Part shown: positions 1-64,000 of the stretch, one piece after another
Layout of the letters: each line of letters starts with the position of its first letter
How positions within the stretch are numbered: position 1 is the stretch's first letter
Made by a program: the position numbers and the translations under genes
The notes under the pieces: generated by a model
Told to the model about the DNA's origin: nothing
The model's input: only the letters and a program-made list of their open reading frames with translations
Databases searched by the model: none
Assembly: GCF_028890485.2 (NCBI RefSeq)
Contig: NZ_JARCHV010000002.1
Coordinates: 744,001-808,000 of the forward strand
Origin: Planococcus sp. SK3692
GTDB lineage: Bacteria > Bacillota > Bacilli > Bacillales_A > Planococcaceae
Direction of reading: 5' to 3'
Length of the DNA: 64,000 bases

Positions 1-2
1 TG

Positions 3-704
3 GAAAGTGCCCATGCCGGTCAGTTTTCCAATAAACTAACGCCTGCGCCAGTTTCAAGCCGCTATCAAACAGCGGTATTTGAATTGAGCGAGGAAGAATC
101 CGCCAGCCTCCAACTATATGCAAAGAAAAAATACTATACGCCTGACTTGCTGCTGTTGCTGCTGTTCGGAAAAGCTTTAGCCGAAGAAATCGAGTTGGAC
201 AAAGTATGGATTACACGTGAATTGAACGGAAGAAGCGGATTTGGAGAAAATCTATTATTGCATCAAACTGTCGGATGGCTAACTTCACTTCATCCTGTAT
301 CAATCCGCAATAGCCCGAAATTGCATGAATTCATTTCGGCTAATTATTTCGAAATTGAACGCCTCGGCAAGCATGCGAAATATTACCAGCGCTTGAGCGA
401 CAAGATGACCTTGCCGAATATTTCCTATAATTATCTTGGTGATTTAGACCAGTTGCCAAGTGTAGATGAGAAGCAGAATATCGGCAGCTACGATTTCTTT
501 GATGAGATTGCCTTAAATGCCGGTTTTGTGAATGGCCGACTTAGCTTCATCTTCCTATTCCAGGAGAATAGGGAGCAAATGATTCATGAATTGTTTTGGA
601 AGCTCAAGGAATTGATGAAACTGCTCGATGGGGAAGATGGTGTCAATGTGTTCGGTCTCGATCAAGATACTTTGTTGAATTTAGATGAACTGTTCAAAAT
701 TTGA
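3..704 (+). CDS. NRPS, C-terminal part (epimerization domain), truncated by window edge
   Basis: The frame is open from the first bases of the window, so this is the 3' end of a larger synthetase gene; the first in-frame TTG at 84 is not a real start. What is visible is the second half of an epimerization (E) domain: the TVGWLT motif (about residues 85-90 of the visible part) and the later NYLG motif, both characteristic E-domain signatures. E domains convert the last L-residue bound to the preceding carrier domain to D. The protein ends about 70 residues after NYLG, so E is the terminal domain. An E domain at the C-terminus followed by a C domain at the N-terminus of the next protein is the usual arrangement for inter-protein transfer through short communication helices. 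The gene lies 17 bp upstream of the next NRPS gene and is surely in one operon with it. The number of upstream modules cannot be seen. Confidence 0.9.
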   Translation, partial: ESAHAGQFSNKLTPAPVSSRYQTAVFELSEEESASLQLYAKKKYYTPDLLLLLLFGKALAEEIELDKVWITRELNGRSGFGENLLLHQTVGWLTSLHPVSIRNSPKLHEFISANYFEIERLGKHAKYYQRLSDKMTLPNISYNYLGDLDQLPSVDEKQNIGSYDFFDEIALNAGFVNGRLSFIFLFQENREQMIHELFWKLKELMKLLDGEDGVNVFGLDQDTLLNLDELFKI

Positions 705-721
705 AAGAGTTGAGGTGAGTC

Positions 722-3700
722 ATGATGAAAGTAGTAGCTGTTTACCCGATGACGGAGATGCAAAAAGGCATCGCTTATGAATGTGCATTGTATGATGCCA
801 CAAACGCTTATGTCAGCCAAGCCGTAATTGAGATTGAATACCCTGACTTGGCAAAGTACCGGAATGCTTGGGAAGCAGTGTTGAACAAGTACGAAATATT
901 CCGGACGAAATTTGTGTTCGGCCATTTGAAAGATGATGTGCAAGTAGTGATGGACAGCGCTAATTACAACTGGGAAGAGCAGGAATGCCGAATAGAAGAG
1001 CTTCACAATCTGGCTGACGCTCTAAAGACATTGCATGTGAATGACTTGCCGCTTATCAAATTGAATATCTTTAAAACAGAGGATAAAACCTTTTTGGTGT
1101 GGACTTTCCATCATTTGCTCTTGGATGGATGGAGTATGAGCACCACTTTGGCTAAAGTGGACGACGCATATCAAGAGTCTAGTTCTTTTCTTGAGCCAGA
1201 TTATACGTACAGCCGTTATATCAAAGAGGTGCTGAGCAGGGATTCCGCAAATGCCAATATGTTTTGGAAGGGATATCTAGAAGGGTTCTCGGGAGAGCGT
1301 TTTCCTGTGATCACCCGGCACCGATCAATAGCGGGATTTGATGAAATCCATCGAAGCTTGTCCGTTTCACAAGACTCGATTGCGCAATATTGCAAGCAGC
1401 ACAAAATATCCTTAGCCGTGTTCTTTCAAGCGGCCTGGGCCATCGTTTTGAAATTGTACACAGGGAAAAATGACGTTCTCTTTAATGTCATCGAATCAGG
1501 CAGGAATTCGCCGGCGGCTCAATCCACTGATTTGATTGGCATGACAATCGAGAGGCATCCTAAAAGAATACACTTGGAGATGACGCAGACGATTGGGGAA
1601 TTGCTCGAGGCCATCAAAATGGATGATTTGAATTTGCAACATCAAAGCGCCTTGTCGGTAAGGGAAGAAAAGAAGATTCTGTCCACAGAAGCAGGAAAAG
1701 AATTATCCAATACCAGCTTTGTGTTCGAAAATTATCCTTCGGCCGCCAAGCCAAAAAGCTATAAAATCAGCCAAGGAAGTGAATTGTCTACATCGGACAT
1801 GACTGTTTCAATCGGCGTTTTGGACCACCAAGTGCATATGAAGTTGATGTTCTCCAAAGATATTATCGACAACCAACAAGGACGGGACATCCTTTCCTAT
1901 TTGGAGTCCGTAGTTGAGCAGCTCATTGGATTGGAAGGGGAGCAGTCGGTTCAAACCGTGCTCAATGCGCAAGACTTGAGCACTATCGTTAGCAGCTCTT
2001 CTCCAGTGCCTTTTGGAAAAACCTACTTGGATGTAATCAAACAAGTATCGCGATTTAATCCAACCAAGACAGCTATTTATGACGGGGAATCTCGGATTAG
2101 CTATGAACAATTGGCCGCCAATTGCGAAATAGCGATTAATGGACTGGGCGGATTTTCTATAGCGGATGATCAAACGGTCGGCATCTACATGAAGCGCTCA
2201 CATCAATCCATAGAGCTGATGATTGCCTTGCAGTATCTCCGTATCCCATACATCCACCTGGATGAAAAATACGGGGAAAGCCGGATTGACTATATAGTGG
2301 AAGATGCCAAAGTTGCATATATCATTACTGATGATGAGATGGCGAGTTCCGAAAATTTTCGTGAGTTGAACACAGTACATATAAAAGAATTGCATACCCA
2401 AGGCAATGGACAAGCAAGAGTTCTCACAGCCGAAACCCCTGCAGGAGGCTGTGCACAAATTATCTATACGTCCGGATCTTCAGGCCAGCCTAAAGGGATA
2501 AAGGTAACGTCAGACAATATTCTATCTTTTGCTGCGGGCCATCAATTCTACGCAGTGCGGAAAGAAGAGAATTTTGCTCAAGCATCTTCGCTGGCTTTTG
2601 ATGCCAGCAACTTCGAAATCTGGCTTCCGCTTTTTAACGGGGCTTCCATTACGATTGTCCGTGATCCAGTGTTTGACCTTTATCGGTGGAAGCAAGCGAT
2701 TGATGATTGCCAAATCACCACCGCCTGGATGACTTCAGGATTATTCAATACCTTTGTCGACTTGGATTTTTCACTGCTGGCGGGCTTAGAAACCATTTTT
2801 GTAGGCGGTGAAGCGTTATCGCCTGCGCATATTTTAAAAGCATACGAGCAATTGCCTCAGCTCACGTTGTACAACGGCTATGGGCCAACCGAACTGACTA
2901 CTTTTACGGCGGTTTATCAAATTCCGCGAGATATTCCGAGAAACGAGGCGGTGCCAATCGGAAAGTTGCTTAAAAATGCACAAGCCCAGATTATCGGTAC
3001 GGATGGACAGGTACGGCCAATCGGTGTTCCGGGCGAACTGATTGTCGCGACGACAAGATCGGCTTTGGGCTATTTGAACAGCCCGGAAAAAACCGAGACG
3101 GTGTTCGTGAAAAAACAGACAAGTGAAGGCGTTAGAACTTTTTACTATACGGGTGATACGGTTTATTTTGACGGCGAGTTGCTTCACTATGTGCGCAGAA
3201 AAGATAATCAAATCAAATTGCGCGGGTACAGAATCGAACTCAACGAGATAGAATCGGTATTGTCCCAGAAGCAAGGAATTGAACAACAGGCTGTCGTGTT
3301 CAACGACGATGTGATTGATGCTAAATATATTGAAGTTTTTTATGTCGGGACAATATCCGATTCTGAACTTAAAGCCTATTTGGCACAGCAACTTCCAAGC
3401 TATATGGTTCCCCAAAAACTCACGCAAATCCCACGTATGCCGCTGAACGTAAATGGCAAAGTGGACAAGGCGAAACTAAAAGCTGCTGCACAAACGGAAA
3501 GTATCAGTAACAAAGAGGAAGCGGCCATGCCGAATGAAGAGTTCTTAAAAAATCTATCCGGCTTTCTTGGATTGCCGAAGATTGAAGGCAACAACACGCT
3601 TTTTGATTATGATGTGGACTCATTAAAAACAGTGAGGCTGGTTCACCATTTAAACGAAGCTTATTCGGTGAAAATCGCGTTGAAAGAACTCATGATGTGT

Positions 3701-6700
3701 CAAAACATCAATGAAATGGCAGCGCTGTATGGATGCAGCGAAACCGTAATTGATACAAACCTCTCTGCATTAGCCAAAATGCCGGATCGGCTTGACCCGT
3801 CATCCATGCAAAAATCCATGTACTATATCGCCACAGAACATCCCGACTTGCCGATTTACAATATCCCGTTCATGCAAGAGCTGCCTGACAGGACTTGGAG
3901 TTCATCCGCTATAGCAGAGCGATTTAGCGGCATTCTTCAGCAAAACGATATCTTTCATTATTATTTTGGGCTGGATAATGAAAAAGGTGTTCGACTTTGT
4001 AAGCGAGAGGCATTGCCGGTATCTTTCTTTGAAGCCGAAGTGGAAAACACAGAACAATTTGTCCACTATAAAAATCACGAACTGAATTACCGCTTTGATT
4101 TGAAAAATCCCGAAGAGCCACTGATTCGCTTGACCTTGCTGCATTGCAAAGGGAAGACCTGGCTGCTGCTGGTGATTCACCATATTACTTTCGATGGTGA
4201 ATCGATGGGCGTTTTTCTTGAGCAGTTGCTTAGTGAGAAAGATTTTGCATCTAGTACGAACCAGTTTAGTGAGTATTTGCAGAGTGTGGCGAAGGAAGTT
4301 CCGGAAGAATCCATGGATTTTTGGCGTACTCAATTAACTGGTGTGGAACGAAATATCAATTTTTCGAAGCCTCAAGGGTTTACTTATGATTATTCAGGCG
4401 CCATGCAAGAGCTGGCTGTCGACGATGGCTTTGTGGGTGATTTAAACCGAATCTCCAAGAGCTGCCAAGTTTCAAAGTTTACTGTTTTGCTCACCTTGTA
4501 CTCACACTTCCTCATGAACCATTACAACCAGGACAGTGTAATTGTCGGGAGTCCCGTCTCGACGCGAAGCAGTGAATACGATAAAACGCTCGGCATGTTT
4601 TTGTCCTTCGTCCCATTTGTCAGCCGAAAAGAAAATGAATTGTCACTAGAAGCGCATTTAATCAACGCAAAATCCGGCCTCTATGATGTGCTTGAACATT
4701 CACAGCTCAGCTACAGCGATATATTAAAGGCGCAAGCGGATCCTGTGCGCAGCGACGGATTATCCCTGATTCAAACTGTGTTAAATTATCAAAGCGGAAA
4801 TGGCGATTTGAACGAATTGACTTCCATTAGTGACAGCCATTTAACAGCGCAATTCCCCTTGTCTCTCACGTTTTATGAGAATGAAAATTCAGTTATGCAA
4901 ATCGAGTATTCGACTCAATTATTCAGCAACAGCCAAATGAAAAAAATGATGGAGTTGTTCATGGAATGGGGCGGGAGAGTCTTATCCGATGCTGAACGTA
5001 AATTAGCCGAACATCCATTATTGGGCGTGGAGCAAGTACAAGCTATTGCAGCAGGCAATAATCCGAACTTCAAGCAAGTCAACCGCCCGATGGAAGACTA
5101 TTTAACTTCAATTGATTTTGGTAATTCCGATATTGCTTTGGTCAGCAATCAGGTTAGCCTAAGCTACGCGGAGCTATTGGCGCGTATGGAGAACTTTAAT
5201 CGGAAACTTCGGGAAGCGGGAGCGGCCAATGGAGACCGAGTAGTATTTTGCGGGACGCGCTCACTTGAGCAAGTGCTGGTCTATGCGAGCTGCTTGAAGT
5301 ATGGCTATGTGTATATTCCGGTGGATCAGCAGCATCCCATATCAAGATTGAAACAAATCGTCATGGAAGCCAAGCCGCAGTTTGTGCTCTTCAGCCAGTT
5401 GACGGATACGGATGCCCTTGACCAATTAAAAGAATTGGGCGCACAGGAATTCGGTATAGCAAGTTATGAGCGGCGTAACGCAGCAACTGCGAAGAATGAA
5501 GAGTTGGCTTATATTTTGTATACATCCGGAACTACCGGCAAACCAAAAGGCGCGAAACTTTCAAGATTCAATTTGGTTAACTTCATGTCTTCTTTAAAAG
5601 AAGATTACGGCATTCAACGTGATTGGAATGCCATTTATCTTTCGTCTATCTCTTTTGACGCCAGCATTTTTGAATTGACGGCGAATTTAATACAAGGAAA
5701 TGCTATTTATATCTTCACGGACGATTATGCTGACCTGCCAGTGTTCATTGATAAAAATGACATAGATTTTATGGTCATCACTCCTTCTTTATTGAGTGCA
5801 TTCGATTTTTCTGCCTGCCGCTCACTCAAGTTGATCGTCAGCGGTGGTGAAAAGTTTAAAAAGAATGAAACGCTGTCGTGGCAAGTGCGTGTGTTAAATG
5901 GATACGGCCCGACAGAAGCGTCCGTTTGCGTCTCCTATTCGACAAAACAATCCGAGCATAATGTTGGCATGGCGAATTCCAATTCCTGTGTTCTTGTAAC
6001 AGATAAAGATGGCCACATTGTACCCGATGGAGTGGAGGGGGAAATTGCCTTGATGGGCCCTTCTGTCAGTAAGTCGTATATTGATGAAAATGACAATATT
6101 GGCCGCATCATGACTGCCCCTGAAAGTTTGAAAGCCTATGGCGATATTCTTTATCTTACGGGGGATTTGGGTGTGTTCGTTAACCATGAACTGCATTATA
6201 TCGGCAGAAACGACCAGCAAGTCAAAGTCCGTGGAAACCGAATCGAACTTACCGAAATCAGCTCTGTCGCCATGAAGCATCCTAGCATAAAAGAAGCGCA
6301 CACCGTCTATGAAAAAAACGCTCAAGGAAAGGAACAATTGCATGTATACACGGTGTTAAACAATAAGGCGACAGTTGACGATCAACAATTATTTACCCAC
6401 TTAAAACAATCGTTGCCGGCATATATGATGCCAGATCAAATTATTGAACTGGGCAGTATGCCGTTGACGGTCAACGGCAAAATTGACGAAAAACGGCTGC
6501 CAGTTCCTCAGCAACAAGACAATCGAACGCGGCAAATGCTCGGTCCTAGAAACGCTGCAGAACAAAAGATTCTCCAGGCGTGGAAAAAGGTGCTGTCTTT
6601 GGAAGACATCAGTGTACAGGACAATTTCTTTGAGTTGGGCGGAGATTCCATTAAGAGCATTCAAATAGTTTCCCTGCTCAGAGAACAACACATCGCATTG

Positions 6701-9700
6701 GCAAATCAAGATGTCTTACAGCTGCAAACAATCGAAGCTCTCGCAAAACTCTACGATTCAATGGAGGAAAGTGATCAAGAAGTCAGCTATGGGAAAGAAT
6801 TGGATACCTTTGATTTAACGCCTATTCAACAGTGGTTCTTTGACTTGAAGCTGAAAAACATCCATCACTGGAACCAATCGAAGCTATTCATATTGCATCC
6901 AGTTTCCCAGAGTATCGTGGAACAAGCCGTTGCTTCTCTGTACAAGCATCACCCTATGCTGCGTGCCAAGATTATCGAGCCCGCAAACACGATGAAAGTT
7001 CGCATTCAGCCTGCAGACAGTTTTTCTGCCGACGATCTTTTAGTTCGATTTGTCTCACGTGAGGAAATGAATAAAGCCGCCGACTCAATGCAGCAAGAGC
7101 TCGATATTTTCAAAGGTGATATATCCAAAGTTTTGTATTGCTATCACGAAGATCAGCTATATCTTCAATGGATCATTCATCATTTGTTTGTGGATATTCA
7201 TTCGTGGAACATATTGGAACATGAACTTCATCGTCTCTTGAGAGGGGAGGAAATCGAAGTAATCGATCACTCAAACAAGTCAGCCGTCCTAGCGAAACAA
7301 CAGTTAAGCTTTGACGGTTTAGCAGAAAATCTTACGCTCAATCATCTATTTGCAGCGGATAGCCGCGAACAAAAAGCATTCGTGCAAAAGAATGCACTCC
7401 AGAACGAGTGTCATTCTTCAGGACTTGTAAGCTCACTTCTGGCCAGTACCATCTTGAGCGTAATTTCTGCTGAGATGAAGCAAGGGCTAAACGTGTATTT
7501 AGAGACCAACGCAAGGTTTACCGAATCGCTGAAGCAGTTTAATTTGAATCAGACTGTAGGATGGATGACTGATTTTAAAATGGTAGAAATTCCAAATTGT
7601 GCTTCAGCCTATCAAGCTTTCGCGTTATTGAATCGTCTTGAATCTAAAAAAGTTGCTGCCAGCCAGCCGTCGCTTTTCTTGAATCTTGTAAAACTGGATG
7701 GCAAGCAAGCCGACTATGAAACAGATGCCAATGATATCCCTCTGGAAAATATGGCGGGCATGCCGTCAACTGTGAACATTGTAGAATTCGACGATGAATA
7801 CACGATTACATTTCTGAATGTGCGTTTTGGAGAGCAATTGCTCGGAAAAGCCGTTAAACAGTTTTCTCGCATCCAAGAGAAACCACTTGTCTATGAGTAC
7901 CTTCAATCGATTAAACAAGTGAACCATGAGCTCCTCACTTATGAAGAATATGAAAACATTAGTAAGGATACGGAGATTGGCGCTGTCTATCCGCTGTTTC
8001 CTTTACAGGAAGAAATGATCTACTCCGGTTTCAACAACGAGAATAGTTACGTGAATCATTTTGCTTGGACAACAATGGAATCTGTTGAGGCCATGAAACA
8101 CAAGTTCAATAAGTTGATTGCTAAATATGAAGCGCTCCGGACAAAAATCAGGCGAACAACTGGCGACGACTTCATCCAAATTGTCAGTAAATCTGTAGAG
8201 TCTCCGGTTTACGTGGAAAACCTGTCGTCGAATACTATGTCGAACCAATTGGAAGAAATAAACAACTTCATTGAAAGGGAGTCTTCACGCTATAGCTACC
8301 GGACGAACGACACACTCTATGGCATTTATCTTTTTGAATTGGAGAGCGGCGATACAAGAGTGGTTTTAACTTTTAATCATATCTTGCTAGATGGCTGGAG
8401 TGTCGGCATTCTCATGAAAGAACTGTGGGGCGAATCGGTCATTCAACGAGATCCAGGAATTACGAATAAAGAGTATAGCCAATGGCTGCTGGACAAACGC
8501 ACACAGGAATCAGATTGTTTACTTGGGAATGTTGATGCAATTGAAAAGAATTTGTTTGGACAAATGGCCGCGATAAAAAACTCGAGCGACAGAAACCAGG
8601 AACTGCCAAGTCTTATGTCTGCTGAACTGTCAGAGAGCTTAAAAGCGTATTGCAAACGCGAAAAAATCACGATGGCCAATGCGCTCGCGTCTGTTTGGGC
8701 TTATCTTATTTCGAAAATGTCTGGTTCTGATCGTGTTATTTTTGGGATGGTGAAATCTGGCCGGGATTGTCCGGTCCAAAGAATGGACGAGCAAGTGGGA
8801 ATGTTCATCCGCACAAGCCCGGTGTATTTGACAATCCGGGATTCGGATAGCTTTTCATCGCTTTCCCATCAAACGGAATATGTCAATCACCATAATGATT
8901 TTGCGAACAGTACTCTCTATAGAAGAAAGCTGAACTTCAAGCCGACACAAGAACTATACGAAACAATTTTCGTAGTAGACAACTATCCGGAACCAGAAAG
9001 CGGAACTGATGAAAAAGATGTCAAAGCAGAAGAACAGTCCAATTATCCGCTGAGTTTAAGCATTGCGTTCGGCGAGGACATTCCGTACAAGATTTCGTAC
9101 AATGAGCGATTTGTCTCCACGAATGATGCAAAAGTAATCAGCCAGTGGATTCAAGACTTGGTCTCGGTCATCGCCGTTCAGGACGGTACGCTTGAGCAAC
9201 TGCCAGATTATAGTTATATGTTGGATAGAAATCATCTTCAAAAAAGACCTGTGCCCGTCAGCGAAAGGGCTGAACAGAAAACGGCAAGCTTTGCTCAAGA
9301 GCAGGAGACAGTGGAGTTGGAGTTCGATTTCAAAGAATCCATCAGCCACGTGTGGAGCCGTGTATTGGGCCACACCGAATTTGATGAAGAGAGCGATTTC
9401 TTTGAAATAGGCGGCGATTCATTGAAAATGTCGAAGATGATCTTTCTTTTGAAAGAGGATTATGACTATGACTTGGATCCACTGGCCTTTTTTGACAATC
9501 CAACAATGAAAGTCTTCCAGAAGAACGACAACAGTAACGAAGAGTTGATTGTGCAAAATGCCATGGATCAAGTGCGTATTGAACAAGCACAAGTCACCCT
9601 CAACGATCGTGTCTTGGTGACTGGGGGGACAGGGCTTGTAGGCAGTGAATTAATCTATCAGCTGCTGGCAAAGGGAAAAACGGTCTATTGCGTAGTCAGG

Positions 9701-10654
9701 GCGAGAAATGATTTCGAAGCCTATGGCCGTGTAGTGGATAAACTAAAGGAAATCAAAGATCCTTCGCAAGACTTGCCGCTGAATCAGCTTATTGTCTACT
9801 GCGGCGACTTGCAGCAGGAGAATTTGGGCTTGGCTCCAGAAGTATATCAACAATTGGCAACGGATATTTCCGAGATATACAACAGTGCTGGGAATATAAA
9901 CTTTATGGCATCCCTTAAAGACTCGCTCGATGTAAACCTTCTAGGCTTGAATCATGTGATGAAATTCGCGCAAATGGGCCACTTGAAAAAAGTGAACCAC
10001 ATCTCCACATTGTCAGTGCTTGGCCATGACCATTATGTCATTGAAGATCTCGAATTAGCTCCGATCAGCTATGTGAAAAGCAAAGTTTTGGCCGAGCAAT
10101 ATTTGAGGGGATACCGGGACAAGCGCAACGGTGTCAGTATTCAGCGGTTGGGCAGAATTGCGGGCAATGACCGAAACTACGCTGTGCCTGATAACGACCT
10201 GTTCTGGAGGCTGGTGGTCTCCATTCATCAATTGGGTTGCTGCCCGCAAGAGTTTTTGGAATTCGAAACAGATTTGACACCCGTCAACGTAGTAGTGGAA
10301 GCCTTGCTGAAAAATGCTGATTCGCGAAATGACAACCACATCATCAATTATTTCTCAGAGAGTTTGGTTACGTTCGGGCGCTGCGTTGAATTGCTTGAAG
10401 AAGTAAGTAGCAAAAAAATTGAAATGGTTCCATATGAACAATGGATGGATGCAGCAGAAAACGATCAGGAGTGGAATCAAATCAAGGTGTTAATCCCATT
10501 GTTTAGAGAAAACGTCTTTTACGAACCAGAAGAAAATAGCGTCGTTACGGAAAATTCTCCAGACAAAAACTATCAGTCCCGAATTACGATCAAAAATTCC
10601 ATATCAGATGAGGTAATCAAATGTTTCTTAAAAAACGTTCTGAGCCGATACTAG
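722..10654 (+). CDS. Nonribosomal peptide synthetase C-A-T-C-A-T-E-C-T-R
   Basis: A 3310-residue assembly-line enzyme. Domains in order: C1 (HHLLLDG at 130), A1 (about 440-920; YTSGSSGQPKG near 582, GYGPTE near 719), T1 (Ser967), C2 (HHITFDG near 1149), A2 (about 1470-1930; YTSGTTGKPKG near 1600), T2 (GGDSI, Ser1976), E (HHLFVDIHSW near 2153, TVGWMTD near 2278), C3 (NHILLDG near 2552), T3 (GGDSL, Ser2900) and a terminal thioester reductase R (GGTGLVG near 2966, YVKSK near 3117). The third module has no A domain. My hand alignment of A1 to the PheA pocket gives D-A-F-W-F-G-G-T-F-K, one change from the published valine code; A2 gives D-A-F-S-V-G-G-V-C-K, unassigned. Release by R normally gives a peptide aldehyde or alcohol, or an imine after attack by the N-terminal amine. 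RBS GAGGTGAG precedes tandem ATGs. The next gene overlaps by 34 bp. Confidence 0.95.
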   Translation: MMKVVAVYPMTEMQKGIAYECALYDATNAYVSQAVIEIEYPDLAKYRNAWEAVLNKYEIFRTKFVFGHLKDDVQVVMDSANYNWEEQECRIEELHNLADALKTLHVNDLPLIKLNIFKTEDKTFLVWTFHHLLLDGWSMSTTLAKVDDAYQESSSFLEPDYTYSRYIKEVLSRDSANANMFWKGYLEGFSGERFPVITRHRSIAGFDEIHRSLSVSQDSIAQYCKQHKISLAVFFQAAWAIVLKLYTGKNDVLFNVIESGRNSPAAQSTDLIGMTIERHPKRIHLEMTQTIGELLEAIKMDDLNLQHQSALSVREEKKILSTEAGKELSNTSFVFENYPSAAKPKSYKISQGSELSTSDMTVSIGVLDHQVHMKLMFSKDIIDNQQGRDILSYLESVVEQLIGLEGEQSVQTVLNAQDLSTIVSSSSPVPFGKTYLDVIKQVSRFNPTKTAIYDGESRISYEQLAANCEIAINGLGGFSIADDQTVGIYMKRSHQSIELMIALQYLRIPYIHLDEKYGESRIDYIVEDAKVAYIITDDEMASSENFRELNTVHIKELHTQGNGQARVLTAETPAGGCAQIIYTSGSSGQPKGIKVTSDNILSFAAGHQFYAVRKEENFAQASSLAFDASNFEIWLPLFNGASITIVRDPVFDLYRWKQAIDDCQITTAWMTSGLFNTFVDLDFSLLAGLETIFVGGEALSPAHILKAYEQLPQLTLYNGYGPTELTTFTAVYQIPRDIPRNEAVPIGKLLKNAQAQIIGTDGQVRPIGVPGELIVATTRSALGYLNSPEKTETVFVKKQTSEGVRTFYYTGDTVYFDGELLHYVRRKDNQIKLRGYRIELNEIESVLSQKQGIEQQAVVFNDDVIDAKYIEVFYVGTISDSELKAYLAQQLPSYMVPQKLTQIPRMPLNVNGKVDKAKLKAAAQTESISNKEEAAMPNEEFLKNLSGFLGLPKIEGNNTLFDYDVDSLKTVRLVHHLNEAYSVKIALKELMMCQNINEMAALYGCSETVIDTNLSALAKMPDRLDPSSMQKSMYYIATEHPDLPIYNIPFMQELPDRTWSSSAIAERFSGILQQNDIFHYYFGLDNEKGVRLCKREALPVSFFEAEVENTEQFVHYKNHELNYRFDLKNPEEPLIRLTLLHCKGKTWLLLVIHHITFDGESMGVFLEQLLSEKDFASSTNQFSEYLQSVAKEVPEESMDFWRTQLTGVERNINFSKPQGFTYDYSGAMQELAVDDGFVGDLNRISKSCQVSKFTVLLTLYSHFLMNHYNQDSVIVGSPVSTRSSEYDKTLGMFLSFVPFVSRKENELSLEAHLINAKSGLYDVLEHSQLSYSDILKAQADPVRSDGLSLIQTVLNYQSGNGDLNELTSISDSHLTAQFPLSLTFYENENSVMQIEYSTQLFSNSQMKKMMELFMEWGGRVLSDAERKLAEHPLLGVEQVQAIAAGNNPNFKQVNRPMEDYLTSIDFGNSDIALVSNQVSLSYAELLARMENFNRKLREAGAANGDRVVFCGTRSLEQVLVYASCLKYGYVYIPVDQQHPISRLKQIVMEAKPQFVLFSQLTDTDALDQLKELGAQEFGIASYERRNAATAKNEELAYILYTSGTTGKPKGAKLSRFNLVNFMSSLKEDYGIQRDWNAIYLSSISFDASIFELTANLIQGNAIYIFTDDYADLPVFIDKNDIDFMVITPSLLSAFDFSACRSLKLIVSGGEKFKKNETLSWQVRVLNGYGPTEASVCVSYSTKQSEHNVGMANSNSCVLVTDKDGHIVPDGVEGEIALMGPSVSKSYIDENDNIGRIMTAPESLKAYGDILYLTGDLGVFVNHELHYIGRNDQQVKVRGNRIELTEISSVAMKHPSIKEAHTVYEKNAQGKEQLHVYTVLNNKATVDDQQLFTHLKQSLPAYMMPDQIIELGSMPLTVNGKIDEKRLPVPQQQDNRTRQMLGPRNAAEQKILQAWKKVLSLEDISVQDNFFELGGDSIKSIQIVSLLREQHIALANQDVLQLQTIEALAKLYDSMEESDQEVSYGKELDTFDLTPIQQWFFDLKLKNIHHWNQSKLFILHPVSQSIVEQAVASLYKHHPMLRAKIIEPANTMKVRIQPADSFSADDLLVRFVSREEMNKAADSMQQELDIFKGDISKVLYCYHEDQLYLQWIIHHLFVDIHSWNILEHELHRLLRGEEIEVIDHSNKSAVLAKQQLSFDGLAENLTLNHLFAADSREQKAFVQKNALQNECHSSGLVSSLLASTILSVISAEMKQGLNVYLETNARFTESLKQFNLNQTVGWMTDFKMVEIPNCASAYQAFALLNRLESKKVAASQPSLFLNLVKLDGKQADYETDANDIPLENMAGMPSTVNIVEFDDEYTITFLNVRFGEQLLGKAVKQFSRIQEKPLVYEYLQSIKQVNHELLTYEEYENISKDTEIGAVYPLFPLQEEMIYSGFNNENSYVNHFAWTTMESVEAMKHKFNKLIAKYEALRTKIRRTTGDDFIQIVSKSVESPVYVENLSSNTMSNQLEEINNFIERESSRYSYRTNDTLYGIYLFELESGDTRVVLTFNHILLDGWSVGILMKELWGESVIQRDPGITNKEYSQWLLDKRTQESDCLLGNVDAIEKNLFGQMAAIKNSSDRNQELPSLMSAELSESLKAYCKREKITMANALASVWAYLISKMSGSDRVIFGMVKSGRDCPVQRMDEQVGMFIRTSPVYLTIRDSDSFSSLSHQTEYVNHHNDFANSTLYRRKLNFKPTQELYETIFVVDNYPEPESGTDEKDVKAEEQSNYPLSLSIAFGEDIPYKISYNERFVSTNDAKVISQWIQDLVSVIAVQDGTLEQLPDYSYMLDRNHLQKRPVPVSERAEQKTASFAQEQETVELEFDFKESISHVWSRVLGHTEFDEESDFFEIGGDSLKMSKMIFLLKEDYDYDLDPLAFFDNPTMKVFQKNDNSNEELIVQNAMDQVRIEQAQVTLNDRVLVTGGTGLVGSELIYQLLAKGKTVYCVVRARNDFEAYGRVVDKLKEIKDPSQDLPLNQLIVYCGDLQQENLGLAPEVYQQLATDISEIYNSAGNINFMASLKDSLDVNLLGLNHVMKFAQMGHLKKVNHISTLSVLGHDHYVIEDLELAPISYVKSKVLAEQYLRGYRDKRNGVSIQRLGRIAGNDRNYAVPDNDLFWRLVVSIHQLGCCPQEFLEFETDLTPVNVVVEALLKNADSRNDNHIINYFSESLVTFGRCVELLEEVSSKKIEMVPYEQWMDAAENDQEWNQIKVLIPLFRENVFYEPEENSVVTENSPDKNYQSRITIKNSISDEVIKCFLKNVLSRY

Positions 10655-11373
10655 AAACTGTCCAGCTTTTGGCTGTCCCATATGCAGCGGGTTCTTTAAA
10701 CAGTTACCAGCAAATGAAGAAGTTGAGCGGCTATGAGTTGCTCAGTTACGAAATGCCTGGAAGAGCACGAAGGTATGCAGAGTCAGGCTATACAATGCAG
10801 GATGTGGTTGGGGAAATTGTGAAAACCATCGATTTTGCCAAGCCGTATCTATTGTTTGGCCATAGCATGGGAGCATTCATTGCCTATGAGACTTGTGCAT
10901 ATATTGAACGGCTGCAGTTGAAACTGCCTGAAAAACTCATTGTCAGCGGCCAAATTCCACCCGGTAGTGTGCAAGCACAGTTGTACGAGAAAGAGATGAC
11001 GTATCAGGCGACTCTTTCATATTTAAAAAGTATGGGAGGAACGCCTGATGAAGTGCTTCAAAACGAAGAGCTGATCCACTACTACACCAAAATATTGAAA
11101 GATGACTTTTCGTTATTGAAGCATTATTTTCAAGATGGCTGTTCAGCAAGCATCGAAACAGATATTGCAGTGTGGTGTGGAAAAGACGATGCCATGATTT
11201 CTACAAGCGAAGTCCGAAAATGGCATCAGGCAACTGCTGGACGTTGCACCATCACCGATTTTGCAGGCGGCCATTTTTTCATCAATGAAGTATTCGGGGA
11301 CTTGCATGGCCTAGAACGTCAATTGCATGTATGCCGGAATGCATATCGGGGGGAACGAGATGATTTATACTAA
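10621..11373 (+). CDS. Type II thioesterase of the NRPS operon
   Basis: A 250-residue alpha/beta hydrolase of the GrsT/SrfAD type. The nucleophile elbow GHSMG has Ser82 and a GGHFF motif near the C-terminus supplies the catalytic His (about 218). The N-terminal stretch VPYAAGS and the MPGR motif match the usual start of type II thioesterases. Such enzymes hydrolyse wrongly primed or stalled acyl groups from carrier domains and are proof-readers rather than release enzymes; release here is done by the reductase domain of the preceding synthetase. The gene starts inside the 3' end of the synthetase gene (34-bp overlap), which implies translational coupling. It overlaps the following A-T gene by 14 bp. 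Confidence 0.92.
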   Translation: MFLKKRSEPILETVQLLAVPYAAGSLNSYQQMKKLSGYELLSYEMPGRARRYAESGYTMQDVVGEIVKTIDFAKPYLLFGHSMGAFIAYETCAYIERLQLKLPEKLIVSGQIPPGSVQAQLYEKEMTYQATLSYLKSMGGTPDEVLQNEELIHYYTKILKDDFSLLKHYFQDGCSASIETDIAVWCGKDDAMISTSEVRKWHQATAGRCTITDFAGGHFFINEVFGDLHGLERQLHVCRNAYRGERDDLY

Positions 11374-13105
11374 TGATTATTTGGATGCCTATAATGGAAC
11401 ACATGCCGAGTTTCAAAAGAAAAAGCTCCATGAGTTATTGGTGGATGCAGTTCGAACATATGAACAACACATAGCAATCCATGACGCTGATGATCAGATA
11501 ACTTACGGTGAATTGCTTGAGGCGTCTATCTCGTTAGCCGAACAGTTTGATGCAACAGGACAACCGGTCGCAGTGATGGCACACCGCAGCATTTCAACGA
11601 TTACTCAGCTTTATGCGATTTTGCTATCCGGGAATTATTACATCCCGATTGATCCATCAGCTCCGTTATCCAGAAAGCAACAGATTCTCGATAAGACCGA
11701 AGCCCGTTATCTCTTTGATGGCGGCCAATTAATCGCCCTTCATAGAAGAGATGTCAATTTGCCGTTTCAGGAGAAAATGGGCGAAGATGATCAACTCGCC
11801 TATATTATGTTCACCAGCGGAAGCACGGGGGAACCTAAAGGGGTAGTAGAAAGCCATTACCAAGTTTATAACACCTTAATGGATATGAAAGAGCGGATGC
11901 AATTGACTCAACACGATGGGTTTCTGTGCTTGGCCTCGCTCTGTTTCGATCTGTCTGTATTTGATATTTTTGGAGCTGCATTAACAGGTGGAACTTTGCA
12001 TCTGGTAAAGGATCAACGAGATTTTGCTGATATCGGCCGCATGATTGAAAATCGTCACGTCACTATCTGGAATTCCGTTCCGAGTGTGATGGACTATTTC
12101 CTGCGGGAGATAGAATTAAGTGAGCGGGCCAAAAATAATATGAGGGTCTGCTTAATGAGTGGAGACTTCATATCCAAAGATTTAGCTCAGACCACACTCG
12201 ATACTTTCGGAAAGGCAGCTGTGTATAGCCTAGGCGGCGCAACCGAATGTTCGATCTGGTCCATCTTGTATAACATCACTCCTAACAACATCAATAATCA
12301 TTCGTTTATTCCCTATGGACACCCGATGGCCAATCAAAGCATATGGATATTAAACCAATCGAATGCATTATGTGCTTACGGAGAAGAAGGGCAGATTGCT
12401 ATTGGAGGAGACGGCGTATCACTTGGATATGTCAATGACGACTCCAAGACTTCCGCTGCCTTCATTGACCATCCACAACTCGGATGTTTATACTTAACGG
12501 GAGACATTGGAAAATTTGTCTCACCCGATTATGTAAAATTCATCGGTAGAAAAGATTCTCAGGCGAAGGTCAACGGGTATCGCATCAGCCTGTCTCAAAT
12601 ATCCAACACATTCCTTAATTTGTTTGGAATGAAAAACAAAGTCGTGCTCATCCAAGATGAAAAGGACAAAGACAAGCTGGTTTTAGTATACGAAAGTGAA
12701 AAAGCTATGGATATTTCAAAAGCCAGAAGTGAGCTAAGTGACTACCTGACACTGTATGAAATGCCACATTTGTTTTATAGCCTGGAGAAGTTCCCGTTAA
12801 CAAATAACGGGAAAGTTGACACCAGCACATTAACTTCTATCGCGCAGCAATCTTATAACGAACGAGGGGTAAAAGCGGCTGATCAAACTTCGGAAACGGA
12901 CAGCGCCTTTAGAACAATGCTGAAGGAAGTGTTCGGCATGGAATTGATCGGCTGCAACGATTCTTTGTTTGAACTGGGCGTTGATTCGATCCAGCTGGTC
13001 AAAATCAAAAACTGGATCGAAGAAAACGAAAAGAAAGAAATTTCATTGCTGGACATATATACACTAGATGAAATCGGCAAGCTGGAAGCGGAAATATATA
13101 GCTAA
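11360..13105 (+). CDS. Free-standing NRPS adenylation-carrier (A-T) didomain protein
   Basis: A 581-residue protein with a complete A domain and a C-terminal carrier domain (LFELGVDSI, Ser543) and nothing else. A-domain motifs include FTSGSTGEPKG near residue 150 and the variant GGATECSIW in place of GYGPTE, a subtype common in cysteine/serine-activating domains. By hand alignment the pocket reads D-L-F-N-L-S-L-I-W-K, one change from the published cysteine code D-L-Y-N-L-S-L-I-W-K, so L-cysteine is the predicted substrate. Because module 3 of the large synthetase lacks an A domain, this protein may charge that carrier in trans, or act as a separate loading module. I chose the ATG at 11360 because GGGGGAA lies about 6 bp before it; an upstream in-frame ATG at 11327 lacks a good site. 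It overlaps the thioesterase gene by 14 bp. Confidence 0.9.
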   Translation: MIYTNDYLDAYNGTHAEFQKKKLHELLVDAVRTYEQHIAIHDADDQITYGELLEASISLAEQFDATGQPVAVMAHRSISTITQLYAILLSGNYYIPIDPSAPLSRKQQILDKTEARYLFDGGQLIALHRRDVNLPFQEKMGEDDQLAYIMFTSGSTGEPKGVVESHYQVYNTLMDMKERMQLTQHDGFLCLASLCFDLSVFDIFGAALTGGTLHLVKDQRDFADIGRMIENRHVTIWNSVPSVMDYFLREIELSERAKNNMRVCLMSGDFISKDLAQTTLDTFGKAAVYSLGGATECSIWSILYNITPNNINNHSFIPYGHPMANQSIWILNQSNALCAYGEEGQIAIGGDGVSLGYVNDDSKTSAAFIDHPQLGCLYLTGDIGKFVSPDYVKFIGRKDSQAKVNGYRISLSQISNTFLNLFGMKNKVVLIQDEKDKDKLVLVYESEKAMDISKARSELSDYLTLYEMPHLFYSLEKFPLTNNGKVDTSTLTSIAQQSYNERGVKAADQTSETDSAFRTMLKEVFGMELIGCNDSLFELGVDSIQLVKIKNWIEENEKKEISLLDIYTLDEIGKLEAEIYS

Positions 13106-13122
13106 CTACAGAGAGGATAAAG

Positions 13123-13653
13123 GTGTGTAACCACATGGAATTTGATTTATTCAAAAATCAAGTCAGATTTAAAATAGCGCTGGAACTAATAAATATCGAA
13201 GAAGGCCTTTCTATCATGCAACTTAACAAACTGCTCAAAGAAGTGCCGCAAGCAACATTGTATCGACAAGTCAATTCAATGGTCGATGATCAACTCTTAA
13301 AAGTAGTGGGCAATCAGCGCATTGGAAAAGTCGAAGAGAAATTATATGCACTGAATACGGCTGGATATAAAATCAGTGAAGAAGATTGGAATTCAGCCAG
13401 CTATACTCAGAAAATCAACTTTGTGACTTATTACTTCATGTACATTTTGCAAAACTACAAAAATTATCATGAAACCAGCATCGCGGAAAATTTCCAGGAC
13501 CAGTCGACATTTTCCTTAGTCAAAATGGATCTGACAGATAAAGCATTTAACGAGTTCCAATTGGAATTGAGTTCGCTCTTGGAAAAGTACTACAAAGTTC
13601 CAAAAAGTGAAGAAAGCAAGGACCGAACCGTATCGGTCGTCATCATTCCATAG
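13123..13653 (+). CDS. Winged-helix transcriptional regulator at the end of the NRPS operon
   Basis: A 176-residue protein whose first 80 residues read as a winged helix-turn-helix: a helical stretch, IMQLNKLLKEVPQATLYRQVNSM as helices 2-3, then a wing around VGNQRIGKVEEKLYAL. The pattern resembles ArsR/PadR-like HTH domains; the C-terminal 90 residues (a helical effector or dimerisation part) are not recognised. It starts 17 bp after the A-T gene, so it is probably co-transcribed with the synthetase and may autoregulate the cluster. Start is ambiguous: GTG at 13123 has AGAGAGGA 7 bp upstream, while ATG at 13135 (MEFDLF) also has AAAGGTG upstream. The target operator cannot be seen because the operon start lies outside the window. 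Confidence 0.7.
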   Translation: MCNHMEFDLFKNQVRFKIALELINIEEGLSIMQLNKLLKEVPQATLYRQVNSMVDDQLLKVVGNQRIGKVEEKLYALNTAGYKISEEDWNSASYTQKINFVTYYFMYILQNYKNYHETSIAENFQDQSTFSLVKMDLTDKAFNEFQLELSSLLEKYYKVPKSEESKDRTVSVVIIP

Positions 13654-13668
13654 GATTTGCTTGGTTGT

Positions 13669-13764
13669 GTCCCTGTGCACGGAAATATTCTGACAACGGA
13701 AATGTTGTTGGATGAGGATTTGTTGAGGTTTTGGATCGCTTTTATCCCTGTGCACGACACAATT
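13669..13764 (+). repeat. TCCCTGTGCA repeat doublet, 75-bp variant
   Basis: Two direct copies of the dispersed 21-bp repeat at 13669 (its 3' half replaced by ggaaatattct) and 13744. The unit starts 16 bp after the regulator stop codon and ends 6 bp before a terminator hairpin. The whole unit is nearly identical (about 5 differences in 97 bp) to the one at 19091. Confidence 0.85.
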
Positions 13765-13769
13765 CTTCA

Positions 13770-13807
13770 AAGAACCGCTAGCTGACAGTTCAGCTGGCGG
13801 TTCTTTT
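13770..13807 (+). terminator. Rho-independent terminator of the NRPS operon
   Basis: 14-bp stem GAACCGCTAGCTGA with one G-U type mismatch, 4-base loop, then TTTT. It ends the NRPS-regulator transcript. Confidence 0.8.
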
Positions 13808-13916
13808 CATGCATTCGTGTTTTTCTCCCTTGTGGTTTAATTTTGAACCGGGAAGTATACCACATCCCGTGACTTTGCTAAACTAAGGCAAAGGATTGAA
13901 AAACTGGGGGTACACA

Positions 13917-15620
13917 ATGCGGAAAGTTAAGGTGGGGTTCATTTCCCCGTACGAAGCGATGATGCCGCTGATAGATGAACTGGCGGTGGAGCAGGATGAT
14001 TTACAGATTACGCGCGCCGTCGGGAACTTGGAGGCAGGTGTTGCGCTGGCTTTAGAAATGGAGCGGAACGGGGCGGATGTGTTGATTAGCCGCGGCGGCA
14101 CGGCGAAGTTGATCAGGGAAGCGGTGTCGCTTCCGGTCGTTGAGATCCATATCTCGGGTTATGATTTGCTTCGGTCGATTATGCTGGCTGAAGGGCATTC
14201 AAACGAACTGAAAGCGCTGATCGGATTTCCGAACATCACGATGGGCGCCGCCTCGATTGTCAGTTTGCTGGAGCTCAGGATGGAAGTAGTGGAACTGTCT
14301 TCTGCAGCGGAAGTGGTGAGCGTCTTGAAGCATTTGAAAGAACGCGGCGTTAGGCAAGTACTTGGGGATGTGGTCACCATTGACGCGGCCGCCAAGCTTG
14401 GATTAAACGGCTTGTTGATTCAATCGGGACGCGAGACTTTGCTCGAAGCGTTTGAAGAAGCGCGGCGTTTGTTTTTGTATGCCGAGAAAAACCAACAGCA
14501 ATTGCGCGCGCTCGAATTGCTGCTGGATGGATGGCATAAAGACGTCGTTATTCTGGATGACGATGGGGAGCTATTATTCGAACGCTACACTGCATTCCCT
14601 CGTCAGCCGATATCCAGCAAAGAGTTGCTCGAACTGCGAAAGCAATTATCATCGTCGCCTGCCTCATCTTTTGTGAAATTGTATGTCGATTCAGAAGCAG
14701 CTTTTTACGTAAAAGGAGAAGTGCTGGAAGATCGCAGCGGTTTGTTTACGGCATGGTCGTTTGAACAAGTGTCATTCAACAATCAAAACGATGCGTTCAC
14801 GATAGCGCAGCCTGCGCAATTGCCACTGATTGTGTCAGAAAGCCCCGGAATGAAGACGGTACGGCAGTTGGTTGAAAGTGAAGATGCTACCAGACAGCCT
14901 GTACTGATTATTGGTGAGAAAAGCACTGGAAAACAAACGCTTGCCGAATACATCCACGTGTTCCAAAACAGGAGCGGCTTGCTTTTGACGGTGGACATGG
15001 ACAAGTTTGAACAGTTGCCTGCGTTTCATGTACCTGAACAATCGACTATTGTCTTGTCTTATGGCAAATCAGCTGATCAGGAAACCATCAAGCAGACAGA
15101 AAAATGGCTTCGAGTGCTCGGACGAGATGACGTTCATTTCATCGCTTTGTTGCCGGCATATGATGAACACGTAGCCGATGCACTTGGGAAAGCTATTCAA
15201 GTGCAAGCCCCGGCGCTGCGTGAACGCCAAGAGGACATTCCATATTTGGTTAATCAATTTCTGACCGAATACCACCAGCAACTCGGCACCCAGCCGGTCC
15301 GTTTGCGGGAAGAGGCCATGGCGGTCTTAAGCAAGCACAACTGGCCAGGTAATCTGGAGGAAATGAAAAGCTATGTGAAAAAAATAGCGTTGGCGGAAAA
15401 ATCATATGTCATTGAAAAACAGACAATCGCCTCTCTTCCTTTTGAGCAGCCAAGCAGCGGGGACGAACCGCTGTTTTACTTGGATCCTCGTCACGACCTG
15501 AAGGAAATCGAGCGCTATATTATCGAACAAGTACTAAAAGAAGAAAATTACAATCAAACACAGGCAGCCAAGCGATTGGGAATTAACCGTGCCACCTTAT
15601 GGCGCAAACTCAAAGATTGA
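13917..15620 (+). CDS. PrpR_N-type regulator with degenerate sigma-54 AAA+ domain
   Basis: A 567-residue protein. The N-terminal 190 residues match the PrpR_N ligand-binding fold (SRGGTAKLIRE motif near 65-75). The central domain resembles a sigma-54 activator AAA+ module but is much reduced: Walker A is GEKSTGKQ (Gln where Thr/Ser is expected), the GAFTGA loop that contacts sigma-54 is missing, while LRERQEDIPYL and WPGNLEEM remain. The C-terminus (QTQAAKRLGINRATLWRKLK) is a Fis-type HTH. It should therefore bind DNA and a small acid but work at a sigma-A promoter. It lies directly upstream of kdgT-dtnK-pdxA2 and is their likely activator. ATG 13917 has GGGGG 6 bp upstream, better than the TTG at 13896. 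Confidence 0.85.
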   Translation: MRKVKVGFISPYEAMMPLIDELAVEQDDLQITRAVGNLEAGVALALEMERNGADVLISRGGTAKLIREAVSLPVVEIHISGYDLLRSIMLAEGHSNELKALIGFPNITMGAASIVSLLELRMEVVELSSAAEVVSVLKHLKERGVRQVLGDVVTIDAAAKLGLNGLLIQSGRETLLEAFEEARRLFLYAEKNQQQLRALELLLDGWHKDVVILDDDGELLFERYTAFPRQPISSKELLELRKQLSSSPASSFVKLYVDSEAAFYVKGEVLEDRSGLFTAWSFEQVSFNNQNDAFTIAQPAQLPLIVSESPGMKTVRQLVESEDATRQPVLIIGEKSTGKQTLAEYIHVFQNRSGLLLTVDMDKFEQLPAFHVPEQSTIVLSYGKSADQETIKQTEKWLRVLGRDDVHFIALLPAYDEHVADALGKAIQVQAPALRERQEDIPYLVNQFLTEYHQQLGTQPVRLREEAMAVLSKHNWPGNLEEMKSYVKKIALAEKSYVIEKQTIASLPFEQPSSGDEPLFYLDPRHDLKEIERYIIEQVLKEENYNQTQAAKRLGINRATLWRKLKD

Positions 15621-15637
15621 GTTTGCGTTATTTTTTT
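15603..15637 (+). terminator. Terminator of the PrpR-like gene
   Basis: Stem CGCAAACTCAA / TTGAGTTTGCG followed by ATTTTTTT. It overlaps the last codons of the gene, separating it transcriptionally from the sugar-acid operon. Confidence 0.85.
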
Positions 15638-15645
15638 GTATTAAA

Positions 15646-15710
15646 GTGTTGCAAATTTAAACTACTTTACGATTTCAGACATTTATTTTATATATTGTGT
15701 TGCAAAATTA
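15646..15710. promoter_or_regulatory. Direct repeats GTGTTGCAAAWTTA, probable activator sites
   Basis: GTGTTGCAAATTTA at 15646 and GTGTTGCAAAATTA at 15697 are 51 bp apart start to start, close to five helical turns. The second copy overlaps the predicted -35 box of the kdgT promoter. Their position suits binding by the PrpR-like regulator encoded just upstream. No -24/-12 sigma-54 promoter is present. Confidence 0.55.
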
Positions 15711-15728
15711 TATTATTCTTTCTATAGT
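15700..15728 (+). promoter_or_regulatory. Predicted sigma-A promoter of kdgT-dtnK-pdxA2
   Basis: -35 TTGCAA (15700-15705), 17-bp spacer, -10 TATAGT (15723-15728). The poor -35 is consistent with a need for an activator. Confidence 0.5.
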
Positions 15729-15734
15729 GAGTTA

Positions 15735-15748
15735 TGAAAACGTTTTCT
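15735..15748 (+). promoter_or_regulatory. cre-like site at the kdgT transcription start
   Basis: TGAAAACGTTTTCT matches the CcpA consensus TGWAANCGNTNWCA at 13 of 14 positions. It sits 6-20 bp after the -10 box, where CcpA binding would block transcription. Carbon catabolite repression of the operon is inferred. Confidence 0.7.
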
Positions 15749-15793
15749 TGTTACAATTTTCAATCTTTTAAAATAGAGAAAAGAGGGATTAAC

Positions 15794-16786
15794 ATGAAGA
15801 TTAAAGCGACTTTGGACCGGATTCCCGGCGGCATGATGGTCGTGCCATTGCTTACAGCAGCGGTCATCAATACAGTAGCACCTGATTTATTGCGGATTGG
15901 CGGATTCACACAAGCGCTGTTTGTAGATAGTTCGAGCGCCTTGATTGCCTTGTTCTTGTTGTGCACAGGCGCACAGATCAATTTAAGAAATGTCGGTGTG
16001 TCACTCGGAAAAGGCGCGACCCTGCTCGCGACAAAATGGGTAGTCGGTGCGCTGTTTGGATTGATTGCATACATGTTTGCAGGAGATAATGGCTTATGGC
16101 TCGGATTGGCGCCAATCGCAATCATTGCGGCAATGACCAATAGCAACGGTGGTTTGTTTGTGGCGCTGGTCGGCCAATACGGAAACAAAGAAGATCGTGC
16201 TGCCTATTCGCTGTTGGCATTGAACGACGGGCCGTTTTTGACGATGGTGGCGTTGAGCATTTTCGGTGCGATGGGCTTTGTAGAAGGCTTGTTTTCCCCT
16301 GTGGCGTTCATCGCCGTATTGTTGCCGATTATCATCGGGATGATTTTGGGGAACTTAGACGAAGACATGCGTACTTTCTTGGATAAAGGCAGCTTGATGC
16401 TGATTCCATTCTTTGCATTCGCGCTAGGGATGGGTATCGACTTTAACGCCATCGTTCAAGGCGGCCTAGGCGGCATCGTGCTTGGTCTCTTAACGGTATT
16501 TGTAACGGGTACGGCAGGATACATCGTCTTCAAAGCCTTGAAATGGAATCCGATTGTCGGAGCAGCTGAAGGTTCGACGGCGGGTAACGCAGTCGCAACA
16601 CCTGCGGCTATCGCAGCAGCCAGTGCGAGTTTTGCCTCTGTCGTCGATATTGCGACGGTTCAAGTGGCCGCATCGACCGTCACCACGGCGATATTGCTGC
16701 CGCTGTACATCGGCTTTTTAGTGAAACGATTGGAACGCAAAGGATTTATCTTCGAAAATGGAGAGATGCTACAAAAGGGCAAATAA
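15794..16786 (+). CDS. KdgT-family sugar-acid permease
   Basis: A 330-residue integral membrane protein with about ten hydrophobic segments, matching the 2-keto-3-deoxygluconate permease (KdgT) family in length and in motifs such as RIPGGMMVVPLL at the N-terminus, MTNSNGGLFVAL in the middle and EGSTAGNAVATPAA in the last third. Members are proton-coupled symporters for sugar acids. Here it is the first gene of an operon with a DUF1537 kinase and a PdxA-like dehydrogenase, so its likely cargo is a four-carbon acid such as D-threonate rather than KDG. The ATG at 15794 follows AGAGGG; an earlier in-frame ATG at 15734 lies inside the cre box and is rejected. Confidence 0.88.
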   Translation: MKIKATLDRIPGGMMVVPLLTAAVINTVAPDLLRIGGFTQALFVDSSSALIALFLLCTGAQINLRNVGVSLGKGATLLATKWVVGALFGLIAYMFAGDNGLWLGLAPIAIIAAMTNSNGGLFVALVGQYGNKEDRAAYSLLALNDGPFLTMVALSIFGAMGFVEGLFSPVAFIAVLLPIIIGMILGNLDEDMRTFLDKGSLMLIPFFAFALGMGIDFNAIVQGGLGGIVLGLLTVFVTGTAGYIVFKALKWNPIVGAAEGSTAGNAVATPAAIAAASASFASVVDIATVQVAASTVTTAILLPLYIGFLVKRLERKGFIFENGEMLQKGK

Positions 16787-16799
16787 GGAGTGGACAATT

Positions 16800-18086
16800 A
16801 TGGCTGGGAAAATTGGAATAATTGCAGATGATTTTACAGGGGCAAACGACAGTGGTGTCAGGCTGGCGCAAAAAGGGCTGCGGTCCAAGGTGATGCTCAC
16901 CCCGCCGGCTCACCCTGCTGCCGAAGAGCCGGAAATTGATGTGTGGATTGCAGATACGAACAGTCGTTCTGTTTCGTCGGATCAAGCATATGAAAATGTA
17001 TGCTCAGAAATAAACAATTTGAAAAAGCGCGGCGTCACGACCTTTTATAAAAAAATCGATTCGACGCTTCGCGGAAATATTGCAACAGAATTAAAGGCAA
17101 TGCAAGAGGAAGCGGAGCTGGATGTGCTATTGATTGCACCGGCGTTTCCGAGCATGGGACGCACGGTGGAAGACGGCCATTTATATGTATATGGCCAGCC
17201 GGTCACGGAGACTGAATTCGCCCGCGATCCGAAAACGCCTGTTTTGCACGATTACATTCCAGACTTGCTTGAAACGGAAGGCATCATGATTGATGTTCTC
17301 GATCAAGTTCGGCTTCGTCAAGCTGCGCCGGAACAATGGCTTGCACAACGCGTGCAACACGGCGTCAACTGGGTCGTCTGTGATACCTTGGTAGAGGAGG
17401 ATCTAGCTATACTTGCTTCACTTGAATCCAAACTCGACTTATCCATCGGGTTTGCAGGATCTGCCGGTCTAATCAATCACTTGTATACTTCAGCAACAGG
17501 CACTAACGAACAGCTTGTGGAACAGAAGGAAAAAGTGCTTGTGGTAAGCGGGAGTTTATCGAAAAACACACGGAGCCAAGTGAGCAAATTAAGTGAACGG
17601 CCATCAACGTATATGATTGAAATTGATCCGCTTGCATTACTGGACAATCCATCAGGTGTAAAACAGTCGATTTCAGAGTTGGACGAAACGTCAGATTGGG
17701 ACAGTGCGGTGATTTTCGTGGCGGCATCTGAACACAATCGTGATAAAGTGAAAGCCTGGGCGGACCAACATGGCGAAACGGCCGAAACAGCCTCTACTGT
17801 CATTGCGCAAGGTCTAGGTAGTTTGGTCAATGCAGCAATGGAAAGATATCCGTTCGATGCGGTCGTCATGACTGGCGGCGATACCGCAAAAGCGATCTGC
17901 GGCCGGCTTGGCATTGCGGATATGGAATTGAAATTTGAAGTTGAGGCAGGATTGCCGCTTGGCTTGGCCAAATGGCGGGACAAAGAAATTTCCGTTATCA
18001 CCAAAGCGGGCGGATTCGGCAATGAAGATTCACTGGTCCATGTAGTGGATTATTTGAAAGGGGAGAAAACTTATGACAGTAACTAA
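16800..18086 (+). CDS. dtnK: Four-carbon acid sugar kinase (DtnK-like, DUF1537 family)
   Basis: 428 residues. The N-terminal IIADDFTGANDSG motif and the C-terminal VMTGGDTAKAIC and KAGGFG motifs define the DUF1537 ATP-grasp-unrelated kinases that phosphorylate D-threonate, D-erythronate and related acids. Together with the following PdxA2-like gene the known pathway is D-threonate to 4-phospho-D-threonate (DtnK), then oxidative decarboxylation to dihydroxyacetone phosphate (PdxA2). AAGGAG lies just before ATG 16800; the gene begins 13 bp after kdgT and its end overlaps the next gene by 14 bp. Exact substrate is inferred from the partner gene; a second DUF1537 kinase of the OtnK branch is encoded at 46909-48348. 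Confidence 0.85.
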   Translation: MAGKIGIIADDFTGANDSGVRLAQKGLRSKVMLTPPAHPAAEEPEIDVWIADTNSRSVSSDQAYENVCSEINNLKKRGVTTFYKKIDSTLRGNIATELKAMQEEAELDVLLIAPAFPSMGRTVEDGHLYVYGQPVTETEFARDPKTPVLHDYIPDLLETEGIMIDVLDQVRLRQAAPEQWLAQRVQHGVNWVVCDTLVEEDLAILASLESKLDLSIGFAGSAGLINHLYTSATGTNEQLVEQKEKVLVVSGSLSKNTRSQVSKLSERPSTYMIEIDPLALLDNPSGVKQSISELDETSDWDSAVIFVAASEHNRDKVKAWADQHGETAETASTVIAQGLGSLVNAAMERYPFDAVVMTGGDTAKAICGRLGIADMELKFEVEAGLPLGLAKWRDKEISVITKAGGFGNEDSLVHVVDYLKGEKTYDSN

Positions 18087-19071
18087 ATCAATAATAGGCA
18101 TCACGATGGGCGATGCCGCGGGCGTCGGCCCGGAAATCATCTTAAAAAGTTTTGATCATGACGTCGTGCATGAAACGAGCCGTTCGTTTGTCATTGGCGA
18201 TGCCAGCATTTTAGAGCGGGCGAAACAATATACCGGCAGCACAAAAACCATTCACCGAATCACATCTCCGTCAGAAGCCACATTCGAACGCGAAAGCATC
18301 GACTGCTTGGACTTGGAACTGTTGACAGTAGATCTGCCGCTTGGCGAAGTGTCTCCACAAGCGGGCGATGCAGCGTTTCAATATTTGGCAAAAGCCATTG
18401 AACTGGCGAATGCAGGAGAAATCGACGCCATTTGCACAGCGCCTCTTAATAAGGAAGCCTTGCAAAAAGGCGGCCATATGTATCCGGGGCATACAGAAAT
18501 CTTGGCTGATTTGACTGGCACCAAGGATTACTCGATGATGCTCTCAGCTCCAAACCTGAAAGTCATCCATGTCACGACCCATGTTGGCATTGTAGATGCC
18601 ATTAATATGATCACACCGGAACGTGTATTGCACGTGATCCATTTAGCGAATGATACTTTGAAAAAAGCTGGAATCGATAATCCGAAAATCGCCGTCTGTG
18701 GCATCAATCCGCATGCTGGAGAAAACGGCTTGTTCGGCTACGGCGAGGAAGAAGAGAAAGTCATACCGGCTGTCCAACAAGCGCAACAAGAAGGAATCGA
18801 CGTACAAGGACCATTGCCGGCAGATACCTTGTTTTTCCGAACGGTGCGCGGCGATTTCGACATCGTGGTCGCCATGTATCATGACCAGGGACATGCACCG
18901 GTGAAAGTACTGGGACTTGAAGCTGGCGTGAACATTACGGTCGGTTTGCCGATCATCCGGACGAGCGTTGATCACGGAACGGCGTTCGATATCGCAGGAA
19001 CGGGAGTCGCTGATGAGAACAGCTTGGTTGAAGCGTTACGCCAAGCGGTGGAGTTGGCACCGAAGAAATAG
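18073..19071 (+). CDS. pdxA2: 4-phospho-D-threonate dehydrogenase (PdxA2-like)
   Basis: 332 residues of the PdxA family: GITMGDAAGVGPEI at the N-terminus, HTEILADLT and HVTTHVGIVDA with metal/substrate histidines, and MYHDQGHAPVKVLG near 275. PdxA of vitamin B6 synthesis and PdxA2 of sugar-acid breakdown share this fold; the operon with kdgT and a DUF1537 kinase, and absence of any pyridoxine gene, points to PdxA2, which yields dihydroxyacetone phosphate, CO2 and NADH. RBS GGGGAG precedes ATG 18073, 14 bp inside the end of dtnK, implying coupled translation. A repeat doublet and a strong terminator follow. Confidence 0.85.
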   Translation: MTVTKSIIGITMGDAAGVGPEIILKSFDHDVVHETSRSFVIGDASILERAKQYTGSTKTIHRITSPSEATFERESIDCLDLELLTVDLPLGEVSPQAGDAAFQYLAKAIELANAGEIDAICTAPLNKEALQKGGHMYPGHTEILADLTGTKDYSMMLSAPNLKVIHVTTHVGIVDAINMITPERVLHVIHLANDTLKKAGIDNPKIAVCGINPHAGENGLFGYGEEEEKVIPAVQQAQQEGIDVQGPLPADTLFFRTVRGDFDIVVAMYHDQGHAPVKVLGLEAGVNITVGLPIIRTSVDHGTAFDIAGTGVADENSLVEALRQAVELAPKK

Positions 19072-19090
19072 GGGAAGTAGAGTAGTAAGT

Positions 19091-19186
19091 GTCCCTGTGC
19101 ACGGAAAGATTCTGACAACCGAAATGTTGTCGGATGGGGATTTGTTGAGGTTTTGGATCGCTTTTGTCCCTGTGCACGACACAATT
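19091..19186 (+). repeat. TCCCTGTGCA repeat doublet, 75-bp variant
   Basis: Copies at 19091 (3' half replaced) and 19166, beginning 19 bp after the pdxA2 stop and ending 5 bp before a terminator. Near-identical to the doublet at 13669 along its full length, including the 54-bp middle. Confidence 0.85.
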
Positions 19187-19191
19187 CAAAT

Positions 19192-19233
19192 GAAAATCCA
19201 GCAATCGGAAGATCCGATTGCTGGATTTTCTGT
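19192..19233 (+). terminator. Terminator of the kdgT-dtnK-pdxA2 operon
   Basis: A perfect 18-bp stem (GAAAATCCAGCAATCGGA) with a 3-base loop; the descending arm ends ATTTTC then TGTT, a modest T tract. Confidence 0.75.
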
Positions 19234-19597
19234 TAGTGAGGAATTGGGTGAAGTGAACGTCGTCGAAAAAATGAATACGTGGAGTTTAGAAGTGCTAGTC
19301 TATAGGTATGTATCGATGAAAGCTTGTCTGCTGTAAAGCAGGCTTTTTTATTGATTAAATCAGGAATTTAAAGAAAATGGCAGCGTATAAATTATGCTTG
19401 TTCTTGGCGGAATTAAAGTGAATAATAGCAAAATTAAGCCGTCATAATGCAAAATCTATACTTGATTTTAATTCAAATTAACAAGTTATAAATTCTCAAA
19501 AAATAGGAAAATAATTGTATAAAAGTAATACTAATAAACTATATAATAATAAAAGTTAGAATAGAGTGACAAATTAATTCCGCTTTAGCGGCCGTAG

Positions 19598-19768
19598 AAA
19601 TTCCAGCACGATCCGCTGGAGATCAACGGCCGTGAGAGCCCGCTTGGATGGATGAAGTGTCAGATGAGTTTTGCTGATGGGGATTTATCTAAAACGTGGA
19701 AGAAGATGATATGCCGCGATACTGAATTAGTGCATATTGTTGAATCGGATAGCTGTTCTCGAAACTGA
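19598..19768 (+). pseudogene. Possible decayed coding remnant upstream of comK
   Basis: A 56-codon open stretch after a stop at 19595 encodes a protein-like sequence (HDPLEINGRESPLGWMKCQM, then FADGDLSKTWKKM) with no usable start at its beginning. Base composition rises sharply here from the very AT-rich 19350-19570 stretch. I do not recognise a family. The same stretch can also fold as a nested hairpin (CGGCCGT ... ACGGCCG around CCAGC ... GCTGG), so it could be an RNA element instead. Low certainty. Confidence 0.3.
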
Positions 19769-19796
19769 CGATGAACTTAATTTGAGGAGGTGTGCT

Positions 19797-19844
19797 GTGT
19801 TCGCGCTTAGGGGGAAGAAGACAAAAAGAAACCTCCGGATGTAA
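19797..19844 (+). CDS. 15-codon leader ORF upstream of comK
   Basis: GTG start with a strong GAGGAGG site 6 bp upstream, reading MFALRGKKTKRNLRM then TAA. Its last codons lie in the first arm of the hairpin at 19832-19871. It may be a leader peptide in an attenuator, or the tail of a lost small toxin-like gene; no homology is claimed. Confidence 0.35.
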   Translation: MFALRGKKTKRNLRM

Positions 19845-19916
19845 TAGTCATGGGAGACAGACATCCGGAGGCACTCAGTTGGAGTGTACCAACTACTAGT
19901 TAGTATACTCCTTTTT
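19832..19916 (+). promoter_or_regulatory. Tandem hairpins with terminator-like T tract ahead of comK
   Basis: Hairpin 1 has a perfect 11-bp stem CCTCCGGATGT / ACATCCGGAGG (19832-19842, 19861-19871). Hairpin 2 pairs GGAGTGTACCAA with TTAGTATACTCC (19881-19892, 19900-19911; one mismatch, one wobble) and is followed by TTTTT. It lies 43 bp before the comK start codon, so it may terminate an upstream RNA or attenuate comK. Confidence 0.55.
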
Positions 19917-19958
19917 GGTTGAAGAAATAAGTAAAAAACACTCAAAGGAGACATAAAA

Positions 19959-20540
19959 ATGAGGAAGCGCAAGAATTTCAAGTTGGAAATGAATGTGGAA
20001 AAAGAAATCGGGCAAGAGACCGTATTGATTTTGCCGGACTATGACGAAAATGGTTGCTTGAATTCAGTGATTTACCATACGGACGGCATGATTAAAGTTG
20101 CATCGAAGCCTTTCGATTTGATCGATACGAATTTGCGTTTCCGCGGCTCGAGCATGCGCGGCGCGGTGGAAGGGTCGGCGGCGATTCTCGGGAAACTCAA
20201 TAAGAACCCGATTGTCATTGACCGCGATAAAGGGGTTATTTTACTGCCGAGTAAATCGGCGCAATTAGATGGCTGCGTATGGCTGTCTTTACAGCACATT
20301 ACGGAATGCATCAGCATTGACAATTGCACGACGAAAGTCAATTTAAGCAATGGCAGTTCGATCATTCTCGATGGCAGCAAAGAGTCGATCAAGCGCCGCA
20401 TGGAAAAAGCGTATGAGCTGCAGTTCAAGGTGGAAGCGCAGAAACGGTATGTCGCAAGCGGCCGGACCGTGCCGGAGACGACCTATCATTTAGTGAAGCA
20501 GGCGGGGCATGTGAATTATGAGCATCGGGCGGGGGAATAG
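19959..20540 (+). CDS. comK: Competence transcription factor ComK
   Basis: 193 residues, matching ComK family length (about 190). Shared features include the RFRGSSMRGAVEG block near 52-65 (RFFGSS-type in Bacillus), PIVIDRDKGVILLPS near 84, and W-x-S/L-x-x-H in the mid-region (CVWLSLQHI). ComK binds paired AAAA-N5-TTTT boxes and activates DNA-uptake genes. ATG 19959 has AAGGAG 9 bp upstream. The gene has its own terminator and is preceded by an 880-bp intergenic stretch, unusually long and structured for this window, with a leader ORF and a terminator-like hairpin. No obvious K-box pair was found in that stretch by eye. Confidence 0.85.
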   Translation: MRKRKNFKLEMNVEKEIGQETVLILPDYDENGCLNSVIYHTDGMIKVASKPFDLIDTNLRFRGSSMRGAVEGSAAILGKLNKNPIVIDRDKGVILLPSKSAQLDGCVWLSLQHITECISIDNCTTKVNLSNGSSIILDGSKESIKRRMEKAYELQFKVEAQKRYVASGRTVPETTYHLVKQAGHVNYEHRAGE

Positions 20541-20548
20541 ATTAGAGG

Positions 20549-20578
20549 GAGAGTGGGCTGTTTGCCTGCTCTCTTTTT
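20549..20578 (+). terminator. comK terminator
   Basis: 10-bp stem GAGAGTGGGC / GCCTGCTCTC with two wobble pairs, followed by TTTTT. Confidence 0.7.
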
Positions 20579-20590
20579 GTTTGTGTTCGT

Positions 20591-20676
20591 GTCCCTGTGC
20601 ATCACACAATTCGGGAGTGAAGAAGATTGATCCGACGGGATTCGGTATGGTGGGCGTCTCTGTGCACGACACAATT
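20591..20676 (+). repeat. TCCCTGTGCA repeat doublet, 65-bp spacing
   Basis: Copies at 20591 and 20656 (GTCTC variant), after the comK terminator and before the first HAD gene. It forms part of a duplicated segment: the same doublet with similar 44-bp middle precedes the second HAD gene. Confidence 0.9.
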
Positions 20677-20722
20677 TATTGCGGTAGAATAGAGAAAACG
20701 CAAATGAAAGGAAGTCGTACAT

Positions 20723-21340
20723 ATGGATAGCATCATTTTTGATTTGGACGGAACATTGTGGGATTCGCTGGATACCGTCTTGGAGGCGTGGAACGAAGCT
20801 CTAGAGGAAAGTGGCGCAGAGACCACCTTGACGAAAGAGGATGTGCGCGGCGTCATGGGGCTGCAGGCGCATGAAATCAGGGAGAGGCTGTTTCCTCATT
20901 TATCGGACGAACAGCACCGGAAATTTGAAGAACTGTCGTCAGAGCTGGAAAGTGCGTATGTGAGAAAACAAGGCGGGCAGTTGTTTAATGATGTGGAGCA
21001 TGTGCTCGGACAGCTCTCGCAGAAATACAATTTGTACATCGTCAGCAATTGCCAGGACGGCTATATCGAAAGTTTTTATGCGTACCACGAACTGGACGAG
21101 CATTTCGTCGATTTTGAGAACCCGGGGAGAACGGGCTTGTCAAAAGGTGAGAACATCCAATTGGTCATGGAGCGAAACAATGTGGAACGTGCGGTGTATG
21201 TGGGCGATACGAAAGGCGACCACAAAGCGGCAAAAGAGGCGGGTCTCCCGTTCGTCTATGCGGCGTATGGTTTTGGTGATGTGGACGAGTTTGATTACGC
21301 GATCGATGAGTTTAAGGAATTATTGAAGTTGTTTGGGTAA
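20723..21340 (+). CDS. HAD-superfamily hydrolase, tandem copy 1
   Basis: 205 residues with all four HAD motifs: DLDGTLW (nucleophile Asp8), SNCQDGYIESF (motif II Ser near 110), K at KGENIQ, and YVGDTKGDHKAAKEAG (motif IV acidic residues). An alpha-helical cap between residues 15 and 85 places it in subfamily IA, with phosphoglycolate-phosphatase-like enzymes. It probably hydrolyses a small phosphorylated metabolite; the substrate cannot be told. It is about three-quarters identical to the next gene, and the ribosome site and upstream repeat doublet are duplicated too, so this is a recent tandem duplication. RBS is GGAAG before ATG 20723. Confidence 0.88.
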   Translation: MDSIIFDLDGTLWDSLDTVLEAWNEALEESGAETTLTKEDVRGVMGLQAHEIRERLFPHLSDEQHRKFEELSSELESAYVRKQGGQLFNDVEHVLGQLSQKYNLYIVSNCQDGYIESFYAYHELDEHFVDFENPGRTGLSKGENIQLVMERNNVERAVYVGDTKGDHKAAKEAGLPFVYAAYGFGDVDEFDYAIDEFKELLKLFG

Positions 21341-21346
21341 CAGAAG

Positions 21347-21383
21347 CCGGAATTCTCGTGAGGGCGAGAGTTCCGGTTTTTTT
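21347..21383 (+). terminator. Terminator of HAD copy 1
   Basis: Stem CCGGAATTCTCG / CGAGAGTTCCGG followed by seven T. Confidence 0.85.
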
Positions 21384-21389
21384 GTGTGT

Positions 21390-21475
21390 GTCCCTGTGCA
21401 TCACACAATTTGCGCGTATAGAATCTTGATGCATAGGGATTCGGTATGGTTTGCGTCCCTGTGCACGACACAATT
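21390..21475 (+). repeat. TCCCTGTGCA repeat doublet, 65-bp spacing
   Basis: Copies at 21390 and 21455, directly after the T tract of the previous terminator. The middle shares gggattcggtatgg with the doublet at 20591. Confidence 0.92.
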
Positions 21476-21521
21476 CGTTGCGATAGAATGGAAAAAATGC
21501 AGATGAAGGGAAGTCATACAT

Positions 21522-22139
21522 ATGGACAGTATCATTTTTGATTTGGACGGCACGTTGTGGAATCCGCTCGAGGTATCGGTTGCGGTGTGGAACAAGGTGT
21601 TGGCGGATAACGGCGTGAACGAAAAGCTGTCAAAAGACGATTTGCGCGGCATTATGGGGATGCAAGCGGATCAAGTCGGCGAGAAGCTGTTTCCGCATCT
21701 GTCGAGAGCGTTATGCGAAAAACTGACAGAAGAGTCATCAGAGTTGGAATGCGTGTATTTGCGAAAACAAGGCGGACAGTTGTACGAAGGTGTGGAAAAC
21801 GTACTCGAGAAGCTGTCGCAGAAATACAAGCTGTACATCGTCAGCAATTGCCAGCAAGGCTATATCGAAAGCTTCTACGAATACCACGGACTGGATCCTC
21901 ACTTCGTTGATTTTGAGAACCCTGGGAGAACGGGCTTGTCGAAGGGCGAGAACATCCAGTTAATCATGGAGCGGAACAATGTGAAGAGTGCGGTGTATGT
22001 CGGCGATACGAATGGCGACTGCGAGGCGGCGAAAATGGCGGGTATTCCGTTCGTTTTTGCTGCCTATGGGTTCGGAGACGCGGATGACTTTGATTATGTG
22101 ATCGAGGAGTTCAAGGAGTTATTGAAGTTGTTTGGATAA
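21522..22139 (+). CDS. HAD-superfamily hydrolase, tandem copy 2
   Basis: 205 residues, paralogue of the preceding gene with identical length and the same motifs: DLDGTLW, SNCQQGYIESF, KGENIQ and YVGDTNGDCEAAKMAG. Differences cluster in the cap (residues 15-85), the part that chooses substrate in HAD-IA enzymes, so the two copies may have diverged in specificity. Its upstream region repeats that of copy 1 (repeat doublet, then gatagaatggaaaa, then an AAGGGAAG site before ATG). No clear terminator follows before the next gene. Confidence 0.88.
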   Translation: MDSIIFDLDGTLWNPLEVSVAVWNKVLADNGVNEKLSKDDLRGIMGMQADQVGEKLFPHLSRALCEKLTEESSELECVYLRKQGGQLYEGVENVLEKLSQKYKLYIVSNCQQGYIESFYEYHGLDPHFVDFENPGRTGLSKGENIQLIMERNNVKSAVYVGDTNGDCEAAKMAGIPFVFAAYGFGDADDFDYVIEEFKELLKLFG

Positions 22140-22253
22140 GATTCAGCTGGAGGTGCTTCTAGCCCCTCTTCGATTTTGTGAGATTGTCTAAAGGAATATG
22201 GATAGTTTTGGCGAAGAGGTCTCTCGAAATCAAAAAAGAGGAGAGTGTAAACG

Positions 22254-22586
22254 ATGAAATTTCTTTGCTTGGCATATGGAGATGAAGACGGCTGGAACGG
22301 GTTGAGCGATGAGGAAAAACAGGATGCGCTGGCTCAGGACAAGGTGATACAAGATCGTGGAAACTTCGTGTCAGCGGTACAGCCGGCAGTGACAGCTGTT
22401 CGGAATTGGGACAACAATCTCCAAGTGACGGAAGGGATCGACAAAACTCACGGACTGCCACTGGCAGGGTTTTCTGTCATTGAAGCGGCGAATGTAGAAG
22501 AAGTGGTTAATCTTGTAGCTGACACGCCGTGCGCACGAGCAAATGGAGTCATTGAAATTCGGCAGCTTTGGGATATAAATAGTTAG
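22254..22586 (+). CDS. YCII-related (YciI-like) small protein
   Basis: 110 residues. The N-terminus MKFLCLAYGDEDGWNGLSDEE and later GLPLAGFSVIEAANVEEVV match the YCII-related alpha/beta dimeric barrel group (DGPF-type proteins), whose members are poorly characterised and sometimes act as small ligand-binding or lyase-like enzymes. GAGGAGAG lies 9 bp before ATG 22254. It stands alone with a shared bidirectional terminator behind it; no function can be assigned from context. Confidence 0.65.
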   Translation: MKFLCLAYGDEDGWNGLSDEEKQDALAQDKVIQDRGNFVSAVQPAVTAVRNWDNNLQVTEGIDKTHGLPLAGFSVIEAANVEEVVNLVADTPCARANGVIEIRQLWDINS

Positions 22587-22606
22587 GGCAGTGCTAATAA
22601 AGAATG

Positions 22607-22647
22607 AAAAAAGTCGGGTATCTCACAAGAGAGACCCGACTTTTTTT
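22607..22647. terminator. Bidirectional terminator
   Basis: AAAAAAGTCGGGTATCTC pairs with GAGACCCGACTTTTTTT (one bulge); A and T tracts on both sides let it serve the YciI-like gene (+) and the VanZ-like gene (-), which converge here. Confidence 0.85.
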
Positions 22648-22653
22648 ATTGGG

Positions 22654-23178
22654 TTAATGGGATTTGTCATCTTTTAAGGCATTGGATATTGTCTGTGTGG
22701 CATGTGAGAAAGCGGGAACGATACCGCCTTGTTCTTTGACGTATTCACTCAACCGATACGCCACAAAAATGCCGGCAACGTCGATCAAGACATCCACGAG
22801 CCTGCCACTGCGCTCAAAGAACAGTTGCAGGAACTCTGTGAAAAAAGCGAACAAGCTGCACAACGCGAAGGCGACGTGGCGTTCTTTGAGGGCTTGATTC
22901 ATGAGTAAATACAAAATGCCAAATGACAGTGCATGGCCGGTTTTCTGGAAGACGTAGAGCTTGCTGTCGAGGTGGATATCACTTGTGATGAACAAGTCGG
23001 ACAGGTTCGGAAATAGCCGGACATTGAAGTTAAGGTCACTTGCGAACAAAGCCGTGAAGTTGTAGTTATTGGTGGCAATGAGGATGCACAGCGCCCATAG
23101 GAGGACGGGGATGTATTTGGCTTTCACGAAAATCTTCCCTTCCGAGGCTGTTAACCGATTGAGCCGTTCAATGGTCAT
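22654..23178 (-). CDS. VanZ-family membrane protein
   Basis: About 174 residues with four hydrophobic segments. The core KTGHALSFGILYLLMN, followed by FTEFLQLF and RLVDVLIDVAGI, is the VanZ-like pattern (K-x-x-H-x-x-x-F ... E-x-x-Q ... D-x-x-x-N/D-x-x-G). VanZ itself gives low-level teicoplanin resistance; most family members are of unknown role in the membrane. The start is uncertain: ATG at 23178 is chosen, TTG at 23202 would add eight residues, and neither has a clear ribosome site. A second family member is encoded at 62638-63099. Confidence 0.75.
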   Translation of the reverse strand: MTIERLNRLTASEGKIFVKAKYIPVLLWALCILIATNNYNFTALFASDLNFNVRLFPNLSDLFITSDIHLDSKLYVFQKTGHALSFGILYLLMNQALKERHVAFALCSLFAFFTEFLQLFFERSGRLVDVLIDVAGIFVAYRLSEYVKEQGGIVPAFSHATQTISNALKDDKSH

Positions 23179-23407
23179 GAGTAATAAGAGTATAACAGGC
23201 AATTTGTCTGATTGGATGAAAATAATGTGGATTAATTAAAAAAAGTGGAAATATAAAGGTGCTAGAGTAATGTAAGCTATTTACGAAAATAGGAATAAAG
23301 ATACGAGAAATGGTTTATTTCATAGATTATTACTGTATAATAGTCCTTGCTGATTTAAAAACGCTTTGATTGGGTAAAGTTCCCGATTGAAGGAAGGACG
23401 TGCTTAT

Positions 23408-23917
23408 TTGAAAACTGTATTACGAACGATCATTATCCTGCTGGTGGGGTTAGCTATACTCGCAGGAGCTGGATATTGGGCGTACAAGAGCTTGACTGAG
23501 AGCGATGAGCAGCAAATCTCCCAAGCTGCAGAGGAAGCAGACGAAAAATTGCAAGAAGATACGGAACCGCCAAAAGCGAATGAGATCGTGGAAACGGTAG
23601 GCTTAAGCGAACCTGAATTCCAGATCCACCTTCACCAAATGACGCATCAAAAAATTGAGGCGACTGAAAAGCGCGGGGCAATCGAGATGACGCCGGAGCG
23701 AATCGATGAAATGTTGAAAATCTTGCGGGCCAACGAAGGCGCTTATGAAGAGTACGAATTCTATGAGCGAAGCTTGACCGCTTGGGAAGAAGGCGATTTC
23801 TCCAATGCCGTTGGCGTACACAACACCATTTGGGAATGGCATAATGGCACGGTCGGGCGCGCGACGGGCTTGTTGTCAGAAGAGCAGGAAGCGGAGTATG
23901 TGGAGAGTAATTTTTAA
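23408..23917 (+). CDS. Membrane-anchored protein, DUF6241-like
   Basis: 169 residues: one N-terminal transmembrane or signal-anchor helix (about 7-26), a charged acidic linker (E/D/Q-rich, 30-55) and an extracytoplasmic alpha-helical domain with LHQMTHQKIEA near 83. That MTHQK motif recalls the DUF6241 proteins of bacilli, which have no known function; the assignment is from memory and uncertain. TTG 23408 is the chosen start because GAAGGAAGG lies 8-9 bp before it; the TTG at 23387 has no ribosome site. Monocistronic, followed by a terminator about 190 bp downstream. Confidence 0.6.
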   Translation: MKTVLRTIIILLVGLAILAGAGYWAYKSLTESDEQQISQAAEEADEKLQEDTEPPKANEIVETVGLSEPEFQIHLHQMTHQKIEATEKRGAIEMTPERIDEMLKILRANEGAYEEYEFYERSLTAWEEGDFSNAVGVHNTIWEWHNGTVGRATGLLSEEQEAEYVESNF

Positions 23918-24105
23918 TTAACCACTTGGCCTATTGAAAAAACGATCTTGTTAGTTAAACTTATTGGGCTTGTAGAATGTTATCTGGAAATTACAATAAG
24001 GGACTTATGGGAAAGCATTTGACTTGATGACGGAAGTATAGAAAGCGTAATTTGCGAAAAAGCACTTCTGATCATCAACAGTATCGCAATTTCATAGCAC
24101 ATCAG

Positions 24106-24152
24106 ACAAAAGCCTTGGATTCCTTGATGGAGTCTAAGGCTTTTGTGTTTTA
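24106..24152 (+). terminator. Intrinsic terminator in the 23918-24302 intergenic stretch
   Basis: 18-bp stem ACAAAAGCCTTGGATTCC with two wobble pairs, TTGAT loop, then TGTTTT. It is far (190 bp) from the nearest upstream stop codon; I see no gene between. Confidence 0.7.
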
Positions 24153-24264
24153 GGGGAGGCGTATTGGATTAATTGATACTTTGTAACTTAGGCTGATTTG
24201 CCGAGTTTTTCTAAATTTACTAATTAATTTCCTGATATCTGTTTAAACCTTATGTAGTGAGGGA

Positions 24265-24287
24265 AATATTTCACATCTTGAAATATT
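24265..24287 (+). promoter_or_regulatory. Perfect inverted repeat just before the symporter ribosome site
   Basis: AATATTTCA-catct-TGAAATATT, 9-bp arms, ending 2 bp before the AGGGGGAAAG ribosome site. Could be an operator or an mRNA hairpin controlling translation. Confidence 0.5.
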
Positions 24288-24302
24288 ATAGGGGGAAAGC
24301 AG

Positions 24303-25721
24303 TTGGAACAGTTTTTGCAAGGGGTTGCTGATTTTTCAGCATGGCTATGGGGCATCCCGCTCATCACATTATTATTGGTTTCTGGACTTTATATGACGTT
24401 TAAATTAGGATTTTTTCAGTTTCGCTATTTCGGATACATAGTAGGGCAAACATTCGGCAGCGTTTTTAGAAGACCGAAAGGCGAAGGGACGGTCACACCA
24501 TTCCAGGCATTGACGTCTGCACTGTCGTCAACGATCGGTGCGGCGAACATTGTCGGCGTTCCGGCGGCGATCATGTTCGGGGGACCGGGCGCGATTTTTT
24601 GGATGTGGGTCATCGCCTTGATCGGCATGGCGCTGAAGTTCGCGGAAAGCGTGCTAGCGGTTGAGTACCGCGAGAAAAACGCGAAAGGCGAATTTGTCGG
24701 TGGGCCGATGTATTACATGACAAAAGGATTGAAAATGAAATGGCTCGGTATTTGGTTCTCGTTCGCATTGATGATTGAATTGATTCCGAGCATCATGGTA
24801 CAAGGGAATTCCATCGCAAATACGGTACAGGCGACATTCAATGTACCGGTATTGTGGACGGGCATCGCGACCGCCGTGCTTGTGTCGATCGTCGTCTTTG
24901 GCGGTATCAAGCGCATCGGGAAAGTAACGGAGATTTTCGTTCCGTTCATGGCGTTATTCTATGTTGGTGGAGCGGTCGTCATTTTATTGATGAACGTTAA
25001 AGCCGTTCCGGAATTCTTTATGCTGATTTTCAGCAACGCCTTTTCTCCGGCACCTGTCGTGGGTGGATTTGCTGGTGCGGCGATTGTGGAAATTATCCGT
25101 TGGGGCTTTGCCCGCGGTCTTTATTCCAACGAAGCGGGACTCGGGACGGCACCGATCGCACACGCTGCAGCGACGACCGACCATCCCGTGCGCCAAGGCT
25201 TCTGGGCTGTTATTGGCGTCGTGGTCGATACGTTGATCGTTTGTACGGCGACAGCGTTTGTTATCTTGTCTTCTGGCGTATGGACGCAAGAAGGTGCGAT
25301 GGAAAATTCATCAGCGTTGACGAGCTTGGCATTTGAACAGTATTTCGGTGATTTCGGCGCCATTCTTGTAACGGTTGCACTGATTTTCTTCGTACTGTCG
25401 ACGATTCTGGTCGTCATCTTCTACGGCGCGAAGCAAGCGGAGTTCTTGTTCGGTTTGAAAGCGGCATACGGCATGCAAGTGGTCTACATATTCGCCGTCA
25501 TCTTAGGCGCAGTCGGTGCTGCTGAAGTCATCTGGGGCTTCCTCGACATTATGCTCGCTGCGATCCTCATCCCGAACGTCATCGCGATTTTGCTGTTAAG
25601 CGGCAAAGTGAAAGAATTGAAGAACGAGTTCTTTACATCGGATGAGTATTACCGGAAGGATTTGAAAGTGAAGAAACGCGCGAAACGCCAGAAAGCGGTT
25701 CGCGAAGGGTATGAATCGTAG
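24303..25721 (+). CDS. Sodium:alanine symporter (AGCS family)
   Basis: 472 residues with about 10-11 membrane segments, typical of AlsT/AgcS transporters, which import alanine or glycine (some take glutamine) with Na+. Diagnostic stretches are ALSSTIGAANIVGVPAA near 76, GGPMYYM near 138, and ARGLYSNEAGLGTAPIAHAA near 270. The C-terminus is a short basic tail (KVKKRAKRQK). The start is TTG 24303, preceded by AGGGGGAAAG. Monocistronic with a repeat doublet and terminator behind; a perfect inverted repeat lies before its ribosome site. Which amino acid is carried cannot be told. Confidence 0.9.
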   Translation: MEQFLQGVADFSAWLWGIPLITLLLVSGLYMTFKLGFFQFRYFGYIVGQTFGSVFRRPKGEGTVTPFQALTSALSSTIGAANIVGVPAAIMFGGPGAIFWMWVIALIGMALKFAESVLAVEYREKNAKGEFVGGPMYYMTKGLKMKWLGIWFSFALMIELIPSIMVQGNSIANTVQATFNVPVLWTGIATAVLVSIVVFGGIKRIGKVTEIFVPFMALFYVGGAVVILLMNVKAVPEFFMLIFSNAFSPAPVVGGFAGAAIVEIIRWGFARGLYSNEAGLGTAPIAHAAATTDHPVRQGFWAVIGVVVDTLIVCTATAFVILSSGVWTQEGAMENSSALTSLAFEQYFGDFGAILVTVALIFFVLSTILVVIFYGAKQAEFLFGLKAAYGMQVVYIFAVILGAVGAAEVIWGFLDIMLAAILIPNVIAILLLSGKVKELKNEFFTSDEYYRKDLKVKKRAKRQKAVREGYES

Positions 25722-25735
25722 GTTTTTCCGGTTTT

Positions 25736-25821
25736 GTCCCTGTGCATGACACAATTTGGAGCACGTGATTCGCATGGCGGCGGGATTGTGCTGCTTGAGT
25801 GTCCCTGTGCACCACACAATT
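25736..25821 (+). repeat. TCCCTGTGCA repeat doublet, 65-bp spacing
   Basis: Copies at 25736 and 25801, starting 14 bp after the symporter stop and ending 4 bp before the terminator stem. Confidence 0.93.
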
Positions 25822-25825
25822 TGGC

Positions 25826-25865
25826 GCAAAAAGCCTCGAACTCGGTTGAGTTCGAGGCTTTTTGC
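25826..25865 (+). terminator. Symporter terminator
   Basis: Perfect 18-bp stem GCAAAAAGCCTCGAACTC with GGTT loop; T tract inside the descending arm. Confidence 0.88.
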
Positions 25866-25970
25866 ATTGAAATGACATTGCTCATCAATCTTAGGCCAAA
25901 GCGGGATAGTTTGCTAGAGTGTATCTTTCTTTGATTATCAAAAGAGTGAAGAGAAGGAGAGAATAAAATA

Positions 25971-26015
25971 TGAAATTTTATACAGTTGTTAATCGAAAAA
26001 TAGGTGTGAAATAGC
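25971..26015 (+). CDS. Possible 14-codon mini-ORF in an AT-rich island
   Basis: ATG with a strong GAAGGAGAG site 9 bp upstream, reading MKFYTVVNRKIGVK then TAG. Too short to classify; could be the stump of a broken gene (the AT-rich sequence after it has no long frame) or a true microprotein. Confidence 0.3.
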
Positions 26016-26484
26016 TCTCAATCTGGGAAGTCATTGATTTTACTTTGAATTTTTATAAAGTGTATTGAATAGTTATAGTTTGATAGATATGGTTATTCTC
26101 TCTGGAATGTGGAAAAAAGTTTCAAAAAATCATTATTGCATTTTACCTTTTAATGGAAACCTGTAGGGGTATCTATTAAGTGGATTTGAAAAGCTAATAC
26201 AATGAAAAGCTTGGAAATAGTAGCCTTTCTTGAGTTTTATTTTTCTCTAATCATAGAAATAAACGATTTATCTTCCATTAAAAGTATATAAGAAAAACAA
26301 AATAATATCTGAATTATTAGAATTTTTATAGACTACTTTACATATTTTGGCCCTTAATATAGTCTTATTGTAGTGTTAAAGGTTATACGAAGTATTTATT
26401 TTGATAAATAATTGATTTTTAATTATTTATCAGTGGTCGCGAGGAGAAGCTTTCATTAGCAAGTCGATCAAATCGAGCGGAGGA
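26016..26484. other. AT-rich intergenic stretch with an inverted repeat
   Basis: About 470 bp, by eye far more AT-rich than its neighbours, with stop codons in all frames. The only clear structure is the perfect 12-bp inverted repeat TGATAAATAATT-gattttt-AATTATTTATCA at 26402-26432, about 60 bp before the next gene, possibly an operator. Otherwise I see nothing in it. Confidence 0.5.
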
Positions 26485-26493
26485 ATGGTTGAA

Positions 26494-26904
26494 ATGATGG
26501 ATACACAACAGGTGGCTTCACCAGACAACAAGACAACCGAGATGATGGCCGCACAAGCGGTAGAGAAATCGCAGAATTGCCCGATTGGCAGCGCGCCTGA
26601 AATTGAAGGGTGTCGAGTTCCTCAATTGTATATCGGCTTGCCAATGGATAGAGGCGTCTCCGTTCAATTGTATCGGAATGAGCAAAAAGGGCTGAATGAG
26701 GCATCAATCTTGATTGCGCTTGAGCAAGTACCAAGTTTCACACAAGCGCTCATTGCACATCCGATTTTGCTGCCGACGAGTTATTCCCAACGTTTGTCTG
26801 CAGAGGATGGGCAGCACACGCTGTGGATTGCTTCGAAAGAACAGTTTCCTGATTTTGTGGAACGCCTGACGGATGCGCTCCACGCGCTCCCGCGAAAAAG
26901 GTAA
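26494..26904 (+). CDS. Hypothetical protein, 136 residues
   Basis: Not recognised. A soluble-looking protein without signal or membrane segment, with an N-terminal low-complexity part (Met/Thr/Gln rich), then NCPIGSAPEIEGCRVPQLYIG containing two cysteines 12 apart, and a mixed alpha/beta remainder ending in a basic tail. The chosen ATG at 26494 has GGAGG 10 bp upstream; ATG 26485 is too close to that site. A 12-bp inverted repeat 60 bp upstream may be an operator. The next gene, a 56-codon ORF, follows after 136 bp. Confidence 0.6.
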   Translation: MMDTQQVASPDNKTTEMMAAQAVEKSQNCPIGSAPEIEGCRVPQLYIGLPMDRGVSVQLYRNEQKGLNEASILIALEQVPSFTQALIAHPILLPTSYSQRLSAEDGQHTLWIASKEQFPDFVERLTDALHALPRKR

Positions 26905-27040
26905 TACGGCAGATTTATCCTTTTCATTTTAGAGAGGGAAGAGATGCATTTAAGTTAGCTTCAACAGCAATGTTTCCATAACGGGTTGATAGCCGCGTGA
27001 TCAAAGCTTGTAAGGACCAAAATCGAGGAGGATGAATCGG

Positions 27041-27211
27041 ATGACTGCGATTGTAAAAGAAGAAATGACAATGGAGATCCCGAACAAAACCTATTTGCAA
27101 ACTTATAAGGAATATATTGACGGCTATAAACAGTACAAGCTGGAGAAGCTGGCACCACAATGGCATGTGCCGGTGGATCGTAAGGTGATAAAAGTGAAGA
27201 GTGGATCCTAA
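27041..27211 (+). CDS. Small protein, 56 residues
   Basis: A short gene with a strong GAGGAGG site 7 bp before ATG 27041. The product is charged and Tyr/Lys-rich (TYKEYIDGYKQYKLEKL), probably helical and soluble; no family recognised. It ends 3 bp before a repeat doublet, followed by a terminator, the same 3' arrangement as other genes here, which supports it being a real transcription unit. Confidence 0.55.
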   Translation: MTAIVKEEMTMEIPNKTYLQTYKEYIDGYKQYKLEKLAPQWHVPVDRKVIKVKSGS

Positions 27212-27214
27212 GCT

Positions 27215-27300
27215 GTCCCTGTGCATCACACAATTCCCGCGAGAAGATTGGCGTTGCAGTAGGATTCTGCTGCTTGAGTGTCCCTGTGCGCCACACAATT
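27215..27300 (+). repeat. TCCCTGTGCA repeat doublet, 65-bp spacing
   Basis: Copies at 27215 and 27280 (GCGCC variant), starting 3 bp after the stop of the 56-codon gene and ending 8 bp before a terminator. Confidence 0.92.
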
Positions 27301-27308
27301 CAATCGTC

Positions 27309-27346
27309 AAAAAGCCGTGAACTCATTGGAGTTCACGGCTTTTTTC
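27309..27346. terminator. Bidirectional terminator before ptsI 3' end
   Basis: Perfect 16-bp stem AAAAAGCCGTGAACTC with ATTG loop, flanked by A and T tracts; serves the small + gene and the converging ptsI. Confidence 0.88.
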
Positions 27347-27350
27347 TGCA

Positions 27351-29057
27351 TTATAGCTTGTTTACGTAATCTTCAACTTCCTGGGAAGTCGCGAGGCCCA
27401 AGATATGCTCGACATGCCCTTCCATATCCGCTTTCGACAGGCGGCTCAGCTGGGAGCGGGCTTTTAGGATGGACGAAGCGCTCATCGAGAATTCGTCCAG
27501 GCCGAGGCCGAGGAGAATCGGGATGGCGATTTCGTCGCCGGCCATTTCGCCGCACATGCCGGTCCATTTGCCTTCTTTGTGGGACGCGTCGATGACGGTC
27601 TTCACGAGGCGCAGGATGGCTGGGTTATACGGCTGGTAGAGATATGAGACGGATTCGTTCATACGGTCGGCGGCCATTGTGTATTGGATTAAATCGTTCG
27701 TGCCGATGGAGAAGAAGTCGACTTCTTTGGCGAAAGTGTCTGCCATGACGGCAGTCGACGGAATTTCTACCATGATGCCGACTTCAATCGAATCGCTGAC
27801 TTCGACGCCTTCTGCTTCGAGTTTCGCTTTTTCTTCCAATAGAAGAGCTTTCGCTTCGCGGAACTCATCGAGCGTCGCGATCATCGGGAACATGATCTTG
27901 AGATTCCCGTGGACGCTTGCACGAAGAAGTGCGCGCAGCTGCGTGCGGAACATGTCAGGCATCTCGAGGCATAGGCGAATCGCGCGGAGGCCGAGAAACG
28001 GGTTGAGTTCTTTCGGCAATTTCAAGTACGACAATTCCTTGTCGCCGCCGATGTCGAGCGTGCGCACGACGGTCGGTTTGCCTTCCATGCCTTTTAGGAC
28101 AGCCGAGTAAGCATCGAATTGTTCTTGTTCGGTCGGGAAGTTGTCACGGCCCATGTACAGGAATTCGGTGCGGTACAAGCCGATCGCTTCGCCGCCGTTT
28201 TCAAGAACGCCGGTGAGGTCTTTCGGTGTGCCGATGTTCGCGCCAAGTTCGACTGCCACGCCGTCTTTTGTGACGGTCGCTTCATTCTTCAACTTGGCCC
28301 ATTCGGCTTTCTGGCCGGCGAACGCCGTTTGTTTTTCTTTGTATTCGGCAAGCGTCGCTTCGTCCGGGTCGAGAAGGATTTCGCCTTCCAGGCCATCGAT
28401 AATGACGATCGTGCCGTTCTGGATAGAACTCATCGCTGATTTCGCGCCGACGACTGCAGGGATTTCCAAAGTGCGTGCGAGGATCGCGGAGTGGGATGTG
28501 CGCCCACCGATATCAGTGATGAACCCTTTGATGTATTGCGGGTTTAATTGCACCGTATCGGATGGCGTCAAATCTTCTGCGATGATGACGACTTCGTCAG
28601 TGATGAGGCTCGGGTTTTGGATCTTGACGCCAAGCAAATGGGCGAGCACGCGTTTCGTGACGTCGCGTACATCGGCGGCGCGTTCTTTCATGTATTCATT
28701 GTCCATCGCTTCGAACATGTCGACAAACATCGTAGACGTTTCGTGAAGCGCGAATTCAGCGTTGACGTTGTCGGTTTTGATCTTGTCAGTGATTGGCCCG
28801 ATGAGTTCCGGGTCTTGCAAGACAAGCAAGTGCGCGCCGAAAATATCCGCTTCTTTTTCGCTGATTTGTTCTGCAGTGCGTTTTTTGATCACTTCGAGTT
28901 CAGCGATGGATTCATCCACTGCTGAGCCGAAGCGTTCGATCTCCGCCTGTGGATCTGCCACGTTTTTCTTGTCGACTGTCAGATCCGGATGTTCCAGGCG
29001 GAAGGCCTTGGCGATAGCGATGCCGTTAGACGCTGCGATTCCGGAGAGGCGACTCAT
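27351..29057 (-). CDS. ptsI: PTS enzyme I (phosphoenolpyruvate-protein phosphotransferase)
   Basis: 568 residues, the usual EI length. It takes phosphate from phosphoenolpyruvate onto a histidine in [12 protein letters not shown] (near 189) and passes it to HPr. The PEP-binding C-terminal barrel shows [38 protein letters not shown] and the catalytic cysteine motif GMCGEMAGD. Its ATG overlaps the ptsH stop codon (ATGA), so the two are translated together. It is next to the mannitol PTS genes but on the opposite strand, feeding them and MtlR with phosphate through HPr. Confidence 0.98.
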
Positions 29058-29323
29058 GCGTTCGAGATTCCTTGCTCTTGGAGTACGCGTTCGATTGTTT
29101 CCATTGCTTCCGCTTCGTCAGCGCCGTCAGCAGCGATCTGGACTTGTGAACCGGAAGGAACGCCAAGTGACATAACGCCGAGGATGGATTTCAAGTTTAC
29201 TTTTTTGTCTTTGAATTCCATCGTGATGTCCGATTGGAATTTAGATAACGAACCTACAAGTGCTGAAGCTGGACGTGCGTGCATACCTGCTGGATCTGTG
29301 ATTGTGAATGTTTTTTCTACCAT
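29054..29323 (-). CDS. ptsH: Phosphocarrier protein HPr
   Basis: 89 residues. His15 in [10 protein letters not shown] is the phosphoryl acceptor from enzyme I; Ser46 in [13 protein letters not shown] is the HPr-kinase site that makes HPr(Ser-P), the co-repressor of CcpA in Firmicutes. Both are present, so carbon catabolite repression through cre boxes, several of which are visible in this window, is expected to operate. The ATG at 29323 (MVEKTF) has AAGGAGGA upstream; an in-frame earlier start has no ribosome site. First gene of the ptsHI operon. Confidence 0.97.
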
Positions 29324-29459
29324 GAATAATTCCTCCTTGAGTGGTTGAGTTGTAAGCGAATTCACCCCTCATTATGACAGTTTCTGCGCAAATTGCATAG
29401 CGGGGTGCCGTGCGGAGGTGGGAACAAAAACGACAGGCTTGTCGGGGGAGCGGCGACAT

Positions 29460-29545
29460 GTCCCTGTGCACGGCACAATTTGGGGCGTGGAAACCGTGCC
29501 ACGGCGGGATTTTGGTGTCGTTTTGTCCCTGTGCATGACACAATT
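29460..29545 (+). repeat. TCCCTGTGCA repeat doublet, 65-bp spacing
   Basis: Copies at 29460 (CGGCACAATT variant) and 29525, in the divergent ptsH-mtlA region. Confidence 0.9.
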
Positions 29546-29574
29546 CTAGGGCTTGTTGACTGTTTTTTTTGTGT

Positions 29575-29660
29575 GTCCCTGTGCATCACACAATTTGGCT
29601 TGTGAGATTCGCACCGCAGTGGGATTTTAGTGTTCGTTTGTCCCTGTGCACCACTCAATT
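29575..29660 (+). repeat. TCCCTGTGCA repeat doublet, 65-bp spacing
   Basis: Copies at 29575 and 29640 (CCACTCAATT variant), 29 bp after the previous doublet, giving a four-copy cluster between ptsH and mtlA. Outside these doublets the 478-bp gap holds only the two promoter regions. Confidence 0.9.
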
Positions 29661-29715
29661 TACGGCAACGACAGCCTTGTCCGGACAGCGGCGACAAAGT
29701 TGGTTTTTCATTGCA

Positions 29716-29745
29716 TTGAATACGCTTACAAAATGAGCGTATAAT
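29716..29745 (+). promoter_or_regulatory. mtlA promoter overlapping a cre-like site
   Basis: -35 TTGAAT (29716), 18-bp spacer, -10 TATAAT (29740-29745). TGAATACGCTTACA at 29717-29730 matches the cre consensus at 13 of 14 positions and covers the -35, so CcpA should repress directly. Confidence 0.65.
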
Positions 29746-29801
29746 CTGAATTAACAAACAAAGCACAAGGGCAAGAGCCCAAAAGAAGGAGGATGAAAGG
29801 A

Positions 29802-31754
29802 ATGGCACAAGAACGTTCGAGCGTCAAAGTGAAAGTCCAGAAGTTCGGGAACTTCCTCAGTTCGATGGTCATGCCGAATATTGGCGCGTTTATCGCCTGG
29901 GGTCTCATCACGGCATTATTTATTCCAACAGGTTTTTTCCCGAACGAGAATTTCGCGTCACTAGTTGGCCCGATGATTACGTATTTGCTTCCGCTCTTGA
30001 TCGGTTATACGGGTGGTAAGCTCGTCCACGACCAGCGAGGCGGCGTCGTCGGTGCGATTGCGACGATGGGGGTTATCGTCGGTGCTCCGGATACGCCGAT
30101 GTTCCTCGGCGCGATGATCATGGGTCCGCTTGCGGCTTGGGTCATCAAACAGTTTGACCGTTTGATCGAAGGCAAGATCCGCTCCGGTTTTGAGATGCTG
30201 GTCAATAACTTCTCAGCCGGTATTCTCGGCGGGGCATTGGCGATCTTCGCTTATCTCGGCATCGGGCCGGCCGTCAGCGCGTTGACGCAAGTATTGGTCG
30301 CAGGCGTTGACTGGCTGCTTGAAACAGGTTTGCTTCCATTAACAAGCATTTTGATCGAACCGGGGAAAATTTTATTCCTAAATAACGCCATCAACCACGG
30401 CATCTTGACGCCGCTTGGGCTTGAGCAAGTCCAGCAGGCAGGCCGTTCGGTTCTCTTCTTACTTGAAGCGAACCCGGGACCTGGTCTTGGCGTGTTGCTC
30501 GCGTTCATGTTCTTCGGAAAAGGCATCGCGAAGCAATCGGCACCAGGGGCCGTCATTATCCACTTCTTCGGCGGGATCCACGAGATTTACTTCCCTTACG
30601 TATTAATGAAACCGATGCTTTTGTTGTCCGTTATCCTCGGCGGCATGAGCGGCGTGTTCACACTGGTCTTGATGGGCGGCGGCTTGATGGCTCCTGCATC
30701 ACCAGGCAGTATCTTCGCGATTGCCGCGGTCACACCGCCTGAAGGCATGGCGTATGTCGCGAACTTCACGGCGATCTTGGTCGCAGCGACGGTATCGTTC
30801 TTAATTTCAGCGGTCATCTTGAAGCGCAGCAAAGATACAGAGACAGATGAAGACGTTGAAGCTGCAACGAAACGCATGGAAGAAATGAAAGGCAAGAAGA
30901 GCTCGGTTGCCGGCGCACTTGGCGCTAGCGCTGGAGCTGCTGGAGTTGCAGGAACCGCTTCTGGATTCGGCAAATTCCCCGACGATGTCCAAAAGATTGT
31001 CTTTGCATGCGACGCTGGAATGGGATCGAGTGCGATGGGTGCCTCGCTGTTGAGTAAGAAAGTAAAAGAAGCAGGCATGCACATCAAAGTGACCAATAGC
31101 GCGATTTCATCGATCCCTGCTGATTCGCAAATCATCATCACACAGGATAAATTGACGCCGCGTGCAAAAGATAAACGCCCGGATGCGTACCATATCTCAG
31201 TCGATAACTTCCTGTCGAGCCCGGAATACGACCGCTTGATCGAGCGCATGAAGCATGGCGTGACAGAAGAGCAGAGTGAACTGGTCGACGATAGCGAAGC
31301 GAACGCGGCGACTGGTAATGAAGGTGATGCTCCACTACTGACGGAAGACAATATTTTCATCAATAAACGCTTCCGCAATAAAGAAGAAGCGATCCGCTTC
31401 GCAGGCGATGCCCTCGTGAAAGCTGGCTACGTCGAACCGTCGTACGTCGATGAAATGCTCAAACGTGAAGAAATCACTACGACGTACATGGGCAATGATG
31501 TCGCGATTCCGCACGGCACCGAAGAAGCGAAAAAAGCGGTCATCAAATCCGGCTTCACGGTTGTCCAAGTGCCGGATGGCGTGGACTTTGACGGGGAGAA
31601 AGCGAAGTTGATTTTCGCCATCGCTGGCAAAGACGGCACGCACCTGGAGATCTTATCAGGCATCGCAGTCATCTGCGCAGAGCAGTCGAACGTTGACGAA
31701 CTTGTCGCAGCGAAATCTTCTAAAGAACTGCTCGACATCTTGAACAGCAAATAA
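29802..31754 (+). CDS. mtlA: Mannitol-specific PTS enzyme IICBA
   Basis: 650 residues carrying all three mannitol PTS domains in one chain: membrane IIC (1-345, with the GGIHEIYFPYVLM signature near 250), a linker, IIB with phosphorylated Cys403 in CDAGMGSSAMG, and IIA with His571 in AIPHGT. It imports mannitol and delivers mannitol-1-phosphate. In Bacillus subtilis IIA is a separate protein (MtlF); here it is fused, as in E. coli. The alanine-rich linker between IIC and IIB (ASAGAAGVAGTAS) is long. ATG 29802 has AAGGAGG 9 bp upstream; ATG 29793 abuts that site and is rejected. mtlR and mtlD follow. Confidence 0.97.
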   Translation: MAQERSSVKVKVQKFGNFLSSMVMPNIGAFIAWGLITALFIPTGFFPNENFASLVGPMITYLLPLLIGYTGGKLVHDQRGGVVGAIATMGVIVGAPDTPMFLGAMIMGPLAAWVIKQFDRLIEGKIRSGFEMLVNNFSAGILGGALAIFAYLGIGPAVSALTQVLVAGVDWLLETGLLPLTSILIEPGKILFLNNAINHGILTPLGLEQVQQAGRSVLFLLEANPGPGLGVLLAFMFFGKGIAKQSAPGAVIIHFFGGIHEIYFPYVLMKPMLLLSVILGGMSGVFTLVLMGGGLMAPASPGSIFAIAAVTPPEGMAYVANFTAILVAATVSFLISAVILKRSKDTETDEDVEAATKRMEEMKGKKSSVAGALGASAGAAGVAGTASGFGKFPDDVQKIVFACDAGMGSSAMGASLLSKKVKEAGMHIKVTNSAISSIPADSQIIITQDKLTPRAKDKRPDAYHISVDNFLSSPEYDRLIERMKHGVTEEQSELVDDSEANAATGNEGDAPLLTEDNIFINKRFRNKEEAIRFAGDALVKAGYVEPSYVDEMLKREEITTTYMGNDVAIPHGTEEAKKAVIKSGFTVVQVPDGVDFDGEKAKLIFAIAGKDGTHLEILSGIAVICAEQSNVDELVAAKSSKELLDILNSK

Positions 31755-31765
31755 TCAACATCACG

Positions 31766-31792
31766 AAAAGGCAGGGGAAATCCTGCCTTTTT
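31766..31792 (+). terminator. mtlA terminator
   Basis: Stem AAAAGGCAGG / CCTGCCTTTTT with a short loop, 12 bp after the mtlA stop. mtlR therefore probably has its own promoter. Confidence 0.8.
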
Positions 31793-31837
31793 GTGCTATT
31801 TCTTTGGTTTATTCCAGCTGGAGATAGTAATTGAGAG

Positions 31838-31960
31838 TGGAGAAATCGCTTCAGGCGGACGCTTTAGGTCAGCAGGATGCGGGTCATGCAGCTGATGCGA
31901 CAGGACGTCGCGCTTTCAGCTGCCCGTGACTTCAGTAGGAATCACTGATAGAAATAGCAC
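31838..31960. repeat. Degenerate copy of a ~105-bp GC-rich Bacillales-type repeat
   Basis: Begins cttcaggcggacgcttt like the next element but diverges inside; noncoding. Confidence 0.4.
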
Positions 31961-31980
31961 AAGACAGTGGGGAAATAAAT

Positions 31981-32095
31981 AGCTCCAGGCGGACGCTTTC
32001 CGCGGGCATGGCCTCAGCCGCTTCCCTCGCTTTGCTCAGTCCAGGGTCTTCGCCTCATGCTATTCCCGCTGGAGTCGCCGCCTTCCGCTCTTTCA
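31981..32095 (+). repeat. ~105-bp GC-rich interspersed repeat
   Basis: Starts gctccaggcggacgctttcc and ends ggagtcgccgccttccgctc, with gcgggc and ttcccgc in between, so the ends are near mirror-complementary. I recognise this style of noncoding repeat from other Bacillales genomes. Confidence 0.6.
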
Positions 32096-32309
32096 TTGCA
32101 GTGTGAAGAATAAGCAGGCTAAACCTAATAAGGTAAAAGAGGGGAATTAGCTGTTTTGCGGAATGTGCTTAGTAGTGAGAAACTGTATATAGGATAGATA
32201 AAGAAATTGATGAGCTTCTACGACTATATTGAGTAAGTTGGTAATATCAAAAGCTAGTTGGCCTAGTAGTAATTAACCTTATTGAAATACCGTATATAAC
32301 CATTGATAT

Positions 32310-32420
32310 GGAGCAAAACCACGAAGACTCCCGCGGGAAAGCGAGACAGCCGAGACCCCGCAAGACGCGAAGCGACTGAGGAGGCTTGGCGCTCGCCCGC
32401 AGGAAAGCGTAGTGGTTTTG
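32310..32420 (-). repeat. ~105-bp GC-rich repeat, inverted orientation
   Basis: Reverse complement reads ccactacgctttcctgcggg to cccgcgggagtcttcgtgg, same family as the element at 31981 but inverted. The 35-bp sequence ttttgcggaat..agtagtgaraWactgt flanks it (32416-32450) and recurs at 32152-32187, so the two elements bracket a partly duplicated stretch. The rest of the 750-bp mtlA-mtlR gap shows nothing else. Confidence 0.55.
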
Positions 32421-32505
32421 CGGAATATCTTCAGTAGTGAAATACTGTTATTGAAAACTTGTATGTTCTTCATCAACGAAAGGTGACAAGGGAGTAGGTG
32501 AGTGG

Positions 32506-34581
32506 ATGTTTGTCACGGTTAGGGAAAAGTCGATTATTGAGCTGGTGACGCGCATGTCGGCGAAGCATACGGTCAATTCCTTGGCGACGTATCTCGATGT
32601 CAGCGCGCGGACGATTCAGCGTGATTTGAAGTCAGTGGATAAGTTATTGGAAGGATTTGGCCTGGCGATGAAGCGCAATGGGGCAGATGCGCTGTTTATT
32701 GATGGCAATAACGAGAAAATCTACCGCTTGATGCAGAAGCTTGCAGCGTCGAGTGCACCGGAAGCGACGCCTGAGGAGAAAAAGCTGCGTTTGTTGATCA
32801 TTTTAATGGAAGAAGGCGCGTTCTTTAAGAAGCAGGTGCTGTCGAATCAGCTCGGCATTAGCACGACAACGCTGACGTCTTATTTGGATGAGCTCGCCAA
32901 TTGGCTACGCAAATTCTCGGTCACTTTGTCGAGGCAGCGCGGCGTCGGCGTGGAAGTGGCAGGGGAAGAAGCGCATAAACGCCATGCCCTGGCGGCGTAT
33001 TTCCTCATTCATTTCTACGAAGAGCTTATTGAAAGCTTGTATTATTTGCAGCAAGGAAAGACCCAGGACGAAAAAGTGCTCGGCTATTTCCATCCGGACT
33101 ATCTCGCTTCGGCGAATAAATTAGTCGGCGAGCATATCAGCGATGAACAGATCCGCTTGGCGGACAGCGATTATACGGGATTGGTCGTGCATTTGGCATT
33201 GGCGCTGCAGCGCACCGAGAAAGGCTTGTTGCTGGAGAAGGATCAGGCGGCAGGCGAGCGAAACGGCGAGTACCACATGATCGAAGCGATTTGTGCCGAT
33301 TTGCGGGAGCGGTTCGACGTCGAGTTGACCGAGCGCGATATCGAGTTTCTCGCGGTCGTCTTGAAGGGCTCGAAAATCCAGGCGTCAAATGTGCTGTATT
33401 ACGACAGCGTGCTGCTCGGGAAACTCGTCAAGAACATGATCCGCGATGTGTCGGGGCAGCTCGGCGTTGATTTGACGAAGGATTTTTCCTTGTACCAAGG
33501 CTTGCTGGCGCATATGGAGCCACTCATTTTCCGGCTCAAGCAAAAGCTCGAATCGTTCAATCCATTGACCGATGAAATCAAGAAAAAATACCCGATGCTG
33601 TTTCTCGCGGTCAAGCAGACTTTGGAAACGGAGTTTGACGACCTCGAGTTCTCGGCGGACGAAGTGGCGTTTATCGTGCTTCATTTTGGCTCGGCCTTAT
33701 TGATGAATGAAGAGCGTGTGCAGATCGACGCAGTCGTCGTGTGCCCGACCGGCATTGGGACGTCGAAAATGCTGGCGAGCCGCATTCAAAAAGAGCTGCC
33801 GGAAATCGATACGGTGAAAATTTTGTCGATCCACGATTTCGAACACGCGAATTTCCAGGACTACGATCTCGTCATCTCGACGATCCGCTTGCCGGTGACC
33901 GATGTGGATTATTTGATGGTCAGTCCGTTATTGAACGAACAGGACATCAGCCATATCGAGAATTACTTGCAGCACAATATCCAGAAAGTGACCCGCAATA
34001 AGCAGTATTTGCCGTCGGACGATATGGCGGAGGCGGGCAGGAAACATCGGCCGAATCTCCGGCGTTTGCTGGAGGACATCAAGCAAGTACAGACCGGCAT
34101 GGAAGCGATACTCGAGCATTTTGGGGTCGTCAATATGCGCGGTGTTGATTATTGGCAGGTGCTCTCGGACGTGTTGTACCGGATGGAATCGGACGGTTTG
34201 CTGAACGCGGCGAGCACTTTGCGACAATTACAAGACCGCGAAACCAAAGGCGGCCTCGGCATTCCGGGCACCAATATGGCGTTGTTTCATTGCCGCGACG
34301 AGTCGGTAAATCAGCTGTTGTTCCAAGTGGTGCATTTGGATACACCGAGTGCCGTTAAGGGCATGGACGGGCGAGATGTGCACATGACGAATTTGTTGTT
34401 GATGCTGACGCCGGTGGAATTAAGTGCGCGCGAACAGGAAATCATGAGTTTGATTAGTTCGAGTTTGATCGAAAGCGAAGCGGCGATGATGATTTTTTCG
34501 TCGTCGAATGAAGGCGTCATCCGCGGCAAGCTGGAAGAGTTGTTTTACGAATACTTACAAAATAATTTGATGAAGGAATGA
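32506..34581 (+). CDS. mtlR: Mannitol operon transcriptional activator MtlR
   Basis: 691 residues with the full MtlR layout: N-terminal HTH (SVNSLATYLDVSARTIQRDLK; about 15-45) plus a second HTH (KQVLSNQLGISTTTLTSYLDEL near 115), two PRD domains (about 180-390), an IIB-gat-like domain with Cys in VVCPTGIGTSKML (near 413) and a IIA-mtl-like domain with His in MALFHCRDESV (near 590). Phosphorylation of PRD, IIB and IIA residues by HPr and MtlA tunes its activity. It activates the mtl promoter when mannitol is transported. RBS GGGAG before ATG 32506. The gene sits between mtlA and mtlD, overlapping the mtlD translation region. Confidence 0.95.
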   Translation: MFVTVREKSIIELVTRMSAKHTVNSLATYLDVSARTIQRDLKSVDKLLEGFGLAMKRNGADALFIDGNNEKIYRLMQKLAASSAPEATPEEKKLRLLIILMEEGAFFKKQVLSNQLGISTTTLTSYLDELANWLRKFSVTLSRQRGVGVEVAGEEAHKRHALAAYFLIHFYEELIESLYYLQQGKTQDEKVLGYFHPDYLASANKLVGEHISDEQIRLADSDYTGLVVHLALALQRTEKGLLLEKDQAAGERNGEYHMIEAICADLRERFDVELTERDIEFLAVVLKGSKIQASNVLYYDSVLLGKLVKNMIRDVSGQLGVDLTKDFSLYQGLLAHMEPLIFRLKQKLESFNPLTDEIKKKYPMLFLAVKQTLETEFDDLEFSADEVAFIVLHFGSALLMNEERVQIDAVVVCPTGIGTSKMLASRIQKELPEIDTVKILSIHDFEHANFQDYDLVISTIRLPVTDVDYLMVSPLLNEQDISHIENYLQHNIQKVTRNKQYLPSDDMAEAGRKHRPNLRRLLEDIKQVQTGMEAILEHFGVVNMRGVDYWQVLSDVLYRMESDGLLNAASTLRQLQDRETKGGLGIPGTNMALFHCRDESVNQLLFQVVHLDTPSAVKGMDGRDVHMTNLLLMLTPVELSAREQEIMSLISSSLIESEAAMMIFSSSNEGVIRGKLEELFYEYLQNNLMKE

Positions 34582-34586
34582 TTCTA

Positions 34587-35792
34587 ATGAAACAAGCGAT
34601 CCATTTTGGGGCAGGCAATATCGGCAGAGGGTTTATCGGGGCGTTGTTCTCGGAATCCGGTTATCACGTGAGTTTCGTCGATGTGGCAGAACAAGTCATC
34701 GACGGATTGAACGAACAAGGGCAGTACCGCGTGAATATGGCGCAAGAGACGGAAGAAAGCGTTTTGGTGGAGAACGTGTCGGGCATCAATAATATGAAAG
34801 ATGAAGAGGCGGTCATCGCGAAGATCATGGAAGCGACGTATTTGACGACGGCGATCGGGCCGAATATCTTGCCGCGCATTGCGCCTTTGATTGCTAAGGG
34901 AATAGAAGCGCGCGTCAAAGGGAATTTAGCGACAGGACCGGATTTGGTGCCGGCGTCTGATTTGGATGTGGCGTCCGACCTGAGTGCAGGTTCGGAAAAA
35001 TTATACATCATTGCCTGTGAAAACCAGATCGGCGCGACCGATATTTTGAAAGGCCATATTTTGAGTCATTTGAGCGACGAAGCGAAAGCGGATCTCGCGG
35101 GCAAGGTGTATTTCTTTAATTCGGCGGTCGACCGCATTGTGCCGATCCAGGAAGGCCATTCGCTCGATGTGTTGGTCGAGCCGTATTACGAATGGGTCGT
35201 CGAGACGACAGAAGACATTCCGCACGTGTCTGGCATGACGATCGTCGAAGACTTGGCGCCGTTCATTGAGCGTAAGCTGTTCACGGTCAATACGGGGCAT
35301 GCGGTCATCGCCTATTACGGGTATTTGTCGGGCAAGACGACGATCGATGAAACTTTGGCGGACCCAGAAATCGAACAAGAAGTGCGGGAAACCTTGAAAG
35401 AGACGGGTGCGTATCTCGTGAAACAATACGGCCTGGACGAACAAGAGCATCTCGCATATATCGACAAGAACATCGAGCGCTTCAAGAACGCTTATTTGAA
35501 CGACGGCGTCACACGCGTCGGCCGCGCGCCGATCCGCAAGCTCGGGCCGGAAGACCGCCTCGTGCGCCCGGCTGTGCAAGCGCAAAAAGCGGGACTGCCG
35601 TATGCGCATCTCGCAAAAGCGATCGCGGCAGCGCTGCTGTTCGATTACGCGGAAGACGAAGAAGCGATGAAAATCCAGGACATGATCGCACAAGGCGGGC
35701 CGGAGCTCGTGTTGACAGAAGTCAGCGGGCTTGAAGCCGATAGCGAGCTGGCGAAAGAAGTTGTGCGCCAGTATGAGGCATTGAAAAAGTAG
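34587..35792 (+). CDS. mtlD: Mannitol-1-phosphate 5-dehydrogenase
   Basis: 401 residues. It oxidises mannitol-1-phosphate to fructose-6-phosphate with NAD+. HFGAGNIGRGFIG at the N-terminus is the NAD-binding Rossmann loop, and the catalytic region includes NSAVDRIVP and KLFTVNTGHA with the conserved Lys/Asn/His set of the polyol-specific long-chain dehydrogenase family. A 12-residue insert-like segment around 125-140 (GPDLVPASDLDVASDLS) is Asp/Ser-rich. ATG 34587 has AAGGAA 9 bp upstream and lies 5 bp after the mtlR stop; the overlapping ATG 34578 is less likely. Last gene of the mannitol set. Confidence 0.95.
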   Translation: MKQAIHFGAGNIGRGFIGALFSESGYHVSFVDVAEQVIDGLNEQGQYRVNMAQETEESVLVENVSGINNMKDEEAVIAKIMEATYLTTAIGPNILPRIAPLIAKGIEARVKGNLATGPDLVPASDLDVASDLSAGSEKLYIIACENQIGATDILKGHILSHLSDEAKADLAGKVYFFNSAVDRIVPIQEGHSLDVLVEPYYEWVVETTEDIPHVSGMTIVEDLAPFIERKLFTVNTGHAVIAYYGYLSGKTTIDETLADPEIEQEVRETLKETGAYLVKQYGLDEQEHLAYIDKNIERFKNAYLNDGVTRVGRAPIRKLGPEDRLVRPAVQAQKAGLPYAHLAKAIAAALLFDYAEDEEAMKIQDMIAQGGPELVLTEVSGLEADSELAKEVVRQYEALKK

Positions 35793-35797
35793 GTACT

Positions 35798-35905
35798 GTC
35801 CCTGTGCACCACACAATTCCAACCGCATCCCAGTCGCCAAAACGGCGCCGGGATGCGGTTTTTGTGTTGCGGGTTGTGGTTGGCGTCCCTGTGCATGACA
35901 CAATT
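35798..35905 (+). repeat. TCCCTGTGCA repeat doublet, 87-bp spacing with terminator inside
   Basis: Copies at 35798 and 35885. The first starts 5 bp after the mtlD stop; an AACCGCATCC-type terminator hairpin sits between the copies, which explains the longer spacing. Confidence 0.9.
35821..35863 (+). terminator. mtlRD terminator
   Basis: AACCGCATCCC / GGGATGCGGTT stem with an inner CGCC-aaaa-CGGCG hairpin, then TTTTT. Confidence 0.85.
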
Positions 35906-35927
35906 TCGATGGGGATTATTCTTGCGT

Positions 35928-36013
35928 GTCCCTGTGCATCACACAATTTGACGATTAGAAACCCTGTCGCAGCGGCATTTGACTGTCCGTACGTCCCTGT
36001 GCGCCACACGATT
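35928..36013 (+). repeat. TCCCTGTGCA repeat doublet, 65-bp spacing
   Basis: Copies at 35928 and 35993 (GCGCCACACGATT variant), upstream of hxlA. Confidence 0.9.
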
Positions 36014-36062
36014 CACCACACCGACGGTATACTTTTTGTCAGTATGTGATATTAAAGTGCGT

Positions 36063-36100
36063 ACTTTCCAAGACACATGCTAGGACTTACACTTGGGAAG
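36063..36100. promoter_or_regulatory. Inverted repeat upstream of hxlA
   Basis: CTTTCCAAG (36063) and CTTGGGAAG (36092) are inverted with one mismatch, 34-70 bp before the hxlA start. A candidate HxlR site, but I cannot match it to a known one. Confidence 0.35.
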
Positions 36101-36133
36101 CATCAAAATACGCATACGAGGAGATACACATAG

Positions 36134-36775
36134 ATGAAATTACAATTAGCATTAGATTTAGTAGATATTCCGCAAGCGATCGAATTGATCAAAGAAGTCG
36201 AAGGATCGATCGATATCGTGGAACTGGGCACACCGGTCATCAATAAAGAAGGCTTGAAAGCCGTACGCGAAGTGAAAGAAGCGTTTCCGCATCTGGAAGT
36301 CTTGGCGGATGTGAAAATCATGGACGCGGCGGCTTATGAAGTCGGCAATGCAGCTGAAGCGGGAGCGGATATCGTCACGATTCTCGCGCAAGCGGAAGAT
36401 TCGTCGATCAAAGGCGCAGTCGAGGAAGCGAAGAAACTCGGCAAGAAAATTCTCGTCGATATGATCGCCGTGAAAGACATCGAAACACGTGCCGCTGAAC
36501 TGGACGTGCTGGGAGCGGATTATATTTGTGTCCACACGGGCTATGATTTGCAGGCAGAAGGCAAAGATTCATTCGCAGACTTGCGCACGATCAAAAGCGT
36601 CGTAAAAAATGCGAAAACGGCGATTGCTGGCGGCATCAAGCTGGAAACTTTGCCGGAAGTGATTAGAGCGCAGCCAGATTTGATCATCGTCGGCGGCGGC
36701 ATCACGTCTAAAGACGACAAGACAGCCGAAGCAGCGAAAATCAAAGCGCTCATGAACGAAAGCGTGACGGTTTAA
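36134..36775 (+). CDS. hxlA: 3-hexulose-6-phosphate synthase
   Basis: 213 residues, an (alpha/beta)8 barrel of the OMP decarboxylase/KGPDC suprafamily. Motifs: LALDLVD, DIVELGTPVI, LADVKIMDAAAYE (the D-x-K-x-x-D catalytic set), YICVHTGYDLQ and AGGIK. It condenses formaldehyde with ribulose-5-phosphate in the ribulose monophosphate pathway, used by bacilli mainly for formaldehyde detoxification. hxlB follows after 1 bp, and the regulator hxlR is 2.2 kb downstream. The very regular AGGAG site (ACGAGGAG) precedes ATG 36134. Confidence 0.96.
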   Translation: MKLQLALDLVDIPQAIELIKEVEGSIDIVELGTPVINKEGLKAVREVKEAFPHLEVLADVKIMDAAAYEVGNAAEAGADIVTILAQAEDSSIKGAVEEAKKLGKKILVDMIAVKDIETRAAELDVLGADYICVHTGYDLQAEGKDSFADLRTIKSVVKNAKTAIAGGIKLETLPEVIRAQPDLIIVGGGITSKDDKTAEAAKIKALMNESVTV

Positions 36776-36776
36776 C

Positions 36777-37331
36777 GTGACGGTTTCCGGATTCATGAAT
36801 GAAATTTCAGCCGAACTGGCGCACACAGTCGGGCAAGTGAGCGACGCGGAAGCTGGCCGCTTGGTCACCGCGATGGCACAAGCCGACAAGATTTTCGTGG
36901 CAGGCGGCGGGCGCTCCGGCTTCATGGCGAAAGCGTTCGTCATGCGCATGGTGCATATGGGCTTGAACGCTTATGTCGTCGGTGAAACGGTGACGCCGAG
37001 TTTGCAGGAACAGGATTTGTTCATCGTCGGATCGGGTTCCGGTGAAACGGGCAGCTTGCTTGCGATGACGGAGAAAGCGAAAACGATCGGCGCAACGGTC
37101 GCAGCGGTAACGACCAATCCGGAGTCGTCGATCGGCAAGCTTGCGGACCTCCACATCACCATCCCGGCGCAAGCGAAAGCAGAAGGCGCGAGCGGCAAAT
37201 CCATCCAACCAATGGGTTCGTTGTTTGAGCAATCGCTTTTGGTGGTGTATGACGCGCTCGTTTTGGCATATATGGAACAGCAACACATCACGGCCGATGC
37301 GATGTTCGGCACACACGCCAATTTGGAATAG
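36777..37331 (+). CDS. hxlB: 6-phospho-3-hexuloisomerase
   Basis: 184 residues, a single SIS domain: FVAGGGRSGFMAKAFVMR near 39 and FIVGSGSGETGSLLAM near 81 bind the sugar phosphate; the C-terminal PMGSLFEQSLLVVYDAL is typical of PHI enzymes. It isomerises hexulose-6-phosphate to fructose-6-phosphate, completing formaldehyde entry to glycolysis together with hxlA. The start is taken as GTG 36777, directly after the hxlA stop; ATG 36795 is an alternative, as neither has a strong ribosome site. A terminator follows. Confidence 0.95.
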   Translation: MTVSGFMNEISAELAHTVGQVSDAEAGRLVTAMAQADKIFVAGGGRSGFMAKAFVMRMVHMGLNAYVVGETVTPSLQEQDLFIVGSGSGETGSLLAMTEKAKTIGATVAAVTTNPESSIGKLADLHITIPAQAKAEGASGKSIQPMGSLFEQSLLVVYDALVLAYMEQQHITADAMFGTHANLE

Positions 37332-37336
37332 CACAG

Positions 37337-37381
37337 AAATAAGCTTGAGGCGGGAAGCAATTCCGTCTCAAGCTTATTTTT
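37337..37381 (+). terminator. hxlAB terminator
   Basis: AAATAAGCTTGAGGCGGGA pairs with TTCCGTCTCAAGCTTATTT, then TT; long stem with few wobbles. Confidence 0.85.
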
Positions 37382-37463
37382 CATGCCAAGCTTACCTATT
37401 GGACAACTCGCCCGCAGAGGTGCAAAATTGGTGGAATAGAGAACTGTGCGAAAGGATGGTCCG

Positions 37464-38093
37464 ATGAAAATACATGACGTGACGAGTACTATTTTTGAAG
37501 GCATGGCCGTCTATAAAGATGCAGCGGAAAAACAGCCAAAGTTCAATCAAGAGACCGATGGCTATGTGACGGAGACTCGCTTGGAGTTGGACGTACATAC
37601 CGGGACGCACATCGACGCGCCGCTGCATATGGTGCCGGGCGGGGAGACTTTTGAGTCGATTCCGCTGGAGCGTTTGGTCGGTGATTGTAAAGTGCTCGAT
37701 TTGACCAAGGTGACAGGAGGAATTTCACGCGCGGATTTGGAAGGCTTTGAAATCGACAAAGGCGATTTCGTGCTGCTGAAAACACAAAATTCATTTGATG
37801 ACCATTTTAATTTCGACTTTGTGTATTTGGCAAAAGACGGAGCGGAGTATTTGGCGGAAGTCGGCGTCCGGGGCATTGGCACTGATGCGCTTGGCATTGA
37901 AAGAAGCCAGGAAGGCCATCCGACACATAAAACTTTATTCGAGAACCATATCATTATTATAGAAGGTTTGCGGTTGAGGGATGTCGCACAAGGCGGCTAT
38001 TATATGGTCGCGGCGCCGCTAAAACTGATCGGCACCGATGCTTCACCCGCAAGAGTCTTATTATTTGAAGGAGCGAGCTTATGTATAAAATGA
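37464..38093 (+). CDS. Cyclase family metal-dependent hydrolase (KynB-like)
   Basis: 209 residues of the cyclase/kynurenine-formamidase family. The signature HTGTHIDAPLHM (near 45) carries the His and Asp residues that bind Zn or Mn in KynB, and a later H near TLFENHIIIIEG completes the fold. These hydrolases cleave small amides or esters. No tryptophan-degradation gene is near; the position between hxlAB and hxlR suggests, but does not prove, a formaldehyde-related job such as formyl-compound hydrolysis. ATG 37464 has AAAGGATGG upstream; GTG 37446 is less likely. It overlaps the next gene by 13 bp. Confidence 0.82.
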   Translation: MKIHDVTSTIFEGMAVYKDAAEKQPKFNQETDGYVTETRLELDVHTGTHIDAPLHMVPGGETFESIPLERLVGDCKVLDLTKVTGGISRADLEGFEIDKGDFVLLKTQNSFDDHFNFDFVYLAKDGAEYLAEVGVRGIGTDALGIERSQEGHPTHKTLFENHIIIIEGLRLRDVAQGGYYMVAAPLKLIGTDASPARVLLFEGASLCIK

Positions 38094-38905
38094 TTGCGAT
38101 TGATCTAGATGGAACTTTATTGAACGATGACTTGGCCGTGACAGCCGATACGATGGCCGCGATCCGGGAATCGGTGGAGCTCGGTGTCGTCGTGACGATC
38201 GCGACGGGAAGAATGTACCCGTCCGCACAGCGCATCGCCTTGGAACTCGGACTCGATGCTCCGATGATTACGTACCAAGGGGCGATGATCAAATCGGCGA
38301 CGAGCGGTGAAGTGCTGCGTGAGCGCGTCGTGCCGTTCGAGATCGCGCAAAAATGCATACACTTGGCAGCGCAGAAGCAAATGCACATCCAAGTGTATCA
38401 AGATGATGTGCTGTACAGCGCAGTGGACAACGAGAAGGTAAAAGCCTATTCCAAAGAGGTCGGCGTGGGGTATAAGGTCGAACCGGATCTGCTCAAGCTC
38501 GCACAGAATGGCTTCATGAAATTGCTGTTTATCGATGAACCGGAAGCACTTGCACCGGTGCAGGAAGAATTGAAGGCAGTTTTAGGCGACGAGGCATGCA
38601 TCGAGAAATCGAAACTGCGCTACCTCGAAGTGACGCATCCGGAAGCGAATAAAGGCAGTGCCTTGAATTTTTTGGCCGAACAGCTCGGCATCGACCGCTC
38701 GGAAGTGATCGGCATCGGTGACAACCATAACGATGCGGATCTCGTCAAAGCAGCGGGCTTCGGCATCGCCATGGGCAACGCTGTCGACGAATTAAAAGAG
38801 CTGGCGGACTACATCAGCTTGTCGAACAATGAAGAAGGCGTGCTGCACGTGCTCAATAAATTCATCTTGGAACCGCGGACAACCGCTGTCGATTCGGGGC
38901 AGTGA
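38081..38905 (+). CDS. Cof-type HAD-IIB phosphatase
   Basis: 274 residues. MIAIDLDGTLL is HAD motif I, TIATGR motif II, a C2-type cap lies between about 85 and 190, and GIGDNHNDADLV is motif IV. The Cof/YwpJ branch dephosphorylates sugar phosphates and flavin-type substrates with broad range. It starts 13 bp inside the cyclase gene, so it is translationally coupled to it. The role beside hxl genes is unclear; a sugar-phosphate clearing function is possible. Confidence 0.88.
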   Translation: MYKMIAIDLDGTLLNDDLAVTADTMAAIRESVELGVVVTIATGRMYPSAQRIALELGLDAPMITYQGAMIKSATSGEVLRERVVPFEIAQKCIHLAAQKQMHIQVYQDDVLYSAVDNEKVKAYSKEVGVGYKVEPDLLKLAQNGFMKLLFIDEPEALAPVQEELKAVLGDEACIEKSKLRYLEVTHPEANKGSALNFLAEQLGIDRSEVIGIGDNHNDADLVKAAGFGIAMGNAVDELKELADYISLSNNEEGVLHVLNKFILEPRTTAVDSGQ

Positions 38906-38963
38906 GCCGTAGATTCCGTTAGATAAAAAATCATGAAATGCGATAAAGATGGAGTGGAAGCGA

Positions 38964-39296
38964 ATGCCCAATTTGGGAGAAAAGACATTTAATTGCGAAA
39001 AAGAATTGACCCTTTCCATCATCGGTGGAAAGTGGAAGATGCTCGTGTTGTGGCATTTAGGAAAATCCGGGACGAAGCGCTTCGGCGAGTTGAAAAAACT
39101 CATGCCGGGCATTACCCAGCGCATGTTGGTCAATCAGCTGCGTGAACTGGAAGATCATTTGATCGTCCACCGCGAAGTGTATCCGGTCGTGCCGCCGAAA
39201 GTGGAGTATTCGCTGACGGAACAAGGCGAGAGCCTCATGCCGATCCTGGACTCGATGTATGACTGGGGCAAGGGGTATATGGAGCGGAATTTATAG
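38964..39296 (+). CDS. hxlR: Formaldehyde-responsive regulator HxlR
   Basis: 110 residues, a winged helix with very high similarity to Bacillus subtilis HxlR across its length ([65 protein letters not shown]). With the ATG at 38964 the cysteine and lysine fall exactly at positions 11 and 13, the pair reported to be cross-linked by formaldehyde in HxlR; that supports this start, as does GGAGTGG 7 bp upstream (ATG 38949 would shift them by five). It activates hxlAB, encoded 1.6-2.8 kb upstream. The gene has a repeat doublet and a bidirectional terminator behind it. Confidence 0.93.
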
Positions 39297-39301
39297 GTGA
39301 T

Positions 39302-39387
39302 GTCCCTGTGCACCACACAATTCACGGGACAGGAATCCTGTTGTGGCAGCGTTTGACTGTTCGTTTGTCCCTGTGCATCACACAATT
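39302..39387 (+). repeat. TCCCTGTGCA repeat doublet, 65-bp spacing
   Basis: Copies at 39302 and 39367, starting 5 bp after the hxlR stop and ending 7 bp before the terminator. Confidence 0.93.
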
Positions 39388-39394
39388 CAAGCGG

Positions 39395-39430
39395 AAAAAA
39401 GCCCGTTCCAGAAGAGGAACGGGCTTTTTT
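39395..39430. terminator. Bidirectional terminator between hxlR and aldo/keto reductase
   Basis: Perfect 15-bp stem AAAAAAGCCCGTTCC, agaaga loop, T tract; serves both converging genes. Confidence 0.9.
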
Positions 39431-39440
39431 TGTGAAAATA

Positions 39441-40265
39441 TTAACGGACGTTCATTTCGTTCGGGTGGGCGCCTTTGCGGCGGTTTTGGTCCAGCCCGTT
39501 GATTTGGTTCATGTCCTCTTCGCTTAATTCGAAATCGAAGACATTGAAGTTTTCTTCGATGCGTGACGGCGTGACGGATTTCGGGATGACGATTGTGTTG
39601 TTTTGCAGGTGCCAGCGCAAGACGACTTGGGCTGGGGATTTTTTGTGTGCTTCAGCGATTTTTTGGATCACTTCGTCTTTCAGCACTTCGCCGCCTTGGT
39701 CGAGCGGGCTCCACGCTTCAACGAAAATATCGTGCTGTGCGCAGAATTCTTTAACGTCATTTTGCGCCAAGTACGGATGGCATTCAATTTGATTCAACAC
39801 AGGCGGCACATCGCATTCGTCCAACAAGCGCTGCAGATGTTCGGGTTGGAAGTTGCAGACGCCGATCGCTTTGACGCGGCCGTCTTTGTATAGTTTTTCC
39901 ATTGCTTTATACGTCTCAACGTAATTGTCGAATTCCGGTGTCGGCCAGTGGATAAGGTAGAGGTCCACGTAATCGAGGCCGAGGCGCTCAAGGCTTTCGT
40001 CGAATGCGCGCAAGGTGCTGTCGTAGCCTTGGTCAGAGTTCCAGACTTTGGTGGTGATGAACAAGTCTTCGCGCGGAACAGTCGTTTCTTTCAACGCTTT
40101 TCCGACGCCTTCTTCGTTTTTATAGATCATGGCTGTATCAATAGATGTATAGCCAGTTTTTAATGCAGTTGATACGGCTTCGGCAGCTTGGTCGCTGTCG
40201 ACTTGCCAAACACCGAATCCTAATTGGGGCATTTCGAGTTTATTGTTTAGTGCTACATGATTCAC
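39441..40265 (-). CDS. Aldo/keto reductase
   Basis: 274 residues, a TIM-barrel NADPH oxidoreductase of the AKR5-type group (YtbE/YvgN-like). Visible residues: GFGVWQVD at the start, DTAMIYKNEEGVG with catalytic Asp and Tyr, TTKVWN with Lys, LIHWPTP with His, and the cofactor loop IPKSVTPSRIEENFNVFDFEL. Such enzymes reduce aldehydes such as methylglyoxal and have broad range. It stands alone on the minus strand between two repeat doublets and shares a terminator with hxlR. Confidence 0.93.
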   Translation of the reverse strand: MNHVALNNKLEMPQLGFGVWQVDSDQAAEAVSTALKTGYTSIDTAMIYKNEEGVGKALKETTVPREDLFITTKVWNSDQGYDSTLRAFDESLERLGLDYVDLYLIHWPTPEFDNYVETYKAMEKLYKDGRVKAIGVCNFQPEHLQRLLDECDVPPVLNQIECHPYLAQNDVKEFCAQHDIFVEAWSPLDQGGEVLKDEVIQKIAEAHKKSPAQVVLRWHLQNNTIVIPKSVTPSRIEENFNVFDFELSEEDMNQINGLDQNRRKGAHPNEMNVR

Positions 40266-40348
40266 GGGACATTTCTCCTTTTCGTGTTTTTATCACAACA
40301 ATCTATAGAATACCCTGAAGTTAGAGGATGTAAGCTTTTTTTTGTTGT

Positions 40349-40434
40349 GTCCCTGTGCACGACACAATTTAAGGAGTGAAATTGTTGTTGGGGCGGGGTT
40401 TTACTGCCTGGTTGTCCCTGTGCATGATACAATT
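40349..40434 (+). repeat. TCCCTGTGCA repeat doublet, 65-bp spacing
   Basis: Copies at 40349 and 40414 (CATGATACAATT variant), between the starts/ends of two minus-strand genes and 4 bp from the SGNH-gene terminator. Confidence 0.9.
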
Positions 40435-40438
40435 CAAC

Positions 40439-40471
40439 GCAAAAAAGCTGCCAAAGGAGGCAGCTTTTTGC
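40439..40471. terminator. Terminator of the SGNH hydrolase gene
   Basis: Stem GCAAAAAAGCTGCC / GGCAGCTTTTTGC, usable from the minus strand gene ending at 40481. Confidence 0.82.
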
Positions 40472-40480
40472 ATTATGCGC

Positions 40481-41218
40481 TTAGTACAAACCGAGTGCGT
40501 CCAATCCGATTTCAGCGAGTTTCGCTTGGCCAGCCTTGGTCGGGTGGATGTCTCCCGGCAGGACGTACAGTGCTTGATTGTTTCCGAAAGCCATGTAGGC
40601 ATCCGCAAGATAAACGTCGGCATTGGAGAAGGCGAGAGCTGTAAAGGCCGTATTGATCGTTGGAAGGACAGAATCTGCGACATAGTGGAGCGGATCAGTC
40701 AGCTGAAATGGGTTGTAGACATTATAGAGCACGATCGGTGAATCGGTGAGGGAACGGATTTCTGTGATGATTTGCTGAATGTTGGAGAAGACATCGCTTT
40801 CGCTAAGTTTGGCGCCAAGCAACTGCTGGAACAATACTTGATTGCCACCGCTTTCGGCCGCCGCTTCACGCAGGATGGCGAGCAAATCGTTATTGCCGAT
40901 CGTCACGGCGACATAATCCGAGTGGATGATCGCTTGGCGGTATTTCTGGTCGCTCTGCAAAGCTTCGAGCAGTTGATCCGACTGCCATCCGGAGACGCCG
41001 AGATTGCGCACCCGGAGATCCGCGAGTTTGCCGATCACATACGGATAGCTGGTCTTCGCAGGATTTTGGTTGGTCTGGCCAAGGTTCAAGCCAAACGGAA
41101 TCGAATCGCCGACTGCGACGAGCGATTCTTTAGCGTTGTCGTTCTTGGCAAAGACAGTTGGCGATGTAAGCAAACTGGCAAGCAATACGAAAACAATCAT
41201 TTTGATCAGCTTTTTCAT
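40481..41218 (-). CDS. Secreted SGNH/GDSL esterase-lipase
   Basis: 245 residues. An N-terminal signal peptide (KKLIKMIVFVLLASLLTSPTVFA) ends around residue 24. The mature enzyme shows the four SGNH blocks: VGDSIPFG (Ser), a Gly in LGVSGWQ, TIGNNDLL (Asn) and GDIHPTKAG (Asp/His). These act on esters or acetylated polymers outside the cell. ATG 41218 is chosen because AGGGAGGG lies upstream; the earlier in-frame start would precede the signal peptide by nine residues. Monocistronic. Confidence 0.92.
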   Translation of the reverse strand: MKKLIKMIVFVLLASLLTSPTVFAKNDNAKESLVAVGDSIPFGLNLGQTNQNPAKTSYPYVIGKLADLRVRNLGVSGWQSDQLLEALQSDQKYRQAIIHSDYVAVTIGNNDLLAILREAAAESGGNQVLFQQLLGAKLSESDVFSNIQQIITEIRSLTDSPIVLYNVYNPFQLTDPLHYVADSVLPTINTAFTALAFSNADVYLADAYMAFGNNQALYVLPGDIHPTKAGQAKLAEIGLDALGLY

Positions 41219-41409
41219 AGGACCCTCCCTTTCTATTTCATTCAACTCTAGTATAAAATTAATAGTTCGAATATTCTATCTATTTTTAGCGAGCCTGATT
41301 CGTTTGAGCCATAGGTCATGGTTTCGGCGAAGGGGAATCTGTGGATGGCTTGAGAACATTTGGGGACGAGAGAAAGTAGATAAGGGAGTGAATGGTCATG
41401 GGTGAGATT

Positions 41410-41495
41410 GTCCCTTTGCGCCACACAATTTGCTTAGAGAAAATGCTGTTGTGGCGTGGTTTTGCTGCTCGGTTGTCCCTGTGCATGACACAATT
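41410..41495 (+). repeat. TCCCTGTGCA repeat doublet, 65-bp spacing
   Basis: Copies at 41410 (CTTTGCG variant) and 41475, in the 340-bp divergent gap between the SGNH gene and the next + gene; the gap holds nothing else I can identify. Confidence 0.88.
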
Positions 41496-41557
41496 TGAAT
41501 GTTAGACGAGCACTCAAGAGGGTAGTGTAAGAAAAAGGGAATAAAAGGGAGAGGGCT

Positions 41558-41875
41558 ATGGACACACTCGGCTATTTTATCGTTCCGTTGATCGCAGTGA
41601 TTCTAGTGAATCTTGTAATGAAATACTTTTTGAAGGATAAGAAGAAAAAAGATAAAGGTTTCGTGCTGTTTTACCAGAGGCTTTCCTATAGAAGGCGCTT
41701 TATTCGTGCGTTATGGGGAATCCCGTTCATGCTGCTGATGTATTTTCTCATCTACCGGTTTGGTGGCTTTACTGAGACGCAGTTGCAGATTGTCGCATTG
41801 GTGTTTGTGCTAATGGTTTTGTTTGATGCTGGATATAATTATTACCGGTGGAAAAAAGAGGAGCAGGCAGCGTGA
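41558..41875 (+). CDS. Small membrane protein, 105 residues
   Basis: Unrecognised. Three hydrophobic segments (about 5-23, 52-67, 76-93) separated by strongly basic loops (KDKKKKDK; YRRRFIR), with a charged cytoplasmic-type C-terminus. RBS GGGAGAGGG 5 bp before ATG 41558. It is followed within 12 bp by a repeat doublet that contains its terminator. No function can be given. Confidence 0.65.
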   Translation: MDTLGYFIVPLIAVILVNLVMKYFLKDKKKKDKGFVLFYQRLSYRRRFIRALWGIPFMLLMYFLIYRFGGFTETQLQIVALVFVLMVLFDAGYNYYRWKKEEQAA

Positions 41876-41886
41876 GTTGTTGGCTT

Positions 41887-41994
41887 GTCCCTGTGCATCA
41901 CACAATTCGAACCGCATCCTCGACGACAAAAAGGCGTGGGGATGCGGTTTTTTGGTTTGGAAAGGAAGTGTTTGTCCCTGTGTATCACACAATT
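41887..41994 (+). repeat. TCCCTGTGCA repeat doublet, 87-bp spacing with terminator inside
   Basis: Copies at 41887 and 41974 (TGTATC variant). As at 35798, an AACCGCATCC hairpin lies between the copies. Confidence 0.88.
41910..41953 (+). terminator. Terminator of the small membrane protein gene
   Basis: AACCGCATCC / GGATGCGGTT stem then TTTT, lying inside the repeat doublet. Confidence 0.82.
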
Positions 41995-42117
41995 TAACTC
42001 GATGAAGATGAAATGATTTCCAATGATAAAAGTTAATTACTATTAATTGGAAAATAATGATGTTACAATAAGCGGGAATTTACCAGCCACGGAGAGCAGA
42101 CGGAAGGGGTCGACAAT

Positions 42118-44376
42118 TTGAATACATCTAAGAAAATCGGAATTACTGTGTTGACGGGAGCAGCGGTGTTTCATGCCGCAGGATGGGCGTCAGCGGAGGG
42201 AGCCACTCAGACGGACCGCGTCATTATTACACTCGAAGCAGGAGCCACTAGCGATGCGCTGACAGGCGAGAGCATCGATGCCTTGAACATCAACACAGCG
42301 AATGAAGTAGTCACGGCGGAGGTGCCGGACGGGCAAAACGTGGACGATTACATAGAACAACTGGGTGCGTCGCCGGGCGTAGCGAATGTCGAGGCGGACC
42401 ATTTGCTCCAAACGACGGCGGCGCCGAACGATCCGTATTATTCATTCCAGTATCATCACGAACTGATCGGGTCGGACCGCGCGTGGACGAGAACGATGGG
42501 GGAGACGGATGTATTGGTTGCCGTGCTCGATAATGGTTTTGATTTGGACCATCCCGATTTGAAGGGGCAAATCGTCAGTTCTTATGCGACGGCGACGAGC
42601 ATGAGCGAAGACGATCACGGGACGCATGTCGCGGGCATCGTCGGCGCAGTGCATAACAACCGGACTTACGGCGCTGGAGTTGCACCGGACGCAGGCTTGC
42701 TCGCGATTGATGTGTTTGAAGATGAGCTCGCGTATTCATCCGACGTTATCGAAGGCATTTATTATGCGGCGGATGCTGGGGCGGATGTCATCAATATGAG
42801 CCTCGGCAATTATTTTTATAGTGAATCTTACCAGAAGGCCATTAATTATGCGCATGAGCGCGGGGTGCTGGTAATCGCGTCTTCTGGAAATGATTTCACG
42901 GACAAGACGCATTATCCGTCGGGTTACGAAAACGTCATGGCAGTTGGGTCGACGGACCGTGCCGACCGGTTTTCAGGCTTCTCGAATTACGGGGCCGACC
43001 AGGATATCTCAGCACCCGGCACGGGCATTTGGTCGACGATTGCCGGGGGCAGTTTCGGTTCAATGAGCGGGACGTCGATGGCGAGCCCGGTCGTGGCAGG
43101 GATTGCGGCACTTGTGAAAGCGAACGAGCCGGATTTGACGAATGAAGAAATCGGCGAGCGCCTGTACGATACCGCGGTCGATCTCGGTGCAGCCGGGAAA
43201 GACCCGTATTTTGGCCACGGGCGGATCGATGCGGAAGCGGCATTGATGATTATGGATATCGCACAACCAGCTGTCAGCGGTGTTTTCGACAGCTCGGTAA
43301 AAATTAACGGCAGCTTGGATCAAGCGGTAGAAGACGCGGTGATCACTGTGGACAATGAAGACGGCGAAATTGCGCGTCAGGAAGGCTATGCGGGAGCGGG
43401 CAAGTTCAGCTTGGCCATTCCGCAGCAAAAAGCTGGCAGCTTACTGACATTGACGGTTCGTGATCGCTACGGCAATGAAAGCGAAGCGCTGGAAATTGTC
43501 GTGAAAGAAACACAAGCCGACGAATTGCCAGGGCGCATTTCTGGAATCGATCGCTACCAGACAGCGATTGCGATTTCACAAACCGGCTGGGAGTCTGCTG
43601 ATGCTGTGGTCATCGCCACTGCCGGCAATTTCCCGGACGCATTAGCTGGCGGGCCGCTCGCGTATCTGGAAGACGCACCGATTTTGTTGACGCGTTCCGG
43701 TGCACTTCATGCTGAAACGCGTAAGGAAATTGAACGGCTTGGCGCAGAAAAAGCAATCATTCTGGGCGGAAGTGGAGCCGTATCGGCTGCGGTTGAAGCG
43801 GAACTCGCAAAAATGAATCTTGCAACTGAGCGCATCGGCGGCGAGACACGTTACGAGACCGCGGCGTTGATTGCAGAGAAACTGGGCTCGCGGCGAGCAG
43901 TTGTCGCGAACGGCTTGAACTTCCCCGACGTCTTATCGGTGTCGCCATATGCCGCGAAAAACGGCATTCCGATTCTGTTGACACGCAGCGACGCTTTGCC
44001 GAAAGAAACGGCGTCGGCACTTGAACGCTATACGTCCAGTTTGGTCATCGGCGGCACAGGCGTCGTCAGTGATGTGGTCTACGGAAGCTTGCCGAATCCA
44101 GAACGCTTCGGCGGCAAAACGCGCTACGACACAGGCTACGAAGTGGCGACGCGTCTTCCGCTCGGCGATAGCCGCGCCTTTATCGCTACCGGGCTCAACT
44201 TCCCGGATGCATTGACGGGTTCTGTGTTGGCGGCGAAAAACGACGCACCGATTCTGCTCGTACGTCCGGATACTATTCCGTCCGCTACCGAACAGCAGCT
44301 GCCGGCTTACCGCGGCTTCTCGATCTTCGGAGGAACGGGCGCAGTATCGGAAAACGTGAAAGAGCAGCTGCGGTGA
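42118..44376 (+). CDS. Secreted subtilisin-like protease with CWB2 cell-wall-binding repeats
   Basis: 752 residues. Signal peptide (KKIGITVLTGAAVFHAAGWASA), an I9-like propeptide (about 30-110), then an S8 catalytic domain with Asp138 (AVLDNGFD), His167 (DDHGTHVAG) and Ser320 (GTSMASPVVAG). A short linker domain follows and three CWB2 (PF04122) repeats fill about 470-752, each with the RISGIDRYQTAIAIS or GGETRYETAALIAEKLG pattern and FPDAL/FPDVL; these hold proteins to secondary cell-wall polymers. So it is a surface-bound protease. The start is TTG 42118 with GGAAGGGG upstream. Monocistronic; a similar anchor occurs in the protein at 60532. Confidence 0.93.
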   Translation: MNTSKKIGITVLTGAAVFHAAGWASAEGATQTDRVIITLEAGATSDALTGESIDALNINTANEVVTAEVPDGQNVDDYIEQLGASPGVANVEADHLLQTTAAPNDPYYSFQYHHELIGSDRAWTRTMGETDVLVAVLDNGFDLDHPDLKGQIVSSYATATSMSEDDHGTHVAGIVGAVHNNRTYGAGVAPDAGLLAIDVFEDELAYSSDVIEGIYYAADAGADVINMSLGNYFYSESYQKAINYAHERGVLVIASSGNDFTDKTHYPSGYENVMAVGSTDRADRFSGFSNYGADQDISAPGTGIWSTIAGGSFGSMSGTSMASPVVAGIAALVKANEPDLTNEEIGERLYDTAVDLGAAGKDPYFGHGRIDAEAALMIMDIAQPAVSGVFDSSVKINGSLDQAVEDAVITVDNEDGEIARQEGYAGAGKFSLAIPQQKAGSLLTLTVRDRYGNESEALEIVVKETQADELPGRISGIDRYQTAIAISQTGWESADAVVIATAGNFPDALAGGPLAYLEDAPILLTRSGALHAETRKEIERLGAEKAIILGGSGAVSAAVEAELAKMNLATERIGGETRYETAALIAEKLGSRRAVVANGLNFPDVLSVSPYAAKNGIPILLTRSDALPKETASALERYTSSLVIGGTGVVSDVVYGSLPNPERFGGKTRYDTGYEVATRLPLGDSRAFIATGLNFPDALTGSVLAAKNDAPILLVRPDTIPSATEQQLPAYRGFSIFGGTGAVSENVKEQLR

Positions 44377-44385
44377 GTAGTAGCT

Positions 44386-44471
44386 GTCCCTGTGCACCAC
44401 ACAATTCTCAGGGGAGAAATGCTGATGTATCGGGATTTCGGTCTGCGCGCGCCCCTGTGCACCACACAATT
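44386..44471 (+). repeat. TCCCTGTGCA repeat doublet, 65-bp spacing
   Basis: Copies at 44386 and 44451 (GCCCCTG variant), starting 9 bp after the protease stop and ending at the edge of the terminator. Confidence 0.92.
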
Positions 44472-44472
44472 T

Positions 44473-44508
44473 AAAAGCCGCATCCATCGAAATGGATGCG
44501 GCTTTTTT
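44473..44508. terminator. Bidirectional terminator between protease and gntP-like gene
   Basis: AAAAGCCGCATCCAT / ATGGATGCGGCTTTTTT with CGAA loop. Confidence 0.88.
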
Positions 44509-44523
44509 GCATATTTTTATTCT

Positions 44524-45867
44524 TTACAAACCTGGCAAGATTCCTGAAAACAAGTTCAAGATAAAGACGGTAATCAAGGCGGTGACACCGGCGATAAAGC
44601 CGCCGCCAGTCCAAGCGAGAAGCGTTTGGGGAACAGTGAGTTTCCCGAAGCGGTTGACGACCCAGAAGCCTGAGTCGTTCGGCAAGGACAAGCCGATTCC
44701 GCCGGCACAGATAGCGAGACCCAAAAGGATCGGGGAGACGCCGAGTTCAGCGACCATAGGCCCGAGGATGCTCGATGTGGTGACGAGCGCAACGGTTGCG
44801 GAACCGAGTGAAGCGCGCAGGATCTGTGAGAAGATGAACGCGAGCAAGAGCACCGGGATGCTCCAGCTTTGCATCGTGGTGATTAAATGATCGCCAATGC
44901 CGCTGTTGTTGATGACAGCACCGAACGCACCGCCCGCTCCTGTGATCAGGATGATAATCCCGGCAGAATTGATGGCTTCGCTGTACAAGCGGTTGTTCGG
45001 GATGGAAATATACGGGCGCAAGAAGATGATCGCTGCGAACACACTGATCAATAAGGCGACGTTTTTCTCCCCGACGAATCCGAAAAAGCTGGAAACAGAA
45101 GTTTCAGGAACCAGTAGTTGAGACACGGTATTTGCCAAGATCAAAACGATTGGCAATGCGAGCATGAAGAAGCTAAGCGCCGTGCTAATCTCCTTTTTCG
45201 GAAGGTCGGCTTTTTCGACGACGACTTCTTCGACTTCACCGGAATGCTTGACGCGTTTGCCGATGAACATGCCGTATAGATAACCGCCGACCAATGTCGC
45301 TGGAATGGCGACGATGATGCCGTAGATGATGAACAGGCCTAGTTCAGCGCCGGTGTTCTCTGCAACGACAAGCGGGCCGGGAGTTGGGGCGATCATATTA
45401 TGCGACACGATCAACCCGACGCCAAGAGCGGTAACGAACGTGACGACGGAAATGCCCGTTTTGCTCGATAGTGAACGGATCAAGCCGCTCAAAATAACAA
45501 ATGCAGCGTCAAAGAATACGGGAATCGAAACGGCAGTACCGGTCAAGGCGAGGCCTGCCGGCGAGCGTTGGATGCCAAATACTTTCAGTACCGCTTGGGC
45601 GATTTTCTCAACCGCGCCGGATGCTCCGAGGAATTGGCCGAAGATGACGCCGAGACCGATCAGGATCCCGACGCCAGCAAGTGTATTGCCGAATCCGGTC
45701 GTGACGGTCGATGCCACGTCTTGGAGCGGCATGCCGATGGCGAGCGCAGTGAGCACGGCAATGGTAATCAAGGCGAGGAAGGGCTCAATTTTTAATTTAA
45801 GAATGGCAAAAAACAAAGCGGCGAGCGACAGAACAAAAATCACAATCAACAAATTACCTGTAACCAT
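44524..45867 (-). CDS. GntP-family sugar-acid permease
   Basis: 447 residues, about 12 membrane segments, of the gluconate:H+ symporter family: GFGNTLAGVGILIGLGVIFG near 60, GISVVTFVTALGVGLIVSHNMIAPTPGP near 150 and GLSLPNDSGFWVVNRF near 400. GntP proteins import gluconate, glycerate or other hydroxy-acids. As the last gene of an operon for four-carbon acid sugars it probably imports L-threonate or D-erythronate. ATG 45867 has GGGAGATG upstream; the longer frame start has none. Distance to the aldolase gene is 143 bp. Confidence 0.9.
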   Translation of the reverse strand: MVTGNLLIVIFVLSLAALFFAILKLKIEPFLALITIAVLTALAIGMPLQDVASTVTTGFGNTLAGVGILIGLGVIFGQFLGASGAVEKIAQAVLKVFGIQRSPAGLALTGTAVSIPVFFDAAFVILSGLIRSLSSKTGISVVTFVTALGVGLIVSHNMIAPTPGPLVVAENTGAELGLFIIYGIIVAIPATLVGGYLYGMFIGKRVKHSGEVEEVVVEKADLPKKEISTALSFFMLALPIVLILANTVSQLLVPETSVSSFFGFVGEKNVALLISVFAAIIFLRPYISIPNNRLYSEAINSAGIIILITGAGGAFGAVINNSGIGDHLITTMQSWSIPVLLLAFIFSQILRASLGSATVALVTTSSILGPMVAELGVSPILLGLAICAGGIGLSLPNDSGFWVVNRFGKLTVPQTLLAWTGGGFIAGVTALITVFILNLFSGILPGL

Positions 45868-46010
45868 GTGGACATCTCCCTTATCGGTAAAGTATGGCGG
45901 GGCAGCGTTCCGTCTCAAAGCCAGTGGCGCTGCCTCTATGTGCCTTAGTTTTTTAATGAATGCAAAAATTCCCTTTAAATATATTGCTCAAGCATGCGCA
46001 ATGAAATTCC

Positions 46011-46847
46011 TTAAGCGTCCGAGTTTTTCAATAAGCGGACAAATCGTGCCATGACCGGGGTAATGGCTTGCTGCATGCCGGACATCATGTCGGACAAGTG
46101 CATCGACGAATCCGAAGCTTGCTTCAAATAGCTAGTTGCGGCGAGTGACACTTCGGTGTTGACGTTGACTTTGCAGATGCCTTTGGCGACCGCTTGTGTC
46201 ATTGTGTCGTCCGGAGTGCCGGAGCCGCCGTGGAGCACAAGCGGGACGCCGACTGCTTGGCGGATGTCATCGAGGAGTCCGAGCTTAATGTCGGGTTCGC
46301 CGGTGTACATGCCGTGGACGGTGCCGATCGACGCGGCGAGAAAATCGACGCCGGTTTGTTCGACAAATTCTTTAGCGGATTCGGGGTCGGTCAAAGCGCC
46401 GGTGCCTTCTTCCTCGTCCGAGAACGCGCCGCGTGCAGTGGAGCCGATTTCCGCTTCGACGCTGACGCCTGCCTGGTGCGCGAGTTCGACGATTTCTTTC
46501 GTGTAGGCGATGTTTTCTGCAAGCTCATGCTTCGATCCATCGTACATGACGGACGTGAAGCCGCAAGCAATCGCCCGGACGATCGACTCTTTCTCGTAGG
46601 CATGGTCGAGGTGCAAGGATACGGGAACGCTCGCTTTGTCCGCTAAAGTTTTCGTCAGTGCCGCAAAGCCTTCGACGTCAACGGTGCCGAAATACCGTTC
46701 GCCGAGCGCGATGATGACGGTTTGGTTTTCTTGTTCCGCCGCCTGGATTGCGGCTTGCAAAGTTTCGAGGCTGTAAACATTGAATGCCGCAACCGCGTAA
46801 TGGCCGGCTTGAGCCGCTTGTAAAATTTCTTTTGTTTGGGTAAACAT
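46011..46847 (-). CDS. Class II (fructose-bisphosphate-type) aldolase
   Basis: 278 residues of the zinc-dependent ketose-bisphosphate aldolase family (GatY/KbaY/FbaA). Zn ligands and catalytic parts: SLHLDHAYEKESI, SVEAEIGST, VHGMY and VLHGGSGTPDD, then VNVNTEVS. It normally splits a ketose (bis)phosphate into dihydroxyacetone phosphate and an aldehyde. In known L-threonate/D-erythronate operons this place is taken by OtnC, of a different class II aldolase fold, so an FBA-type enzyme here is a variation. ATG 46847 has GGCGG upstream; a cre box lies 18 bp before the gene. Confidence 0.9.
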   Translation of the reverse strand: MFTQTKEILQAAQAGHYAVAAFNVYSLETLQAAIQAAEQENQTVIIALGERYFGTVDVEGFAALTKTLADKASVPVSLHLDHAYEKESIVRAIACGFTSVMYDGSKHELAENIAYTKEIVELAHQAGVSVEAEIGSTARGAFSDEEEGTGALTDPESAKEFVEQTGVDFLAASIGTVHGMYTGEPDIKLGLLDDIRQAVGVPLVLHGGSGTPDDTMTQAVAKGICKVNVNTEVSLAATSYLKQASDSSMHLSDMMSGMQQAITPVMARFVRLLKNSDA

Positions 46848-46865
46848 TTCCACACCGCCTTTTAT

Positions 46866-46879
46866 TGTATTCGCTTACA
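46866..46879 (-). promoter_or_regulatory. cre-like site between otnK-like and aldolase genes
   Basis: Minus strand TGTAAGCGAATACA matches the cre consensus at 13 of 14 positions. It would let CcpA block the distal aldolase and permease genes. Confidence 0.65.
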
Positions 46880-46908
46880 TGGATGACAAGCGGCAAGTGC
46901 CGCCCGTC

Positions 46909-48348
46909 TTATCCGTGCAGAATTTCCGCTACATCTTTTAGGCTAGTTTTCGAGCCGACATTGCCCGGGAAAATCACGTAAGCCATTCCAGGGAATTTGC
47001 TTTCGCTGCCCGTCAGCCATACCGGAATGCCCGGTTGGATCTGGCCGGCGACCGTGGCGCGCTGGACGCTTAGGCCATTGGTGCCGATATCGCTCGACGT
47101 GATGCCGCCTTTTGCGATAATGAAGCTCGGGCGCACGTGCAAGTTTTTGACGATGCTCGTAACAGCGTCCGAAATCTTCACCGATAATTTCAATTCTTCT
47201 TCTTGCTGGTTGTCACCGAGGTCGAGCCGCTCGCGTTTTGTGTAGACAGTGACGGTCTGGCCCTCACGGATCAAGCGTTCGCTCGTATCGATGACGCGTT
47301 TGATTTCCGCTTCGAATTGTTCGGGATGCAAGACGAGGTGGACGTCGAACTCGATAAATTCAATGAAATCAGCGGTTTTCAGCACTTCGAATTGCTCGGT
47401 GGTCTTTTTCACATGGGAGCCGATCATGATGAGTCCGCCGTTGTCGCTCGGTTCAGTAATCAGCTCTTCTTTTGTCAGCAAGGCTTTATCGCTGATGCCG
47501 CCGATGATTTTCGTCAAGGCCGCTGCACTGCGGAACATAAATTGCTTGCCGGCGTTCATTGCGCGAATCAAAGCGATGACGACGATTTTTGCATCAACGT
47601 ACTCGACCGCGTTGACAATCACTTTATTGAAATCCGTGACCGCCATCAATTGCTCGACGAGACGGTCGATGCGCAAGGCGCGGATGTCCTCAAGCGATAA
47701 GTAGACCGCGTCTTGTGCTTTGAAGGCACCATTGGATTTTTCTTCTGCCCATTCGCCGAGGTGTGACGCCGCGTAGCCGAACGTGCGGTCTTTCGCGAAT
47801 TCGGTTTCACCGGCCGGCACTAAGTCCTCGCCATCTTGGACGTAATGGATGTTATTGATGGTCAAGCGGCCGCCTTCTTGGAAGAACGGCATGATGACTT
47901 CGCCGTCGAATGAAATGCCGGATGCCTGTTCCACGGTGTTTTTCAGCACTTCGGTCTCGAGCGGATAATGCCCGCGCAAAGTCGAGTCGCCGCGGCTAAT
48001 GATGATGAACTCTTTTTTGTGCTTCGCAGCGGTTTCTTGGATCACACGCGCGATGTCTTCATGCGCTTGTTTTGTTTCCGCTGCCGTAAAGCCTCTGGAA
48101 TTGGTGAGAATGAAGAACATCGACTGCTCTTCCTTAAATCCAGCTTCGATGCTTTCCGCTGTCCAGTCGGTATAGACTGAAACGCCGTGGACGGTTTGCA
48201 CGCCGGTCGGATCGTCGTCGAGCACGATGATTTTTTTATTGAAATCAAGCAGCTCTCGTTCGAGCAAGGCGTCGACTTGAGTGGTGTCCGGAACTGCTGG
48301 TAGTGAAGCGAAAGTTTGTTGTGCGTTTAAAATTTCAGAATGAGCCAT
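46909..48348 (-). CDS. Four-carbon acid sugar kinase (OtnK-like, DUF1537 family)
   Basis: 479 residues. Signature stretches: IIVLDDDPTGVQTVHGV (N-terminal DUF1537 motif), ISRGDSTLRGHYPLE near 140, and AKGGITSSDIGTNGL plus FPGNVG near the C-terminus. OtnK phosphorylates 3-oxo-tetronates (3-dehydro-L-threonate or D-erythronate) at C4. The upstream dehydrogenase gene ends 3 bp before this one starts, matching the oxidise-then-phosphorylate order of the known pathway. Distinct in length and motif set from the DtnK-like kinase at 16800, so the window holds both branches of the family. Confidence 0.88.
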   Translation of the reverse strand: MAHSEILNAQQTFASLPAVPDTTQVDALLERELLDFNKKIIVLDDDPTGVQTVHGVSVYTDWTAESIEAGFKEEQSMFFILTNSRGFTAAETKQAHEDIARVIQETAAKHKKEFIIISRGDSTLRGHYPLETEVLKNTVEQASGISFDGEVIMPFFQEGGRLTINNIHYVQDGEDLVPAGETEFAKDRTFGYAASHLGEWAEEKSNGAFKAQDAVYLSLEDIRALRIDRLVEQLMAVTDFNKVIVNAVEYVDAKIVVIALIRAMNAGKQFMFRSAAALTKIIGGISDKALLTKEELITEPSDNGGLIMIGSHVKKTTEQFEVLKTADFIEFIEFDVHLVLHPEQFEAEIKRVIDTSERLIREGQTVTVYTKRERLDLGDNQQEEELKLSVKISDAVTSIVKNLHVRPSFIIAKGGITSSDIGTNGLSVQRATVAGQIQPGIPVWLTGSESKFPGMAYVIFPGNVGSKTSLKDVAEILHG

Positions 48349-48351
48349 CCG

Positions 48352-49242
48352 TTACACCTTCCTTACTTCAACATTCGCCAGTCTTTCGTAGTACTGGACG
48401 ATTCCGCCGTGGTCGTCGGCTGCTTTGCCGTCGACTTTCAAAGCGTGGAAAATCTCAACGAGTTGGCTCGAAAGCGGAAGCGGCACGCCGATTTCGTGTG
48501 CGGTTTCCATCACGTTCGTCATGTCTTTTAAGTTGATATCGATGCGGCCGCCTGCGACAAAATTGCGCTCCAGGATGAGCGGTACTTTGGCATCCAGTAC
48601 TGCGCTGCCGGCCAAGCCGCCGCGAATCGCTTGATACATTTTCTCAACGTCGATGCCGGCTTTCGCTGCAAGCACGAGTGCTTCGGACATTGCGGCGATG
48701 TTCAAATTGACGATGATTTGGTTCGCGAGTTTAGCCGTGACGCCGCTGCCGTTGTCGCCGACGAGGACGATGTCGGATCCGACGCATTCGAAGACATCTT
48801 TGACGGATTCGAAAACGCTTTCTTTTCCGCCCGCCATAATTGCCAAAGTACCATCAATTGCTTTCGGCTCTCCGCCGCTGACCGGTGCATCGATCATATC
48901 GACGCCGCGTTTTGCTGCTTCATTGGCAATTTCAACCGAAGCGACAGGAGAGATTGAGCTCATGTCGATGATGACTGTTCCTGGTGTGGCGTTTGTCAAA
49001 ATCCCGTTGTCTCCAAGTACGACTTGCTTCACGTGGTGAGACGCTGGAAGCATCGTGATGACGACGTCGCAAGTGGCGCCCATTTCAGCAGGGGTTGCGA
49101 ATCGTGCACCTGCCCCGATAAGTGTATCGACGGCTTCTGTGCTGAGGTCGTTGACCGCCACTTGATAGCCCGCTTTCAGTAAGTTCAATGACATCGGCTT
49201 GCCCATAATACCAAGCCCGATAAATCCTATAGTCTTGTTCAT
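48352..49242 (-). CDS. beta-Hydroxyacid dehydrogenase, GarR/LtnD type
   Basis: 296 residues. N-terminal NAD(P) fold with GFIGLGIMGKPMSLNL; substrate motif DAPVSGGEPKA near 120; catalytic Lys in GSGVTAKLANQIIV near 170; and NIAAMSEALVLAAKAGI, IRGGLAGSAVLDAK, strikingly like tartronate semialdehyde reductase GarR. The neighbours (OtnK-like kinase, aldolase, GntP permease) instead fit L-threonate or D-erythronate dehydrogenase (LtnD/DenD), which belong to the same family. Either oxidation of a four-carbon acid or reduction of tartronate semialdehyde is possible; I favour the former from context. First gene of the minus-strand operon, divergent from gntR. Confidence 0.85.
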   Translation of the reverse strand: MNKTIGFIGLGIMGKPMSLNLLKAGYQVAVNDLSTEAVDTLIGAGARFATPAEMGATCDVVITMLPASHHVKQVVLGDNGILTNATPGTVIIDMSSISPVASVEIANEAAKRGVDMIDAPVSGGEPKAIDGTLAIMAGGKESVFESVKDVFECVGSDIVLVGDNGSGVTAKLANQIIVNLNIAAMSEALVLAAKAGIDVEKMYQAIRGGLAGSAVLDAKVPLILERNFVAGGRIDINLKDMTNVMETAHEIGVPLPLSSQLVEIFHALKVDGKAADDHGGIVQYYERLANVEVRKV

Positions 49243-49281
49243 TGATGATTGCTCCCTTCAAATTCACAAAGCTGCCATATA

Positions 49282-49295
49282 AAATAGCGCTTTCA
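49282..49295 (-). promoter_or_regulatory. cre-like site after the garR/ltnD-type promoter
   Basis: Minus strand TGAAAGCGCTATTT matches the cre consensus at 12 of 14 positions, 18 bp downstream of the -10 box; a roadblock position for CcpA. Confidence 0.55.
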
Positions 49296-49312
49296 TTTTC
49301 GTATTAATCAAT

Positions 49313-49341
49313 ATAGTACACATTATTATTCATTTTGTATA
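49313..49341 (-). promoter_or_regulatory. Predicted promoter of the four-carbon acid operon
   Basis: On the minus strand -35 TATACA (49336-49341), 17-bp spacer, -10 TACTAT (49313-49318). The -35 lies inside the first GntR palindrome. Confidence 0.45.
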
Positions 49342-49368
49342 CAAAATATTTTAAAATGTATACAAAAT
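49332..49368. promoter_or_regulatory. Tandem palindromic operators for the GntR regulator
   Basis: ATTTTGTATACAAAAT (49332-49347), a perfect 16-bp palindrome, and AAAATGTATACAAAAT (49353-49368), with an 8-bp perfect core TGTATACA. Their centres are 21 bp apart, two helical turns. TGTATACA-type palindromes are typical for FadR-subfamily GntR proteins, one of which is encoded next door. Confidence 0.75.
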
Positions 49369-49442
49369 ATGATGGCTTTTAAATTTTTCCATTAGAACTT
49401 ATACTTTGTAAGGAGAAATAAATTAGCCAGGAGTCGATTAGC

Positions 49443-50060
49443 ATGACCAAAAAATCTACACAGCTTGCGTATATCCAAGCCTATGAATACATACGGGACC
49501 AGATCCTGAACGGCGAACTCGAGCGCGGCACGAAATTAGTCGAGGAGCGGCTCGCCGAAGAGATGGGCATCAGCCGCACGCCGGTGCGCGATTCCATCCG
49601 CAAACTCGAGCAGGAAGGGCTCATCAAAGACAAACGAGTCGTCAATCCAAGCGACAGCGATTTGCGAGACGTCTTCCAAGTGCGCATGCTGCTCGAAGGC
49701 TTCGCTGTCCGCCACTGTGCGATGTATATGGCTGAAGACGACATCCAAAAATTGGGTGAATGCGTCGAAGTCGGCCGCACCGGCACGATGGAACAAGTGA
49801 TGGCGGCGAACAAGGAATTCCATGAAATCATCGTCGGCGCAACCAACAACCCCGTCATGATCGACATCTTCGAACGCATGCAGTCAATCATCTACCTGTT
49901 CCGCAAGACCGTCGTCTACCACAAACGGCCGCTGTTGATCGAAGAGCATCAAGAAATCTACGATGCCATCGTCGGCCACAACGCAGACGAAGCGGAGCGT
50001 CTCATGAAAGCCCATCTGCAGCTCGACCTGGAATTTTGTTTGAACCGGATGAAAGGGTAG
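49443..50060 (+). CDS. GntR family regulator (FadR/FCD subfamily)
   Basis: 205 residues: an N-terminal winged helix (GTKLVEERLAEEMGISRTPVRDSIRKLEQEGLI, about 28-62) and an all-helical FCD ligand domain with metal-type residues (E-x-x-x-A-V-R, ANKEFHEII with His, and HQEIYDAIVGHNADEAERLMKAHL). It is divergent from the four-carbon acid operon and two palindromes sit between them, so it is probably its repressor, released by a pathway acid. AGGAG lies 8 bp before ATG 49443. A repeat doublet and terminator follow. Confidence 0.93.
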   Translation: MTKKSTQLAYIQAYEYIRDQILNGELERGTKLVEERLAEEMGISRTPVRDSIRKLEQEGLIKDKRVVNPSDSDLRDVFQVRMLLEGFAVRHCAMYMAEDDIQKLGECVEVGRTGTMEQVMAANKEFHEIIVGATNNPVMIDIFERMQSIIYLFRKTVVYHKRPLLIEEHQEIYDAIVGHNADEAERLMKAHLQLDLEFCLNRMKG

Positions 50061-50086
50061 GGGATGGTTCGTTGGTTCTTGGTTCT

Positions 50087-50172
50087 GTCCCTGTGCATGA
50101 CACAATTTGCGAGGGGTAAATCGCGTCGCATCGGCATTCGGTTGCTCGTTTGTCCCTGTGCACCACACAATT
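50087..50172 (+). repeat. TCCCTGTGCA repeat doublet, 65-bp spacing
   Basis: Copies at 50087 and 50152, starting 26 bp after the gntR stop and ending 8 bp before the shared terminator. Confidence 0.93.
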
Positions 50173-50180
50173 CGCCAGAA

Positions 50181-50222
50181 AAAAGAAGCATCCATCCGAG
50201 AAAACGGATGGATGCTTCTTTA
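50181..50222. terminator. Bidirectional terminator between gntR and the RAYT gene
   Basis: AAAGAAGCATCCATCCG / CGGATGGATGCTTCTTT with AGAAAA loop. Repeat copies abut it on both sides, pointing towards each other. Confidence 0.88.
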
Positions 50223-50243
50223 AATTGTGTGATGCACAGGGAC
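50223..50243 (-). repeat. Single TCCCTGTGCA repeat copy, minus orientation
   Basis: Lies 7 bp after the RAYT stop codon, in RAYT's orientation. It is the only copy without a partner at fixed spacing; the partner position would fall inside the RAYT gene. Confidence 0.9.
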
Positions 50244-50250
50244 ATGCATT

Positions 50251-50829
50251 CTACATCATGTCTTCTTCCACTTTCTGTCGGTACTTCAAACAGTACTGGC
50301 AATAAGCGGCATTTGTCTTATCGTGAGGAAAGGGCATCAACGAAGAAAGTAAGGAGCGATCCAAGAAAGGTGGGGCAGGCAGATCTTCGTTCCAATAATA
50401 CGGAAACGAGCTGTACGGATAATGCGCGAGGCGCGTGACTAAAGGCGTGGATGTCTGGATGGGGTTGCGGTGGATGTAGCTGCTGACGACCAATAAGCCG
50501 TGAGCCGAAGCGATTTCCTTGGCGAAAAAGCGTCTTTGGTAGATGCGTCCGACATGGCCGTAACGTTTACTATAGGAATAGTTATAGCGGCGATTGACCA
50601 TGGCCATGATTTTGCTGAGCGAATGCTCTTTCGGCTTAATCAAAATATGGTAATGATTGGTCATGAAACACCAGGCCAGGATGGTGAACGGATAGCGGTT
50701 GTGGACGTACAAAAAGGCCCGTTTCAATTCGTTCATGTCTTCTTGTGTGCTGAAAATGGGCTGGCGGTTATTGCCGCGCATGATGACGTGGTAATAGGAA
50801 TCGGGGTTGAACTCGCGCCGTCTCGTCAT
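50251..50829 (-). CDS. REP-associated tyrosine transposase (RAYT, Y1_Tnp/IS200-like)
   Basis: 192 residues, one Y1_Tnp HUH domain. Family marks: a start RREFNPDSYYHVIMRGNNRQPIF, the metal-binding HYH pair (His59, His61) in CFMTNHYHILIKP, and a Tyr-rich helix VNRRYNYSYSKRYGHVGRIYQRRF (about 78-101) holding the catalytic Tyr, most likely Tyr86. There are no IS ends and no tnpB, and the gene is single, as expected of RAYTs that are domesticated and mobilise or maintain REP palindromes. Copies of the 21-bp repeat flank it on both sides in its orientation. ATG 50829 has GGTGG nearby; a TTG at 50874 is possible. Confidence 0.9.
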   Translation of the reverse strand: MTRRREFNPDSYYHVIMRGNNRQPIFSTQEDMNELKRAFLYVHNRYPFTILAWCFMTNHYHILIKPKEHSLSKIMAMVNRRYNYSYSKRYGHVGRIYQRRFFAKEIASAHGLLVVSSYIHRNPIQTSTPLVTRLAHYPYSSFPYYWNEDLPAPPFLDRSLLSSLMPFPHDKTNAAYCQYCLKYRQKVEEDMM

Positions 50830-51037
50830 GTGTAGCCACCATCCATTCGGGCGTTGCTGGAAAAATGAAGGCAATGCTGTTCATGAGACGGAGATTTTCG
50901 GCTAGAGGCGGTATAGTTGCTGGAGAATCCGGAAACTGGAGGCGGGGAAATGAAAAATGTGCTTATAAAAATCCCTTCTTTCTTTTAGAAAATGTAATCT
51001 CGTTCAGTATAATCGACGGGTAAAAAATAGTATACAG

Positions 51038-51123
51038 AATTGTGTGATGCACAGGGACAATCGCGCGCCAAAAAGCCGTCACTGCGCGAATCATGTCCAG
51101 TAAATTGTGTGGTGCACAGGGAC
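51038..51123 (-). repeat. TCCCTGTGCA repeat doublet, minus orientation, 65-bp spacing
   Basis: Copies at 51038 and 51103, upstream of the RAYT gene and in its orientation, in the 388-bp gap to the next gene. Apart from this doublet the gap shows only a promoter-like AT-rich patch. Confidence 0.92.
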
Positions 51124-51216
51124 ACAAAAACTCCACTATCAGAATACGCCGCTGAAAGGGTTTTCATGATAATATGGATTTAACGGCTTTGCCGAGAGAA
51201 AATGGAGGAATGAATT

Positions 51217-52188
51217 TTGAAGACGATGGGATTTGTAATTAGCCGCAAGAATAACGAAAAGCGGCGGGCGATTTTGCCGGCAGATTTGAAGCAAGTGGCA
51301 CATCCGGAGCGCTTGTATTTTGAGCAAGGGTACGGCGATGTGCTCGGATTGTCGGATGAGGATTATCGGGTGATGGGCGTTCATATCGCCACGCGTGATG
51401 AAGTCTTGTCTTGTGATGCGATTGTCGATGTGAAACTGGGCTTTGCGGATTATTTCGATCAACTGGAAGATGGCAAGTTGTTGATCGGTTGGGCGCATGC
51501 GATCCAGGATGTTAAATTCACGGACGGCGCGATTGCTGGCAAACATACGGTCGTGGCTTGGGAAGAGTTATTTGAAGGCGGGCGCTATATTTTCTATCGC
51601 AACCGTGAAGTGGCAGGCGAAGCAGCTGTGCTGCAGGCTTACCAGCATTGCGGCAAGATGCCATACGAGACGCGTGTCGCGATTCTCGGCAATGGCCATA
51701 CGGCAAAAGGCGCGATGCGCATCCTTCATGGGCTTGGTGCGGACGTGGACGTTTACGGCCGCCGCTCGGAAGCTTTGTTCCGCGAGAAAATGGTCGATTA
51801 CGATGTGCTCGTCAATTGCATCATGTGGGACACGACGCGCACCGACCGCATCATTTACCGCGAGGATCTGAAGCGCTTGAAAAAAGGCGCGATGATCATC
51901 GATGTTAGCTGCGATCCGGAACTTGAGATCGAAACATCGACGCCGACGACCATCGACAATCCGGTCTACACAGTGGACGGCATCATTCATTACGCTGTCG
52001 ACAATACGCCGGCGATGTTCCCGCACACGATCACGAAAGTCCTGAGCAACGGCTTTGCGCCGATGCTCGACGATCTGACAGACGGCAAGCGTTCTGAAAT
52101 GGTCCAACAGGCCATCGTCATCGAAGAGGGCGTCATCAAAGACCAACGCATCACTGAGTTCCGCCAAGCGCGTGGACTGACGGTCTAA
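51217..52188 (+). CDS. ceo: N5-(carboxyethyl)ornithine synthase-like protein
   Basis: 323 residues of the alanine dehydrogenase/pyridine nucleotide transhydrogenase superfamily, with an N-terminal GFVISRKNNEKRRAILP (K and R contact the acid) and a Rossmann segment VAILGNGHTAKGAMRIL near 162. Overall it resembles lactococcal CeoA, which joins pyruvate to the side-chain amine of ornithine or lysine with NADPH. Such opines may be stored nitrogen or secreted; no partner gene is adjacent. TTG 51217 is used, with GGAGGAA 8 bp upstream. The assignment is from recalled sequence similarity. Confidence 0.75.
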   Translation: MKTMGFVISRKNNEKRRAILPADLKQVAHPERLYFEQGYGDVLGLSDEDYRVMGVHIATRDEVLSCDAIVDVKLGFADYFDQLEDGKLLIGWAHAIQDVKFTDGAIAGKHTVVAWEELFEGGRYIFYRNREVAGEAAVLQAYQHCGKMPYETRVAILGNGHTAKGAMRILHGLGADVDVYGRRSEALFREKMVDYDVLVNCIMWDTTRTDRIIYREDLKRLKKGAMIIDVSCDPELEIETSTPTTIDNPVYTVDGIIHYAVDNTPAMFPHTITKVLSNGFAPMLDDLTDGKRSEMVQQAIVIEEGVIKDQRITEFRQARGLTV

Positions 52189-52198
52189 TTTTAGAATA

Positions 52199-52241
52199 AG
52201 CCAAAATCCGTCCTTATCGATAAGATGAGGGCGGATTTTAT
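52199..52241 (+). terminator. Terminator after ceo
   Basis: AAAATCCGTCCTTATC pairs with AGATGAGGGCGGATTTT (with a small internal loop), then ATT. Confidence 0.75.
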
Positions 52242-52401
52242 TATGCCCACTTGTACTGAAATAGTCATTGCGGCCTAGTATTTTCCAATATATAATTAGT
52301 TAATTGTTCTTGAGGGTGATATTCAGCAGTTTTCTGATTTAATGGGGACAATGAAAGAATCCGTGTTTATTAATAGAAGAAATCCAAAGGGGATAGAGAG
52401 T

Positions 52402-55400
52402 ATGAGGGCGACTGTTCACATCGAGACAGCGAATGATTTGGTCCGCGTCATTAAGGATTTATGGGAGAAGAAATCACTGAAGGCGGCAAAGGAATTTTTG
52501 GACAGCATCCCGAATGAAGATGAATTCTACCGCTTGATCCGCATGGCGGACGAAGCGGATTTATACGGCTATAGCAATTTACTGGCGACAGCGAGTTATA
52601 AGCGTTTTGGCAGTTTGCGTTCGTATGCGTGGCATTGTGTGCGATTTATGGAAAATGGCCGCAGCCTCGAAGCCGAAGAAAAAATGCTGGCCCGCTTGCA
52701 GGGCATCCATGCCGATGCGTATCAAGATGAGGAATTGACGCATGCTCATCATCTATTACTGAAAGTGTATTGCCAATTGAACCGCATCCCGGAAGCAGCC
52801 GAGCAATTGGCGCGTATCGAGGAACTTGGCGGGGCGCGCCCGGACCAGCAGGCGTTTTTTGCCATCCATAGTGGAGATTGGGAAGGCGCAGAGCACATCT
52901 TGTTGCGTGCGCTACCGGACACGAATAGCCGTTGGAGCACAAGCGTTCATCTGCTGTATGCCGATCTGTTGGCGATGCGCGGGGCACCGGAGCGTTCGCT
53001 TGAGTTATTGATCCGGGCCGCGGCACAGTTTCCGCATGTCCACGCTTTTCGCACAGAACAAATCGCCAGGCTGCATCAACTGGGCCGTTTTGAAGAAGTG
53101 CTGAACGAAATGGAGGCAGTTCTAGAAGCCAATCCTTTTCATTCGCGCAAAAAAATGTTCATTCATTTGGCGGCGCATTGCTTGTATGAACTCGAGCGTT
53201 TCGAGGAGTTGGACCTTTGGATTGCCAAGCATGGCCATGAGTTGAAAGAGAGCCTTTATGCGAAAGCAGAAATCAACCCGAATGGGACATATAAAAAGCT
53301 ATCGTTGACGCCTGAAGTGCAGAAACTCAATTACTGTGTCCCGGCTTCGTTGTCGCTGATTTTACAGGCGTTCGGCCAAAAGGCGACACAAGATGATATT
53401 GCGGCGCATGTGTTTGACGTGACCGGCTCAAAATTGCAGACAACGATGTCCTATATGGAAACGCTTGGGTTTACCGCGCGTTATTTCAAAGGGACGATTG
53501 AACGCTATAAAGCTTTTATCGATGCGGGCGTCCCGGTGCTGCTCAGCATGATGATCGAAAATAGCGCGCACGTGCAGGTAGTGGTCGGATACGATGACCG
53601 CCTGCAAGCGCTCCTCATTCAAGACCCGAATGATTTAGGCCCATTTATGGTCGCGTACGACGAAGTGCCGAATATGTTCCGCATGACCGATTCCCTGAGC
53701 GTAGCGTTTGTGGACGCAGGCCGGAGCGATTTGCTCGAGATGCTGGACGATTCGGACCATCAGTTCTTTACCGACATCTATGAACTTCTCGATGTCGAAC
53801 CGCTTAACGAAGCACCATTTGCCGACTTTTTGGAGCAGCATAAAGAACAGCGCTATGCAGCGGTGCTCGGTTTGACGATGGCGCTTTCGAGCAAGTCAAT
53901 TGAATGGCATGAACAATGGCTGGAGCGGCTGCGCAATGAGTTCGATGCACACGATGCCGAGCTGGAATTACTGGAAGCGCATTTGTATTTCCAGAAAAAC
54001 CAAGGCAGTAAAGCGCTCTCCGCTTTGCGGGAACCGGCACACGCGAAAAGCCCGTATGCCCTGTTTTTAAAAGCGGCCATTTCCATGAATGAAGGAAAAG
54101 TGGAGCAAGCGATTCCATTATTGAAGCGGTCGATCGAACTCGACCATTACCAGCCGCTCGCCTATAGCCATTTGGCACGTTGCTATTTGGAAGGCGAGCG
54201 CATTTTCCAGGCCTATAAATGGTCGAAAATTGCAATCGGCCAATTGCCGGAAGATATGTACGCGCAAATTACACACGCTCTTATCCAGTACGAATACGGC
54301 GCTGTGGAGCAGGCTTACCGCCGGTTTATGGAATTAAGCGAGCAGCATCCAGACGATGGCTATTTCTTCTATGAAATGGGTCGTTGCCTGCAGGCGCTGG
54401 ATAAAACAGAAGAAGCGTTAGTGAGCTACCGGCGAGCACTTGCTTTGGATTCCGAGCAGCCTTTCGCGTATTTACGCATTGCGGAATTGTTCATGGAGAA
54501 AGAGCGCTGGGTAGAAGCCAAGGAAATTATTGAAGAAGGCTTGAAGAACGAGTTGGATCAAGACATTCTTCACTCGTATTTAGGCCATATCGCAATCGAA
54601 CAGCAGCAGTTTGAACAAGCGGAGGCTGCTTACAGACACGCATATGAACTTGACCCGGAAGACTTATTTACACCGGTGCATATTGCACAGGCGCTATACG
54701 GCCAAAATCGCAGCGAACAAGCTTTGGCTTTTTTAAAGCAAGGATTGGCACAGGCAGATGCCGGCTACCGGCTCCGCGCGGCTGATTTGATTTTAGAGCA
54801 TTCGGAAGACCCGGTGTCTGCTGGTGAAGCCTTGCAGATCATCGAGGATGGCTTTCCGCTTTCCGAAGGTGAAGATCTCTATATGCTTGCAGAACGCTAT
54901 AGCGAGTTCGGGGCGGCACCAAGCTTGCGCCACCGCGTCATCGCGGGGTTGAAAGGGCTGCGCAAGGTCGGTGATCCCCAAATCCTCTGTTTGGAAGCGG
55001 AACTGCACGAACAGGCCGGCAATCCGCGCTTTGCGAAACATCTTTACGAAACGGCTGAGATTCCGCTGGCACTCGCAAAGCAAGGGGGGCTTGCGGAGGC
55101 AGCTGGCGATTTCGACCGCGCGATTGCCTTTTACGAGCAAGCGGCGCGTGAGGAAGTGGGTTATGCACCGGCGCTTGGTGGGTTGGTGCGTTGTTACCGG
55201 GAAGTCGGAAAGACCGAGAAAGCATTTGCCGCCGCACTGGATTTCATCGCCGCCGAACCGTTGTCTGCAGTATTGCCGGACTTGGCCGGGTTTGCTGCAA
55301 CGCCTGCCGATATTGAAAAATTGAACCGACTGCTTGGCCGGATTGAAGACCAAGTGCCGGCGGAATGGCTGTATGCCGCACAGGCGCATGTCTACGAGGC

Positions 55401-56529
55401 AGCCGGCGATTTCGAGACGGCGGAGGCACTGTTCCTTCTGGCAAATGAGCAACCGAATGCTTTCCCATCGCGTTTTCAATATGTGCAATTCTTGAATCGA
55501 CACGGCGAGCACAAGCGTGCACTGGATAAGCTCAAGGCTTTGCTTATGGAAACGCCGGAAGAAGAGGAATTGTACGGAGAATATGTTTTAACATTAGAAC
55601 TGCTTGGAAAGATCCCGTTTCTTAAGCGCAATCTAGATAAATGGCTGCCGTCAGATGTGCAAGCGGAAGCGTATGTCCTTGCGGCGGGAGCAATGATGTC
55701 ACGGCTTGAACAATTGGAAGAACAAGCGCCGCGCGGTTTCTTTAAACGCCTGCGTCACCGCAGCAAAGGATTGATGTTCGCCAGTACCATCATCACGCTG
55801 TGCGAAACCTCAGCGAAGCTTGCACCCGATAGCGAAGACGCAGCGATTCAATTGGCGCAATTTTATTTGAACCGCGGCATGGCAAAAGAAGCGGTTGAGG
55901 AATTGGCGCCGTATGCGAAATCGCAAACGCCAGGAGAAGCACAGCGCATGCGGATTTTTGCTGAGCTTCAATTGGCGGAAGAAAACGGCAAACCGAAACA
56001 ATACAAGATGGTCATTGACCGCTTTCAAACCTATACGAAAACGGCGCCGATCGACGCGGAAGTGCTCGCTTGGTGGAGTGAGGCGCTGGAGATCCTGGAA
56101 GATATTCCTGGTGCTCTTGAAAAATTGGATGCCGCTATAACGCTCGAACCGTTCAATCCGGATCTTTATGTCCGTAAATGGAATGTGGTGGAATCGATGG
56201 GGGAGAAAGCGTGTACCGAGTTTGAAGACAATTTGCCGGAAGAAATGCATTTCGCAGAATGGTTGACGCTGGCACGGGCTGCGGCTTATTCAACCAAAGG
56301 ACAAGGGCAGCGAGCGAAAGAATTGATCGATCCACTGCTTTTGGAGATGCCAGGATTTGTGCCGGCGCATTATGAGCTGGCGCGGGCACAAGCGGCACGC
56401 CATAATCCTATAGCCGCAAAGGCGATTCTAAAGGAACTACTCGAGTCGGAAGAGGCTTCCGCGATTTGGGAGATGGCAGTGGAAGAGGACCTATTCGCGC
56501 CAATACTTGTCGAGCTTTCTAGTCCATAA
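52402..56529 (+). CDS. Giant TPR protein with embedded C39-like cysteine peptidase domain
   Basis: 1375 residues, cytoplasmic (no signal or membrane segment). Helical TPR-like repeats fill residues 1-290 and about 480-1375; between them a C39-type papain fold is inserted: Cys312 in NYCVPASLSLIL, His390 in AHVQVVVGYDD and an Asp near 408 in IQDPND, all three catalytic positions present. C39 domains usually cut double-glycine leaders or bind substrates; embedded in so long a TPR scaffold it may act on a protein partner. The repeats show the W/L-G-Y/A-F-P spacing (e.g. PLAYSHLARCYLEGERIFQA). ATG 52402 has GGGGAT upstream; longer starts at 52342/52351 exist. Neighbours give no clue. Confidence 0.82.
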   Translation: MRATVHIETANDLVRVIKDLWEKKSLKAAKEFLDSIPNEDEFYRLIRMADEADLYGYSNLLATASYKRFGSLRSYAWHCVRFMENGRSLEAEEKMLARLQGIHADAYQDEELTHAHHLLLKVYCQLNRIPEAAEQLARIEELGGARPDQQAFFAIHSGDWEGAEHILLRALPDTNSRWSTSVHLLYADLLAMRGAPERSLELLIRAAAQFPHVHAFRTEQIARLHQLGRFEEVLNEMEAVLEANPFHSRKKMFIHLAAHCLYELERFEELDLWIAKHGHELKESLYAKAEINPNGTYKKLSLTPEVQKLNYCVPASLSLILQAFGQKATQDDIAAHVFDVTGSKLQTTMSYMETLGFTARYFKGTIERYKAFIDAGVPVLLSMMIENSAHVQVVVGYDDRLQALLIQDPNDLGPFMVAYDEVPNMFRMTDSLSVAFVDAGRSDLLEMLDDSDHQFFTDIYELLDVEPLNEAPFADFLEQHKEQRYAAVLGLTMALSSKSIEWHEQWLERLRNEFDAHDAELELLEAHLYFQKNQGSKALSALREPAHAKSPYALFLKAAISMNEGKVEQAIPLLKRSIELDHYQPLAYSHLARCYLEGERIFQAYKWSKIAIGQLPEDMYAQITHALIQYEYGAVEQAYRRFMELSEQHPDDGYFFYEMGRCLQALDKTEEALVSYRRALALDSEQPFAYLRIAELFMEKERWVEAKEIIEEGLKNELDQDILHSYLGHIAIEQQQFEQAEAAYRHAYELDPEDLFTPVHIAQALYGQNRSEQALAFLKQGLAQADAGYRLRAADLILEHSEDPVSAGEALQIIEDGFPLSEGEDLYMLAERYSEFGAAPSLRHRVIAGLKGLRKVGDPQILCLEAELHEQAGNPRFAKHLYETAEIPLALAKQGGLAEAAGDFDRAIAFYEQAAREEVGYAPALGGLVRCYREVGKTEKAFAAALDFIAAEPLSAVLPDLAGFAATPADIEKLNRLLGRIEDQVPAEWLYAAQAHVYEAAGDFETAEALFLLANEQPNAFPSRFQYVQFLNRHGEHKRALDKLKALLMETPEEEELYGEYVLTLELLGKIPFLKRNLDKWLPSDVQAEAYVLAAGAMMSRLEQLEEQAPRGFFKRLRHRSKGLMFASTIITLCETSAKLAPDSEDAAIQLAQFYLNRGMAKEAVEELAPYAKSQTPGEAQRMRIFAELQLAEENGKPKQYKMVIDRFQTYTKTAPIDAEVLAWWSEALEILEDIPGALEKLDAAITLEPFNPDLYVRKWNVVESMGEKACTEFEDNLPEEMHFAEWLTLARAAAYSTKGQGQRAKELIDPLLLEMPGFVPAHYELARAQAARHNPIAAKAILKELLESEEASAIWEMAVEEDLFAPILVELSSP

Positions 56530-56637
56530 AGAGGAAAAAAGTCTCTCGTGTAAATATTCTGAATATGATAATGTGAAATAGCATAAGACTGCACGGATTT
56601 CGAGCCACGGACCACAAACCTGAAAGGGGCGTTCCGT

Positions 56638-56880
56638 ATGAAGTTAGAGAGTATCCGCACATTTTTATCCACGCTTCTCGAATATCGCGGCGTGCGCATT
56701 ACCCAGACCTTCAACTCCGAAGACGGTAAAACGCTTATCGTTCAGTGCGAGCCAAGCACCGGGGGACTGGTCATTCGCGACATGTCGAATGGCATGACGT
56801 GGGAATACACAACGCTTGAAGAAGCGACGCAGTTCATTGACAGCTATTTGCACCCAGAGACACCTAAAGTCAACGCCTGA
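56638..56880 (+). CDS. Hypothetical 80-residue protein
   Basis: Not recognised. Small soluble protein with predicted alpha-beta-beta-alpha order: helix ESIRTFLSTLLEYRG, strands VRITQTF, KTLIVQCE, GGLVIRDM, and a helix EEATQFIDSYL. GAAAGGGGC precedes ATG 56638. It is monocistronic with a strong terminator that overlaps its stop codon. No function can be inferred from the surroundings. Confidence 0.6.
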   Translation: MKLESIRTFLSTLLEYRGVRITQTFNSEDGKTLIVQCEPSTGGLVIRDMSNGMTWEYTTLEEATQFIDSYLHPETPKVNA

Positions 56881-56904
56881 ACAATTCTGTTCAGGCGTTT
56901 TTTT
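56872..56904 (+). terminator. Terminator overlapping the stop of the 80-residue gene
   Basis: Perfect 12-bp stem AACGCCTGAACA with ATTC loop, then TTTTTTT. Confidence 0.9.
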
Positions 56905-56920
56905 GTGTTCAAATAAATTT

Positions 56921-57217
56921 TCAAAAACGGTGTTTCGTATTCGATAACTTGAGCAAAAATGGAATTAACAAATGGGCAATCAATGTATATACAATGGAGA
57001 AAAGGATAAGAAGCGGCCAACCAACTTCCATATAGATAAGGAGATAATTGAACACCAGCACAAAAGGAATGAGAAATAGCATGGAACTCCAGAAATTCGA
57101 TTGGTATGTTGCATATTGAAGAGTATGGCAGTTTCGACATTTTTGCTTCCCTTTGAGGCTGAGCTTGAACGTATTCTTCCAGTCCCACTGGAATCCGCAA
57201 TTTTGGCATTGAGCCAT
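56921..57217 (-). CDS. CxxC-x19-CxxC zinc-ribbon membrane protein, copy 4 of 4
   Basis: 98 residues. An N-terminal zinc ribbon (CQNC, 19 residues, CRNC) followed by two hydrophobic helices (about 44-61 and 66-90) and a KLSNTKHRF tail. It matches the TIGR04104 (cxxc_20_cxxc) type of Bacillales proteins, of unknown function. It is the last of four adjacent minus-strand paralogues; the ribosome site AAAGGGCGG precedes ATG 57217. Confidence 0.75.
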   Translation of the reverse strand: MAQCQNCGFQWDWKNTFKLSLKGKQKCRNCHTLQYATYQSNFWSSMLFLIPFVLVFNYLLIYMEVGWPLLILFSIVYTLIAHLLIPFLLKLSNTKHRF

Positions 57218-57277
57218 GCAATCCGCCCTTTCTGCTAAGCAATTATGTATGAAATTGAAAGACCTTAAATCAGTTGG

Positions 57278-57589
57278 CTATTCGCTCGTTTTGCCGAAGC
57301 GTTTTTGGGTGTTCGATAGTTTATAGAGAAAAGGCGTAAGCAGTAGCGCAAGCGGAATGTAAATAACAAAGGCGAGAATGATCAATGGCCATCCAATTTC
57401 GTAATAATAACGCAGTACATTCATCGGTATAAGAAAGCCCATGGTGATTAAAAATGTAGTCCAGAAAGTTGATCTGCTAGAGACATATTGTCGTTTATGG
57501 CAATTCGGGCATTCCTTTTTGCCTTTCAAACTGAGCGTCATGACATCTTTCCAGCTCCATTTGAAATTACAGTTTTGGCAGCGGGGCAT
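57278..57589 (-). CDS. CxxC-x19-CxxC zinc-ribbon membrane protein, copy 3 of 4
   Basis: 103 residues, same plan: CQNC-19-CPNC ribbon, two membrane helices (about 42-60, 66-88), tail KLSNTQKRFGKTSE. The ribbon core FKWSWKDVMTLSLKGKKECPN is the most conserved part between the paralogues. ATG 57589 (MPRCQNC) is chosen because AAGGAAG lies upstream and the cysteine pair then starts at the same position as in the siblings. Confidence 0.75.
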   Translation of the reverse strand: MPRCQNCNFKWSWKDVMTLSLKGKKECPNCHKRQYVSSRSTFWTTFLITMGFLIPMNVLRYYYEIGWPLIILAFVIYIPLALLLTPFLYKLSNTQKRFGKTSE

Positions 57590-57605
57590 AAAAAACTTCC
57601 TTTCT

Positions 57606-57899
57606 TCAGCGGGGTTTCGGTTGGTTGGAAAGTTGAGTGTGATATGGCAAAACGATAAAAAGAGCACAAACGTATAGGGTGAAAATAAGAGTGAACAGAT
57701 TGAGTGGAATATCCAAATAAGGGCGCAGGATGTTTACAATGAATAGCAAGGCTCCGGCTGCATAAAACTTTTTTGCATTACTATGCGTTTTTAGATACTG
57801 CATCTCTTCGCAGTTCGGACATTTTTGTTTGTTCAAAAAGGAAACTTTAAATGCGTCTCCCCAACTCCACTTGGCTCCGCAGTTCTTACAATTCGGCAT
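57606..57899 (-). CDS. CxxC-x19-CxxC zinc-ribbon membrane protein, copy 2 of 4
   Basis: 97 residues: CKNC-19-CPNC ribbon, two helices (about 43-60 and 65-85), tail HTQLSNQPKPR. GGAGGG lies 5 bp before ATG 57899. It ends 17 bp before the next copy's start, so the array may be one transcript. Confidence 0.75.
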   Translation of the reverse strand: MPNCKNCGAKWSWGDAFKVSFLNKQKCPNCEEMQYLKTHSNAKKFYAAGALLFIVNILRPYLDIPLNLFTLIFTLYVCALFIVLPYHTQLSNQPKPR

Positions 57900-57932
57900 C
57901 AATTCCCTCCTATCTAAATGTATTTTTAATTG

Positions 57933-58229
57933 TCACCATAGCGGTTTTTGCTTGTTAGAAAGTTTAACGGTATATGGCACAACACCCATCATGACAATGA
58001 AAAAGACAGTGGCGATGGCGAGCGTAAGTTGGGTTGAGAAGTCGAAGTAGTTGCTTGCCGTAATAAGGATTACTAAAGGCAGCATGGTCAATAGGTAAGT
58101 TCTTAGTCTGTTATCAGGCACGAGGTATTGCCGTTCGCCGCAGGTTGGGCATTTCCGGTTATTTGTGAAACTGATCTTTAACGAGTCGCCCCAGTTCCAC
58201 TCGGTTCCACAGTTTTCACAATGAGGCAT
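57933..58229 (-). CDS. CxxC-x19-CxxC zinc-ribbon membrane protein, copy 1 of 4
   Basis: 98 residues: CENC-19-CPTC ribbon, two helices, tail KLSNKQKPLW. Three ATGs occur in a row (58235, 58232, 58229); the last is 7 bp from AAAGGAG and best spaced. This is the first gene of the array as transcribed. Confidence 0.75.
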   Translation of the reverse strand: MPHCENCGTEWNWGDSLKISFTNNRKCPTCGERQYLVPDNRLRTYLLTMLPLVILITASNYFDFSTQLTLAIATVFFIVMMGVVPYTVKLSNKQKPLW

Positions 58230-58310
58230 CATCATGCTCCTTTCGTGGGAATGTTTGGCTTCTTTCCTTTTTGTATACCCTTGATTTCAGGAGTAATCCA
58301 AATTTATGGG

Positions 58311-58365
58311 AAAAAAATAAGAAATCCTGCCTGCCAATTCCAGCGTACAGAATGGCGGGCAGGAT
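58311..58365 (-). terminator. Terminator of the gene at 58391
   Basis: ATCCTGCCTGCCA / TGGCGGGCAGGAT stem (one wobble); on the minus strand it is followed by a T-rich run. Confidence 0.78.
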
Positions 58366-58390
58366 GATAGTTTTGAGCGACACCAGTTTT

Positions 58391-58900
58391 TTAAGATTCG
58401 CTGGCGATGCGCTTGTAAATCAGGTCGAGCTGTTCCTGGAAATGGATTAGCTCGTTTTCTTTTTGCTGGTCGTGGAGTTCGCTGAGTGGGCTGGAAATTT
58501 GGAACGCGGTGCTTTGCAGCAGGTCGAACTCACCTGTCCAGCCGCGCTCTTCGATAACAGATTCCCAATGATTAACTTCTTTCACAACGGTCGACAAAAG
58601 AAGCTGGTTTTCTCCCTCAATAGTAAAAGTGAAGCGTTGTTCCGGATGGATGGCGAACCATTGGCCATGAACGGTTGTGACAAAATGCTCTAAGTCATCG
58701 TACTCGCTGTAGCCGAGCTGGTGGGATGTGTTTTTCGGGTTTGCTGCATTCGCATCGGACATTGCCAAAGCTTCGGTTTCTACTGATTTTTCCACTTCCT
58801 GTAGGGTGGGTGTGGAAGAATCGCCGAAATTGGCCTTGATGACTACCGCCACAAGTATAGCTAGCGATAATAGCGGGATAGCGATAATTAGTTTTTTCAT
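58391..58900 (-). CDS. Membrane-anchored hypothetical protein, 169 residues
   Basis: Not recognised. One N-terminal membrane anchor (IIAIPLLSLAILVAVVIKA, about 4-22), an acidic linker, then an extracytoplasmic domain of mixed structure with several Trp and a long C-terminal helix rich in Glu/Gln (HDQQKENELIHFQEQL). No lipobox cysteine. Its general layout (anchor plus acidic linker plus helical domain) resembles the protein at 23408, but I see no sequence match. Confidence 0.6.
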   Translation of the reverse strand: MKKLIIAIPLLSLAILVAVVIKANFGDSSTPTLQEVEKSVETEALAMSDANAANPKNTSHQLGYSEYDDLEHFVTTVHGQWFAIHPEQRFTFTIEGENQLLLSTVVKEVNHWESVIEERGWTGEFDLLQSTAFQISSPLSELHDQQKENELIHFQEQLDLIYKRIASES

Positions 58901-59179
58901 TTCAGATCCTCCGATTATTAACTGGATTGCAATTATATAGACCTAATATATCATATAATATCCATTATATTACCGGAAAATAAATTCTTTAATACTTAAA
59001 TAGAAATATCGAGTGTGAAAGGAAATTTTCATTCACATTCATGGTCTCATCAAACCTGACCAAAAATTATGTGTAATAAGACCTTGCTATTGAATGACAA
59101 TATTCATAGGATATAGGTATAATTTGTGAATAGAGAAAGTGTGGCATTTAGTTCAATACGAAGCAATGTCAATGCCCGC

Positions 59180-59626
59180 TCAAGAAAGTCTGCCATCAAT
59201 CTTCAAATCAGGGCAACGCTTCTTCAACTCAGCGATAAAAACATCTTGCTTTTCCGGGGAGATTTTCACTGTCCCGAACATCGTCGTATTGTTGATGAGT
59301 TCAATCGCGTCGCGTGAGGACAACAGTCGGTAGCCAGTGAAAATGTCGCGCGTTGGGCTGACTTTCAAGATGCTGGCGTATGGTATTCGGCTTCTAAAAG
59401 GGCCGGCTTTCACCAACAAATGTTGTTCCAGAAAAACGTAGCGAATGGCGAAAGTGATCCACAGGATAAGAGCGGTTGTCACGAAAAATGTAGACGAAAC
59501 GATCACGAACGCTGAAAACGGCGCACCCTCAAACAGTAGCGGAACGAACGAAACAGTGGCGATGATCAGGATCGCTGCCAGGAGGAAACGGATAAAAAAC
59601 GAATCGATTTTCGAATGGAAAGTCAT
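59180..59626 (-). CDS. YyaB-like bacterial PH-domain membrane protein (DUF1200)
   Basis: 148 residues: two membrane helices (about 12-32 and 38-60) followed by a PH-like domain with the pattern IPYASILKVSPTRD, LSSRDAIELI and VKISPEKQDVFIAELKKR, characteristic of the bPH_4/DUF1200 group. Function unknown in the family. Monocistronic on the minus strand, with an AT-rich promoter region at its right side. Confidence 0.78.
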   Translation of the reverse strand: MTFHSKIDSFFIRFLLAAILIIATVSFVPLLFEGAPFSAFVIVSSTFFVTTALILWITFAIRYVFLEQHLLVKAGPFRSRIPYASILKVSPTRDIFTGYRLLSSRDAIELINNTTMFGTVKISPEKQDVFIAELKKRCPDLKIDGRLS

Positions 59627-59777
59627 GTATACTCACCTCTATACATCTATACGGATGAAAGCCCTAGAAGCTTCACTTTTTCCACTTTTGGTGCATTTCT
59701 CTATAAAAGTTCGTTCTGCCAGAGCGATTAATGAAGGATGCGCACATTACGGCTTAGCAACTGAAGGGGGATAATAC

Positions 59778-59960
59778 ATGCTGAAGAAAAACGCGAAAAT
59801 AGCCCTGGCAGTAGTTCTTTTCTTCTCGCTTAAGGATCTTCTTACGGGCGGAGAAATCCAATGGGTAAACACCCTAATGTTCGGGATTATCATATTTCTT
59901 TTATATTTTTTATGGGACTGGGCAAAAGAGCCATATGACTGGAGTAAGCATAAACGATAA
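59778..59960 (+). CDS. Small membrane protein, 60 residues
   Basis: Two hydrophobic helices (about 6-22 and 32-48) ending in an aromatic, basic tail (DWAKEPYDWSKHKR). GAAGGGGGAT lies 8 bp before ATG 59778. Unrecognised family. Confidence 0.55.
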   Translation: MLKKNAKIALAVVLFFSLKDLLTGGEIQWVNTLMFGIIIFLLYFLWDWAKEPYDWSKHKR

Positions 59961-60072
59961 GCAATTGCGCAATCGGCTGGCTGAACTAAAGATTTTGTTT
60001 AAGCTCCCCTCGTTCCGTCTATAGGAGTGAATGAGGCAATTCCAATCCAGACTAATTGAAGGAGGAATTTTA

Positions 60073-60408
60073 ATGAGCATGCAGAACATCGAACAGAATG
60101 ATTTGGTGCGGGATGAATATGGCAATTACTATAAAGTGGTCGGCTTACATAAAGATGAAGATACCTTGAAGGCGATCGAGATTTCCAATTTGTATTTCGA
60201 GACGTCCTTCCAGTATGCCGCGTCGCAAATTGCCGATGCCCAAAAGCCGGTCGGCGTCTTTTTGCAGGAGCAGTTCAACGAATTCGTCGCGGACGTTGAA
60301 AGCCGCGAACGCCCGGTCTACGGCATCAAAGACTTGATGGTCAATAAAATTGAGGTTTATGCGGTCGATATCACGCAGCCGCATCCAAAACGCGAAGAAA
60401 CGGTATGA
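60073..60408 (+). CDS. Hypothetical 111-residue protein
   Basis: Not recognised. A soluble protein beginning MSMQNIEQNDLVRDEYGNYYKVV, which reads like a small beta-barrel (SH3/KOW-like) start, followed by helices. ATG 60073 has GGAGGAA 7 bp upstream; the longer frame from 60031 has no ribosome site. It has its own strong terminator. Confidence 0.6.
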   Translation: MSMQNIEQNDLVRDEYGNYYKVVGLHKDEDTLKAIEISNLYFETSFQYAASQIADAQKPVGVFLQEQFNEFVADVESRERPVYGIKDLMVNKIEVYAVDITQPHPKREETV

Positions 60409-60417
60409 TTTCACTTG

Positions 60418-60456
60418 CGCCCTGTCTGGATTCTGACAATCCGGACGGGGCGTTTT
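60418..60456 (+). terminator. Terminator of the 111-residue gene
   Basis: 15-bp stem CGCCCTGTCTGGATT / AATCCGGACGGGGCG (two wobble pairs), then TTTT. Confidence 0.82.
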
Positions 60457-60531
60457 ATCGTTTTTTTAACATCTCCTTAACCTTCTGTCATTAGGCTGAG
60501 AGAAGACAGCCAGGAGAAGAGGGGGACGCAC

Positions 60532-62586
60532 ATGAAACAGGTCAAGATCGGGATAGGCATCGCCCTGCTCGCTGCAGCAGGAGGGGCAGGTCTCTTCACG
60601 CAAGAAGCATCCGCGGCAGAAACGGAATACCGGGAGCTGGTTAAGCTGCCAAGCGGTGTCAAAGCCGGCGCGCTTTCTGTTGTGGATAATCAAATCATAG
60701 CGGTGCTCGAAAACCAACAAGAAGCACAAGCGATCGTCAGTTATGATGCAGAAGGCAAGGAAGTGTGGCGCAAGGAACTGGCGTCGGCGCGTTATGCAAT
60801 CGGCGACGAAGCGTTTGTCATCGTTTCCGGAAATGAAGTGACGGTGCATGATTTAGCGGATGGCAAAGAAACGGAATCGTTTACGCTATCGGACGGCTTT
60901 CGCATGAGCGGTTCGGGAGCGTCTGTCGCGCTCGATGCCGGGCATGTGGTCATTACCGGCAATCTCGGCGCGCGGCTGCTTGTGCATAAACTCGACGGCA
61001 CTGCAGTTGCGGATGTGACTGGAGGCGATTTGCGGCAAGCGGCTATTTCAAATGGCCATTTGATGTATTTAGACGGCTCGACACTTCACGGCCGTGCACT
61101 TTCAGGGGGCCAAGAATGGCGATCGCCTAATGTGCTGGAGCCTTATGCCGTAAAGGATGGCATTATCTATTATATTAAAGCACCGAACGAAGATCTCGAT
61201 GTGCCGACTTTGATTGCGCGTTCGCTGAGCCAGGAACGCGTCATATATGAGAAAGCCTTGCCCGAGACGCAAGAGGTGCGGCTGGCGGGAACCGACGCGG
61301 ACGGTGCGATTGTCGAATTTGTGGATTCCGGGGAATGGGTATTTTTAAATGCCAGAGGAAGCGAGCGCTTGCGCCAGCCGATTCGCTCAGCTTCGTTCCG
61401 CGCGCTTGAGAACCGCTACCGGCCGGTCGTGACCGAATCCGCTCTGAGCCACCAGCAGCAAAGCGATCACCGCCTGCTATTGCTTCAAGAACAAGGGACG
61501 AGTGCGCTCGGCAATCCGTATCATCTTGGCGCCTTGCAAGTGACCGCACCAAACGGAGGATTCAATAAAGTGCTGGAGCATTCCGTGGAAGCGGCGGCGC
61601 TGTCCCCTTCCGGCGGTGCTGTGGTGCTCGGCGGCGGGAGCTTGAAATTCTATGACGCAAAAGGCAATCAAGTGGCGCAGGAGGGCGTGCCCTCAGGCAG
61701 TGAACTGCTCGCTTCTGTCGACGACACCGTGTATGTCTATGGCGGCAGCGGCATTGCATCGTATAGCGGAGAACCCGAACCGAAAGCGGCAGCGGTGACG
61801 AAAATCAGCGGCGAAGACGGCTTTGAGACGGCGGCGTTATTGTCGGAAGCGGTATGGGATTCAGCAGAGACGGTCGTGCTCGCAACAGGTGAAGGCTTTG
61901 CGGACGCCTTGTCCGGGGCACCTCTCGCTTATTTGGAAGGCGGACCGTTATTGTTTACGGAAAAAGGCCGTTTGAATGAATTCGCGAAAGCGGAGATTGA
62001 ACGGCTCGGGGCAACGAACGCCATCGTCCTTGGCAGCGCACCGGTCATTTCGGATGCACACTTGAACGCATTATCGATAATGGGTGTGGAAACAGAGCGC
62101 ATCGGCGGCGCCAATCGCTATGAAACAGCGGCACTTGTTTCTGAGCGCATCGATTCGGAGGGGGCAGTCGTTGCGGATGGCGCGACGTTCAAAGATGTGT
62201 CCCTCGCGTCCGTCTTTGCGGCGCAGAATCAATACCCGATTTTATTGTCGCAAGGCAGCCGAATGCCGCGTGAAACGACCGAAGCGATGGCAGGGCGCAG
62301 CGATATTGTGCTGGCCGCTGACCGCTTGTCGATCGAAGCTCGCACGAAAGAGGAAGACGCTGAACGCCGCGTAGCCGTTTTGGCGCCGGCATCGAATTTC
62401 ACCGATGCCTTGTCTGCGGCGAATGCAGCGGCACGGCGCAACGCCTCGCTGTATTTGGTCGGCAAAGATGGATTGACGAATGAACTGAAACAGCAGCTGG
62501 AACAATATCAATCGTTTCTGGTCGTCGATTCGGAACAGCTCATTGATGCAGAAATGGTCCGTTCACTCGAAGCGCTTGTCGATTGA
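60532..62586 (+). CDS. Secreted beta-propeller-like protein with CWB2 repeats
   Basis: 684 residues. Signal peptide (KQVKIGIGIALLAAAGGAGLFTQEASA) with a cleavage near ASA-AE. Residues 30-420 are a repeat-rich beta region with many G-x-x-V/I-x-x-D units (AQAIVSYDAEGKEVWRKEL and similar), resembling a PQQ-like or WD-like propeller. Residues 425-684 are three CWB2 repeats (KISGEDGFETAALLSEAVW, RIGGANRYETAALVSERI, then a degenerate third with FTDALSAANAA). So it is a non-enzymatic surface protein bound to cell-wall polymer by the same kind of module as the protease at 42118. RBS GGAGAAGAGGG before ATG 60532. Confidence 0.85.
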   Translation: MKQVKIGIGIALLAAAGGAGLFTQEASAAETEYRELVKLPSGVKAGALSVVDNQIIAVLENQQEAQAIVSYDAEGKEVWRKELASARYAIGDEAFVIVSGNEVTVHDLADGKETESFTLSDGFRMSGSGASVALDAGHVVITGNLGARLLVHKLDGTAVADVTGGDLRQAAISNGHLMYLDGSTLHGRALSGGQEWRSPNVLEPYAVKDGIIYYIKAPNEDLDVPTLIARSLSQERVIYEKALPETQEVRLAGTDADGAIVEFVDSGEWVFLNARGSERLRQPIRSASFRALENRYRPVVTESALSHQQQSDHRLLLLQEQGTSALGNPYHLGALQVTAPNGGFNKVLEHSVEAAALSPSGGAVVLGGGSLKFYDAKGNQVAQEGVPSGSELLASVDDTVYVYGGSGIASYSGEPEPKAAAVTKISGEDGFETAALLSEAVWDSAETVVLATGEGFADALSGAPLAYLEGGPLLFTEKGRLNEFAKAEIERLGATNAIVLGSAPVISDAHLNALSIMGVETERIGGANRYETAALVSERIDSEGAVVADGATFKDVSLASVFAAQNQYPILLSQGSRMPRETTEAMAGRSDIVLAADRLSIEARTKEEDAERRVAVLAPASNFTDALSAANAAARRNASLYLVGKDGLTNELKQQLEQYQSFLVVDSEQLIDAEMVRSLEALVD

Positions 62587-62637
62587 AGGCGCTAGGTTAT
62601 AATGGAAGAATGACAAGAAAGAAAAGGATTTGGCAGG

Positions 62638-63099
62638 ATGAAAAAGCAATTGCTGGCCTGGCTTTGGCCGGTCTTATGGATGGTTCTTATATTTACTTTA
62701 TCGCATCAGCCAGCGGGGGTATCCGGCGGCATCAGTTCGGAAATCGTCCGGCAAGTGTTTGAAGCCATTGTTCGCATCGTTCCAGTGGAATTCGACACGC
62801 TTCATACGCTGTTCCGGAAAAGTGCCCATTTCTTTGCGTATCTCGTGCTCGGCTTGTTGTTGGTGAGGGCGCTTTTGAAAAATGGAGTGGCCTTTTGGCG
62901 ATCGATGTTGTGGGCATTTGCGCTGAGCGTATTGTATGCAGCGTCCGATGAATTCCATCAATTATTCATTCCGGGGCGCAGCGGGGAAGTCCGCGATGTC
63001 TTGATCGACAGTGCAGGGGCAGCGACAGGCTTGTTGTGCTACTGGCTATTCGCAAAAGTTAAATGGCAACACGCTAAAAAGGCCGAAACCAACTGGTGA
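62638..63099 (+). CDS. VanZ-family membrane protein
   Basis: 153 residues with four membrane segments. The VanZ core is clear: FRKSAHFFAYLVLGLLLVRAL near 62, SDEFHQLFIPGRSGEVRDVLIDSAGAATG near 105. The second such gene in the window (the other is at 22654). Family role is unknown except for VanZ in glycopeptide tolerance. GGCAGG precedes ATG 62638, and a short hairpin with T tract overlaps its end. Confidence 0.88.
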   Translation: MKKQLLAWLWPVLWMVLIFTLSHQPAGVSGGISSEIVRQVFEAIVRIVPVEFDTLHTLFRKSAHFFAYLVLGLLLVRALLKNGVAFWRSMLWAFALSVLYAASDEFHQLFIPGRSGEVRDVLIDSAGAATGLLCYWLFAKVKWQHAKKAETNW

Positions 63100-63113
63100 G
63101 CGGCCTTTTTTGT
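63076..63113 (+). terminator. Weak terminator at the VanZ-like gene end
   Basis: AAAAAGGCCG / CGGCCTTTTTT stem around a 15-base loop that holds the stop codon. Confidence 0.55.
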
Positions 63114-63178
63114 TTTGTGTGAAAGTGGTGTTTTTGTTAGCTGACAACGGGAATAGAACAAGCAGGAGGTGGAACCCG

Positions 63179-63409
63179 ATGAAAGATAAATTAAAAGATA
63201 AAGAAGAAAAGTTTGCGGTGAGCACGGAATACCGCGAGAATTTAAAACAGACGATCCACGTATTGCAAGAACAGGTGGATATTACTGAGCAATTCGAAGA
63301 CGATAAAGACGTCGACGCGATGAAAGGCAAACTCGGCGATCTCGTGAAAAAGCATGACGAGCTCGACGAAAAATCGCACCGCCTGTCAAAACTACTATTG
63401 GACATGTAA
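63179..63409 (+). CDS. Small coiled-coil protein, 76 residues
   Basis: Highly charged, all-helical with heptad-like spacing (MKDKLKDKEEKFAV ... VLQEQVDITEQFEDDK ... LGDLVKKHDELDEKSHRLSKLL). No membrane segment. GGAGGTGG lies 7 bp before ATG 63179, so the longer open frame from 63011 is not used. A good terminator follows. Unrecognised family. Confidence 0.6.
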   Translation: MKDKLKDKEEKFAVSTEYRENLKQTIHVLQEQVDITEQFEDDKDVDAMKGKLGDLVKKHDELDEKSHRLSKLLLDM

Positions 63410-63413
63410 AAGG

Positions 63414-63453
63414 AAATGCCGCAATGCTTGAAATAAGCGATTGCGGTATTTTT
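63414..63453 (+). terminator. Terminator of the coiled-coil gene
   Basis: AAATGCCGCAATGCTT / AAGCGATTGCGGTATTT stem with one wobble and a bulge, then TT. Confidence 0.78.
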
Positions 63454-63564
63454 GTGTGAATAGGTAGTTGGAGTACTTGTTTTCCTATATATTATTTCCA
63501 AAATCTATATACCGAATGACATTTCCTGCTAAACTTAGGAGACTGACTAGAGCGAGGTGTATTG

Positions 63565-64000
63565 ATGGAGGCGTACTTTTTTTATTTCCTTGAAAATATG
63601 GCATTGATCATAGCGATGATGTACCTGGGCTTGAAGGCGCGGGAATATATTTTGCCGTCCATTGCAAAATCACGAACAGCACCATTAGTGAATGGGTTGC
63701 TCGTGGGTGTGTTGGCGTTTGTCATTATGTACAATCCACTTCTTCATGAAGGCATGCGAGTGGACCTGCGAGAGGCGCCTCTTTATTTTATCGCTTTTGT
63801 AGGAGGCTGGTTCCCTGGAATTGTCGCCTTGATTATTCCAGCGATTTACAGAGTGATGATGGAAGGCCCGACTGTTTTGCAAGGCATTTTACAAGGGATT
63901 ATGCTGCCTGTACTGATCGGCAGCTTGTTCCATGACTGGAAAAATTACCGGCCGCCTTATGCACTAATCAGCATTAAGCGGATGATGATCGGTTTTGTCG
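63565..64000 (+). CDS. 5TM-receptor (LytS-type) signalling protein, 3' end outside window
   Basis: 145 codons run to the window edge without a stop. Five hydrophobic segments are seen, with NGLLVGVLAFVIMYNPLL, RVDLREAPLYFIAFVGGWFPG and PAIYRVMMEGPTVLQGIL, the pattern of the 5TMR_LYT membrane sensor domain (N-terminal half of LytS-like histidine kinases and of diguanylate cyclases). The output domain lies beyond the edge, so kinase versus cyclase cannot be decided. GAGGTG lies upstream of ATG 63565. Confidence 0.75.
   Translation, partial: MEAYFFYFLENMALIIAMMYLGLKAREYILPSIAKSRTAPLVNGLLVGVLAFVIMYNPLLHEGMRVDLREAPLYFIAFVGGWFPGIVALIIPAIYRVMMEGPTVLQGILQGIMLPVLIGSLFHDWKNYRPPYALISIKRMMIGFV

Follow-up and report, generated by a model that had tools for sequence, protein, structure and literature searches.

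The window, the whole 64,000-nucleotide stretch of Planococcus sp. SK3692 DNA that was analysed, carries a gene for a REP-associated tyrosine transposase (RAYT) and 35 copies of a 21-bp repeat, nearly all in direct pairs of locked spacing. Gene and repeats probably belong to a RAYT/REP system of the Gram-positive Planococcaceae that multiplies its repeats only locally, which supports the sequence-only reading of a REP/RAYT system of another design. We observe directly that the repeats are confined to two parts of the chromosome, mostly point with replication, resemble their neighbours and carry hairpin loops that match the type of the resident RAYT.

Repeat units of the window

The repeat is laid out as GTCCC, TGTG-N5-CACA and AATT (21 nt). 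The sequence TCCCTGTGCANNACACAATT has 33 matches in the window at up to two mismatches and none in 100 dinucleotide shuffles, and two four-mismatch copies, at 13669 and 19091, bring the count between 13669 and 51123 to 35, exactly the number counted in the sequence-only reading. That reading also correctly placed 34 of these copies in 17 direct pairs, with one single copy, and gave the start-to-start distances as 65 bp (13 pairs), 75 bp (two) and 87 bp (two). All 17 pairs are direct, unlike the inverted REPs of a REPIN. The 65-bp pairs of the plus strand lie at 20591..20676, 21390..21475, 25736..25821, 27215..27300, 29460..29545, 29575..29660, 35928..36013, 39302..39387, 40349..40434 (flanked by two minus-strand ORFs), 41410..41495, 44386..44471 and 50087..50172, and that of the minus strand at 51038..51123. 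Both 87-bp pairs (35798..35905 and 41887..41994, plus strand) enclose a terminator-like hairpin. In both 75-bp pairs (13669..13764 and 19091..19186, plus strand) the first copy is a variant form, ending in GGAAAGATT in the latter pair; in relatives, the variant copy of this class ends in GGAACTATT or GGAACGATT, and copies adjoining two Psychrobacillus RAYTs have the end AAACTATT. The site in genome G019 that is orthologous to 13669..13764 is without the first copy and the spacer.

As in REPs, the repeats are short intergenic palindromes with a 5' tag, present in many copies whose number tracks the RAYT; in four genomes, 130 of 143 units fall outside mechanically called ORFs of at least 90 amino acids. 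Nearly all copies have GTCCC as their tag, not the GTAG/GTGG of classical REPs. An Rfam search at the repeats gave no match.

The 65-bp spacing is not a local chance, since it dominates in all four genomes tabulated. Of 145 distances of up to 110 bp between neighbours on the same strand (both zones of the four genomes, copies with up to two mismatches), 99 are exactly 65 bp, 25 are 86–88 bp, 7 are 75–77 bp, one is 64 bp and 13 are 39–62 bp, with 66–74 and 78–85 bp empty. A Rayleigh scan for helical phasing gave no distinct peak at 10.5 bp, because one spacing class dominates; the classes are few and related. The stem-loop proposed earlier for TGTG-N5-CACA can form in almost every copy, but covariation cannot test it, because the stem hardly varies within the clade. 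A mobile unit of about 86 bp, also proposed earlier, is plausible, although the empty sites are too few and too diverged to give its exact ends. The spacers vary at about one third of positions even between orthologues, while the 65-bp spacing is kept. The 44-bp spacer gave no support for a second hairpin: across 97 distinct units, RNAalifold recovered the two stems of the 21-mers and one 4-bp helix, the best of 820 spacer column pairs from related sequences reached a z of 4.2, and shuffling the spacer moved the mean folding energy little, from −11.1 to −10.2. A spacer core common to the direct units of Planococcus and of G134, from another genus, was likewise set aside as weak (18.8 matches versus 16.6 when shuffled).

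The RAYT gene and its flanks

The RAYT is encoded on the minus strand by an ORF of 207 amino acids (50251..50874), with the HuH motif as NHYH and the tyrosine in YIHRNP. Translation probably begins with the ATG at 50829 (MTRRREF...), because relatives have GTG (two) or ATG (others) at that point and two have stops before it. The earlier identification as a RAYT was borne out by the NCBIfam model NF047646 (REP_Tyr_transpos), which scores 80 bits, exactly at its cut-off of 80, and a PDB search with E up to 0.1 returned TnpA_REP (4er8) as the sole match. The IS200 model NF033573 scores 23.1 bits, far under its cut-off of 55, and the gene is present once, unlike an IS200/IS605 insertion sequence, a mobile element that carries tnpA and occurs in several near-identical copies. 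The RAYT is single-copy, being the one match to PF01797 in the host genome; among the 32 genomes of the genus with RAYT matches, 20 have one and 12 have two to five, fragments counted. In hosts with many repeats, 12 of 13 RAYT genes have a frame open from residue 16 onward, and that of G042 has an internal stop codon at residue 161 of 207. PADLOC returned no match for the RAYT and hence no link to a defence system.

In the window, the 65-bp pair at 51038..51123 lies 5' of the gene and on its strand, and the single copy (50223..50243, minus strand) lies just past its stop codon, where several relatives have a pair at 86–87 bp. Repeats flank the RAYT on both sides at all 13 loci of the high-copy hosts.

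Co-occurrence of repeats and RAYT

The proposed link between repeat and RAYT held across strains, with copy number tracking one RAYT group. At least 18 copies occur in 14 of 46 genomes of the genus; a RAYT at least 78% identical is found in 12 genomes, all of them among these 14, whereas the 20 genomes whose only RAYT match is more distant have at most six copies each. The other two high-copy genomes, G016 (69 copies) and G029 (53), are without a RAYT match. At up to two mismatches the motif is absent from 23 of the 46 genomes, and the outgroups have copies near the RAYT and in the right-arm zone that are decayed or of variant form. The dnaA tree strongly supports only the split of eight high-copy from four other genomes, and is mostly unresolved within the clade.

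In a wider census of 66 distinct RAYT loci (17 duplicates dropped), at least one copy of the motif (up to four mismatches) lies within 1.5 kb of 42 of the 52 loci other than the 13 of the high-copy hosts. Where a pair is recognisable at those other loci it is inverted, with 18 of 22 near 124 bp, and the spacings form classes of 104–105, 113–114, 123–125 and 134–135 bp in a census of eight stretches and 31 chosen RAYT loci. The direct pairs had been set apart from inverted REPs; the locked-spacing direct pairs are real, but they are a variant inside the same RAYT family, since related RAYTs have locked-spacing inverted pairs and the contrast thus lies within one family. Tandem direct copies occur in G134 and also next to the RAYT of G166 (L107), where they follow one another in steps of 50 bp.

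The first loop base of copies within 900 bp of a RAYT matches the RAYT type: the neighbours of all nine RAYTs of one clade (support 100/98) have only a C loop, and those of the other four high-copy-group RAYTs only a T loop. Zone counts for C loops are 62 of 65, 81 of 82, 81 of 84 and 78 of 79 in four C-type hosts. In the T-type host G036, all 13 copies in the 80-kb stretch holding the RAYT have T, and in the T-type host G019, 44 of 62 have T and 17 have C. Zone B of G005, which has a T-type RAYT and a short remnant that is 90% like the RAYT of the window, holds 46 copies, 23 with T and 21 with C. Replacement of whole units does not clearly account for the loop change: mean spacer identity is 0.57 for orthologues in which both loops have switched (n = 75), 0.62 for same-loop orthologues (n = 261) and 0.48 for non-orthologues (n = 7440), all diluted by cross-comparisons from four-copy units.

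Two chromosome zones

The repeat had been called dispersed, which is wrong for the genome as a whole: all 65 host copies (up to three mismatches) lie within two zones that together cover 4.6% of it, as do all 425 copies among the matches listed for six genomes. Zone B, on the left arm, holds the RAYT, and zone A, on the right arm, has none. Measured from dnaA in five chromosome-length contigs, one from a sister genus, the zones lie at 0.58–0.78 Mb on the right and 0.84–1.03 Mb on the left, and their places on the arms are constant across these five chromosomes. In other genera, all 27 copies of G134 lie within −123/+32 kb of the RAYT and all 38 of G049 within 120 kb on the contig that bears the RAYT; 33 of 40 in G067 and 24 of 29 in G064 are near it, and in these two and in G074 part of the copies lie far from the RAYT.

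A search of zone A in four genomes for a RAYT relic gave nothing convincing (best E 0.36), so nearness to a RAYT alone is insufficient to explain this zone. Zone A is not a copy of zone B, as no inter-zone DNA match exceeds 150 bp in G000, G020 and G019. In G001, G015, G019 and G020, dif is separated from zone A by about 1.0 to 1.1 Mb and from zone B by 0.66 to 0.78 Mb, so we rejected a dif/ter-centred feature; the zones do not make up a Ter system. Symmetry about the origin is only rough, not an exact mirror image: the midpoint of zone A lies closer to dnaA than that of zone B, by about 0.2 to 0.3 Mb.

Orientation and shared sites

Units point with replication in 28 of 34 cases in the host genome (p = 0.0002 against a coin, p = 0.02 against the local 63% leading-strand ORF bias) and in 117 of 143 in four genomes, counts that include orthologous and therefore non-independent units. 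Between two lagging-strand ORFs, 13 of 17 units point with replication. Spacers of units less than 6 kb apart are more similar than those farther apart in all eight zone-genome sets (permutation p 0.0012 to 0.04). Where sites can be located, most are common to several species, so the units are old and present-day movement is not visible. At these cross-species sites, tag and stem are 98% alike and the preceding 30 bp 49% (ungapped comparison), and the number of units varies within sites.

Discussion

We propose that the RAYT mobilises the repeats. The single-copy enzyme would recognise a 21-nt single-stranded hairpin, GTCCC with TGTG-N5-CACA and AATT, and short two-hairpin units would have been multiplied only within about 130 kb of its gene, plus the second zone on the opposite arm. 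In the window's clade both hairpins of a unit point in the same direction, like IS200/IS605 ends, which gives the unit polarity, and the tagged strand of most units lies in the lagging-strand template. Cutting and pasting of single strands by the RAYT, coupled to replication, could account for such units, with new copies landing mostly near their parent. By now the copies are largely fixed at shared sites, with loops still following the resident RAYT type. What confined them to two zones we infer in the same way, and loops may have changed by RAYT rewriting or by mutation with selection. A bolder form of the proposal is unlikely: that the RAYT works on single-stranded DNA only close to its own gene and at a roughly opposite place on the other arm, so that the repeats are a fossil map of regions that meet or are co-replicated, with the enzyme rewriting hairpins at fixed sites to its own loop type and a switch from inverted to direct pairs having made a strand-neutral repeat strand-polar. 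The positions of the two zones and the match of loops to the RAYT at shared sites would be compatible with it.

Chromosome-organising proteins have binding sites such as matS, Noc and Ter sites. The pairs might similarly bind an organising or regulatory protein and be selected in two zones, the RAYT being a co-opted partner or a bystander. Sites common across species with conserved tag and stem, the constant places of the zones and locked classes about one helical turn apart, direct (65, 75–77, 86–88 bp) as well as inverted, would all suit such a role, but we consider it quite unlikely given that repeats accompany RAYTs at high-copy and most other loci, loop type tracks RAYT type, half of the genus genomes are without the motif and unit number varies within sites. 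The repeats are very unlikely to be selfish remnants, that is, old IS200-like end pieces copied by replication slippage and drifting, with pairing and confinement accidental. The age of the sites, the decayed outgroup copies and the tandem copies of G134 and G166 are what one would expect of remnants; against this, the exact 65-bp spacing outlasts the changes in the spacer, the 21-mer hardly decays, loops have shifted together in step with the RAYT, and the frame is open in nearly all high-copy RAYT genes. A further alternative, which concerns the second zone only and is compatible with the RAYT/REP explanation, is that one ancestral RAYT zone was split by rearrangement between arms, or that zone A grew from a seed carried over in such a rearrangement, with no special targeting. 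We hold this as possible but somewhat doubtful. The glpF-glpK block, which lies centrally within the right-arm zone, is on the left arm in the outgroups with dnaA and dif placed (G008, G013, G024 and G039) and has similar coordinates in G045 and G006; in the four of these six genomes that have a RAYT, 80 to 116 kb separate the two. However, for 14 of the 104 ORFs of zone A a counterpart exists on the right arm of the outgroup G008, in the corresponding stretch, so zone A was not moved wholesale; further pieces are scattered in G008, for example at 1.80, 3.11 and 3.29 Mb, and the right-arm zone of G008 and G074 already has decayed copies.

REPINs were reportedly described by Bertels and Rainey in 2011, and in IS200/IS605 elements such as IS608 the left and right end hairpins point the same way. 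Unlike those elements, the RAYT here is single-copy and not self-spreading, and the mobile part would be a gene-less 86-bp unit. IS200/IS605 elements share an HuH/Y1 enzyme, a 5' guide sequence and a preference for the lagging-strand template (PMC6006769). In class 2 TnpA_REP of the same paper (Quentin et al. 2018), the Y---NP motif (here YIHRNP), the HuH motif (here NHYH) and 5'-tagged repeats recur; selected passages and a word search of its main text gave neither a GTCCC-tagged direct-pair subclass nor a mention of Firmicutes. The crowding of REPs near a RAYT has a precedent in the REPtrons of gammaproteobacteria (Nunvar et al. 2010, PMC2817692), which likewise have a Y1 transposase gene among 5'-tagged hairpin repeats whose copy number tracks the RAYT; the present system differs in its Firmicute host, its GTCCC tag in place of GTAG/GTGG, its polar direct units, its RAYT-less zone on the other arm and its repeats mostly at sites shared across species. 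REPINs (PMC8049555) also consist of two REPs and a variable spacer, are non-autonomous and are vertically inherited over long times. Their plan fits the inverted 124-bp pairs of related RAYTs, whereas the repeats of the window's clade are direct at exactly 65 bp, so that the two copies cannot pair into one hairpin. The GTAG/CGTC REP families (Di Nocera et al. 2013, PMC3733652) are also short tagged palindromes, single or as dimers, but they have other tags and most are spread genome-wide. The host, the polar direct units, the second zone and the loop matching look new.

The partnership of RAYT and REP, found only outside Firmicutes in the literature searched, is thereby extended to a much-sequenced Gram-positive family. 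It offers a natural experiment on whether RAYTs still act on their repeats, and how far: genomes record the reach, here from tens of kb to about 130 kb, together with the strand preference and the loop specificity, and comparison species exist with one RAYT type, the other type, both, or a remnant. If it is true that the RAYT rewrites repeats in place, a domesticated transposase would be acting as a local DNA editor.

The repeat unit and its transposase

The 21-bp repeat GTCCCTGTGCANNACACAATT, which contains a GTCCC tag and a TGTG-N5-CACA stem-loop, occurs 35 times at up to four mismatches between window positions 13669 and 51123, as 17 direct pairs and one single copy, just as the sequence-only reading had counted; at two mismatches no copy is expected by chance. 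The host genome, G000, comprises 3.54 Mb in six contigs, with the window at C5:744001-808000. The locked spacing proposed for the pairs extends beyond the window. In both repeat zones (described below) of four genomes, the copies are spaced by exactly 65 bp in 99 pairs, by 86–88 bp in 25 and by 75–77 bp in seven, the remaining 14 pairs having spacings of 39–43, 50, 56, 60, 62 and 64 bp. In the 65-bp class the 44-bp spacer is constant in length but only loosely conserved in sequence, again as first read, with a sparse core that includes an A in column 33 (98 of 99) and a T in column 52 (95 of 99); an extra helix in this spacer is not supported. The 87-bp class, frequent in the zone that holds the transposase gene, contains a terminator-like hairpin, and in the 75-bp class the first copy has the 3′ end GGAACTATT or similar, while copies adjoining two Psychrobacillus transposase genes end in AAACTATT. 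For the 130 units outside mechanically called ORFs, the distance to an ORF 3′ end is 100 bp or less in 95 cases and that to a 5′ end in 43.

The ORF at 50251–50874 on the minus strand is the one Y1 transposase gene of the host genome. NCBIfam scores it as REP-associated (RAYT), just at the cut-off, and the sole PDB match of its product is TnpA_REP (entry 4er8). Its NHYH and YIHRNP motifs match the class 2 signatures, HuH and Y---NP, given in the available text of Quentin et al. (PMC6006769). Relatives of this RAYT are present in 70 of the 151 genomes of the family sample.

The window holds other features as well. Two GC-rich intergenic pieces of about 120 bp (31974–32111 and 32305–32442), with multi-site matches in each of seven other Planococcus genomes among the matches listed, belong to a different family of dispersed repeats that has no relation to the 21-mer; the only Rfam mark beside the first is a Bacillaceae-1 RNA (31869–31931, minus strand). 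A non-ribosomal peptide synthetase of 3310 aa, ending in a NAD-binding reductase-type domain, is encoded at 722–10654 (plus strand), and a protein of 1395 aa, in which numerous TPR repeats come after a C39-like peptidase domain, at 52342–56529 (plus strand).

Confinement to two zones

The repeat had been described as dispersed, a description that does not stand at the scale of the genome: in each of the six genomes listed, all copies found fall within two zones (65 copies in G000, 80 in G001, 82 in G015, 56 in G019, 75 in G020 and 67 in G042, counted at mismatch limits of 3, 2 or 1 with a search pattern that varies between genome scans). With dnaA and a single dif-like site placed in 12 of 12 genomes, zone A, which has no RAYT, lies on the right arm, at 682–776 kb from dnaA in G001, 652–731 kb in G015, 668–730 kb in G019 and 663–769 kb in G020. 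Zone B lies on the left arm, at 996–1032, 841–898, 875–914 and 951–1019 kb from dnaA in the same four genomes. In each of the six genomes the RAYT is no more than 1 kb from an edge of zone B; in the four measured, this edge is the terminus side. The GC skew of G000 also differs in sign, as it must on opposite arms, with positive values for the five stretches around zone B and negative values for the seven around zone A. Just beyond the two zones, G000:C4:1130001-1150000 and C5:700001-720000 have GC contents of 0.38 and 0.36, versus about 0.44–0.54 in the zones.

Crowding near the RAYT recurs in other genera. All 27 copies in G134 lie within 673–828 kb, a range that includes the RAYT (796 kb); all 38 in G049 lie within 120 kb on the RAYT contig; 33 of 40 in G067 lie within 137 kb on the RAYT contig, with five on a second contig and two elsewhere; and 24 of 29 in G064 lie within 255 kb. 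Less telling are G056, with 13 copies on four contigs, and G129, G097, G116 and G082, with one to six copies each. The two-arm pattern appears again in a sister genus (G074; chromosome of 3.72 Mb starting with dnaA), where 11 of 26 copies are at 583–724 kb, 12 at 2708–2832 kb, a cluster that contains the RAYTs, and three at 3.41–3.49 Mb. Local crowding as such is already known, since the available text of Nunvar et al. reports, for three marine gammaproteobacteria, that REPs lie no farther than 200 kb from the RAYT and, for a Thauera strain, that over one third of them are near it (PMC2817692); the RAYT-less second zone of Planococcus has no counterpart that we found in that text.

The plainest account of zone A is a seed carried across with the glpF-glpK block, which lies in mid zone A, followed by local spread. 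In the four outgroups for which dnaA and dif are placed, this gene pair belongs to the left arm, and two further outgroups have it at similar coordinates; in the four RAYT-bearing genomes of these six it lies 80–116 kb from the RAYT. Counterparts of 14 of 104 zone A ORFs are present in a right-arm stretch of the outgroup G008, where other pieces are scattered, and the outgroups carry the searched 19.9-kb piece of zone B in scattered parts. Yet the right-arm zone of G008 holds seven decayed copies in 100 kb at up to two mismatches (none in three shuffles even at three), and that of G074 holds decayed copies too, so the second zone either predates the clade or has several origins. The two arms might also be in contact or replicate jointly.

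Repeats and loops follow the RAYT

The proposed link between repeat and RAYT is borne out across strains. At up to two mismatches, a strict count that variant copies in outgroups escape, the motif is present in 23 of 46 genus genomes, and 12 of the 14 with 18 to 88 copies carry a RAYT of 78–100% identity. The other 20 genomes with a RAYT match reach 73% identity at best and hold at most six copies. Fourteen genomes have no match, of which ten have no copy, G040 has one and G012 six; the high-copy genomes G029 (53 copies) and G016 (69) also have no RAYT match at E ≤1e-5. In the high-copy host G042 the RAYT frame is interrupted by a stop codon at residue 161.

The zones are largely collinear between species, and clear empty sites are rare. 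Fifteen of the 17 zone A units of G000 are occupied in G020 (none empty, two not locatable), as are 13 of the 17 zone B units (none empty, four not locatable); in the more distant G019 the figures are nine occupied, none empty and eight not locatable for zone A, and five, one and 11 for zone B. None of the 34 sites is locatable in the outgroup G008. Between orthologous 65-bp units (n = 62, G019 left out), tag and stem are 98% identical, loops 78% and spacers 69%, and the preceding 30 bp are 49% identical in an ungapped comparison that counts shifts as differences.

The first base of the hairpin loop varies with the transposase. The RAYT tree of the high-copy group has a clade of nine (support 100/98) and four others; copies within 900 bp of the RAYT have only C-loops in all nine and only T-loops in all four. 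Zone-wide counts follow RAYT type: C-loops make up 62 of 65 copies in G000, 81 of 82 in G001, 81 of 84 in G015 and 78 of 79 in G020, and, for zone B, 29 of 31 in G014 and 34 of 36 in the part covered in G037. Zone B of G043, which has both RAYT types, holds 43 C- and six T-loops among 49, and that of G005, which combines a T-type RAYT with a short remnant that is 90% like that of the window, holds 21 C, 23 T and two others among 46. All 13 copies in 80 kb of G036 are T, and G019 has 44 T, 17 C and one other among 62. Individual sites show this change as well: site 9 of zone B reads CCCC in G000, G020, G001 and G014, CTTT in G005 and TTTT in G019. The RAYT may rewrite the 21-mers, or the loops may come to match it through mutation and selection.

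Pair architecture, orientation and probable local copying

At 66 distinct RAYT loci, surveyed within 1.5 kb at up to four mismatches, direct pairs at 65 or 69 bp occur at 14 (13 of high-copy hosts plus G134), inverted pairs at 123–125 bp at 18 and other inverted classes at four; 20 loci have copies without such a pair and ten have no copy. Pairs of up to 160 bp in chosen stretches comprise 54 inverted (plus then minus), 11 direct and six inverted the other way. Removal of eight pairs from places counted twice leaves 46 of the first kind, 32 at 123–125 bp, two at 104–105, three at 113–114, four at 134–135 and five elsewhere. Tight inverted pairs at 24 bp occur ten times in G049 (C15) and six times in G067 (C8), inverted pairs at 104–105 bp seven times in G064 (C1), and direct pairs at 69 bp seven times in G134. 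The RAYT family therefore often uses REPIN-like inverted units, whereas the clade of the window uses direct ones; direct units are polar and inverted units are not. Steps of about 10–11 bp, near one helical turn, separate the direct and most inverted classes.

We note two further arrangements among relatives. The RAYT flanks of L107 in G166, whose RAYT is 53% like that of the window, hold 11 motif copies (up to four mismatches) in a direct tandem array with 50-bp steps. In G045:C1:2527388-2537082 and G129:C334:15800-21570, several partial RAYT copies or gene pieces follow one another next to a longer copy, as though part of the gene had itself been copied.

Units lie in the leading-strand sense in 28 of 34 cases in G000 (p = 0.0002 against a coin, p = 0.02 against local ORF bias) and in 117 of 143 in four genomes. 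In the latter, this sense is kept by 13 of 17 units between two lagging-strand ORFs and by 27 of 32 in convergent gaps, so orientation is not driven by gene direction. The tagged strand is thus the lagging-strand template, the same strand on which the IS200/IS605 enzymes of IS608 and ISDra2 work, according to the available text of PMC6006769. Spacers are more similar between units less than 6 kb apart than between distant ones in eight of eight sets (p from 0.0012 to 0.04), which have orthologues in common and are not independent, and more similar within zones than between them in four of four genomes (p from 0.0005 to 0.03).

A probable REP/RAYT system of another design

The core of the sequence-only reading, a REP/RAYT system of another design, describes a real finding and holds. 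In the open literature, as far as its text was available, we found no description of RAYT/REP in Firmicutes or Gram-positives, Bacillus or Planococcus. Confidence is marginally lowered by the stop codon in G042 and by the RAYT loci that have no recognisable pair. In sum, the repeats and their transposase quite probably constitute a RAYT/REP system in a Gram-positive host: its units are direct and polar, its reach is local, it has a second zone, and its loops vary with the RAYT.
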